From: an uncultured Pseudomonadota bacterium
GTDB lineage: Bacteria > Pseudomonadota > Gammaproteobacteria > Methylococcales > Methylomonadaceae
Direction: 5' to 3'
Length of the DNA stretch: 37,725 nt
Assembly (NCBI GenBank): GCA_903876445.1
Contig: CAIQZX010000053.1
Coordinates: 1 to 37,725, forward strand
Positions 1 to 37,725 of this stretch are shown here, piece by piece; position 1 is the stretch's first letter, and every line of letters starts with the position of its first letter. Under the pieces are notes generated by a model. That model was not told where the DNA came from. It saw only the letters and a list, made by a program, of their open reading frames with translations, and made no database searches. The translations under genes and the position numbers were made by a program.

Positions 1-1
1 G

Positions 2-76
2 CTTCGCGGAAGGAGTGCTATCCATCCCCACCCAAGCCTATCAGCTCTGGGTGGGGAATTTCGCACGGTCAGTTAA
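2..76 (+). other. Open reading frame end at window edge, unassigned
   Basis: A frame open from the left edge runs 24 codons to a TAA at 74-76 and would end in the residues ALGGEFRTVS. I do not recognise it. It overlaps a strong hairpin, so it could equally be non-coding DNA such as the end of an insertion sequence. It converges on ccmG, which ends at 116 on the other strand. The call is weak because nothing upstream can be seen. Confidence 0.15.
26..56. repeat. GC-rich inverted repeat downstream of ccmG
   Basis: CCCCACCCA (26-34) pairs perfectly with TGGGTGGGG (48-56), and AGC (35-37) can extend the stem with GCT (44-46). It is far more GC-rich than its surroundings. Neither strand has a U-tract directly after the stem, so it is not a classical terminator, although it lies where the ccm operon should end. 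It could also be the end hairpin of an insertion sequence whose body lies outside the window. Confidence 0.5.
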
Positions 77-115
77 ATAAATGGTCAATTATTCTTTTAC
101 ACAGTAAAAATCTGA

Positions 116-649
116 TTATTCTTGATTTAGTTTTTCCATCAACGGCATAACAACAGTTTGTAAAATAGTTAAATCAACAGGTCCTGTTTGTTTATGACGA
201 ATGATGCCTTTTTTATCGATAACGAATGTTTCAGGTACACCATAAACGCCCCAATCTAACCCCGCCATGCCTTCAGTATCAGAAACACTAACTAAATAAG
301 GATTTCCTAAACGCTCTAACCATTGCATTCCAGCGTCACGCTCGTCTTTGTAATTTAGACCAATCAAATTCACTGAAGGATTTGCACGCGCAAAGTCAGT
401 GAAAAAAACATGCTCTTGACGGCATGAAGCACACCATGAAGCCCACACATTTAATAACCAAACTTTGCCTTTCATATCGGCAGGTGAAAAGGTTTTTTGA
501 GATTCATGCAGTTGTGCCAGTGTGAAAGCGGGGGCTGGTTTATCAATCAAAGGCGAAGGCACTTCATGTGGGTCGAGTTTTAAACCAATTCCTAAAAAAA
601 TCACCATTATAAAAAATGCACCTAGCGGTATTAAAAATCGTAGTTTCAT
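116..649 (-). CDS. ccmG: Thiol:disulfide interchange protein CcmG/DsbE
   Basis: Membrane-anchored periplasmic thioredoxin-like protein that keeps the haem-binding cysteines of apocytochrome c reduced during cytochrome c maturation. The 177 residues begin with an uncleaved signal anchor (about 5-23), followed by a thioredoxin fold with the redox motif WCASC (Cys73, Cys76) and the cis-proline region GVPETF. The size is normal for CcmG. I chose the ATG at 649, which has GGAGG seven bases upstream; a TTG one codon earlier (652) is also in frame. The start overlaps the ccmF stop by one base, so the two are probably translationally coupled. It is the last ccm gene of the operon in this window, and no ccmH follows before the window ends. 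Confidence 0.93.
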   Translation of the reverse strand: MKLRFLIPLGAFFIMVIFLGIGLKLDPHEVPSPLIDKPAPAFTLAQLHESQKTFSPADMKGKVWLLNVWASWCASCRQEHVFFTDFARANPSVNLIGLNYKDERDAGMQWLERLGNPYLVSVSDTEGMAGLDWGVYGVPETFVIDKKGIIRHKQTGPVDLTILQTVVMPLMEKLNQE

Positions 650-2598
650 CAAATTGCCTCCACTTTAATTTCACGACGATAGCGTTTATCAAAAACAGCT
701 AGCAAACCACCAAACGCCATAAATAAACCACCAATCCAAATCCAACGCACAAACGGTTTGTAATAAATTCGCAACGCCCACGCACCATCATTGCCAAGCG
801 GTTCACCCAATGCGACAAATAAATCGCGCGTAATGCCCGCATCAATTCCCGCTTCAGTCATCGGCATTCCAGAAGCATTGTAAATGCGTTTTTGTGGGTA
901 CAATTCAGCCACTAATTTTTGATTTTTTGTGACGGTAAAATGTCCTTGGTTTGCCGTGTAATTCACTCCTTCTGCAGCTTTTACGCCATGAAATAGAAAA
1001 TCATAACCTGCTAAATGCAATGATTCATTCGGTGCAAGTCGTATGTCTTTTTCTTCGGAATAGGTTGAAACCAATGTCACGCCAACAATAAAAATTGCAA
1101 TACCTAGATGCGCCGTCGTCATCGCCCAAACGCTTAAAGGCTGTTGAATTAACGCGGCAAATTTATCGGTTTTATTTCGTAAACGGTCATAAATCCCAAA
1201 ACATGCGCCAATTGTTGTCCAAGCAGCTAATGTCAAACCAATAAATGCTGCCCAAGTAAAATGATGCGGTAAAAATGCCAACGCCAAACCAATCACTAAA
1301 CTACTTCCGAGAGGTAGCATCACCAATTGCCACAAACGCGCTGCGCTATCTTGTCGCCACCGCGCTAAAACACCAATGCCAACAAAAAATGCTAACGGTG
1401 CAGTCAATGGAATAAATACGCCGTTAAAATACGGAGGACCAACCGAAATTTTTCCTAAACCAAGCGCGTCAATGACCAATGGATAAAGCGTACCGAGTAA
1501 AATTGTCGCCGTTGTGCCAACTAACAACACGTTATTGACCAATAAAAGTGCGTCGCGTGAAACAAGTTCAAAATGCCCTTCGGTTTGAATTTTTGGAGCT
1601 TGAATAGCAAATAACATTAACGAACCGCCGACCACAACGCCTAAAAATACTAAAATGAAAATCCCGCGTGTCGGGTCGCTGGCAAACGCATGAACCGATG
1701 TCAAAACGCCTGAACGCACTAAAAACGTGCCGAGCAAACTTAATGAAAATGCAAAAACCGACAACAAAATTGTCCAGCTTTTGAACATGCCACGTTTTTC
1801 TGTCGCCGCGAGCGAATGAATTAACGCTGTGCCGACGAGCCAAGGCATGAACGAGGCATTTTCGACTGGATCCCAAAACCACCAGCCGCCCCAACCCAAT
1901 TCGTAATATGCCCACCAACTGCCTAACACGATTCCGCATGTTAAAAATAACCATGCCATTGTTGTCCACGGGCGTGTCCAACGCACCCAAGCCGCGTCGA
2001 GTTTGCCATTCATTAACGCTGCAATCGCAAACGCAAATGCCACTGAAAAACCCACATAACCCATATAAAGCATCGGTGGATGAATCGCCATGCCTGGGTC
2101 TTGCAATAACGGATTTAAATCGCGCCCTTCAAGTGGAACAGGAAAAATACGTTCAAACGGATTCGAGGTAAAAATTACAAATAACAAAAATCCTAACGCC
2201 ACCGCGCCCATAATGCTCAATACTCGCGCGACTAATTCGGTCGGTAAATTTTTGCTAAATAACGCAACTGCACTTGTCCAACCCGACAAAATTAAAGCCC
2301 AAAGTAAAAGCGAGCCTTCGTGTGAACCCCAAACGCCTGCGATTAAATACATAAATGGCAAATGCGTATTCGAGTTTGATGCAACGTATAAAACTGAAAA
2401 ATCGTGCGTAATAAATGCCGTCGTCAAAAGCCCGTAAGACACAATCATAAAAAATAATTGTCCAAACGCTGATGGTCGCGCCAATGCAATCCAACTTCCC
2501 ACACCTTTTTGCACACCGATTAACGGCACAACCGCTAAAACCAATGACAGACACGCCGCCAAAATCAATGCAAACTGTCCTAATTCAGGCAACATCAT
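649..2598 (-). CDS. ccmF: Haem lyase subunit CcmF
   Basis: Large integral inner-membrane protein that takes haem from CcmE and, with CcmH, attaches it to apocytochrome c. The 649 residues contain many hydrophobic segments and the tryptophan-rich WWD signature at about 236-253 (GGWWFWDPVENASF), which binds haem at the periplasmic face, plus conserved histidines such as the one in AIHPPML (about 173). Length and motif fit full-length CcmF. It starts at ATG 2598, overlapping the ccmE stop in an ATGA arrangement, with GGAG eight bases upstream. The next codon is also ATG. Confidence 0.96.
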   Translation of the reverse strand: MMLPELGQFALILAACLSLVLAVVPLIGVQKGVGSWIALARPSAFGQLFFMIVSYGLLTTAFITHDFSVLYVASNSNTHLPFMYLIAGVWGSHEGSLLLWALILSGWTSAVALFSKNLPTELVARVLSIMGAVALGFLLFVIFTSNPFERIFPVPLEGRDLNPLLQDPGMAIHPPMLYMGYVGFSVAFAFAIAALMNGKLDAAWVRWTRPWTTMAWLFLTCGIVLGSWWAYYELGWGGWWFWDPVENASFMPWLVGTALIHSLAATEKRGMFKSWTILLSVFAFSLSLLGTFLVRSGVLTSVHAFASDPTRGIFILVFLGVVVGGSLMLFAIQAPKIQTEGHFELVSRDALLLVNNVLLVGTTATILLGTLYPLVIDALGLGKISVGPPYFNGVFIPLTAPLAFFVGIGVLARWRQDSAARLWQLVMLPLGSSLVIGLALAFLPHHFTWAAFIGLTLAAWTTIGACFGIYDRLRNKTDKFAALIQQPLSVWAMTTAHLGIAIFIVGVTLVSTYSEEKDIRLAPNESLHLAGYDFLFHGVKAAEGVNYTANQGHFTVTKNQKLVAELYPQKRIYNASGMPMTEAGIDAGITRDLFVALGEPLGNDGAWALRIYYKPFVRWIWIGGLFMAFGGLLAVFDKRYRREIKVEAI

Positions 2599-3035
2599 TT
2601 TTGTGTCTCCGCAGGTTTATTTTTCATACTGCCAGCCACTTCGGGCGGCATATAATTTTCATCGTGTTTGGCTAACACTTCTTGTGCGATAAAAATACCG
2701 TTTGCGTCTAATTTACCGTTTGCCACAATGCCTTGTCCTTCGCGGAATAAATCAGGCAAAATCCCTGTGTATTCAACAGTGACTTCTTTTGCCATATCCG
2801 TTAAAACGAAACGCACTGTTAAACCTGAAGGTTGACGAACAACGCTGCCTTTTACGACCATCCCGCCTAAACGAAATAAATGGTCTTTCGGGGCTTTACC
2901 TTCAATTACGTCCGTTGCGGAAAAGAAATACATCAAATTGTCGTTGAAGGCTCGCAAACCAAAAAATGTGGCAATCGAAATACCCGCGACCATCAACAAA
3001 ATCAACGTTAAACGCTTTTGTTTTATGATTCTCAT
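2595..3035 (-). CDS. ccmE: Haem chaperone CcmE
   Basis: Periplasmic haem chaperone that binds haem covalently and passes it to CcmF. The 146 residues have one N-terminal membrane anchor (about 8-28), an OB-fold beta-barrel, and the conserved haem-ligating histidine His124 in the stretch LAKHDENYMPPE near the C-terminus. The gene overlaps ccmD by four bases (ATGA) upstream and ccmF by four bases downstream, a typical coupled ccm operon layout. Confidence 0.95.
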   Translation of the reverse strand: MRIIKQKRLTLILLMVAGISIATFFGLRAFNDNLMYFFSATDVIEGKAPKDHLFRLGGMVVKGSVVRQPSGLTVRFVLTDMAKEVTVEYTGILPDLFREGQGIVANGKLDANGIFIAQEVLAKHDENYMPPEVAGSMKNKPAETQK

Positions 3036-3193
3036 TGATTTTGCTCCCGCTTACGTTTCAAAAGTAAGCCGCGTAAAATTTGTTTGTTTGTTATTAACGG
3101 TTTGAGAATTCCGATAAACATCAGTACAAACGTCAAGCCATAAGAAGTCCAGACATAAAAGGCATAACCGCCCATTGCGAAAAATTCGCTCAT
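3032..3193 (-). CDS. ccmD: Haem exporter protein CcmD
   Basis: Small 53-residue membrane protein that acts with CcmABC in forming and releasing holo-CcmE. It begins MSEFFAMGGYAFYVW, has one membrane segment (about 11-31) and ends in a basic cytoplasmic tail (LLLKRKREQNQ), all typical of CcmD. Its stop overlaps the ccmE start (ATGA), and a GGAGAG ribosome binding site precedes the ATG. It is separated from its usual partner ccmC by 2.8 kb of inserted genes. The first 31 bases of its 5' region are repeated exactly at the end of ccmC, so this intact copy was rebuilt on the far side of the cassette. Confidence 0.92.
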   Translation of the reverse strand: MSEFFAMGGYAFYVWTSYGLTFVLMFIGILKPLITNKQILRGLLLKRKREQNQ

Positions 3194-3195
3194 TT
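3165..3195. repeat. Direct repeat copy 1, 5' end of intact ccmD
   Basis: Thirty-one bases identical to 5975-6005. They cover the ccmD start codon and its first nine codons or so. Just outside the repeat the ribosome binding sites are also alike (GGAGAGAAAATAAA here, GGAGGAAAATAA at the other copy), suggesting an originally longer duplication. The pair brackets the BrnT/LRR/J-domain cassette. Confidence 0.95.
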
Positions 3196-3265
3196 TATTT
3201 TCTCTCCGAAGGATTTTTATTTTTTGTGGTATGACGAAAATTCTAACCGCTACTTGAATCCGTCC

Positions 3266-4150
3266 TCATTTTAAAGCCGTTAATTCGGCTTCTAATTCTT
3301 TTTCCAACTCAGAAAAATAATTTTCTCTGTCGTCAATCGACAAAATTTGCTGATAAATTTCGTCGTCTTGCAATCGTTGTACTTCGATTTCTAACATGGC
3401 AATTCGTTCACGCAACGCCGCGATTTTCGATTGTAACGCTTCTTTGTTGTGAATACTTTCCGCTGCTGTTCCGAGTGAACCGCCCGTTTCTAATGCCGTT
3501 AAAATTTCAATTACTCGTTTCAAATCTTGGCGACGATAAGCGTCATTCAATTCTTTAAAAAACGCTTCGCCTTGTGCTTTGAATTCGTCGGCAAGTTTAT
3601 CGGGATGACACAAACGGCTGGCTTTTCGATACGCCGTTTTTAATGCTTGTTGCTCGTCAGGCGTTAAAGTTTGTGGCGCGTCTTCTCGTTGTTGCTGATA
3701 ACCTCGCTCAAATTCTTCGTAATCGTGTTGGGCTTGTTGTTTTTCAGTTTCATCGCTGCACAATTCGGCGCGGCGTTTCAAAATTTCTTCAATCAAACCA
3801 CCCAAACGACGAAAGTATTCGCCGTTGAATTCGTTAATTTCGCGTTCAAGTTCGGCTTGCGTATCGGTTAATTCAATCAACCGATTTTCCAACAGTTTCA
3901 ATTCCAGTTTTAAACCTTGAATTTGCGGGTCTTCGTACACGGTCAAACCACTGCTGTCGTGCTTGTACTGTTCAATCAATTGAATCACGTCTTGAAATTG
4001 CTGGGCGCGAATTAACGCCAAAATATGCTGCACTTGTTCATCGAGCGGCAACTTTTCAAGTTTTTGTACCTGCATCGCAATGAGGTCGTCTTCTTCCATT
4101 GCCACCGCGTTTTTGATGATGTCGAGGCGTTTTAAAATGTCGTTGGGCAT
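3266..4150 (-). CDS. Coiled-coil protein with an internal J-domain
   Basis: A 294-residue soluble protein. Residues 80-150 and 235-294 are rich in Glu, Lys, Leu and Gln heptads and should form coiled coils. Between them (about 163-212) is a J-domain-like segment carrying the diagnostic HPD tripeptide (182-184, in SRLCHPDKLADEF) and a following helix with FKELNDAYRRQD. J-domains stimulate Hsp70 ATPase, so it may recruit DnaK to a client; that role is inferred. No zinc finger or C-terminal DnaJ domains are present. It lies 11 bases after the LRR gene on the same strand and is the last gene of the cassette before ccmD. Confidence 0.75.
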   Translation of the reverse strand: MPNDILKRLDIIKNAVAMEEDDLIAMQVQKLEKLPLDEQVQHILALIRAQQFQDVIQLIEQYKHDSSGLTVYEDPQIQGLKLELKLLENRLIELTDTQAELEREINEFNGEYFRRLGGLIEEILKRRAELCSDETEKQQAQHDYEEFERGYQQQREDAPQTLTPDEQQALKTAYRKASRLCHPDKLADEFKAQGEAFFKELNDAYRRQDLKRVIEILTALETGGSLGTAAESIHNKEALQSKIAALRERIAMLEIEVQRLQDDEIYQQILSIDDRENYFSELEKELEAELTALK

Positions 4151-4161
4151 GATTTTCTTTA

Positions 4162-5289
4162 TTAGAATTTGGTGATGCTGTTGAGGTGGCTTAATTCTGG
4201 GGGTAGGGATTTGATGGGATTATTTCCTAAATGCAAATCCGTCAAATTAGTCAGCTTGCCAATAGATTCAGGCAGTTCGGTGAGTTGATTACCATAGAAG
4301 CGTAACGCAGTCAGATTCGTCAGTTTGCCAATAAATTCGGGAATTTCGGTGAGTTGATTTCTAGACAAATCCAACGCTGTCAGATTCGTCAGCTTGCCAA
4401 TAGATTCGGGAAAGTCTATGAGTTGGTTATAGTCCAAAGACAAACTCGTCAAATTAGTCAGTTTGCCAATAGATTCAGGAATTTCTGTGAGCCTGTTACG
4501 ATCCAAATATAACTCCGTCAGATTAGTCAGTTTATCAATAGATTCGGGAAGTTCTGAGAGTTGATTTTTATACAAATTCAAATACGTCAGATTGGTCAGT
4601 TTGCCGATAAATTCAGGAATTTCGGTGAGTTGGTTCCCGCTTAAATCTAACCACCTTAGATTCGTCAGCTTGCCAATAAATTCGGGAATTTCGGTCAGTT
4701 GATTAGGATGCGACTCTGTACCTTCCCAACCACCAAAATCCAAATATATTAGGTTAATCAATTTGCTGACTGATTGTGGGATTTTAGAAAAGTCATTACC
4801 GTTTAAATCTAACTTGGTTAGGTTGTGCAGATTTCCGATAGATTTTGGAATTTCGGTGAGTTGATTACTCCACAAATGCAACTCCGTCAAATTCGTCAGA
4901 TTGCCAATAGATTCGGGAATTGCTGTGAGCCAGCCGGTACTCAAATCCAACGCCGTCAGATTCGTCAGTTTGCCAATAGATTCGGGAAGTTCGGTGAGTT
5001 GATTACCATACAAATTCAACTCCGTCATTGCTAAAATTGCCTGCTTATTACGAGGCAAACCACGCCAAGTATCTGCGTAGCCATTATTATCATCATCAAA
5101 ATAATAATCAGGAATATCATTTTCATCAGCCCACGCAATCAATTCATCCAGCCACGCATCATCAACAACCGCCAGCCTTTTGCTTGCCAAAATCTTGTCG
5201 GTGATGCTCAATAAATTGCGGGTTTTGTGTAACGCTAATCCCGAATTTTCTATTATTTTTGGGAGGTTTTTGTTTTCATCTAACTTCAT
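4162..5289 (-). CDS. Leucine-rich repeat protein
   Basis: A 375-residue protein with no signal peptide or membrane segment. Residues 1-85 are a non-repetitive, acidic N-terminal region (DDAWLDELIAWADENDIP, then an Asp-rich turn). Residues 87-370 hold twelve LRRs of about 23 residues with the consensus LTNLTxLxLxxNQLTEIPESIGK, the bacterial SDS22/plant-like type. The fifth repeat carries an insertion of about eight residues. Such solenoids bind proteins; no catalytic domain is visible. The ATG lies inside the last codons of the antitoxin gene (14-base overlap), with AGGA seven bases upstream, so it is coupled to the toxin-antitoxin operon. Function unknown. Confidence 0.85.
   Translation of the reverse strand: MKLDENKNLPKIIENSGLALHKTRNLLSITDKILASKRLAVVDDAWLDELIAWADENDIPDYYFDDDNNGYADTWRGLPRNKQAILAMTELNLYGNQLTELPESIGKLTNLTALDLSTGWLTAIPESIGNLTNLTELHLWSNQLTEIPKSIGNLHNLTKLDLNGNDFSKIPQSVSKLINLIYLDFGGWEGTESHPNQLTEIPEFIGKLTNLRWLDLSGNQLTEIPEFIGKLTNLTYLNLYKNQLSELPESIDKLTNLTELYLDRNRLTEIPESIGKLTNLTSLSLDYNQLIDFPESIGKLTNLTALDLSRNQLTEIPEFIGKLTNLTALRFYGNQLTELPESIGKLTNLTDLHLGNNPIKSLPPELSHLNSITKF
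4240..5030. repeat. Tandem 69-bp DNA repeats encoding LRRs
   Basis: About a dozen imperfect tandem units of 69 bases, one per leucine-rich repeat, recur here. The phrases for xxLTNLT and IPESIGK are nearly identical at DNA level from unit to unit, consistent with recent expansion or homogenisation. One unit is longer by about 24 bases (around 4700-4730). Confidence 0.85.
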
Positions 5290-5551
5290 AAAGTGTTCCT
5301 GAAACGTACTTGTGCAAAATGCTAGAAATGAAGGCTTGATGCGGAATGCCTTGTTGCAACGCGGCTTTTTGAATGGCGGTGAAATCGCTTTCAGACACTT
5401 TGATATTCACGCGCTTACTTTGTTGAAAAGATTGTTTGGCGACCGTTTCAATAAATTGTTTTCGCTCGGGTGTCATAACGGATTGAAATTCACCTACGTC
5501 AAAGGCTTCGAGTAATTCTTGTTCTTCTGCGTCTAAGCTAAATTCTTTCAT
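5276..5551 (-). CDS. Antitoxin of a BrnT-like toxin, CopG/BrnA type
   Basis: A 91-residue acidic-then-basic protein. The C-terminal half (about 48-88, VNIKVSESDFTAIQKAALQQG then a helix) resembles the ribbon-helix-helix DNA-binding fold of BrnA/CopG-type antitoxins. The N-terminal part (EEQELLEAFDVGEFQSV) is the pattern seen in antitoxins that neutralise BrnT-like toxins. Its start overlaps the toxin stop in ATGA form, and the toxin-first order is the usual brnTA order. It likely neutralises the toxin and represses the shared promoter; this is inferred from family behaviour. Confidence 0.8.
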   Translation of the reverse strand: MKEFSLDAEEQELLEAFDVGEFQSVMTPERKQFIETVAKQSFQQSKRVNIKVSESDFTAIQKAALQQGIPHQAFISSILHKYVSGTLYEVR

Positions 5552-5835
5552 GATTCACTCTTGTTCAAATAGTGTTTAGTGGCTTTTCGACTGGGGATAA
5601 TTGTTTTTAAAAAGATTTCATTTTCAGATTCGACATACGGTACCAAATAAGCGTAGTCGTCGATTTTAATCACAAACATTCGTTGATGCCCGTAATCCGT
5701 TGTATTCGGATGTTCAACATCATCAAGCAAATTCCCAGATTGCAAATTAAAAATCGCCGTTTCAAAAGAGATGCCGCGTTCTTCAATGAGTTTGCGATTT
5801 TTCTCTGGATTCCAGTGGATTGGTTTTTTTATCAT
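5548..5835 (-). CDS. BrnT-like ribonuclease toxin (DUF497)
   Basis: A 95-residue protein of the BrnT/DUF497 type, RelE-fold ribonuclease toxins that block growth by cleaving RNA. The family features are the N-terminal IHWNPEKNRKLIEERGISFE, the central HQRMFVIKIDDYAYLVP strand pair, and the C-terminal KTIIPSRKATKHYL containing the conserved Arg/Lys. It belongs to the less studied subgroup with the VPYVES core rather than classical Brucella BrnT. It is first in its transcription unit, with an inverted repeat upstream. Confidence 0.8.
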   Translation of the reverse strand: MIKKPIHWNPEKNRKLIEERGISFETAIFNLQSGNLLDDVEHPNTTDYGHQRMFVIKIDDYAYLVPYVESENEIFLKTIIPSRKATKHYLNKSES

Positions 5836-5853
5836 TCAAAATGCCTGTATTTA

Positions 5854-5887
5854 GTGGAACGACGTAGACTTTAAACCACGTCGCCAC
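5854..5887. promoter_or_regulatory. Inverted repeat upstream of the BrnT-like gene, possible operator
   Basis: GTGG(aa)CGACGT (5854-5865) is complementary to ACGTCGCCAC (5878-5887): ten paired bases with a two-base bulge and a 12-base centre. It lies 19-52 bases upstream of the toxin start, where an autoregulatory antitoxin would bind. No promoter hexamers are clear. The rest of 5836-5967 holds nothing else I recognise. Confidence 0.4.
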
Positions 5888-5967
5888 AATGTAAACCTAC
5901 TTCGTCAACAAATAATCTAACCAAAAATTAGGCAATTTTTCTACACTGTGTTTTGTTTGAGAAAGGC

Positions 5968-6003
5968 TTAACCGTAACCGCCCATTGCGAAAAATTCGCT
6001 CAT
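5968..6003 (-). pseudogene. Remnant of ccmD 5' end, 11 codons
   Basis: The ATG overlaps the ccmC stop (ATGA), the native ccmC-ccmD junction, and reads MSEFFAMGGYG followed by TAA. The first ten residues are identical to intact ccmD. The DNA from 5975 to 6005 is identical to 3165-3195. This is the original ccmD start left behind when the cassette entered; it may still be translated as a short peptide. Confidence 0.9.
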
Positions 6004-6005
6004 TT
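5975..6005. repeat. Direct repeat copy 2, ccmC/ccmD junction
   Basis: Exact 31-base match to 3165-3195 in the same orientation, 2810 bases away. It covers the end of ccmC and the remnant ccmD start. The absence of any substitution implies a recent event or continuing gene conversion. Confidence 0.95.
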
Positions 6006-6743
6006 ATTTTCCTCCAATAATTCATCAATCCATTTCCCATTTGGTTCACGTTCTAATAATTCGTTTCGACAGCGTAATAAAAGAGCAATGGCATAATAAA
6101 CTTTAAATGCTAAAGCCATTACGAGTAACGGAATTAACATATCAATATGAATGGATGGTTTGTCTAATTTTGAAACGGTCGCGCCTTGATGCAAGGTGTT
6201 CCACCATTCGACTGAATAATGAATAATCGGAATGTTCACCACGCCAACTAACGCTAAAATCGCGACAGCGCGTGAAGCGGTGCGTTTATCTTCAATGCCG
6301 TTATAAAGTCCGATAACGCCTAAATACAAAAATAATAAAACCAATTCTGACGTTAAACGCGCATCCCAAACCCACCACGCGCCCCACATTGGTTTCCCCC
6401 AAAGTGAACCTGTAACAAGAGCCAAAAAGGTAAAACTTGCGCCGATTGACGCGCTCGAAATACTGACAATTTCAGCGAGTTTAATTCGCCAAACCAAGCC
6501 AATTCCACCGCTAATCGCCATCACGACATAAATAAACATCGACATCCACGCCGCTGGAACGTGAACATAAATAATTCGGAAACTATCACCTTGTTGATAA
6601 TCCGCAGGCGCAGTGACTAGACCGCCATATAAGCCATAACCCAATAACAGAAAAAATAATGCTGTTAGCCACGGAATGATTTTTCCACTTATTGCGTAAA
6701 AATAGGGTGGTGAGGAAAATTTATAAATGAATCGCATGAACAT
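6000..6743 (-). CDS. ccmC: Haem exporter permease CcmC
   Basis: Six-transmembrane inner-membrane protein that presents haem to CcmE. The 247 residues carry the WWD motif at about 115-129 (WGKPMWGAWWVWDAR) and flanking conserved histidines (His61 in YVHVPAAW, and one in IPIIHYSVEWWNTLHQG). Length is normal. A second in-frame ATG lies two codons in (6737). No ccmA or ccmB lies upstream; the next gene upstream is mltG on the same strand after a 234-base gap, so this may be a separate transcription unit with ccmAB elsewhere. Confidence 0.95.
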   Translation of the reverse strand: MFMRFIYKFSSPPYFYAISGKIIPWLTALFFLLLGYGLYGGLVTAPADYQQGDSFRIIYVHVPAAWMSMFIYVVMAISGGIGLVWRIKLAEIVSISSASIGASFTFLALVTGSLWGKPMWGAWWVWDARLTSELVLLFLYLGVIGLYNGIEDKRTASRAVAILALVGVVNIPIIHYSVEWWNTLHQGATVSKLDKPSIHIDMLIPLLVMALAFKVYYAIALLLRCRNELLEREPNGKWIDELLEENK

Positions 6744-6810
6744 AATTGATTTGAACTCGGCTTTTAAAAGATTGCTAAAAACAGCAAGATGTTAGAACTA
6801 AAATCGCGGC

Positions 6811-6816
6811 ATTATA
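6811..6816 (-). promoter_or_regulatory. Possible -10 element upstream of ccmC
   Basis: Read on the minus strand, a perfect TATAAT lies 68 bases before the ccmC start, beside a small palindrome (CTATAG...CTATA). No good -35 is found at 16-18 bases (CATTAT is best), so this is tentative. It lies in the 234-base gap between mltG and ccmC. Confidence 0.3.
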
Positions 6817-6934
6817 GTTCAGTTCTATAGACAATAATGCAAATGTTTGAATAGTGCAGAATATGAACCAAAAAATAAATAACCAATTAAATCAAAAGTA
6901 AATAGATGTAAAAAGTGAAATGATGATTTTTTAT

Positions 6935-6970
6935 TGCGGCATATCGCCTATTTAATCGTGATATGCCGCA
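6935..6970. repeat. Perfect inverted repeat after mltG
   Basis: TGCGGCATATC (6935-6945) and GATATGCCGCA (6960-6970) form an 11-bp perfect stem with a 14-base loop, eight bases beyond the mltG stop. It is placed to protect or end the fab-mltG transcript, but neither strand shows a following U-run, so it is not a standard intrinsic terminator. Confidence 0.6.
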
Positions 6971-6977
6971 AAATTTA

Positions 6978-7976
6978 TTATTTATGACGTTGATACATAT
7001 TTACAGCTGCATTATGCGCTTCCAATGTTGTTGAAAAAATGTGTGTGCCATCACCTTTTGACACAAAAAATAAAGATTCATTTGTATCGGGATGTAAGGC
7101 GGCATGAATTGCTTCACGACCTGCCATTGCAATCGGTGTCGGTGGTAAACCCTTAAATGTGTAAGTGTTGTAGGGTGTGAACAGCATTAAATCAGCGGCT
7201 TTGATGTTGCCTTCATAGCTATCGCCCATTCCGTAAATGACAGTTGGATCAGTTTGCAACATCATATCCTGTTGTAAACGACGACTAAAAACGCCTGCAA
7301 TTTGCGGGCGTTCTATTTGAGCGGCAGTCTCTTTTTCAATAATTGATGCCAAAATTAACGCTTGATAAGGTGTTGTCAGAGGTAAATTGTCGTCTCTATT
7401 TTTCCATTCATCCGCTAATACTAATTGCATTTTGCTATAAGCACGTTTCAAAATCGACGCATCTGTCGTGTGTTTTTCAAAAAAATAAGTATCCGGAAAA
7501 AATAATCCTTCAGGATGATTTTGCGAAATATTTAGTTTTGATACGATTGAATCAAACGGTACGCCTTGTAAGGTATGTTGAATGTATGGATTTTTATCTA
7601 ATTCTTGACGTACTTGTTTAAAATTCCAACCTTCGGGAAACGTAATAGCGTGTTGTTTCACTTTACCTTGTACAAATAGCGTTATAATTTCATCCGATTT
7701 TATACCTGTTGCTAATTCATATTCGCCAGATTTGATTTGTTTATTTCGGTCATTTCTTTTTGCCAACATCTTGAACCAAAAGGGTTTTATTTTAACATTT
7801 TGGGCAACTAATTTATCTGTAATTTGTTTGAGATTATCGCCTTTTTCAATTTCAATCGTTACAGGTTTATCGAAAACCGTCGGATTGCTAATTGCACTTT
7901 CATAATCCATCCACACCCAACCACCGATATAACTCAGTCCAATTAGCGTGTAACCTACGATTTTATTTAATTGCAT
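6978..7976 (-). CDS. mltG: Endolytic murein transglycosylase MltG
   Basis: Inner-membrane lytic transglycosylase that cuts nascent peptidoglycan strands and so sets glycan chain length. The 332 residues have an N-terminal membrane anchor (about 8-23), a LysM-like subdomain (about 38-110) and the YceG catalytic domain with Glu214 in LASIIEKET, the counterpart of the catalytic Glu218 of E. coli MltG. Further family signatures are QTDPTVIYG and GLPPTPI. It overlaps pabC by 14 bases. In E. coli tmk and holB follow; here the cluster ends at mltG. Confidence 0.95.
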   Translation of the reverse strand: MQLNKIVGYTLIGLSYIGGWVWMDYESAISNPTVFDKPVTIEIEKGDNLKQITDKLVAQNVKIKPFWFKMLAKRNDRNKQIKSGEYELATGIKSDEIITLFVQGKVKQHAITFPEGWNFKQVRQELDKNPYIQHTLQGVPFDSIVSKLNISQNHPEGLFFPDTYFFEKHTTDASILKRAYSKMQLVLADEWKNRDDNLPLTTPYQALILASIIEKETAAQIERPQIAGVFSRRLQQDMMLQTDPTVIYGMGDSYEGNIKAADLMLFTPYNTYTFKGLPPTPIAMAGREAIHAALHPDTNESLFFVSKGDGTHIFSTTLEAHNAAVNMYQRHK

Positions 7977-8784
7977 AAACCACCTGTTTTTGTTTTTCGC
8001 TTTCTAGCGCAAGTTGTAATTTTTGGGTTATCCCATTTTCCGAATAATAATGCACACCATTTAATTCACGCACATTCCAAATTCCAATAACAGAATTACA
8101 GACAAAAATTTCGTCAGCGTCGCGTAAATCGTCGATAAAAAAATCGTGTTCAATGACGGGGAGTTGTTGAAAAATCCAACTGCGAATAATACCAGTGATA
8201 CCGCACAGTGTAAGTGAAGCTGTAAATAATGTGCCTTTTTTTACATAAAAAAGATTCGTCATTGTACCTTCAATGACACGTTTATTGATGTCCAACATAA
8301 TACCTTCTTGAATTGTGTCATCGTTCCATTCAGCACGCGCCATCACTTGCTCTAAACGATTTAAATGTTTCATGCCCGCTAAATCGGGATTCAAACCCAA
8401 TCGTGTTTTACAAACACGCGCCACAATGCCATCGGAATAATACGTTTTCGGATAATGAGGAAACGGATGCAAACTCAAAATGCGAGTCGGTTGAATTTCA
8501 TCCGGTTGGCGATAACCGCGTCCGCCTGTGCCGCGCGTAAGAATGATTTTTAAAACAGCATCACCCGCATTTTCGCATAGCTGTTTTATTTCAGAATGTA
8601 ATAAATCTAAATCAATTTTAGGCAGATAAAGCCGTTGGGAATCTTTATTTAAGCGTTGTAGATGTTGCTCAAGAAAAATCGGTTGATTAGCAAGAATCTC
8701 GATAGTTTCAAATAATCCGTCGCCGTATTGAAAGCCACGATTCATAATCGCAATAGTATCTTCTTGTTTACCATTGACGAGCAT
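7963..8784 (-). CDS. pabC: Aminodeoxychorismate lyase PabC
   Basis: PLP enzyme of folate synthesis that converts 4-amino-4-deoxychorismate to p-aminobenzoate and pyruvate. The 273 residues show the class IV aminotransferase fold: NRGFQYGDGLFETI near the N-terminus, the PLP-binding lysine Lys139 in AGMKHLNRLEQ (Lys140 in E. coli), and VIEGTMTNLFYV before the C-terminal domain. It sits between fabF and mltG, the standard gammaproteobacterial order, and overlaps mltG, so the two are coupled. Confidence 0.93.
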   Translation of the reverse strand: MLVNGKQEDTIAIMNRGFQYGDGLFETIEILANQPIFLEQHLQRLNKDSQRLYLPKIDLDLLHSEIKQLCENAGDAVLKIILTRGTGGRGYRQPDEIQPTRILSLHPFPHYPKTYYSDGIVARVCKTRLGLNPDLAGMKHLNRLEQVMARAEWNDDTIQEGIMLDINKRVIEGTMTNLFYVKKGTLFTASLTLCGITGIIRSWIFQQLPVIEHDFFIDDLRDADEIFVCNSVIGIWNVRELNGVHYYSENGITQKLQLALESEKQKQVVYAIK

Positions 8785-8812
8785 TTTTAGAATCGTGGTT
8801 TGTGTGTAGTTT

Positions 8813-10054
8813 TTATTGGAAACGTTTGAAAATCAACGTTCCGTTCGTGCCACCAAACCCAAATGAATTTGACATAGCCACGTCTATTTTCATTTCACGC
8901 GCTATATTTGGTACATAATCCAAATCACATTCGGGGTCTTGGTTTTCTAAGTTAATCGTAGGTGGTGCGATTTGATGTTGAATACTTAATGCTGTTAAAA
9001 CTGCTTCAATACCTCCTGCTGCACCCAACATGTGACCAATCATAGATTTGGTGGAGCTGATGGCAACTTTATAAGCGTGTTCGCCTAAAGCGGCTTTCAT
9101 CGCTTGCGTTTCACCAAAATCACCGGCTGGCGTAGAAGTTCCATGAGCATTGATATAATTCACATCCGAAACGTTCAAACCTGCGTCACGCAACGCATTT
9201 CGCATACAACGCGCTGCACCTTCACCGCCTTCTGATGGCGTAGTAATGTGATACGCATCGCCGCTCATTCCGTAACCCACAAGTTCTGCATAAATTTTTG
9301 CACCACGCGCTTTAGCGTGTTCGAGTTCTTCCAAAACCACGACTCCCGCACCATCGCTTAATACAAAACCGTCACGGTCTTTATCCCATGGACGGCTAGC
9401 CTGTTGTGGCGCGTCATTACGGCGTGAGAGAGCCTTTGCCGAAGCGAATCCGCCCATTGCGGTAGGTGACGTTGTACAGCGTTCAGCACCACCCGCAATC
9501 ATGACATCTGCATCACCGTATTTAATCAAACGCGCAGCGTCGCCAATGTTATGTGTTCCCGTGGCACAAGCTGTAACAATTGCAAAGTTTGGTCCTTTCA
9601 AACCGTACTTAATCGATAAATTGCCCGAAATCATATTGATGATATTGCCTGGCACAAAAAAAGGCGAAATTCGACGTGGTCCGGATTTATCATAAGTAGC
9701 AAAACATTCTTCAATGCCTGTAATACCACCAATTCCCGAACCAATTGCTACGCCAATTCGTTCGGCATTTTCTTCGGTTACGATTAGTCCCGAATCTTCA
9801 AATGCCTGACAACCTGCGGCAATGCCATAATGCACAAAGCCATCCATGCGTTTCGCATCTTTTTCAGAAATATATTGACTGATGTCAAAATTGCGAATTA
9901 CGCCACCAAACGTGGTTGCGAAAGGGGAAATATCAAAAGAATCAATTGCACCAATGCCACTTTTGCCGTTGATAATACCCGACCAAGTTTCTGCAACTGT
10001 GTTAGCTAAAGGCGTAACTGCGCCTAATCCTGTGATGACGACTCGACGTTTCAA
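8813..10054 (-). CDS. fabF: Beta-ketoacyl-ACP synthase II
   Basis: Condensing enzyme that elongates acyl-ACP with malonyl-ACP in type II fatty acid synthesis. From the TTG at 10054 the protein is 413 residues, the usual FabF length, and begins [10 protein letters not shown]. Catalytic residues are Cys163 (TACATGTHN) and the two histidines in [11 protein letters not shown] and [13 protein letters not shown] longer frame from a GTG at 10138 would add 28 unrelated residues and read through a hairpin, so I reject it. No clear Shine-Dalgarno precedes the TTG, so translation may be modest compared with acpP. Confidence 0.93.
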
Positions 10055-10108
10055 TGTTGTGTACCGTAGAAAATTAAATAAAAGAAAGGAAGTTTTGCGC
10101 GGCGCACC

Positions 10109-10132
10109 GTGGATGAACATTTGTTCATCCAC
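10109..10132. promoter_or_regulatory. Hairpin between acpP and fabF
   Basis: GTGGATGAAC (10109-10118) pairs perfectly with GTTCATCCAC (10123-10132) around a four-base loop, 13 bases after the acpP stop. On the minus strand it is followed by a GC-rich stretch and only later by pyrimidines, so it is a partial terminator or a processing and stability element rather than a full stop. Such an element would help acpP message exceed fabF message. Confidence 0.6.
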
Positions 10133-10144
10133 ACGCACTTTTAA

Positions 10145-10375
10145 TTAAACGTGAGAGGTAACGTAATCAATCGCTTGCTGAACGGTGGTGATTTTTTCGG
10201 CTTCTTCATCTGGAATGTCGCATTCAAATTCTTCTTCTAAAGCCATAACGAGTTCAACGGTGTCGAGCGAATCTGCACCTAAATCATCTACAAATGATGC
10301 GTCATTCAGGATTTCATCTTTAACACCTAATTGCTCAGAAACAATTTTTTTTACTCGTTCTTCAATGTTACTCAT
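10145..10375 (-). CDS. acpP: Acyl carrier protein
   Basis: Small acidic carrier that holds growing acyl chains on a 4'-phosphopantetheine arm. The 76 residues form the standard four-helix bundle, with the modified serine Ser36 in [18 protein letters not shown] strong ribosome binding site (AGAGGA) lies eight bases before the ATG. It has its own promoter in the gap after fabG, as expected for one of the cell's most abundant proteins. Confidence 0.97.
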
Positions 10376-10481
10376 AATTTATTCCTCTAACAAAACAAGC
10401 GATTGAATGCCGCTTATCTTGGATTATTGTTGTTGTTTTTACTGAAAATGCCGTTACCAGCAATGCCAGCCGACAGCGCAA

Positions 10482-10509
10482 ATTATACGGCATTATGCCG
10501 TAATGTCAC
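10482..10509 (-). promoter_or_regulatory. Promoter of acpP
   Basis: On the minus strand GTGACA (10504-10509), a 16-base spacer and TATAAT (10482-10487) form a good sigma-70-type promoter. It lies about 107 bases upstream of the acpP start and just after the fabG stop. It would give acpP-fabF-pabC-mltG extra transcription independent of the upstream fab promoter. Confidence 0.65.
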
Positions 10510-10522
10510 ACTTTTACGGCAT
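10487..10522. promoter_or_regulatory. Palindromic operator candidate in the acpP promoter
   Basis: A perfect palindrome ACGGCAT-T-ATGCCGT (10487-10501) occupies the spacer between the -10 and -35. A third half-site, ACGGCAT, lies at 10516-10522 in the last codons of fabG and can pair with the middle one as a 9-bp stem (10495-10503 with 10514-10522). The position suits a repressor of fatty acid synthesis; no regulator is identified. Confidence 0.5.
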
Positions 10523-11242
10523 GAACATCCCGCCATTCACATGAAGTGTTTCGCCTGTAATGTATGCCGCACCATTAGAAGCTAAAAAGCTCACCGCGTG
10601 AGCAATTTCTTTTACATCGCCTAAACGCGCTAATGGAATCGCACTTAATAAATGATTTTTAATGTCTTCACTGAGTTCTTTTGTCATGTCGGTATCGATA
10701 AAACCCGGTGCAACCGTGTTGACAGTGATATTACGCGAACCGACTTCTTTTGCCATCGATTTTGTAAAACCAATCATTCCCGCTTTAGCCGCCGCGTAAT
10801 TTGCCTGTCCTGCGTTGCCTGTCGAACCAACGACAGACGAAATGTTAATAATTCGTCCAGTTTTTGCTTTCATCATGCCGCGCAAAACGGCTTTGCTCAT
10901 CCGGAAAACCGACGTTAAATTGGTCGAAATAATATCGTCCCACTCGTCATCTTTCATTCGCATCAATAAATTGTCGCGCGTAATGCCGGCGTTATTTACC
11001 AAAACGTGTGGTGTGCCGAATTCATCCGTAACTGCTTTCATTACGTTTTCGATTGATTCTGAATTGGAAACGTCGAGTGTTAAACCTTTGCCATTTTCGC
11101 CTAAATAGTTAGAAATGGCTGCCGCGCCACTTTCAGAAGTCGCTGTACCTAAAACGAAAAAACCGTCTTCGGCTAATCGTTCTGCAATCGCACGTCCAAT
11201 TCCACGGCTTGCACCTGTTACTAAAGCGATTTGTTTAGTCAT
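10514..11242 (-). CDS. fabG: 3-oxoacyl-ACP reductase
   Basis: NADPH-dependent reductase of the first reduction step in fatty acid elongation. The 242 residues form a short-chain dehydrogenase with the cofactor loop TGASRGIG (9-16), NNAG (83-86) and the catalytic Ser136, Tyr149 and Lys153 (NYAAAKAG). It overlaps fabD by eight bases, so fabD and fabG are translationally linked. The product ends MFMP, and its last codons belong to an inverted repeat at the acpP promoter. Confidence 0.96.
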   Translation of the reverse strand: MTKQIALVTGASRGIGRAIAERLAEDGFFVLGTATSESGAAAISNYLGENGKGLTLDVSNSESIENVMKAVTDEFGTPHVLVNNAGITRDNLLMRMKDDEWDDIISTNLTSVFRMSKAVLRGMMKAKTGRIINISSVVGSTGNAGQANYAAAKAGMIGFTKSMAKEVGSRNITVNTVAPGFIDTDMTKELSEDIKNHLLSAIPLARLGDVKEIAHAVSFLASNGAAYITGETLHVNGGMFMP

Positions 11243-12188
11243 TAAATTGCTCCATTACATTGTTCATTGTTTCTGTATCGTAAAGTGCGAAATGTTCAGC
11301 ATCTTTAGCAATACGTTTATTTAAACCGATTAACACTTTTCCTGCACCACATTCTACAAAACGTGTCACGCCTTCGTCTGCCATGAATTTTACAGAATCA
11401 ACCCAGCGAACAGGTTTATAAAGTTGTTCTTTTAAGGCGTGGCGAATCAATTCTGGCGAACCGTGCGACTGAACATCTACATTGTGAATGAGAGTCACAT
11501 CTGGTGCATGAATCGTGATATTTTCGAGTGCTTCCGCTAATTTTTCAGCCGCTGGTAACATTAACGCACAATGTGATGGTACGCTAACAGGTAACAAAAG
11601 CGCACGTTTTGCACCAGCGGCTTTTGCACCAACCATTGCGCGTTCGACAGCGGTTTTATGACCAGCAATCACAATTTGTCCTTCGGAATTAAAATTTACC
11701 GCTGAAACGATTTCGTTTTCTTCGGCTTCGGCGCAAACTTTCACAACTTCATGATCTTCCAAACCTAAAATGGCCGCCATTGCACCGATGCCGTTTGGCA
11801 CCGCTTGTTGCATCAATTCACCACGCAAGGCGACAAGTTTAATCGCATCTTCAAAATTTAACGCGCCCGCGCAAACTAACGCGCTATATTCGCCTAAACT
11901 GTGTCCCGCCATCCACGCCGGACGAACTGTGCTGTATTTTGTCCATACATTCCAAACGGCAACACCCGCTGCTAGCATCGCAGGTTGTGTGTTATGCGTT
12001 TGATTTAATTCTGCACTAAGAGATTCATCGTTAATTAACGCCCACAAATCTTTTTGTAACGCCTCCGAAGCGCGTTCAAACGTTTGTTTTATTTCGGGAT
12101 ACGTCGCCGCTAAATTGTCGAGCATTCCTGTTGATTGCGAGCCTTGTCCAGGAAACACGAAGGCTAAGTTATAGGTTTTTTCTGTCAT
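11235..12188 (-). CDS. fabD: Malonyl-CoA:ACP transacylase
   Basis: Transfers malonyl groups from CoA to ACP to supply elongation units. The 317 residues have FPGQGSQ (12-18), the nucleophile Ser97 in GHSLGEYSAL and the catalytic His206 in VPSHCALM. Length is typical. Normally fabD directly follows fabH, but here two lipoprotein genes and a YefM-YoeB pair lie between them. Only a weak ribosome binding site is seen before the ATG. Confidence 0.96.
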   Translation of the reverse strand: MTEKTYNLAFVFPGQGSQSTGMLDNLAATYPEIKQTFERASEALQKDLWALINDESLSAELNQTHNTQPAMLAAGVAVWNVWTKYSTVRPAWMAGHSLGEYSALVCAGALNFEDAIKLVALRGELMQQAVPNGIGAMAAILGLEDHEVVKVCAEAEENEIVSAVNFNSEGQIVIAGHKTAVERAMVGAKAAGAKRALLLPVSVPSHCALMLPAAEKLAEALENITIHAPDVTLIHNVDVQSHGSPELIRHALKEQLYKPVRWVDSVKFMADEGVTRFVECGAGKVLIGLNKRIAKDAEHFALYDTETMNNVMEQFND

Positions 12189-12221
12189 GTTTTTGAAATG
12201 TTTAAAAAGGTAAAAGTGAAA

Positions 12222-12473
12222 TCAGTAATGGTAACGACACTGAACAATAATCAGATTGTCATCAATAAACGTGTAAACCAAACGATGCTCATCATCAATT
12301 CGACGTGACCAAAAACCACTAAACTCATATTTCAATGGCTCAGGTTTGCCAATGCCTTCAAATGGATTTCGTTGAATATCTTTAATCAACAAATTGATTC
12401 GCTTATGAATGGCTTTATTCGTTTGTTGCCAAAACAAGTAATCATCCCAAGCGCGTTCACGAAAAGAAATCAT
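12222..12473 (-). CDS. yoeB: mRNA interferase toxin YoeB
   Basis: RelE-fold toxin that cleaves mRNA at the ribosomal A site. The 83 residues are very close to E. coli YoeB: GKPEPLK with the catalytic Glu, SGFWSRRIDDEHRLVY with the catalytic Arg, and the C-terminal CRYHY with the catalytic His and Tyr. All key residues are kept, so it should be active. It overlaps the antitoxin gene by four bases. It is inserted within the fatty acid cluster, 33 bases before fabD. Confidence 0.95.
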   Translation of the reverse strand: MISFRERAWDDYLFWQQTNKAIHKRINLLIKDIQRNPFEGIGKPEPLKYEFSGFWSRRIDDEHRLVYTFIDDNLIIVQCRYHY

Positions 12474-12727
12474 GCTTCGATTAACTCACGCTCGATTAAA
12501 TTACGTCGCTCTGCAATTTCTTTAACTGCATCCAACAAATCAGCGGCATTCGCTGGTGAACGATTGAGATAACTCGTTTCTTGCCAAGAATTAAAATCTT
12601 CCAACGCCATCAAAACCGTGGCTTTACCTTTGCGCGGCGTAATAATCAAAGGTTCATGGTTTTCAGTCACACGCGCCATCACGGCTGATAATGACAAACG
12701 TGCTTGTGTGTAGCTAATTGCATCCAT
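12470..12727 (-). CDS. yefM: Antitoxin YefM
   Basis: Phd/YefM-type antitoxin, 85 residues, that binds YoeB and represses the pair's promoter. The N-terminal DNA-binding half is MDAISYTQARLSLSAVMARV, followed by VLMALEDFNSWQETSYL and the toxin-binding tail RSPANAADLLDAV. GGAGG lies seven bases before the ATG. The antitoxin precedes and overlaps the toxin, the usual order. Its 5' flank (12728-12771) is AT-rich. Confidence 0.94.
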   Translation of the reverse strand: MDAISYTQARLSLSAVMARVTENHEPLIITPRKGKATVLMALEDFNSWQETSYLNRSPANAADLLDAVKEIAERRNLIERELIEA

Positions 12728-12771
12728 CGTAAAACCTCCAAAAAATCAAAATTTCAATAATGCTGATTTTA

Positions 12772-13365
12772 TTATTTTGCAGTTGAAAGTAATGCGGATG
12801 TAAAAGCACTGTCACTAAATAACATTTCTATTCCATTTTTTAGGGCTTGGCTCAATGCTAAACTTGCGTTCCCACCTCCCATAACAGAACTGGCTTCCAT
12901 ACCTTGTGTAGCTATTTGTCTGTGATAAATTTGCTCATTTGTGTCCGATTTAACTACAACAACATCAATATGAAAGTCAGCAACGGCAATGGCATCCATA
13001 GAAACTTTGAAATCATTATAAAACTTGCTTATGTTTACGCTGATTTTAACTTTTGTCGGTTGGGTTAGTTTAAAACCGCGACTTACTAACTCTTCTTCAA
13101 TAGCATGGCGAACTGTAATTTCAACCTTTTGATTTGCAAGAATTGGAGCCATTTCTGTTCCCCAAGCATTTTTTTTGCTGCTAACTTTACTTTTGTCTGA
13201 TCTCTCATCTTGAGCTTGAACAGAAACTGTAACGGCACTTGCTTCGCTTATTCTTGTAACACCTTGGATTGAATTGTATGGAATATCAATAGATTCAGTG
13301 GTTACAGCACAACCAGTTAATAATAAAACAGCTGAAATTGGTACAAATAGAAATTTATTTTTCAT
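12772..13365 (-). CDS. Probable lipoprotein, unknown function
   Basis: A 197-residue protein starting MKNKFLFVPISAVLLLTGC, a clear signal peptide with lipobox LLTG-Cys19, so it should be lipid-anchored. The mature part is mixed alpha/beta with no motif I can name; it includes VKISVNISKFYNDF and IDVVVVKSDTNEQIY. A longer frame from 13470 is rejected because it runs back into the preceding lipoprotein gene and lacks the signal peptide at its start. It lies five bases after that gene, so the two are probably a functional pair. Confidence 0.75.
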   Translation of the reverse strand: MKNKFLFVPISAVLLLTGCAVTTESIDIPYNSIQGVTRISEASAVTVSVQAQDERSDKSKVSSKKNAWGTEMAPILANQKVEITVRHAIEEELVSRGFKLTQPTKVKISVNISKFYNDFKVSMDAIAVADFHIDVVVVKSDTNEQIYHRQIATQGMEASSVMGGGNASLALSQALKNGIEMLFSDSAFTSALLSTAK

Positions 13366-13370
13366 AATTG

Positions 13371-13769
13371 TTAGTTCTTCATCAAAGGAGTAGAAACGCT
13401 TTTTGGTAAATCGTACATAGCACCAGTGGATGGGTCGATAACTAAAAATCCTAGTAAGCCGCCAAAGCACAAATTCCCCCAGTACCAGCCATTTATTGAG
13501 CTATCAATTACCGCATGTGAACCTAAATATCCATCTTTTGAATACTGAACAGAATACTTCTCACCATCAAAATAACCTGCCCCGCTTTTCAATGTGACCG
13601 TTGACGGAGTTATTCCATTATGAATTTTCACGCCTGCTTCGTTGGTTATCGTAAAACTCGCCTGACTTGGTGAGCTATCTACCGTAACAGGATATGATGA
13701 ACCACTTATGATGCTAGCGCATCCAGCGAGCAACGTGACACTTGCGACAATTGAAATTTTTTTAATCAT
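13371..13769 (-). CDS. Probable lipoprotein with a PEGA-like beta domain
   Basis: A 132-residue protein with signal peptide and lipobox (VTLLAGC, Cys17). The middle resembles PEGA-type surface repeats (VTVDSSPSQASFTITNEAG, then TPSTVTLKSG). The C-terminal part has the glycine-rich hydrophobic stretch NGWYWGNLCFGGLLGFLVID followed by PSTGAMYDLP, a pattern known from small proteobacterial lipoproteins of unknown role. It follows fabH by 27 bases with AAGGA before the ATG, so it can be co-transcribed with fabH. Confidence 0.75.
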   Translation of the reverse strand: MIKKISIVASVTLLAGCASIISGSSYPVTVDSSPSQASFTITNEAGVKIHNGITPSTVTLKSGAGYFDGEKYSVQYSKDGYLGSHAVIDSSINGWYWGNLCFGGLLGFLVIDPSTGAMYDLPKSVSTPLMKN

Positions 13770-13796
13770 GGTAATTCCTTTTTAAGTTATTTGAAT

Positions 13797-14759
13797 TTAA
13801 TACCGAACCAACGCAGAACCCCAAGTAAATCCCGCGCCAAAGGCTTCAAGCAATACGGTTTGACCGCGTTGAATTCGACCGTCACGCACCGCTTCATTGA
13901 ACGCCAATAAAACTGACGCAGACGACGTATTACCTTGTGTTTCGAGCGTGACAACGACTTGTTCCATCGACATTTTTAATTTTTTCGCCGTCGCCGCGAT
14001 AATCCGAATGTTCGCTTGATGCGGCACGAGCCAATCAATTTCAGATTTATCCATGTTGTGCGCTTCGAGCGTTTCGTCAACAATGCGTCCCAACGTATTC
14101 ACCGCGACTTTAAACACTTCATTTCCCCGCATCGCAATGTAGCCCAATGATTCGTCATCGCCCATTGCTTGTGGGTTGGGGCAAGTTAACAAATCTTCAT
14201 ATTGCCCATCGGAATGAATGTGCGTTGATAATACGCCGACTTCGGTGGAAGCCTGTAACAACATTGCCCCCGCGCCGTCACCAAACAAAATGCAAGTGCC
14301 GCGATCTGTCCAATCAACAATCCGTGAACAGACTTCTGAACCGACGATTAACACGGTTTTTGCCGCACCTGATTTGATGTATTGGTCGGCAATGCTTAAC
14401 GCGAAAATTGAACCTGAACACGCCGCCTGAATATCAAACGCCACGCCGCCTGTCACGCCTAAACGATGTTGCAACAAACACGCTGTACTAGGATAAACAT
14501 TGTCAGGCGTTCCCGTGGCAACAATAATTAAATCAATGTCATTCGGCTGAATTTGCGCGGCTTCAATCGCTTGACGCGCGGCAATTTCTGCCATGCTCGC
14601 GGCGGTTTCATGTGCGGCAACAATGCAACGACTCCGAATGCCCGTGCGTTCAAAAATCCACTCATCTGACGTTTCAACACGCGCCGCAAGATTATGATTT
14701 GTGACGACATTTTCAGGTAAATAACCGCCTGTACCAATAATTTTTGCATGACGACTCAT
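13797..14759 (-). CDS. fabH: Beta-ketoacyl-ACP synthase III
   Basis: Starts fatty acid synthesis by condensing acetyl-CoA with malonyl-ACP. The 320 residues show the thiolase fold with Cys114 ([14 protein letters not shown]), the histidine in [11 protein letters not shown] and the asparagine in [10 protein letters not shown], the complete Cys-His-Asn triad. Its ATG overlaps the plsX stop (ATGA). The next genes downstream are the two lipoproteins instead of fabD. Confidence 0.96.
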
Positions 14760-15784
14760 GAGGCAACTCGCTGGGCTAAAGTCACTTCGACTTGTTCAGT
14801 AATTTTTTGAATAACGTTATGTTGCACTTCGACTTCCGCTAATTTGATGGCTGTTTTGAACGCTAATACGTCTGCACCGCCGTGGCTTTTAATGACTAAT
14901 CCGCGCAAACCAAGAAAACTTGCGCCGTTGTACAAGCGTGGGTCAATACGATTTTTGAAACTTTTTAAAACCGGATACGCAACAAGTGCGGCAAGTTTAG
15001 TTAACCAGTTTTTTGAAAAGGCTTCTTTTAATGTGGTCGCAATCATTTTTGCTGCACCTTCGATAGATTTCAGTGACACATTTCCAACAAATCCGTCACA
15101 AACAATCAAATCCACTTTTGTATTGCCAGCGTTAATTGAATTCCCTTCAACATAACCGATGTAATTAAGTTTTGAATCTTCTAATAATTTTGCGGCAGCT
15201 TTGACTTGTTCATTGCCTTTCATGTCTTCTTCGCCGATGTTCAGCAAGCCGACGCGCGGATTTTCAATGCCTTCAATGGCTTTGACTAATTCGTTGCCCA
15301 TCACTGCAAATTGAAATAAATGTTCTGCCGTACAATCCACATTCGCGCCCAAATCCATCATATATGTGTGACCAAAAACAGACGGCAAGGTTGAAATAAT
15401 GGCAGGGCGATCAATGCCGTTTAGCATTTTTAAAACAAATCGTGCCGTTGCCATTAACGCGCCTGTATTTCCTGCACTGACACAGGCATCTGCGCGTTTT
15501 TCATGAACGAGGTTAATCGCAACGCGCATGGAAGAATCTTTTTTATTTTTCAGAGCTTTTGAGGGGGATTCATCCATATCGACTTTTTGTGAAGCGTGCT
15601 GAATCACTAAACGCTCACCATAAAGCGGTAAATCTTGCGCCAACAACGCATTCAAAATAGTTTCGTCGCCAACTAAAATAAGCGTTAGGGCTGAATTTTC
15701 TTGTAAGCAAGCTAATGATGCGGGAACGGTAACATCTACCCCGTAATCGCCGCCCATTGCATCAATGGAAATTGTTAAACTCAC
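14756..15784 (-). CDS. plsX: Phosphate acyltransferase PlsX
   Basis: Makes acyl-phosphate from acyl-ACP for glycerophospholipid synthesis. The protein of about 342 residues opens [20 protein letters not shown] and contains [10 protein letters not shown] and GVKSHG-like [12 protein letters not shown], all typical PlsX. I chose the GTG at 15784, which gives the usual N-terminus; a TTG at 15793 is in frame but only three bases from the GGAG. The gene lies behind a terminator-like hairpin that follows rpmF, so its expression may be attenuated. Confidence 0.93.
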
Positions 15785-15810
15785 GTTGACCAATCACTCC
15801 GTAGTGCATA

Positions 15811-15844
15811 AAAAGAAGCCGAATCAGAAAAATTCTGATTCGGC
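15811..15844 (-). terminator. Intrinsic terminator or attenuator between rpmF and plsX
   Basis: A perfect 12-bp stem (GCCGAATCAGAA at 15818-15829 with its complement at 15833-15844) and a three-base loop. On the minus strand it is followed by TTCTTTTT. This is a convincing terminator 28 bases after the rpmF stop, yet plsX begins 27 bases further on, so it probably allows partial read-through and keeps L32 output above lipid enzyme output. Confidence 0.8.
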
Positions 15845-15872
15845 ATTGTGTTTTTGTTCGTGTGTGTGACGA

Positions 15873-16058
15873 TTAGTCAATTTCAACAGCAGAACCAACA
15901 ATTAAACGACCTTTAAAATAACCATCAGGTGTCATGTGGTGACGTAAGTGCATTTCGCCTGTCATCGAATCAAGTGAAATGGTTTTTGCTGTCAATGAAT
16001 CGTGCGAACGACGTTGTCCACGTCTTGAACGTGTAACTTTACTCTTTTGTACTGCCAT
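15873..16058 (-). CDS. rpmF: Ribosomal protein L32
   Basis: Small basic component of the 50S subunit. The 61 residues begin [19 protein letters not shown], the standard L32 N-terminus, followed by a [15 protein letters not shown] core. The zinc-binding cysteines of some L32 proteins are absent, as in other gammaproteobacteria. The ATG shares one base with the yceD stop (TAATG), and GGAG lies upstream. Confidence 0.96.
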
Positions 16059-16579
16059 TAGGATTCTCCTAGGTTTAAATTGGCTAAAACAGAAAATGGA
16101 TTAGGTTTTTTTGTCGCTACTTCATCGAAAGTAGCCGTGTATTTTTTAATTATCTCATTTGAAATGCAATCGTGAGAATGCTTGGGATAATCAGGCAAAT
16201 TCAATAATAATTCGTCTTCGACGAGCGTGCTTAAAGGCAACGTTTCTTCTTCAAGCAACAAAGGTTCGATGTCTTCGGGTAAGCGTTCGATTTGTTCAAA
16301 CGTAGTGGCTATTCCCAAATTTACTTTGTGGTCAATGTCAAATTCAACGCCTTGTAAACAGTTTTGGCATTCAAGGTGCAAAGTAGTTTTTAAACTGCCG
16401 TCAATTTTTGCCAATCGACCTTCGCGCCCAAAATAAAGTTCAACCGTCACGACACCTTCATCGTTGACTAATTTTTCAGCCAAGCGAGTTAAGCGTTTAA
16501 TGGGTAGTTGTCCATGTAATTCGCCGCGTTTATCGGCAAGATGTAGAGGATCAATGATTTCTGGAAGTCGATTTTGCAT
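16058..16579 (-). CDS. yceD: YceD/DUF177 family protein
   Basis: A 173-residue member of the YceD (DUF177) family, almost always found directly before rpmF and linked to 23S rRNA and ribosome assembly; the biochemical role is not settled. The Cys71-x2-Cys74 pair ([12 protein letters not shown]) and the C-terminal [11 protein letters not shown] are family hallmarks. The start at 16579 aligns with the family N-terminus ([14 protein letters not shown]). No Shine-Dalgarno precedes it, and a promoter ends only six bases upstream, so it may be translated from a leaderless message. Confidence 0.9.
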
Positions 16580-16585
16580 TGCGTA

Positions 16586-16614
16586 ATAATATATTGAATT
16601 GGTATAAGCGTCAA
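16586..16614 (-). promoter_or_regulatory. Promoter of yceD-rpmF-plsX
   Basis: On the minus strand TTGACG (16609-16614), a 17-base spacer and TATTAT (16586-16591) are close to the sigma-70 consensus. Only six bases separate the -10 from the yceD ATG, so transcription would start at or next to the initiator codon. Confidence 0.7.
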
Positions 16615-16998
16615 AACCAATCGTTGATTTTAACAGTCAGTATTATTTTTTTGTGCATTTCACCAACGATTTGGTTATTCGATTACAAATCCGCCTCGTT
16701 TTTCGCACTCACTTAAATAATAACACGCGCTTATTTTGGTTATCGCACCAAAATAAAAATCGGGCTGTATCGTTATGTTGGAAATTAAAATCATGTTGTT
16801 TTTTATCAACAAGCTGTCATATTTTTTCTGTTAATCACTTTACTTATTGATAAATAAAGATTTATTAGTAACTGAAAAATAATGCTAAAACTTGTATGGA
16901 AACGGCTTTGCTGGTATTATCGCCACTGTGAAACGAGTTTTGTTGTATAAAAACAAATCTAAAACTTCTAACTCAAGCAATTTATCGAGGATAACAAC
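16615..16998. other. Divergent intergenic region with outer membrane protein leader
   Basis: This AT-rich stretch separates the minus-strand yceD operon from the plus-strand outer membrane protein gene. A 65-codon plus-strand frame at 16653-16850 has no ribosome binding site or recognisable sequence and is probably spurious. Apart from the promoter at 16892-16920 and the ribosome binding site at 16987-16991 I see nothing else that can be named. About 70 bases of 5' untranslated leader precede the gene. Confidence 0.6.
16892..16920 (+). promoter_or_regulatory. Promoter of the outer membrane protein gene
   Basis: TTGTAT (16892-16897), a 17-base spacer and TATTAT (16915-16920) form a good sigma-70-type promoter about 80 bases before the ATG. 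A strong GAGGA (16987-16991) lies seven bases before the start codon. The strong signals fit an abundant surface protein. Confidence 0.65.
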
Positions 16999-17979
16999 AT
17001 GAAAAAAACTAAATTAGCTTTAGGCATGACAACCGCATTGGTTGCATTCGCTGCTGCAACCGTTGCACCAGAAGCCGCTGCTCACGCAAGCAAAAAAGCA
17101 CACAAACACGCAAAAAAAGCTCCTACTTACCAAACAGTTGAAACACACAGCTCGTCTTTTTCGCATTCAAACACCAGCAACGCAAAAGTTGACGCTTTAG
17201 AATCACAATTGCAAGCGATGCAAGCTGAAATTCGTAGTTTAAGAGCTGCTTCAGGTCGCGCTCACGTTGATCCAGATACTGCAAAAGTTCAAGAGTTAGA
17301 TCAATGGATGAACTCTGTTAAATCAGAAGGCACTCCATCTAAAGGCGCGAAAGACAACATGGTGTTCTTCCGTGGTGGTTATGGACATAACAACGACCAA
17401 CGTGGCGGTACTGTAGACCCAACTGGTACAGCGGGATTAGCAGGTGTATTTCCTGGTGCAATCGGTGACAGAGATGCTTGGTACGCTGGTGCTGGTTTTG
17501 ATTTCAACATCAATGACAACTTGTTTGGCATGATGAATGGTACTGAAGTGTTAGGCGAATTGATGTTCGACTACAAACAATTAGGCGAAAGAAAAGTTAA
17601 TGGTCTAAACCCAGCGGTTACTGGACTTGTTGTCAATTCGGCGGCTGTAAATGCTTTATTACCAAATGGTGCTAACGCGCAATCAGCAACTGTGAACGCA
17701 TTAACATTAGCAGCTTCACCAAAAATTAAATTCTTAAAAGGCAGCAACTTCCGTCCTTGGTTAATTCCGGCTGGTATGGAAATTACTGTTATCAGCCCAC
17801 CATCTGATGCGATTACCGTATTAAACCCAGGCATGATGTTCGGCGCGGGTGCGGATTACAAAATTTGGAAAGACATCTACGCAGGTGCTGACGTTCGTTA
17901 CCACCATTCATTTGATAACGTTGATGGCGTAAATCCAGACGGTATCACAGCGGGTGGTTATTTAGGATTAGGTTTCTAA
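16999..17979 (+). CDS. Probable outer membrane beta-barrel protein with coiled-coil neck
   Basis: A 326-residue exported protein. It has a Sec signal peptide (about 1-29, ending EAAAHA), a Lys/His-rich linker (30-46, with HASKKAHKHAKKA), a short coiled coil (about 63-85, VDALESQLQAMQAEIRSLRA) and then a glycine- and aromatic-rich barrel-like region ending in GGYLGLGF. The terminal Phe is typical of outer membrane barrels recognised by the Bam complex. The coiled coil before the barrel resembles periplasmic necks of trimeric porins. It is monocistronic, with its own promoter and terminator. The exact family and substrate are unknown. Confidence 0.75.
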   Translation: MKKTKLALGMTTALVAFAAATVAPEAAAHASKKAHKHAKKAPTYQTVETHSSSFSHSNTSNAKVDALESQLQAMQAEIRSLRAASGRAHVDPDTAKVQELDQWMNSVKSEGTPSKGAKDNMVFFRGGYGHNNDQRGGTVDPTGTAGLAGVFPGAIGDRDAWYAGAGFDFNINDNLFGMMNGTEVLGELMFDYKQLGERKVNGLNPAVTGLVVNSAAVNALLPNGANAQSATVNALTLAASPKIKFLKGSNFRPWLIPAGMEITVISPPSDAITVLNPGMMFGAGADYKIWKDIYAGADVRYHHSFDNVDGVNPDGITAGGYLGLGF

Positions 17980-18006
17980 TTTGTTGTAAAAAACAAACTT
18001 GGAACG

Positions 18007-18036
18007 AAAAAAAGGAGCTTTTAAGCTCCTTTTTTT
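18007..18036 (+). terminator. Intrinsic terminator after the outer membrane protein gene
   Basis: GGAGCTT (18014-18020) pairs with AAGCTCC (18023-18029) around a two-base centre, flanked by seven A and seven T that extend the stem. It should work in both directions, and lies 28 bases after the stop codon. Confidence 0.9.
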
Positions 18037-18165
18037 GCGCCTAAAATTTTGCAAGTCATTAAAATTTCACATAACTTTACTACACTTGATTCATTGTTTA
18101 TTTTTGCAACAATCTGCCGATAAATAGGGTTGTTGTTTTCGCTTTTAACTTTTGGAGAGTGTGCC

Positions 18166-18363
18166 ATGAATTTTGAAACTTTTTTGAATTCGTTAGAAAT
18201 TACTTCAGACGATGAACATTGCGCCAGTTTAACGCCGTCTTTTTGTCCAGAAATTATCGATTTACTTAATTCGCAACGCTTTAGCGCGAAAAAAACGTTA
18301 TCAAGATTGATGCCTGTCGCCCAAAATTATGGTTTTGATGAACACGCCTATGGCTTGTGTTAG
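18166..18363 (+). CDS. Small hypothetical protein, 65 residues
   Basis: I do not recognise this protein. The frame opens at 18130, but the ATG at 18166 has GGAGAG seven bases upstream and is the likely start. The product is mainly helical, acidic at first (LEITSDDEHCASLTPSF) and ends with Cys as the last residue. It has no signal peptide or membrane segment. A terminator follows directly, so it is its own transcription unit. The clear ribosome binding site and terminator argue that it is real. Confidence 0.6.
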   Translation: MNFETFLNSLEITSDDEHCASLTPSFCPEIIDLLNSQRFSAKKTLSRLMPVAQNYGFDEHAYGLC

Positions 18364-18372
18364 GTTTTTTTG

Positions 18373-18410
18373 AGTTACCAGATTAAACGATTTGGTAACT
18401 TTTATTTTTT
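18373..18410 (+). terminator. Intrinsic terminator after the 65-residue gene
   Basis: AGTTACCA (18373-18380) pairs with TGGTAACT (18393-18400), with a 12-base loop, followed by TTTATTTTTT. It lies nine bases after the stop codon and separates this gene from the FKBP gene. Confidence 0.8.
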
Positions 18411-18492
18411 CTTGCATATATTTTTCAGACAAAACCCGCTTCAACCTTTATTATATCCGCTCATTTTTTAGCATTTTTATAAAGGTTTTTCC

Positions 18493-18975
18493 ATGCAAAT
18501 TAGTTCTAACACCGCCGTTTCCATTCATTACACATTAACTAACGATGCTGGCGAAGTTATCGACAGTTCAATTGGCAATGAACCACTTTCTTATTTACAT
18601 GATACAGGCGGCATTATTTCGGGTTTGGAAAGAGCCTTGCACGGCAGAAATGAAGGCGACAAATTCAGCGTTCGCATTCCACCGGCTGATGCTTATGGCG
18701 AAATTGCGGACGACCGCGTGCAAGTTGTTTCGCGTGAAATGTTTGACGGTATTGACAACATTGAGGTTGGAATGCAGTTTCATGCTGATGTCAGTGAAGG
18801 ACCCGGTATTGTGACAGTTGTTGCGGTTGATGGTGACAACGTAACGATTAACGGAAATCATCCGTTAGCGGGAATGCCATTAAATTTTGATATTGAAGTG
18901 GTTGAAGTACGTCCTGCTACAGCAGAAGAAATTGATCACGGTCACATTCATGGTGCGGGCGGACATCACCACTAA
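18493..18975 (+). CDS. FKBP-type peptidyl-prolyl isomerase, SlyD-like
   Basis: Cytoplasmic prolyl isomerase and chaperone. The 160 residues follow SlyD: a split FKBP domain (HYTLTNDAGEVIDSS; PLSYLHDTGGIISGLERAL; SVRIPPADAYGE), an inserted flap (about 70-125) and a histidine-rich tail (HGHIHGAGGHHH) that may bind Ni or Zn. The tail is much shorter than in E. coli SlyD. No signal peptide. It precedes fabI by 27 bases and may be co-transcribed with it. Confidence 0.9.
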   Translation: MQISSNTAVSIHYTLTNDAGEVIDSSIGNEPLSYLHDTGGIISGLERALHGRNEGDKFSVRIPPADAYGEIADDRVQVVSREMFDGIDNIEVGMQFHADVSEGPGIVTVVAVDGDNVTINGNHPLAGMPLNFDIEVVEVRPATAEEIDHGHIHGAGGHHH

Positions 18976-19002
18976 GCGTTTTCAGTTTTTAGGAGTAGGT
19001 TT

Positions 19003-19785
19003 ATGGCATTTATGCAAGGCAAACGAGTTTTAATTGTCGGTTTAATCAGTGATAGATCTATCGCGTGGGGGATTGCACAAGCAATGCGCCGTGAAGGAGC
19101 TGAACTTGCGTTCACTTATCAAACCGGAAAAATTCGTGAGCGCGTTGAAAAATTAGCTGCCGAATGCGGTTCATCGATTGTTGTTGAATGTGACGTGCAG
19201 TTTGACGAACACATTGATAATGTTTTTGTTGAACTTGGTAAACATTGGGACGGTTTGGATTGCATTGTACATTCAGTTGCTTTTGCGCCGCGTGAAGCCT
19301 TAGATGGTGATTATGTGAACGCAACCACTCGTGACAATTTCCGTATTGCACACGATGTGAGTTCTTATAGTTTCACCGCGTTAGCAAAAGCAGGGCGTTC
19401 AATGATGGCGGGACGTAACGGTTCATTATTGACATTGAGTTATTTGGGCGCAGAACGTGCGATTCCGAATTACAATGTGATGGGCGTAGCGAAAGCCAGT
19501 TTGGAAGCTAACGTTCGTTATATGGCGGTTTCATTGGGTGCTGAAGGAACGCGCGTTAATGCGATTTCAGCGGGTCCCATTCGAACATTAGCCGCTTCTG
19601 GCATTAACGATTTTAAATCAATGTTAAGCAAAGCCGCTGATGCCTCACCGTTGAAAAAGAATGTTTCGATTGAAGAAGTGGGTAATGCTGCTGCCTTTTT
19701 GTGTTCAGATTTAGCGTCGGGAATTACTGGCGAGCTGACGTATGTGGATTGTGGTTATAACATCATGGGTTTAGCTGCCGTTTAA
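19003..19785 (+). CDS. fabI: Enoyl-ACP reductase (NADH)
   Basis: Performs the last reduction of each fatty acid elongation cycle and is the target of triclosan-type inhibitors. The 260 residues have the modified nucleotide-binding loop [13 protein letters not shown] (13-25) and the catalytic Tyr147 (SYLGAE), Tyr157 and Lys164 (YNVMGVAK), matching E. coli FabI positions almost exactly. AGGAG precedes the start. It lies outside the main fab cluster but only 2.4 kb from its promoter end. Confidence 0.96.
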
Positions 19786-19796
19786 ACTAACGGTTT

Positions 19797-19828
19797 CCCA
19801 CTCAAATTTTTGATTTGAGTGGGTTTTT
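19797..19828 (+). terminator. Intrinsic terminator after fabI
   Basis: CCCACTCAAAT (19797-19807) pairs perfectly with ATTTGAGTGGG (19813-19823) around a five-base loop, followed by TTTTT. It lies 12 bases after the fabI stop and directly before the stop of the converging minus-strand gene. Confidence 0.92.
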
Positions 19829-19830
19829 AA

Positions 19831-21057
19831 TTATTTTTTGCACACATCATAAATTGGCATCAGTGCAATTCGGTTATCAATTTGTTCTGCCAGCGCAAAA
19901 TAGGCGGCACTTTGTGTCGATTCAAACATTAGTTTAAATTCCTTTTCGTTCATGTGTTCCGGTAAATCACGCGGATCTGGCATAAAATCGCTGTAATCTT
20001 TAATTTGAGCCATTGATTTTTGAATATGTCGGGCATTTTCCGGTGATGAAACGGCGACTTCTCCAAAACGGCTTCCCGCTTTATCGGCGGCTAAATCTAC
20101 AAAACTAAACCCACTTCCCCCCGCTTGAGCATCACTTAATTCTTTTACTTCTCCTAACGCATTCGCCACACGACTATTTGTAGAAGCAGTTAACGCCGCC
20201 GCGCCCATAAAATGCTGTGCTAAATCGGTGCGTTTATAAAGAAAGGCAGGATATTGTGGATTTTTCTCCGCATTCACATAATCGTTAATGGCAGAAATTG
20301 CACTGCGATTTTCTTCAATTGCCGTTTCGACTGTAGCGCGTTGATAAGCTAATTCAAAAACAGGTTTTAAAATTTCCGCTAACGATAAACGCCATTTTGG
20401 ATTATGTTGAACAATAATTTCAGTAATTCTTTTTTGATAAATTTGCCGACTTTCGGGATTTTGAGCATGACGTGGTGAATCGGAATCATAAAAAATAGTC
20501 AGCGTTTTATCGGAAATCTCGACACGCTGAATCGGAGAGGTCGCTAAAATAAAATACTCATTCAAAAATGAATAACGAATCACAACATGAATAACCCAAT
20601 TCGCGAGCCTCGCCGGTAATAAGAATTTTCCGATTTTGAATTTCGCAATATGCGGCAATGTTTCGCCTTCTCCACTACTAAGTCGGAAACTGATATTGAA
20701 ATACGTTGCAATAAAATTGGCGGGTAATTTTAACGATACCGTGCAGCGCACTTTGTTATTTACCAATGAAATAAAAATCGCACTTTGATGATAACGATTT
20801 AACAGGTAATTTCCGGCTAAATTTAAATCTTCTTCGGTTAATGTAATTGCAGCAATGTCATCGGGTTTTATTTTTGTGCCTTCGTGCAGAATTTTTCGGG
20901 CTTGCGCCATACGTTCTAAGGTAAGCGGTGCTGATGACGGTTGATTTGTTTCGTCATTTAATCCACTTTCCAAAATAATCACGCATAAAAAGAATGTTAA
21001 ACCTATACATCCACCTACTACACGTTTTACAAAAATAAAATAAACGTGACCCATCAT
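19831..21057 (-). CDS. Membrane-anchored conserved hypothetical protein
   Basis: About 408 residues with one N-terminal membrane segment (about 10-31) followed by a large, probably periplasmic domain. Charged and helical stretches (AEILKPVFELAYQRATVETAIEENRSA) and a C-terminal region with DFMPDPRDLPEHM are conserved-looking, but I cannot assign a family or function. Starts are GTG 21060, ATG 21057 or ATG 21054; the ATG at 21057 shares a base with the ppx stop, suggesting coupling. A role with polyphosphate metabolism is only suggested by position. Confidence 0.65.
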   Translation of the reverse strand: MMGHVYFIFVKRVVGGCIGLTFFLCVIILESGLNDETNQPSSAPLTLERMAQARKILHEGTKIKPDDIAAITLTEEDLNLAGNYLLNRYHQSAIFISLVNNKVRCTVSLKLPANFIATYFNISFRLSSGEGETLPHIAKFKIGKFLLPARLANWVIHVVIRYSFLNEYFILATSPIQRVEISDKTLTIFYDSDSPRHAQNPESRQIYQKRITEIIVQHNPKWRLSLAEILKPVFELAYQRATVETAIEENRSAISAINDYVNAEKNPQYPAFLYKRTDLAQHFMGAAALTASTNSRVANALGEVKELSDAQAGGSGFSFVDLAADKAGSRFGEVAVSSPENARHIQKSMAQIKDYSDFMPDPRDLPEHMNEKEFKLMFESTQSAAYFALAEQIDNRIALMPIYDVCKK

Positions 21058-22556
21058 CACGCAAATTCGAGCTTTAAACCGGCAATTTTTAAATGTTCAG
21101 CTTCATAAAGTAAATCTGCACGAGTAAGCGGCGAACTATCTAGCCAACCGCTTGGAAAACGAATTTTGATTTTTGATTTTTCCCATTCACAGTTAAAGAG
21201 TGGCACTTCATAATCTTGACGATTACGGTGCAATAACACCGCTAAACGCAGTAATAATGCCAATTTAGGCGCATCTACATTCAGTGGTGCTGGTAAAGTT
21301 TCAAACAGTTTTAACGCAAATTTCCGACGATGCGAACGTACAATGACCGCTAATAAAACCTGATCTTGACGTGAAAAACCGGCGAAATCACCGTATTCAA
21401 TGACATACGCGCTGTGTTTGTGATATTGATTATGAGCAATATCTCGACCGAGTTCATGCAGTTCTGCCGCCCAATGTAAAAATTGTCTGGCTTGTTCAAT
21501 ATCAATTTGAAAATAAGTGTCTTTTAATTGTGATAATAAATAATCAATCGTATGTTTCACTCGCGAAGCGTGTTGAAGATCAACGTGATAGCGTTCAGCT
21601 ATTTGGCGAACTGTCCCCGAACGAATATCGTGATCATAAATTCGCCCTAATAAATCGTGAATTAAACCTTCGCGCAACGCACCATCTGAAATCGTCATTT
21701 GTGTGATGCCGAGACTTTTAAATGTCGCATACACAATCGCAACACCGCCGACAAAAACAGGTAAACGTTCCGCATCTAAATCCGGTAAATTTAACGTGTT
21801 AATGTTTTGGCAAGTATAAATATGTTGGACTAACTGTTCTAAACCGTCACGGGTGATACCATTGTTGCTCCAGTTTTTCGCTAGCAAAACCTTATCAATA
21901 GCTTTTAAACTTCCCGACGCACCGATGGCTTCGTCCCAATTTTGTTTTTGAAATTTCTGCTGAAAAGGCTCTAAACGGCGTTGTGCGAAAAGAACCGCTT
22001 GATTGAATGCGGATTTTGAAATTTTGCCGTTCTCAAAAAATAAATTACTTGTCGTCACACAACCCATTGGCAAACTTTCTTTATCGAGTGGATTATCACC
22101 TGAACCAATAATGTATTCGGTACTTCCGCCACCAATGTCCATGACTAAACGCAAATTGGCTTTACTACTCAAACTGTTCGCGACACCTTGATAAATTAAC
22201 CGCGCCTCTTCAATCCCTGAAATAATATGAATTGGATGGTTTAAGGCAATTTCTGCTTTTTCTAAAAATTGAGCCGCATTTCGTGCTGTTCGTAATGTAC
22301 TTGTGCCAACAATTCGCACACTTTCAGGCGAAAAATGTCTAATACGTTGTCCGAAACGTTCTAAACACGCTAAGGCGCGTTCTTGCGTGTCAAAATCAAG
22401 ATGATTATTGCTATCTAAGCCAGAAGCGAGGCGAACCATTTCCTTTAATCGATCAATGGTTTGAAGTTTGCCATCAGTTAAACTGCAAACAATCATGTGA
22501 AAACTGTTCGAGCCTAAGTCAACAGCCGCAACACAACTAGGTGGTTTTTTTAACAT
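21057..22556 (-). CDS. ppx: Ppx/GppA phosphatase (exopolyphosphatase)
   Basis: Hydrolyses terminal phosphates of polyphosphate, or pppGpp in the GppA subfamily. The 499 residues have the ASKHA-fold motifs AAVDLGSNSFHMIV (9-22), GTSTLRTARN (about 85-94) and DIGGGSTEYI (about 142-151), then an HD-like C-terminal domain with HELGRDIAHNQYHKHSAYVI (about 363-382). That four-domain plan fits full-length Ppx/GppA; which of the two activities dominates cannot be told from the sequence. It lies 38 bases after a dienelactone hydrolase gene. Confidence 0.9.
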   Translation of the reverse strand: MLKKPPSCVAAVDLGSNSFHMIVCSLTDGKLQTIDRLKEMVRLASGLDSNNHLDFDTQERALACLERFGQRIRHFSPESVRIVGTSTLRTARNAAQFLEKAEIALNHPIHIISGIEEARLIYQGVANSLSSKANLRLVMDIGGGSTEYIIGSGDNPLDKESLPMGCVTTSNLFFENGKISKSAFNQAVLFAQRRLEPFQQKFQKQNWDEAIGASGSLKAIDKVLLAKNWSNNGITRDGLEQLVQHIYTCQNINTLNLPDLDAERLPVFVGGVAIVYATFKSLGITQMTISDGALREGLIHDLLGRIYDHDIRSGTVRQIAERYHVDLQHASRVKHTIDYLLSQLKDTYFQIDIEQARQFLHWAAELHELGRDIAHNQYHKHSAYVIEYGDFAGFSRQDQVLLAVIVRSHRRKFALKLFETLPAPLNVDAPKLALLLRLAVLLHRNRQDYEVPLFNCEWEKSKIKIRFPSGWLDSSPLTRADLLYEAEHLKIAGLKLEFA

Positions 22557-22594
22557 GGAAAATCCTATTTTTTGTAACGACAGTCAAAGAAAAA

Positions 22595-23314
22595 TTAAGC
22601 AAAAATCTCAGCTAAAAAATTTTCCATGGCTTGTTTTGAACGGCAATTCGCATTTGTGCTGAATTGAAAACCGGCGGCTAAATCGGTGGCTAATGGATTT
22701 GTGAAAGCATGAACTGTTTTTCCATAAGCGTGTAATTGCCAATCAACGCCCGCATCGGTCATTTCTTTTTCAAATGCCGCGACTTGTGTTGGTGGAACAA
22801 GCGGATCATCATGCCCATGTAAAGCGAGAACTTTGGCGCAAATTTCAGGATTTTTCAAATTATCTGGCGCGGTTAAATTTCCATGAAAACTCACTACACC
22901 TTTCACATTTGCACCAGTTCGTGCTAAATCTAAAACACATAATCCACCAAAACAAAAACCGATTGCTGCAATTTTAGAATCGTCCACCCACGGTAATAAA
23001 GCCACAGTTTTCAATGCGGCTAACATTCTTTGCTGAACTAACGCACGATTTTCAATAAATGGACGCATTAACGCGCCGCATTCTTCATCGGTTTGTCCTA
23101 ATTTTCCTTTGCCATACATATCAAGCGCAAAGCCCACATAACCTAATTCAGCTAATTGACGCGCTCTATCCGCCGTGAATTCACTTCGTCCTGCCCACGC
23201 ATGACTAACTAAAACGGCTGGTCTACGTCCCGAAATAGCATCATCAAATGCAAAAAAGGCTTCTAATGTTGTGTCGCCATCTAAATAATTTACAGTGTTC
23301 GTAATAATTGCCAT
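22595..23314 (-). CDS. Dienelactone hydrolase family protein
   Basis: Cytoplasmic alpha/beta hydrolase of 239 residues. The catalytic triad of the family is present: Cys121 in IGFCFGGLC, Asp near 169-170 in LHGHDDPLVP and His202 in TVHAFTNP. The true substrate in most bacteria is unknown; no chlorocatechol pathway genes are nearby. It starts two bases after the upstream neighbour on the other side, a low-molecular-weight phosphatase, so the two are probably one unit, with this gene first. Confidence 0.88.
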   Translation of the reverse strand: MAIITNTVNYLDGDTTLEAFFAFDDAISGRRPAVLVSHAWAGRSEFTADRARQLAELGYVGFALDMYGKGKLGQTDEECGALMRPFIENRALVQQRMLAALKTVALLPWVDDSKIAAIGFCFGGLCVLDLARTGANVKGVVSFHGNLTAPDNLKNPEICAKVLALHGHDDPLVPPTQVAAFEKEMTDAGVDWQLHAYGKTVHAFTNPLATDLAAGFQFSTNANCRSKQAMENFLAEIFA

Positions 23315-23316
23315 TT

Positions 23317-23802
23317 CTATCCCAATTTTTTTGTGTCGAATAAATGTTTTAAAAAACCATCGCTTGCGGCTTCAATCATATCTAAAACGCGCTCAAAACC
23401 TTGTTCGCCACCGTAATAAGGATCTGGAACTTCGCGTGTTTTAAGTTGTGGTGCAAAATTCAAAAAGTAATGAATTTTATGTTGATGTTGCTTCGGACAG
23501 GCATTTACTAGAAGAGCGTGATTATCGTCATCCATCGCTAAGAGAAAATCGAAATCTTCAAAATCACCAAAAATAACTTTCCGACCGCGCAAATGACTAA
23601 TATCAATACCACGTTCTAATGCGGCTTTTTGTGAACGCAAATCCGGCGCATCGCCGATATGATAAGCGTGTGTACCGGCAGAATCGATTGAAAAACGATG
23701 GGCTAATTTTCTGTTTTGAACCAAATGTGTGAAAACGCCTTCAGCAGTGGGGGAGCGACAAATGTTGCCCATACAAACGAATAAAACTTTTACTTTTTCC
23801 AT
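23317..23802 (-). CDS. Low-molecular-weight protein-tyrosine phosphatase
   Basis: A 161-residue cytoplasmic phosphatase. The P-loop VCMGNICRS holds the nucleophile Cys10 and Arg16, and the general acid is Asp127 in VPDPYYGG. Both tyrosines after the acid are kept, as in enzymes acting on phosphotyrosine. There is no tyrosine kinase or capsule cluster nearby, so its target is unknown. It immediately precedes the dienelactone hydrolase gene in transcription order. Confidence 0.93.
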   Translation of the reverse strand: MEKVKVLFVCMGNICRSPTAEGVFTHLVQNRKLAHRFSIDSAGTHAYHIGDAPDLRSQKAALERGIDISHLRGRKVIFGDFEDFDFLLAMDDDNHALLVNACPKQHQHKIHYFLNFAPQLKTREVPDPYYGGEQGFERVLDMIEAASDGFLKHLFDTKKLG

Positions 23803-23862
23803 AGAACTTAAAAAATGAAATCAAAATTTAGATTGAATTTTAACACAGCTTAACACCGAGCT

Positions 23863-24747
23863 TTAAGGATACCGTGATGGTAATTTGCTGACTGCATTTA
23901 AATTCCACGGCGTTGTTTCAATTGAACCTTCTAAATGCGCTTCTGTTTTATCATCAAAATCTCTTAAAAAATCCAAACCCGTTTGTGATTCGATGGTGTC
24001 AATGGTGGTGACGAATTGTGAAAGTGGCTCTTTTCCCGTCACATTTTGGGGCATGATAAAAGCCAGCGAAAAAGCGGGTTTGCTATCGCTTTCTTCGGTA
24101 ATATATATTTTATAAAAGGCTTTAGGAATATCAATATGCCACAGTGACGAGGACATTTTCTCCGGTTTTTCGTCAAAAATAGGTCCTGTAATAACCCAAA
24201 CTTTGCCAAAACTTTTTGCAAAATACGAAATTTCAACTTCTTCTAAACGTTGCCAAAGTTGTTGATTTAATTTTGGACGTTGCGGACTGATATTTGTCAT
24301 CAAAAAACTATCCGCTTGCCCATATTTTCCATAAAGTGTACTCATCGCAAAATTTGGCGCGTTGTGTCCACGGTCAAAACCACTTTTTGTGTAATCGTCA
24401 TGACTGACACGATTTAAACCGCGCCAATCTGTTTGAAAACGGGCAGGGCGTTTTAGGCGTGGGGCGTTATCGGCAACGGGTTTTAGCGCGTATTCCACCC
24501 AAAGCGGATTTCCACGCAAATCCGAATAACCAACTATAAAACCATTATTTCGTAAGGTTCGAAACCAAGTATTTGTGTTTAATGCTGAAATGGCTTGCGG
24601 CTCACCTTGATAAAGCAGAGTAGGGCGAGCAACGAGCATTTCATAACCATAGCCACATAAAATTAGCGTTAAAATCGGCATGATAACGCGCGGATAGGTT
24701 TGCATTAAACGAAATCCCGCAAGGAAAATTTGTAACGTTTTACTCAT
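23863..24747 (-). CDS. DNA/RNA non-specific endonuclease (NUC1-like)
   Basis: Beta-beta-alpha-metal nuclease of the Serratia/EndoG type, 294 residues. The catalytic DRGH is at 125-128 (GFDRGHNAPN) and the metal-binding asparagine in NQQLWQRLE (161). Residues 22-38 are a hydrophobic N-terminal segment that would anchor or export it, so it probably acts outside the cytoplasm, for example in nucleic acid scavenging. No immunity gene is visible. It follows rlmJ by nine bases. Confidence 0.9.
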   Translation of the reverse strand: MSKTLQIFLAGFRLMQTYPRVIMPILTLILCGYGYEMLVARPTLLYQGEPQAISALNTNTWFRTLRNNGFIVGYSDLRGNPLWVEYALKPVADNAPRLKRPARFQTDWRGLNRVSHDDYTKSGFDRGHNAPNFAMSTLYGKYGQADSFLMTNISPQRPKLNQQLWQRLEEVEISYFAKSFGKVWVITGPIFDEKPEKMSSSLWHIDIPKAFYKIYITEESDSKPAFSLAFIMPQNVTGKEPLSQFVTTIDTIESQTGLDFLRDFDDKTEAHLEGSIETTPWNLNAVSKLPSRYP

Positions 24748-24756
24748 AGAAAATAA

Positions 24757-25602
24757 TTATTTTTCAGTTACCAGCGTTTCAACACGAAAATTCCCCGCGC
24801 CGTTTTCGCCTAAAATTTGCGCTAACCAAGGCAAAATGTTTTTCATTTTTTCTGCTAAATGCCATGGTGAGTTAATCACAATCATACCGCTCGCATTCAT
24901 GCCGCGCCCTGAATTATCGGTGTTAATCCCTAATTCAAATAGCTGTATATTTTTAATGCCACTTTTTTGAAAAGCCATTTCTAACGCTTGATTTCGACCG
25001 CGTTCAATAACAGGATACCAGAGTGCATAAGTGCCAGTCGCAAAACGTTTGTGCATTTGAACCAGTGATTTCACAACTTCACTGTAATCACTTTTCATTT
25101 CATACGACGGATCGATTAGCACTAATCCCCGCCGTTCAATGGGCGGTAATAAGGCTAAACTATTTTTTAATCCATCGGCGTGTTCAATTTGAATACGTTT
25201 GTCATGCTTCATATTTTCTTTGAGTGTGCCAATTTCGGTTGAATGTAATTCAAATAAGCATAATCTGTCTTTCGCGCGTAATAATTGTTTAATTAAAAGC
25301 GGAGAACCGGCATAAGTTTTAAAATGTCCATTTGTATTAAAACGTTTTTGTAATTCAACGTAATATGCCACGCTTGGTGGTAAATCGTCACGCTGCCATA
25401 AATGTGAAATACCAGTATCAAACTCGCGTGTTTTTAAAGCAAAATCGCCGTCGAGCGCATATTTACCTGCGCCTGCGTGCGTATCGATAACACAAAATGG
25501 TTTTTCCTTTTGCGCTAAATACGCAAGAATTTCGAGCAAAACAACGTGTTTTAAAACATCGGCAAAATTGCCAGCATGAAAAGCGTGACGATAACTGAGC
25601 AT
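24757..25602 (-). CDS. rlmJ: 23S rRNA (adenine2030-N6)-methyltransferase RlmJ
   Basis: Methylates A2030 of 23S rRNA using SAM. The 281 residues start LSYRHAFHAGNFADVLKHVV, the RlmJ signature, with the SAM-binding region IDTHAGAGKY and the catalytic motif DPSY (in LVLIDPSYE), a DPPY variant typical of this family. It lies three bases after the small secreted protein gene and nine before the nuclease gene. Confidence 0.95.
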   Translation of the reverse strand: MLSYRHAFHAGNFADVLKHVVLLEILAYLAQKEKPFCVIDTHAGAGKYALDGDFALKTREFDTGISHLWQRDDLPPSVAYYVELQKRFNTNGHFKTYAGSPLLIKQLLRAKDRLCLFELHSTEIGTLKENMKHDKRIQIEHADGLKNSLALLPPIERRGLVLIDPSYEMKSDYSEVVKSLVQMHKRFATGTYALWYPVIERGRNQALEMAFQKSGIKNIQLFELGINTDNSGRGMNASGMIVINSPWHLAEKMKNILPWLAQILGENGAGNFRVETLVTEK

Positions 25603-25605
25603 AAA

Positions 25606-26010
25606 TTATTCACTAATGGTTACAAGCCAACCGTTTTCGCCGTTACATTTTTCGACTTTAGTGGTGGCTTTAATGTGAATTCGCGCTGTGGTGTTACTCA
25701 ATCCAGCGGGTAATTTTCCTGTAACGCGAAATAAATCCCCGCGTGCTTCAGTTGTGATTTGAACGGGATTAGATTTAACCGTTACTTCAATTTGTTCTGG
25801 TTTTTGGACGTTAAAAGCGGTGAATGAAAATTCCGATTCGGGCGCGACAGTGGCTAAATTTTCAGGTTGAAATTTCTCGAAACGCGCTTTTTCACACGTT
25901 GATGAACTGCCACCACCGCCCGATGAACCACCTGTGTGCATACTGTGATCAACTGCATAACTGTTCGCCGTAAAGAATAAAACAGACAACGTTAAAATTA
26001 TTTTTTTCAT
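25606..26010 (-). CDS. Small secreted protein, unknown function
   Basis: A 134-residue protein with a Sec signal peptide (MKKIILTLSVLFFTANSYA, cleavage near 19). A Gly/Ser-rich linker preceded by His and Met (HSMHTGGSSGGGGSSS) leads to a beta-rich domain with two cysteines (39 and 124) that could form a disulphide. The His/Met cluster might bind metal, which is only a guess. It opens the run secreted protein-rlmJ-nuclease. Confidence 0.6.
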   Translation of the reverse strand: MKKIILTLSVLFFTANSYAVDHSMHTGGSSGGGGSSSTCEKARFEKFQPENLATVAPESEFSFTAFNVQKPEQIEVTVKSNPVQITTEARGDLFRVTGKLPAGLSNTTARIHIKATTKVEKCNGENGWLVTISE

Positions 26011-26109
26011 ATTCTGTCCTCATTATTTTTATTTTAAGAGTAATTTCGAAGAGGAAATTTTAAAAAACTTCGACGACTAAGTATAAAAGTAAATGAGAGA
26101 TGGTGCGAG

Positions 26110-26805
26110 TTAGAATAAAGAAAGATGATTTTCTAAAATGGCTAATCGTTCTGGTGTGCCAATATCCATCCAAAAACCGTTAAATAATTGTCCCGTTATC
26201 CGATTATCTGACATCGCGGCGCGTAATAATGGCGCGAGTTTGGTTGTTTTTTGGGGAGCGGATTTGAAAAATTCGGTGGAATAAATGCCGATGCCACTGA
26301 AAGTGTGAACATTTTCAGATTTTGATATATCCTCTTGATGTGGGGAAGTTGAGTGAATTTTGCCTGTGTCACAAAGCCAAAAATCGCCTTTTGGATGATG
26401 TTCTGGATTAGGCACTAAAATCAAATGCGCTAAATCAACAGGTTTTTTTTTGAGTTCTGCGAATGGAAAATTCGTTGCAATGTCGCCATTTACAACCAAA
26501 AATGGCGAATCATTCATAAGTGGAAGTGCGTGAATAATTCCGCCTGCTGTTTCTAAACCATTTTTCCCTTCTGGTGAATAACGAATTGTTGCGCCAAATT
26601 GCGAGCCATCTTTTAATTCCGCTTCAATTTGTTCACCCAAATACGCATAATTGATAACTAAATCTGTAAATCCCGCCAAAACTAATTGCTCAATAGTGCG
26701 TTCAATTAACGATTTCCCCGCCACTTTTAATAACGGTTTTGGCGTATCGTTAGTCAAAGGACGCATTCTTTCACCGCGTCCAGCCGCTAAAATCATTGCC
26801 TGCAT
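26110..26805 (-). CDS. murU: N-acetylmuramate alpha-1-phosphate uridylyltransferase MurU
   Basis: Nucleotidyltransferase of the peptidoglycan recycling route that makes UDP-MurNAc directly. The 231 residues begin with the signature LAAGRGERMRPLTNDTPKPL and have VVNGDI and FWMDIGTPERL, as in MurU. The related mannose-1-phosphate guanylyltransferases are longer. The usual partner amgK is not adjacent in this window. It lies five bases after the chemotaxis receptor gene, so it may be co-transcribed with it, an unusual pairing. Confidence 0.85.
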   Translation of the reverse strand: MQAMILAAGRGERMRPLTNDTPKPLLKVAGKSLIERTIEQLVLAGFTDLVINYAYLGEQIEAELKDGSQFGATIRYSPEGKNGLETAGGIIHALPLMNDSPFLVVNGDIATNFPFAELKKKPVDLAHLILVPNPEHHPKGDFWLCDTGKIHSTSPHQEDISKSENVHTFSGIGIYSTEFFKSAPQKTTKLAPLLRAAMSDNRITGQLFNGFWMDIGTPERLAILENHLSLF

Positions 26806-26810
26806 GAATT

Positions 26811-29507
26811 TTAATCCATTTTGAAATAATCAACAGCTGTTGAAAGATCATCAGCGTGATTTTTTAGATTGTTTGACGTTAATGCAGATTGCTGTACTAA
26901 AGCAGCATTTTGTTGTGTCATTTCTTCCATTTCAACAATCGCTTTATTTACCTGTCCAATACCAATGCTTTGTTCGCATGATGCAATGTTTATTTGTCCA
27001 ATCATTTTTGTGACGGTGCGAATGGAATCAACAATTTCTTCCATTGTATGACCCGCATCAACAACTAATTTACTGCCATCTTCGATTTTTTCGACCGAAT
27101 CGTTAATTAACGTTTTGATTTCACCTGCAGCGGCGGCGGCTCGTTGCGCTAAATTTCTCACTTCACTGGCAACGACCGCAAAACCACGACCTTGTTCACC
27201 CGCGCGTGCCGCTTCAACAGCCGCATTCAACGCTAAAATGTTAGTTTGGAATGAAATGCCATCGATAACAGAAATAATATCAACAACTTTGCGAGACGAT
27301 TCATGAATATCTTCCATTGTACTTACAACCCGACTAATGACGTTCACGCCTTTTGTTGCAATATCTGACGCACCAATTACAAACTCGTTAGCGTGGTTTG
27401 CATTTTCGTTATTTGCATCAACGGTTGACGCTAATTCGTGCATACTTGCGGCGGTTTCTTCAATAGCTCCCGCTTGTTGTATTGTTCTATCAGATAAATT
27501 TGTGCTACTCGCAAAGATTTCTTTCGAGCTATCATTGACGCTGTAAGTAATTTGTTTAATTTGATCAACGATTTCCGTTAATTTATAAACCGTGTTATTC
27601 GCATTATTTTTAATGGTTTCAAATTCGCCGGTGTATTGATTTGAAATTGTGTGAGATAAATCCCCGCGTGACAAAGCGTCAAAAATAGCCGCAATATCAC
27701 CATAGCTTCTTTCACAGGTTTCTAATAATAAATTAAGTTCATTTCCTAATTCATGGAAGAAACCGCTTCTTGTTTCGGGAATCTGAATTCGATTTCTAAA
27801 ATTACCATTCGTTGCGTCGCCAACAATGCGAGAGATTTGCTGTTCCATTGCGGTTTCAGCCGTAATATCTTTCCATTGTGTTGCGCGTCCAACATAAAAA
27901 TTACGTTCATCATAAATAGAAATAATTGTTAACCGTAATTTTTTGCCGGCTAAATCAATATAGATGACATTTGGCGTTTTGCTTTCTTGGCTAAATGTGT
28001 TGCGTTCACTGTCTTTGTCGAAATACTTATGTATGGAATAGCCAACCATATCATCCACACTAAAGTCTGGAAAACGTTTTTGCAAATTGGTACTCATATC
28101 ATTCCACAGCATTCGCGCAGCGGTGTTCATATAAATCAATTCTTTCTCATTGTTTGCTAAAGTCACTGGCATTCGCACTTCATCGAGAGCCATTTTAATT
28201 CGCAACATTTCTTGTGCCGTATTTCTATCTTGAGATAATTCAAAACCCGTTTTCACAGATAGCATTTTAATTGCTGTGATAATTTTCCCTAATTCATTTT
28301 TGGAAAACGTATTGATGACAATGGAGTTACCTTCGGTAACATCTTCAATGAGTTTAGTCGCTGCATGAATTCGAGTAATAATACTTTTAGCCGTCGCAAT
28401 TGCCCATCCAAGTAATAACGTAGCGACACTAATGCCGATTAGCGATATATTAACTTCAAATTGATTTGAAACATTTTTGGAAAAGACTTTTCCTTCGGTG
28501 ATATGTTTTGTGATTTCAGTTCGACTAAATTCAGCTAGCGTTTCAATATCTTCAGCAAATGAAATGTCAATATCTTTCACCATGTCATCGACAGCAAAAA
28601 TACTTTCCACATTATTCTTTTGGTAAGATTTAAGAGCCGAACGGTATTTGTTCATCATGGCTTCATGATCTTTAATGGCAGAATTGCCTAATGTTGCCAT
28701 TTCTGTTGCAGAAATCGCCGTCATAGATGCGGTTAATTCCCGCAAATCTTTAATCACTATTGCACCTTGTTCTTCAAACAGTTTGACGTGTTTTTCGTAA
28801 TCAGTTGGATCTTGACCGCGTAATAAAATGTTTTTCCATTCTTGAACTTGTGTTTTGAAATCGTGTTGAATTTTGCGCGATAAGTTAATGCCATCCGTAT
28901 GTTGTTCGATTCTAAACATATTATCGTCGGCTGCTGTTCTAATTGAGCCTAAACCATAAAAACTATAACCGGAAATAACCACAATAGATAAAAAAGAGGC
29001 GGTCGCTAAAATAACCAATTTTGAACTAACGTTAAGATCTCGGAATTTCCGTCCCAAACTTTTAATCAAACCGGGTTCAATAATTTCGCCTTCCTCAAGT
29101 TTGACGCGCGAATGACCGGTTTTCATTTCTGTGTATAACGTAGAAGCCATTTGAACTTGTTCGGGAGTTGGCTTATTTCTGACAGACATATAACCGACGA
29201 TTGCACCATGTTCGAGTATCGGCATGATATTCGCCACGACCCAATAAAATCCGTCATCTTTTGTTCTATTTTTTACAATCCCCGTCCAAGAATTACCGGA
29301 TTGCAACGTGTTCCACATATCTTGGAATGCCTCTTTCGGCATATCGGAATGGCGTAAAATGTTATGCGGTGAACCGATTAACTCCCTTTTTGAAAAACCG
29401 CCAATACGAATAAAATCGTCGTTAATATAAGTAATAACACCTTGTAAATCCGTTTTAGAAACAATTAAATCGGTATCAGTTAATACATATTCTTGGTTAG
29501 TAGACAT
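26811..29507 (-). CDS. Methyl-accepting chemotaxis protein with two PAS domains
   Basis: An 898-residue receptor. Order: Aer-like PAS (about 10-115, with GVITYINDDFIRIGGFS), membrane segment (163-183), a helical extracytoplasmic region of about 165 residues, second membrane segment (352-373), HAMP, second PAS (about 437-560), a further HAMP-like linker and the MA signalling domain (about 650-898) with the hairpin tip FQTNILALNAAVEAARAGEQ. There is no CheR-binding pentapeptide at the C-terminus. The N-terminal PAS suggests redox or energy sensing; a cofactor cannot be read from the sequence. The gene is an orphan, with no che genes nearby. Confidence 0.92.
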   Translation of the reverse strand: MSTNQEYVLTDTDLIVSKTDLQGVITYINDDFIRIGGFSKRELIGSPHNILRHSDMPKEAFQDMWNTLQSGNSWTGIVKNRTKDDGFYWVVANIMPILEHGAIVGYMSVRNKPTPEQVQMASTLYTEMKTGHSRVKLEEGEIIEPGLIKSLGRKFRDLNVSSKLVILATASFLSIVVISGYSFYGLGSIRTAADDNMFRIEQHTDGINLSRKIQHDFKTQVQEWKNILLRGQDPTDYEKHVKLFEEQGAIVIKDLRELTASMTAISATEMATLGNSAIKDHEAMMNKYRSALKSYQKNNVESIFAVDDMVKDIDISFAEDIETLAEFSRTEITKHITEGKVFSKNVSNQFEVNISLIGISVATLLLGWAIATAKSIITRIHAATKLIEDVTEGNSIVINTFSKNELGKIITAIKMLSVKTGFELSQDRNTAQEMLRIKMALDEVRMPVTLANNEKELIYMNTAARMLWNDMSTNLQKRFPDFSVDDMVGYSIHKYFDKDSERNTFSQESKTPNVIYIDLAGKKLRLTIISIYDERNFYVGRATQWKDITAETAMEQQISRIVGDATNGNFRNRIQIPETRSGFFHELGNELNLLLETCERSYGDIAAIFDALSRGDLSHTISNQYTGEFETIKNNANNTVYKLTEIVDQIKQITYSVNDSSKEIFASSTNLSDRTIQQAGAIEETAASMHELASTVDANNENANHANEFVIGASDIATKGVNVISRVVSTMEDIHESSRKVVDIISVIDGISFQTNILALNAAVEAARAGEQGRGFAVVASEVRNLAQRAAAAAGEIKTLINDSVEKIEDGSKLVVDAGHTMEEIVDSIRTVTKMIGQINIASCEQSIGIGQVNKAIVEMEEMTQQNAALVQQSALTSNNLKNHADDLSTAVDYFKMD

Positions 29508-29659
29508 ATTTTAATTTGGGGTAAAAGGTTAAAATCAAGTTTTCAAAAAACACACGTTGCATAGCGTGAATTTTAACATGCTGTTGATTATTGAAATAAT
29601 AATACTGTTATTTATCGACACAGCTGTGTTTTTTACAATTAAACAATTTTGAGATTTCT

Positions 29660-30445
29660 ATGAATAGCACTCAGCGTCCCGTTGTTGTTTCATTTTCAGG
29701 TCACGATCCGTGTGGTGGCGCGGGAATTCAGGCGGATATTGAAGCAATTACAAGCCATCATTGTCATGCCGCGAGTATTATTACTTGTTTAACGGAGCAA
29801 GATACTAAAAACGTAGCAGAAATTGTGCCGCAAAATCCTGACAAACTCATTCGACAAGCAAAAATGCTGTTAAATGATTTGCCTGTTCACGCATTTAAAA
29901 TTGGCTTGATTGGTCACGTCGATACAGTGCAAGTGATTTATGACATTGTGAGCCGTTATCCATTGATTCCTGTGATTTTAGATCCGATTTTAACGGCAGG
30001 TGGCGGAACAAATTTAGCGAATGACGATTTAATAAACTCAATGCGGGAATTACTTTTGCCGTTGACGACAGTTTTAACGCCAAATTGCGCCGAAGCTAGA
30101 CAATTAACGGGTTTAAAGGATATTGAAGCGTGTGGTTTAAGTCTTTTAAATAATTTTGGTTGTGAATATGTTTTGATTACGGGCGCAGATGAAGCAACAA
30201 AAAGTGTAGAGAATTGTTTGTTTCATCACAATCATCGTGAAAATTACACATGGGCGAGATTGCCCTCAAAATATCACGGTTCAGGTTGCACATTAGCGGC
30301 AAGCATTGCGGGATTATTCGCGCAAGGTGTTGAACCGTTACAAGCGATAAATGATGCACAAGAATATACTTGGAATTGTTTACAAACCGCTTATAAAACG
30401 GGGGCAGGGCAGTCAAATCCAAATCGTTTTTTTTGGAGAGCTTAA
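29660..30445 (+). CDS. thiD: Hydroxymethylpyrimidine/phosphomethylpyrimidine kinase
   Basis: Phosphorylates HMP twice to make the pyrimidine half of thiamine. The 261 residues have the ribokinase-fold motifs SGHDPCGGAGIQAD (8-21) and the anion hole KYHGSGCTLAASIAG near 212-226. It overlaps nothing upstream and opens a plus-strand unit with thiE. No TPP riboswitch fits in the 152-base gap upstream, unlike many thi operons. Weak GAGA ribosome binding site. Confidence 0.93.
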   Translation: MNSTQRPVVVSFSGHDPCGGAGIQADIEAITSHHCHAASIITCLTEQDTKNVAEIVPQNPDKLIRQAKMLLNDLPVHAFKIGLIGHVDTVQVIYDIVSRYPLIPVILDPILTAGGGTNLANDDLINSMRELLLPLTTVLTPNCAEARQLTGLKDIEACGLSLLNNFGCEYVLITGADEATKSVENCLFHHNHRENYTWARLPSKYHGSGCTLAASIAGLFAQGVEPLQAINDAQEYTWNCLQTAYKTGAGQSNPNRFFWRA

Positions 30446-31072
30446 ATGTTGTCGATGCCAAAACGTGGACTTTATGCGATTACGCCAGATGGAAAATCGG
30501 CTGATGATATTTTGGAGTTTACCGCCGCTGTTTTGAAAGGTGGCGCGTGTGTTGTTCAATATCGCCAAAAAAATTTGCTGAATGCCATCGATTTAGCGAA
30601 AGCATTGCTTGAACTTTGCCACGCGCATCATGTGCCATTCATCATCAATGACAACGTAGAATTGGCTGAAAAGATTGGTGCAGATGGTGTGCATTTGGGC
30701 AAAGAGGACGGTTCAATTTCAGAAGCACGTCAGCGTTTGGGTGAATCCGCGATTATTGGCGTATCGTGTTATAACTCGTTAGAAATGGCGATTGAAGCAG
30801 AAAAACAAGGCGCAAATTATGTGGCATTTGGGCGATTTTTTACTTCAAACTCGAAACCACTTGCTGCACCTGCTGAAATCGGCACATTAACTGCTGCAAA
30901 AAAAATCTTAACATTGCCAATTATCGCGATTGGCGGAATTTTGCCTGAAAATGGTGCATCGTTGTTAGATGCAGGTGCAGATTTATTAGCTGTAATTGGT
31001 GGTTTAGATACCGAAAATTCTACGTTTGCTGCACAAGCGTTTACGGCATTATTTTCACAACGCAGTCATTAA
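30446..31072 (+). CDS. thiE: Thiamine phosphate synthase
   Basis: Joins HMP-PP and HET-P to thiamine phosphate. The 208 residues form a TIM barrel with the motifs VVQYRQKN, IINDNVELA, DGVHLGKED and the later IAIGGI. The usual phosphate loop is replaced by AFGRFFTSNSKP, a variant seen in gammaproteobacterial ThiE. The ATG follows the thiD stop directly (TAAATG), with GGAGAG upstream, so the genes are coupled. Confidence 0.92.
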   Translation: MLSMPKRGLYAITPDGKSADDILEFTAAVLKGGACVVQYRQKNLLNAIDLAKALLELCHAHHVPFIINDNVELAEKIGADGVHLGKEDGSISEARQRLGESAIIGVSCYNSLEMAIEAEKQGANYVAFGRFFTSNSKPLAAPAEIGTLTAAKKILTLPIIAIGGILPENGASLLDAGADLLAVIGGLDTENSTFAAQAFTALFSQRSH

Positions 31073-31073
31073 A

Positions 31074-31805
31074 ATGTTACGTTTTACAAAAATTTTTCTT
31101 ACATTTATTTTGGGGTTAGTTATGACACAGCAAAACGCGCTTGCGCTCGAAAGCGTTGAAATTCCAGCAACTTCCACGCACAAATACTCGGTCATTTGGT
31201 TGCACGGTTTAGGGGCTGATGGTCACGATTTTGAAAACATCGTACCTGAATTGCATTTGATTGATTCGTCTAGCATTAAATTTATTTTTCCGCACGCGCC
31301 AATTCAAAAAATCACTGTTAATCATGGCGCAGAAATGCGGGCTTGGTACGACATTATAAAAATGAATGATTTGAATCGTGACGTTGATGTAAAAGGCATT
31401 CAGCATTCGGCAACGCTAATAAATCAATTGATTCAAAAAGAAATTGATAGCGGTATTCCATCGAAAAACATTTTATTGGTCGGATTTTCACAAGGCGGCG
31501 TTTTAGCGTTGCATACAGGTTTACGTTTTAATCAGCCATTAGCGGGAATTATTGCGTTATCGACCTATTTACCGACGTTGGATAGTTTGAAAACGGAACG
31601 CACTGAGGCGAATAATCACACGCCTATTTTTATGTCGCACGGAATTATTGATTCTGTTGTAGCGATTGAAACAGGAAAAGCCGCGTTTGATGGTTTGAAA
31701 GCGATGGGTTATACGATTCAATGGCACGATTATGTAATGGAACACAGTTTATGTGTGGAAGAAATTGAACAAATTGCAGGGTTTGTGAACACGGTTCTTA
31801 AATGA
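31074..31805 (+). CDS. Carboxylesterase/phospholipase, alpha/beta hydrolase
   Basis: A 243-residue hydrolase of the acyl-protein thioesterase/carboxylesterase type (Abhydrolase_2): WLHGLGADGHDF oxyanion region, nucleophile in GFSQGGVLAL, Asp in HGIIDSVV and His in MEHSLCVEEIEQI. From the ATG at 31074 there is a hydrophobic N-terminus (LRFTKIFLTFILGLVMT...ALA) that looks like a signal peptide, although most relatives are cytoplasmic. A later ATG (31122) would remove most of it. A frame from 31026 is rejected because it overlaps thiE. The stop overlaps the next gene by four bases. Confidence 0.85.
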   Translation: MLRFTKIFLTFILGLVMTQQNALALESVEIPATSTHKYSVIWLHGLGADGHDFENIVPELHLIDSSSIKFIFPHAPIQKITVNHGAEMRAWYDIIKMNDLNRDVDVKGIQHSATLINQLIQKEIDSGIPSKNILLVGFSQGGVLALHTGLRFNQPLAGIIALSTYLPTLDSLKTERTEANNHTPIFMSHGIIDSVVAIETGKAAFDGLKAMGYTIQWHDYVMEHSLCVEEIEQIAGFVNTVLK

Positions 31806-33391
31806 GTTTATTTGCGGTCGAAAATTTAACGATTCGATTTGGTGATGCGCCACCCGTTGTCGATAAAATTACGTTTGAAATTCACGCTGGTGAAACGTTT
31901 GCTTTAGTCGGTGAATCGGGTTCAGGAAAATCAATGACAGCGTTAGCGGCATTAAATTTGTTGCCACACAACGCGATTATTGAAAGTAAAACGCGATGTT
32001 TGGAAAACGAAAATTTAGATGAACTTTCGGAAAAAGCATGGTGCAAAATTCGTGGGCGACGAATTGCGATTATTTTTCAAGATCCAATTTCGTCGTTAAA
32101 TCCCGTGATGACGATTGGGCAGCAAATTGCCGAAGTTTTGAATTTGCATTTCAAACTTTCAAAAATAGAACTTAAAAACCGTGTTGTAGAATTATTGCAG
32201 CAAGTTGAATTGCCTAATGCCGCGCAACGTATCAAAGATTATCCACATCAACTTTCAGGCGGACAACGTCAGCGCGTGATGATTGCGATAGCGTTAGCGG
32301 GGAAACCCGATTTATTGATTGCTGACGAACCCACCACCGCGTTAGACGTAACAATTCAAGCGCAAATTTTAGAGTTACTCAAAAATATCCAAGCGCAAAC
32401 TGGCATGGCGTTGTGGTTAATCAGTCATGATTTAGCGTTAGTTTCGAGTATTGCGAATCGGGTTTCGGTCATGCAAAACGGCAAAATTGTCGAAACAGGC
32501 GAAGCAAAATCTATTTTTCAAAATCCCCAACATCCTTACACGCAAAAATTAGTTGCCGCTTTGCCGTCGATGAAAAGTTGCGAAAATAAAGAAATCATCG
32601 TTAAACCTTCGTTATTAGAAGTGCAAAACTTCCACTCTCATTATCCGATTCGTAAAGGCATTTTGAAGCGCGTTGTTGATTATGTTCGCGCGGTTGATGG
32701 CGTGAGTTTTTCATTGCAAAAAGGTAAAACGCTGGCACTCGTTGGTGAATCGGGTTGCGGCAAAACCACGTTGGGCAAAGCCTTGTTGCATTTGATTCCA
32801 TCGAATGGCGGCGAAGTTTTTTTAAATGGCATCGCGTTACACTCGCTGACGGGTGAAGCGTTACGCCAACAACGCGCAGAAATTCAAATTGTATTTCAAG
32901 ATCCGTTTTCATCGATGAATCCGCGAATGTTAATTGGTGAAATTATCGCCGAAGGTTTGCAAGCATTACGCCCTGAAATGCCCGTCACTGAACGTGAAAT
33001 GCGAGTTGCCGCGTTGTTAAAACGTGTGGAATTACCCGAAGAAGCCATGTATCGCTATCCGCATGAATTTTCGGGCGGACAACGACAACGAATTTGCATT
33101 GCTCGCGCTTTAGCCGTTGAACCGAAAGTGATTATTTGCGACGAACCAACCAGCGCGTTAGATGTTTCTGTTCAAGCGCAAATTATTCAATTATTGAAAA
33201 CCTTGCAACGCGAACAAGGAATGAGTTATTTATTTATCACCCATGATTTGGGTGTGGTGGCAGAAATCGCTGACGATGTCGCCGTCATGTACAAAGGAAA
33301 AATTGTTGAAAATGGTTCTGTAAAACAAGTTCTCACCGCACCACAACATCCTTACACACAAAAATTATTAGCCGCTGTACCCAAATTTTAA
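31802..33391 (+). CDS. yejF: ABC transporter ATP-binding protein, YejF-type tandem
   Basis: A 529-residue protein with two complete ATPase domains as in YejF, the ATPase of peptide (microcin C-type) importers. Walker A motifs are GESGSGKS (about 38-45) and GESGCGKT (about 315-322); signatures are LSGGQRQR and FSGGQRQR; Walker B motifs are LLIADEPT and VIICDEPT. The oligopeptide-type C-terminal regions (HPYTQKL) end each half. No permease or binding protein is adjacent in this window. Its ATG overlaps the esterase stop. Confidence 0.9.
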   Translation: MSLFAVENLTIRFGDAPPVVDKITFEIHAGETFALVGESGSGKSMTALAALNLLPHNAIIESKTRCLENENLDELSEKAWCKIRGRRIAIIFQDPISSLNPVMTIGQQIAEVLNLHFKLSKIELKNRVVELLQQVELPNAAQRIKDYPHQLSGGQRQRVMIAIALAGKPDLLIADEPTTALDVTIQAQILELLKNIQAQTGMALWLISHDLALVSSIANRVSVMQNGKIVETGEAKSIFQNPQHPYTQKLVAALPSMKSCENKEIIVKPSLLEVQNFHSHYPIRKGILKRVVDYVRAVDGVSFSLQKGKTLALVGESGCGKTTLGKALLHLIPSNGGEVFLNGIALHSLTGEALRQQRAEIQIVFQDPFSSMNPRMLIGEIIAEGLQALRPEMPVTEREMRVAALLKRVELPEEAMYRYPHEFSGGQRQRICIARALAVEPKVIICDEPTSALDVSVQAQIIQLLKTLQREQGMSYLFITHDLGVVAEIADDVAVMYKGKIVENGSVKQVLTAPQHPYTQKLLAAVPKF

Positions 33392-33426
33392 CTTTCAAAA
33401 ATTTTTTATAAAACGAGATAAACAAA

Positions 33427-33969
33427 ATGCTAAATGAAATTAAACACGTCCGTGAAAATGCAGAGTTATTACACAGTAAAGAAGAAATCGAAGCCGCTTT
33501 AGATTCAATGGCGCAACAGATTAACCAATTACTTGCTGATAGAAATCCGCTTGTTTTATGCGTGATGAATGGCGGTTTGGTGGTGGCGGGACAGTTACTG
33601 ACTCGTTTAACAATGCCGCTTACGATTGATTCGATTAACGCCAGTCGTTATCAAAATAAAACGGTCGGCGAAGAAATTGAGTGGATTATCAAACCGCGTG
33701 CGTCGTTAGAAAATCGGACAGTTTTAATTATCGACGATATTTTAGACGCGGGAATTACGTTGGCGGCAATTTATGACTATTGTATTCAACACGGTGCAAG
33801 TTCGGTTTATACGGCGGTTTTACTAGATAAAAATCTGCCACAAACAAAACCGATTGCAGCAGATTTTGTGGGCATAAACGTCGCCGACCGTTATGTATTT
33901 GGTTACGGTATGGATTACAAAGGATATTGGCGAAATGCTGACGGCATTTTTGCTTGTGTTGAAAATTAA
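33427..33969 (+). CDS. hpt: Hypoxanthine-guanine phosphoribosyltransferase
   Basis: Purine salvage enzyme, 180 residues. It has VMNGGLVVAGQLLTRL near 46-61, the PRPP-binding loop VLIIDDILDAGITLA (about 99-113) and the C-terminal DYKGYWRN. Spaced 35 bases after yejF, the last gene of the plus-strand run. No terminator is visible between it and the converging DUF1566 gene, 24 bases away. Confidence 0.9.
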   Translation: MLNEIKHVRENAELLHSKEEIEAALDSMAQQINQLLADRNPLVLCVMNGGLVVAGQLLTRLTMPLTIDSINASRYQNKTVGEEIEWIIKPRASLENRTVLIIDDILDAGITLAAIYDYCIQHGASSVYTAVLLDKNLPQTKPIAADFVGINVADRYVFGYGMDYKGYWRNADGIFACVEN

Positions 33970-33993
33970 CCAACAAAAGGAAAAAAAACACTG

Positions 33994-34113
33994 TCACCCG
34001 CGCACTAACCGAACATTATCGTAGTCGTTCTTACTGTAGTTGCTTGAATAGCCGTAGCCGAAATGGACGATCCACGCATTGTAACTACCGTACGCATAAG
34101 GCGAGGAAGACCA
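33994..34113 (-). other. Possible hypervariable 3' segment of the DUF1566 gene
   Basis: The last 39 codons, starting at the FWSSS motif, contain many NNC/NNT codons for Tyr, Asn, Ser, Gly and Asp (such as GGC TAC GGC, AAC TAC AGT, GAC TAC GAT) just before a GC-rich end. This is how the variable region of a diversity-generating retroelement looks, but no reverse transcriptase or template repeat is in the window, so it is a suggestion only. Confidence 0.3.
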
Positions 34114-34851
34114 AAAATATGCTCCGTTTTTCGGAAAAACATTCACATCAATGAAATTTCTTTCCTCGCCGCGCTCTTTATCAATTAACGTTTTTAATTC
34201 GTCAATGGTTGGCACGCGCCAATCATTGCAACCGGCATAACCTATGCGGTTAAATTCGGAAGGAATTTTCATGGCATTATCCCAATTTCTTGCTTCAGCT
34301 TCTCCTGTAACTGTGCCATTTTCCCATTGTTGTCCGTAAGCAAAACGTAACCATGTCAAACCTGTTTCTGTATCTGTTGCGATGCCATCTTGAACGAAGA
34401 ATTTGCCAATTTTTTGTTGCTCGGAAGCGTCTATTTTTGCGGTTGTGGATTTTGACGGCGTTGCAATTTCTTGTTTTAATGCGTCGTTTTCAGCTTGAAG
34501 CCGTTGAATTTCAGCGTGTAATTGCTCAATTTCATCATCCGAATTTTCGACAGGCGAATGCGTTTTTTTATAATTGTGCAAAATTTCACGCGCTTCAATG
34601 TCGTTCAATTCACGCCCAAAAATTTCACACAAATTTTTAAATAATTGTGCTTCGTGTTCTTTTTCTGAAATAAGTAAGGCTTCCAGTTTTCCAGCCAATT
34701 CCTCAAATTTTCGAACGCGCAACCAACGCGCTAATTTTCCAGTGTAAAAATGTGTAAATAATTCGGGCGTTAAATTTTGTTGAACATCTTTTAAGAAGGC
34801 GAGGGTGATTTCGCCGTTGCTAAGTTTTAAATCGAATTTTATAGGTTTCAT
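33994..34851 (-). CDS. Coiled-coil protein with C-terminal DUF1566 (Lcl) domain
   Basis: A 285-residue protein. Residues 15-95 are an unassigned helical domain (HFYTGKLARWLRVRKFEELA), 104-131 a coiled coil and 152-285 a DUF1566/Lcl C-terminal domain with GLTWLRFAYGQQWE, NDWRVPTIDELKTLI, FWSSS and the end VRLVRG. This is a C-type-lectin-like fold also found as the variable receptor in diversity-generating retroelements. No signal peptide. It follows the AAA gene by 14 bases with its own AAGGA, so it is likely its partner. The last 40 residues are unusually rich in Tyr, Asn and Ser. Confidence 0.82.
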   Translation of the reverse strand: MKPIKFDLKLSNGEITLAFLKDVQQNLTPELFTHFYTGKLARWLRVRKFEELAGKLEALLISEKEHEAQLFKNLCEIFGRELNDIEAREILHNYKKTHSPVENSDDEIEQLHAEIQRLQAENDALKQEIATPSKSTTAKIDASEQQKIGKFFVQDGIATDTETGLTWLRFAYGQQWENGTVTGEAEARNWDNAMKIPSEFNRIGYAGCNDWRVPTIDELKTLIDKERGEERNFIDVNVFPKNGAYFWSSSPYAYGSYNAWIVHFGYGYSSNYSKNDYDNVRLVRG

Positions 34852-34865
34852 AGTTTTTCCTTTTT

Positions 34866-36365
34866 TTAAGAAGCGGCTTTAATTTTCAAATCCTTAAATT
34901 TATCTTCGTATTCTTTAATTTTGTGTTTCATCACTTCTTTCAACGGATGTGTATTTTGAACCACATCAAGCAATTTTTCTGTTGTCAGCGCAGAACGATT
35001 TTGCACAAACGCCGTTTCAATCGCTTCTTTCACAACCGCTTCAATGTCTGCCCCTGAAAAACCGTCTGTTTTTTCAGCTAATTTTTTAACGTCGATATTT
35101 GCGTTTTGATTGCGTTTTTGTAAATGAATGTTAAAAATGTTTTCGCGTTCGGATTTGTTAGGAAAATCGACGTAAAAAATTTCGTCAAACCGTCCTTTGC
35201 GTAATAATTCGGGCGGCAACGCTGAAATATCATTAGCGGTTGCCAAGACAAACACCGCATCTTTTTTGTCTTGCATCCATGTTAAAAAATATCCAAACAA
35301 ACGTGTCACGACTTCTGAACCCGCGCCACCATCTCCAATACCAACAAAGGCTTTTTCTAATTCATCAACCCACAAAACACAAGGGCTAACGGCTTCGGCA
35401 AGTTTCAACGCGCGGCGCATATTCGATTCACTTTCACCGACATATTTTCCCATTAACGAACCGACATCTAAACGCAATAATGGTAATTTGAATAAAGAAG
35501 CCGTGGCTTTTGCTGTGAGTGATTTTCCGCAACCGGGCATTCCGACAATCATCGCGCCTTTTGGAGCTTCCACGCCAAAATTTAACGCTTCGCTTAAATT
35601 GCCTAGAACGTGTGCTTTTTGTTCCAACCATTTTTTCAAATTCGATAAACCGCCAACATTTTCAAATTGTTCGTTCGTAACAATCATTTCAAGCGTGCCT
35701 GATTTTTTGATGATTTGTTCTTTTTCTTTTAAAACTAATACTGCGTCTTTACTGCTGATTTGTCCGTCTTGTTGAAAACAGCGCGTGAGTAATTGCGTGA
35801 TTTCATGTTCGCTCAAACCACGAAAGGCTAATGTTAAATCGTTTAAATCTTTCGAGGCAATGGTTTCGCCTACATTACTAACAAATTGATTGATGATTTT
35901 TTCAATGCCATTTTCATCAGGTAAAGGTAAATCAAACAAGGTAACAAATTTTTCAAGTTCGGGCGGAATGCACACTTGCGAGGAAACTAAAATCACGGTC
36001 GCATTTGCATCAGTATCGCTCATGATTTTTTGCGCTAACGCTTTTAAACGCGCCACAACTAACGGATTTTCACGCATTGCTAAATGCGCGTCTTTGATGA
36101 TTAAAAAATGATTCGTTAATTCGTCAGATAACCAATTTTCTAGCGTGGCGGCTAAATCTCGATAATCCAATTGTGGTTGTTTGTGTTTAAAATCAACAAT
36201 CCCTCGCGCTAAATTCCATTCAAAAATTTTACGGTTGTCGTCTTGGGCAAGTTGCCGAATTAAATTGTCGGCGTGTTTTTCTTCAAATGTTACTAAATAC
36301 AACATCGGATAATTGGATTCAATGTGAGCGCGAATGTTGGCGTAGAGGTTTTCTGTGTTGGTCAT
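34866..36365 (-). CDS. Ycf46-like AAA ATPase
   Basis: A 499-residue protein. The N-terminal part (1-200, with YPMLYLVTFEE, FLIIKDAHLAM and IPPELEKFVTLFDLPLP) looks like a degenerate ATPase domain, and 230-499 is an active-looking AAA domain: Walker A GMPGCGKS (275-282), Walker B VLWVDE (330-335) and the arginine finger region RKGRFDEIFYVDFP (389-402). That plan is the one of cyanobacterial/plastid Ycf46; the role in proteobacteria is unknown. I take the ATG at 36365; a TTG at 36380 is in frame but overlaps the toxin stop. The first 35 coding bases are duplicated upstream of the antitoxin gene. Confidence 0.85.
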   Translation of the reverse strand: MTNTENLYANIRAHIESNYPMLYLVTFEEKHADNLIRQLAQDDNRKIFEWNLARGIVDFKHKQPQLDYRDLAATLENWLSDELTNHFLIIKDAHLAMRENPLVVARLKALAQKIMSDTDANATVILVSSQVCIPPELEKFVTLFDLPLPDENGIEKIINQFVSNVGETIASKDLNDLTLAFRGLSEHEITQLLTRCFQQDGQISSKDAVLVLKEKEQIIKKSGTLEMIVTNEQFENVGGLSNLKKWLEQKAHVLGNLSEALNFGVEAPKGAMIVGMPGCGKSLTAKATASLFKLPLLRLDVGSLMGKYVGESESNMRRALKLAEAVSPCVLWVDELEKAFVGIGDGGAGSEVVTRLFGYFLTWMQDKKDAVFVLATANDISALPPELLRKGRFDEIFYVDFPNKSERENIFNIHLQKRNQNANIDVKKLAEKTDGFSGADIEAVVKEAIETAFVQNRSALTTEKLLDVVQNTHPLKEVMKHKIKEYEDKFKDLKIKAAS

Positions 36366-36378
36366 TTTTGTTTTTCTC
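36331..36378. repeat. Direct repeat copy 1, start of AAA gene
   Basis: Forty-eight bases matching 37045-37092 at 45 positions, same orientation. They cover the 13 bases before the AAA start codon and its first 35 bases. The three differences fall within the coding part. Confidence 0.93.
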
Positions 36379-36793
36379 AATGCTGTTTCAATAAAATTTC
36401 AAAGCCTGCTTGTTCAAAGTGTTTATCTGCCGTGAACACAGTCGTAATTTGGTTTTTTCTAGCTAGAATAATGCTGCTGCAATCTACTAATCCCCATTCT
36501 TTATCTTCCATTTGTGTGAACAAATCGAGGCTTTTCGTCATTAAAATTTCGTTGATTGGCACAACTGCCCACGCTTTTGATTTGTAAATGCTGTTAATCA
36601 TTTGCACAGCAGTTGCTCTAAATTTAATCCGACTAAACGCATTACAAAATTCTGCAATCACAAAATCACTGGTCATAAAATGGCTTTGATTTTTGACCAA
36701 TTCTTTTTGTACTTCCCATGCAATGTGATGAAAAGCATCTTGTTTATTACCCAACGCAATCAAAGCAGCAGTATCGACAAAAACAGTATTCAT
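36377..36793 (-). CDS. PIN-domain toxin, VapC-like
   Basis: A 138-residue ribonuclease of the PIN fold with the acidic residues Asp7 (FVDTAALIAL), Glu48 (VIAEF), Asp104 (WGLVDCSS) and Asp123 (TADKHFEQAGF), a complete Mg-binding set. It likely cuts RNA as VapC toxins do. It overlaps the antitoxin start region by four bases upstream and its stop codon lies in the leader of the AAA gene, within the repeated sequence. The antitoxin-first order is the usual vapBC order. Confidence 0.88.
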   Translation of the reverse strand: MNTVFVDTAALIALGNKQDAFHHIAWEVQKELVKNQSHFMTSDFVIAEFCNAFSRIKFRATAVQMINSIYKSKAWAVVPINEILMTKSLDLFTQMEDKEWGLVDCSSIILARKNQITTVFTADKHFEQAGFEILLKQH

Positions 36794-37032
36794 TTTTTAT
36801 CAACGCCGTAAAGATAGTGGTCATGATTTAACGCAAAATCCTCAATGCCCGTATCAATACTCGGCAAATCAATGTTTGCATTTGTCCACGGGTCATTATC
36901 TAAAACCGTTTTCTGCGATGAAAAAAGTTGAAAAGATTTAGCTTCGTTGATTAAACGTAGCTCAACTTCTTTAACAATTTGTGTTAAACGCTCTTGCGGT
37001 AACGTATCGGGAACGTTAATAGTTAGTTGCAT
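36790..37032 (-). CDS. Putative VapB-like antitoxin
   Basis: An 80-residue protein, cognate by position. The N-terminal part (QLTINVPDTLPQERLTQIVKEVELRL) could form a ribbon-helix-helix DNA-binding unit. The acidic C-terminal part (NANIDLPSIDTGIEDFALNHDH) would wrap the PIN toxin. Four-base overlap with the toxin. Its ribosome binding site (GAGAG) lies within the stop region of the AAA remnant, so remnant and antitoxin may be translated together. Confidence 0.75.
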   Translation of the reverse strand: MQLTINVPDTLPQERLTQIVKEVELRLINEAKSFQLFSSQKTVLDNDPWTNANIDLPSIDTGIEDFALNHDHYLYGVDKK

Positions 37033-37037
37033 GATGA

Positions 37038-37079
37038 TTACTCTCGAATGTTGCCGTAAAGGTTTTCTGTATTGGTCAT
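37038..37079 (-). pseudogene. Remnant of the AAA gene start, 13 codons
   Basis: The reading is MTNTENLYGNIRE then TAA, against MTNTENLYANIR in the intact gene. Two of the three DNA differences are silent and one gives Ala to Gly, then the copies diverge. It lies five bases before the VapB-like start. This is the original or a copied gene start cut off by the toxin-antitoxin insertion. Confidence 0.88.
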
Positions 37080-37092
37080 TTTTGTTTTTCTC
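37045..37092. repeat. Direct repeat copy 2, AAA gene remnant
   Basis: Partner of 36331-36378, 714 bases away. The 13 bases before the ATG (GAGAAAAACAAAA on the minus strand) are identical in both copies, and three substitutions lie in the next 35. Confidence 0.93.
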
Positions 37093-37121
37093 GGAAAATG
37101 TTTGAATCGTAGAGGAGATAT

Positions 37122-37697
37122 TTAAAAACTTTCACGCAATGCGTTTTCAATCGTTTGTAGCATAAATTCAATAAAAAGGGTGCTATCTGAATTCTTATCG
37201 CATTGTCCTAATACAAAATAGTATTCGTCTTGCCTTTCGCTAATTAACGTTTCAACAGGCAAATATGCCATCAACGCTCGCCATTGACTTAAAATCAACG
37301 TCTGCCACAACCGCCCCATTCTGCTATTTCCATCACTAAACGGATGAATAAACTCAAATTCATAATGAAACGCACAACTTGTAATTAACGGATGATTTTC
37401 AGTTTCAGCAAGCCATTCCAATAAATCTGACATCAATCTCGGAATTTGTGACGCTGGCGGTGCCATGTGGACTAATTCATCATTTCTAAAAACACCAACG
37501 CCGCTACTGCGCCATTTCCCCGCATCATCAATCAAACCAAACATCATCGTTTGATGCGCCGAAAGTAAATCTGCCACGTTTTCAGCGTGCCAATCGGGCA
37601 ATTTTTCATAGTTATGAAAACAATATAAAAGTATATAAAGTTTCCTAAACGCTTCAACGCAAATAGCTGTTTTGGCAAAGCCTAGACAGTCTGACAT
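37122..37697 (-). CDS. Fic family protein, 5'-truncated
   Basis: AMP-transferase-type Fic domain. Of 191 residues, those from about 29 on match the Fic core (NYEKLPDWHAENVADLLSAH; GKWRSSGVGVF; VHMAPPAS) with the active loop HPFSDGNSRMGR (118-129), where the catalytic His118 is kept but the usual Gly after Asn is Ser125. The first 28 residues do not resemble Fic: the normal N-terminal region, which often carries the inhibitory motif (S/T)xxxE(G/N), is missing. An in-frame stop lies directly before the ATG, so the truncation is real in this copy. It may be a decaying gene or a Fic without its brake. Confidence 0.7.
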   Translation of the reverse strand: MSDCLGFAKTAICVEAFRKLYILLYCFHNYEKLPDWHAENVADLLSAHQTMMFGLIDDAGKWRSSGVGVFRNDELVHMAPPASQIPRLMSDLLEWLAETENHPLITSCAFHYEFEFIHPFSDGNSRMGRLWQTLILSQWRALMAYLPVETLISERQDEYYFVLGQCDKNSDSTLFIEFMLQTIENALRESF

Positions 37698-37725
37698 TCA
37701 CTCGGCGTTCGTATAGCATCGCTAA

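What the first reader, a model, noticed from the sequence alone, without database searches (positions are those of the whole stretch)
3165..37092. Shared start-codon insertion plan for two unrelated toxin-antitoxin cassettes
Two cassettes of different toxin families (BrnT-like, PIN) occupy the same relation to their target: upstream remnant with native start and early stop, cassette, then an intact gene restored by a duplicated start region. All parts face the same way. Repeat divergence differs (0 of 31, 3 of 48), implying separate ages. This suggests a common route, for instance a recombinase or replication-slippage process supplied elsewhere, that targets gene starts and carries a copy of the target's first codons. 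The duplication would keep the host gene alive while placing the addiction module inside its operon.
Basis: inference. Interest (0 to 1): 0.85.

Follow-up and report, generated by a model that had tools for sequence, protein, structure and literature searches.

The report
Toxin-antitoxin genes duplicate gene edges
In one bacterial genus, small toxin-antitoxin gene pairs are repeatedly found inserted at the edges of ordinary genes with a short copy of the edge on both sides, so the host gene stays intact while the addiction module sits beside it.

Summary
Both cassettes are bracketed by duplicated gene starts (ccmD, 31 exact bases; an AAA ATPase, 45 of 48), each with an upstream remnant that stops early. 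Empty sites exist: ccmC-ccmD is adjacent in 11 of 13 same-genus relatives examined; the other two carry an unrelated PDDEXK_2 gene at the same ATG. In the genus, 25 of 93 toxin-antitoxin loci are tightly bracketed by repeats, against 0 of 30 acetyltransferase loci and 21 of 2000 random intervals. Start codons are only one class: 9 of the 25 loci are at gene starts or leaders, 6 at gene ends, 9 at terminators or intergenic repeats, 1 unresolved (by inspection). Related modules at different sites carry different repeats, which points to target duplication. No recombinase was matched in either window cassette; Ku was found in 0 of 18 genomes. [quoted passage not shown] Extending it to bare toxin-antitoxin operons at gene edges looks new; the step that makes the duplication is inferred. 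Outside the genus the gene-edge pattern was not shown.

The parts
6000..6743 (-). ccmC, gene upstream of insertion 1; its stop overlaps the ccmD remnant start (ATGA)
   Evidence: Pfam Cytochrom_C_asm E 9.5e-37
5975..6014 (-). upstream copy of the ccmD start region (remnant, 11-codon ORF MSEFFAMGGYG)
5548..5835 (-). BrnT-like toxin
   Evidence: Pfam BrnT_toxin E 3.9e-08, 33.9 bits, just below the curated cut-off 34.5
5276..5551 (-). CopG-type antitoxin
   Evidence: Pfam CopG_antitoxin E 2.5e-07
4162..5289 (-). leucine-rich-repeat protein inside insert 1
   Evidence: Pfam LRR_4 E 4.7e-55
3266..4150 (-). DnaJ-domain protein inside insert 1
   Evidence: Pfam DnaJ E 8.4e-07
3165..3204 (-). downstream copy of the ccmD start region
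3032..3193 (-). intact ccmD
   Evidence: Pfam CcmD E 1.6e-14
37122..37697 (-). Fic/DOC-family gene upstream of insertion 2
   Evidence: Pfam Fic E 1.5e-20
37045..37092 (-). upstream copy of the AAA-gene start (remnant, 13-codon ORF MTNTENLYGNIRE)
36790..37032 (-). antitoxin candidate of insert 2; no Pfam or NCBIfam match; the first part is shared with G004, where the toxin differs
36377..36793 (-). PIN toxin
   Evidence: Pfam PIN E 3.9e-10
36331..36378 (-). downstream copy of the AAA-gene start
34866..36365 (-). intact AAA ATPase gene from the ATG in the downstream copy
   Evidence: Pfam AAA E 1.3e-30; ATG at 36365

Best explanation
These are insertions of addiction modules with long target duplication. 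A toxin-antitoxin operon (in case 1 with two passenger genes) entered a junction between genes, and a few dozen bases of the target ended up on both sides (31-40 and 48 in the window; 26-67 among the tight loci of the genus). Where the duplicated segment spans a gene start, the downstream copy keeps the native gene whole and the upstream copy becomes a short remnant whose start or stop often lies at or near the module's first codon. Where it spans a gene end, the upstream copy keeps the gene whole and the module may use the target's stop or start region. Shown: the two window cases, the genus-wide excess, single-copy sites for four targets, repeats that differ between sites of related modules, a shared strand. 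Inferred: that the duplication arises in the insertion event itself (aberrant replication with template switching, or Ku-independent repair of a staggered break), that selection against broken genes and for co-expression explains the boundary bias, and that the repeats later allow exchange and tandem arrays of modules by recombination.
For: Empty versus filled: ccmC-ccmD adjacent in 11 of 13 same-genus loci; nifS-like gene of G010 against G011, 96 percent over 146 bases once the filled site is read as one copy, duplication of 42 bases beginning at the ATG; gene tail of 46 bases single in G002 and double in G008; tail of 59 bases single in G009 and double in G000 and G012. Excess: 25 of 93 toxin-antitoxin loci against 21 of 2000 random intervals (Fisher 1.8e-23) and 0 of 30 acetyltransferase loci (p 0.0005). 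With a looser rule 0 of 29 ccmC and 0 of 18 FtsH-type loci have any repeat (these two sets are partly from other genera and the own ccmC locus was left out). Boundary: 11.8 percent of random 42-base segments touch a gene boundary or are intergenic, while in 24 of the 25 tight loci I placed the repeats at such places and saw no gene split in its interior; L141 is unresolved (by inspection). Local origin: BrnT modules of L165, L167 and L169 match only over about the two ORFs yet have three different repeats; the same holds for PIN modules L108 and L112.
Against: The 93 loci are not independent (L101 and L102 are one place; L134/L135 and L164/L165 look orthologous) and are the best matches the tool returned, not all matches. 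The 9 terminator or intergenic loci may include dispersed repeats. 68 of 93 loci are not tightly bracketed; 82 of 93 have more than 600 bases on both sides, of which 24 are tight. In other genera of the family 8 of 28 BrnT loci are bracketed, but with intergenic or dispersed repeats and none clearly at a gene start or end. The PDDEXK_2 gene at ccmD in G010 and G011 has no long duplication, only AAATGA shared at both junctions. In G008 the orphan tail, not the copy in the intact gene, matches G002. One leader-module-leader unit lies in two unrelated contexts, which simple target duplication does not predict.
Confidence: 0.7

Rival explanations
1. Homology-driven import: a module already next to a copy of the target start or tail, as a circle or fragment from a relative, recombined with the resident target and left a copy on each side.
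For: Leader-module-leader unit 95 percent identical over 502 bases with unrelated flanks; similar tails host modules in G000, G004 and G011; toxin swap at the AAA site between G000 and G004; RecA-independent recombination between 46-base repeats gives circles in E. coli K12 (PMC5426353, passages).
Against: Copies within a locus differ little: 0-3 mismatches in the 15 start or end loci, the worst 3 of 28, and 0 of 31 for ccmD, while ccmD with its flank is about 78-91 percent identical between species; in the nifS case the upstream copy equals the sister genome's single copy. It also needs a first insertion at each new site.
Confidence: 0.2
2. A dedicated recombinase or nuclease encoded elsewhere recognises gene starts and inserts cassettes with a copy of the target's first codons.
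For: Junctions at or close to start codons in several cases; PDDEXK_2 matches are found in 15 of 18 genomes and one sits at the ccmD start in two relatives.
Against: Gene ends and terminators are used as well; repeat length varies from 26 to 67 bases in the tight loci; I saw no shared sequence at the cassette ends; 3 of 18 genomes gave no PDDEXK_2 match and the family's link to these insertions is only positional.
Confidence: 0.06
3. The gene start was first duplicated in tandem, and a module later inserted between the copies.
For: Would also leave an upstream remnant and an intact gene; no call supports it.
Against: Examined empty sites show no tandem copy: 11 ccmD loci, 16 of 16 other nifS-like loci scanned (some end close to the gene, one only 38 bases upstream), the G002 tail, the G009 tail.
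Confidence: 0.04

Closest known systems
Insertion with long target duplication of restriction-modification genes (Nobusato et al. 2000, Gene 259:99, and Furuta et al. 2010; both known here only through passages of PMC3874152, PMC3031569 and PMC1643837)
   Same: Addiction-type genes, an empty allele in relatives, long direct repeats of variable length, movement described as unlinked to a known mobile element.
   Different: Cargo is bare toxin-antitoxin operons of at least three toxin families; the repeats are shorter (26-67 bases in the tight loci, 92 for one outer pair; order of 100 in the review); they lie at gene starts, ends and terminators, and many cases occur in one genus.
Operon insertion of restriction-modification systems (described in PMC4615327, passages)
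   Same: Same-strand placement of an addiction module inside an operon, proposed there to impose operon maintenance.
   Different: Here the start or end of the neighbouring gene is duplicated, which explains how the gene survives.
Integrative elements that replace the 5' end of their target gene (recalled, for example SXT-type elements in prfC)
   Same: The target keeps an intact start after insertion.
   Different: Those are large and carry an integrase (recalled); the window cassettes are 0.7 and 2.8 kb with no integrase match.
Rpn gene-within-gene toxin-antitoxin systems (PMC10327210, passages)
   Same: A gene matching PDDEXK_2 (nuclease family transposase) occupies the same ccmD start in G010 and G011, possibly another addiction module.
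   Different: Membership of that gene in Rpn was not tested; the text search of that paper found no mention of PDDEXK.

Membership tests
Insertion with long target duplication | filled and empty alleles in related genomes | tested here: met
   ccmD empty in 11 of 13, nifS-like G010 against G011, gene tail G002 against G008, tail G009 against G000
Insertion with long target duplication | long, variable direct duplication of target sequence | tested here: met
   26-67 bases among the 25 tight pairs and 92 for the outer pair on contig C8; shorter than the roughly 100 bases quoted in PMC3874152
Insertion with long target duplication | cargo is a restriction-modification gene complex | tested here: not met
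   cargo is BrnT, PIN or ParE type toxin-antitoxin; hence a variant, not a member in the strict sense
Insertion sequence or transposon | transposase gene and fixed short target duplication | tested here: not met
   no transposase among the Pfam matches of the ORFs of either window insert; lengths vary
Integrase-driven island | integrase gene and att core | tested here: not met
   no integrase match in the window inserts; repeats differ between sites of related modules
Ku-dependent end joining | Ku present in the host | tested here: not met
   0 of 18 genomes; the control search rang in Bacillus subtilis
Type II toxin-antitoxin (BrnT/BrnA, PIN) | toxin and antitoxin activity | not testable with these tools
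   family matches only

The most novel reading that the evidence does not exclude
In this genus a recombinase-free cassette system is at work: toxin-antitoxin operons move as bare open reading frames, land at translation or transcription junctions, and copy the junction so that both the newcomer and the displaced gene get a start or end signal; the copied junctions then act as homology for swapping and stacking further modules.
Probability: 0.25. Interest if true: 0.85.

Novelty: new variant of a known kind. Interest (0 to 1): 0.62.

Why it matters
How small toxin-antitoxin pairs spread without transposases is an open question. Here one genus supplies many filled sites and several empty ones with the duplicated target still readable, so the insertion step, its target choice and the loss of modules could be measured. 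It also shows how an addiction module can enter a cytochrome c maturation operon without breaking it.

Tried and rejected
Start-codon specificity: rejected; 9 of 25 tight loci are at starts or leaders, 6 at ends, 9 at terminators or intergenic repeats, 1 (L141) unresolved (by inspection).

Ku-dependent end joining: rejected, 0 of 18 genomes. PDDEXK_2 genes as parallel cargo with duplications: 5 of 30 loci are bracketed under a slightly looser rule; by inspection some are paralogous gene tails, so no clear parallel. BrnT loci in other genera of the family: 8 of 28 bracketed, by inspection mostly intergenic or dispersed repeats, so the gene-edge pattern was not shown outside the genus.

The loose bracketing rule gave 29 of 93 toxin-antitoxin loci against 54 of 1000 random intervals, many of these in a few repeat-rich places. 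The strict rule was set after seeing this; its 25 loci are the same 25 as those with spacing under 1300. Of its 21 random hits 19 fall, by position, in a CRISPR array, a repeat-rich gene region and toxin-antitoxin regions of G011.

The 945 kb sample is not random: G011 contigs C2 and C18 were chosen because they hold such loci, and other contigs because hits lay on them; dense repeat families and colinear pairs were filtered out first. Of 39 remaining pairs I count 19 that are not simply both inside coding sequence (small ORFs on C8 set aside); of these 12 enclose or adjoin toxin-antitoxin genes (one, G011 C33 at 47838, only by a weak PIN match). The other 7 are G000 C16, two on C12 (contents not scanned), G000 C18 (an antidote-family gene beside an ORF without a match), G011 C33 at 49751 (a DUF1902 match), a tandem pair on G011 C24 at 69341, and one on G003 C26.
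Full report
Observation. The window is contig C53 of a draft genome of 2.81 Mb in 223 contigs. The two closest named records are MAGs labelled uncultured proteobacterium and Methylococcales bacterium. Case 1 lies in a cytochrome c maturation operon: ccmC, then a 40-base copy of the ccmD start, a BrnT-like toxin, a CopG-type antitoxin, an LRR protein, a DnaJ-domain protein, then intact ccmD. Case 2 lies between a Fic-family gene and an AAA ATPase gene: a 48-base copy of the AAA start, an antitoxin candidate without a family match, a PIN protein, then the AAA gene. The two repeats are the longest exact ones in the window outside the LRR array.

Empty and alternative sites. Of 17 same-genus genomes searched, 13 gave a usable ccmC locus. 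In 11 of these 13 ccmC and ccmD are adjacent, with overlapping stop and start. In the other two (G010, G011) an insert of about 830 bases occupies the same ATG: a single PDDEXK_2 gene, just below its Pfam cut-off, without a long duplication. At the AAA site, G004 has the same remnant and the same first part of the antitoxin but a different toxin sequence and antitoxin end; that toxin is a PIN-family match too. G001 has remnant, antitoxin and a PIN toxin at 82 percent identity to the window, with different sequence upstream of the remnant. Case 2 is therefore probably older than the split of these genomes (or was passed between them), and the cassette has been exchanged in place.

Genus-wide test. 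Loci of three toxin families were taken from 18 genomes, as many as the tool returned: 33 PIN, 30 ParE, 30 BrnT. A repeat of at least 24 bases and 85 percent identity brackets the toxin in 10, 7 and 12 of them, 29 of 93, against 0 of 30 acetyltransferase loci and 54 of 1000 random intervals. With spacing up to 1300 and at least one copy outside the interior of a long ORF, the figures are 25 of 93, 0 of 30, and 21 of 2000 (same 25 loci as). With a rule that asked only for any repeat of 20 bases or more, toxin-antitoxin loci gave 11 of 33, 8 of 30 and 13 of 30, ccmC loci 0 of 29 and FtsH-type 0 of 18 (partly other genera, own ccmC locus left out), acetyltransferases 2 of 30; those two are the neighbours of a BrnT insertion. 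The 93 loci contain orthologues and one double place, so the number of events is smaller than 25. From the window, the tight loci and the sample scan I count 14 events at starts, leaders or ends by inspection: 8 at starts or leaders, 6 at ends.

Classes. Starts: ccmD, the AAA gene (G000, G004), a nifS-like gene (G011; the name rests on recall of the sequence), a gene with an IF2_N match under its cut-off (G010, G011), a long ORF in G010, a small ORF in G005, and leader repeats in G003 and G011. Ends: an Eco57I-type methylase tail on own contig C8, where copies of 30-92 bases separate several modules; tails that look methylase-like to me (not scanned) on own contig C182, in G012, in G004 and in G011; the tail of an 877-residue ORF in G011; and the tail of a gene that I recall as lpdA in G008, where the antitoxin ORF ends with the target's last codons and stop. 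Terminators or intergenic repeats: 9 loci. In the start and end cases the module lies on the strand of its target (by inspection).

Target origin of the repeats. BrnT modules at L165, L167 and L169 align with one another only over about the two ORFs, yet each has a different repeat (a gene tail, an intergenic repeat, another gene tail). PIN modules L108 and L112 (82 percent identical over 598 bases) have two different terminator-like repeats. The sister pair G010 and G011 shows the nifS-like site empty and filled, with 42 bases duplicated from the ATG onward; 16 of 16 other nifS-like loci scanned have one copy, some with little upstream sequence. The lpdA-like tail is single in G002 and double in G008; there the orphan copy matches G002 and the intact gene's copy has the one difference.

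Results that do not fit simple target duplication. One leader-ParE module-leader unit is 95 percent identical over 502 bases in G003 and G011 with unrelated flanks. In G010 a 5' fragment of the nifS-like gene, about 66 codons, lies after another BrnT module at a different place. These suggest that a module can sometimes carry a piece of a former target.

How it may work. Shown: insertion, duplication, intact host gene. Inferred: the duplicated edge gives start or end signals to both newcomer and host gene, since in several start cases the module's first codon lies in or next to the upstream copy. Only 11.8 percent of random 42-base segments touch a boundary or are intergenic, so the bias needs either target choice or selection; selection against broken genes and for co-transcription suffices and I prefer it. 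Ku was not found, which leaves replication template switching or Ku-independent repair for the founding step; I could not separate them.

Known work. The review PMC3874152 (passages) says that some restriction-modification systems insert with long and variable target duplications in the order of 100 bp, citing Nobusato 2000 and Furuta 2010. PMC3031569 (passages) and PMC1643837 (passages) agree. [quoted passage not shown] PMC4615327 (passages) describes same-strand operon insertion of restriction-modification genes. The listings of searches (15 of 17; 6; 19; 15 of 1,363; 3; 10 of 12) showed no title or abstract start that reports toxin-antitoxin operons with long target duplications; this covers only the open library and I read only the passages named.

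Verdict. The finding is real, wider than stated and differently explained. It is a new variant of a known kind of gene mobility, shown so far in one genus.

Noticed in passing
L012 and L013 (G010, G011), ccmC-ccmD junction: A single PDDEXK_2 gene sits exactly at the ccmD start, the same site as the window's insert, without a long duplication. The stretch before ccmD (TCGGAGAGAAAA...) resembles that of the window and not that of the empty relatives.
   Followed up: partly
L372 (G010 contig C84) 5205-5402: A fragment of about 66 codons of the nifS-like gene start lies after a different BrnT module, away from the other copy of the gene start on contig C34.
   Followed up: partly
window 36377-37032 and L032: Toxin and antitoxin end differ between G000 and G004 at the same site while the antitoxin start and the remnant are kept.
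   Followed up: partly
L205-L206 (G011 contig C24, about 58.0-62.6 kb): A long CRISPR-type array with 28-base repeats about 61 bases apart.
   Followed up: no
L378 (G015 contig C93) 7082-7706: The window's BrnT-CopG pair at 89 percent identity at another site; it is followed by only the first few codons resembling the LRR gene, another possible start remnant.
   Followed up: no
window 37604-37725: The last 122 bases of the contig are 99 percent identical to the end region of contig C11 (L086 9750-9871), an assembly join or a repeat.
   Followed up: no
L068 (own contig C8): An Eco57I-type methylase gene is followed by stacked toxin-antitoxin-like pairs, separated by copies of a gene tail.
   Followed up: partly
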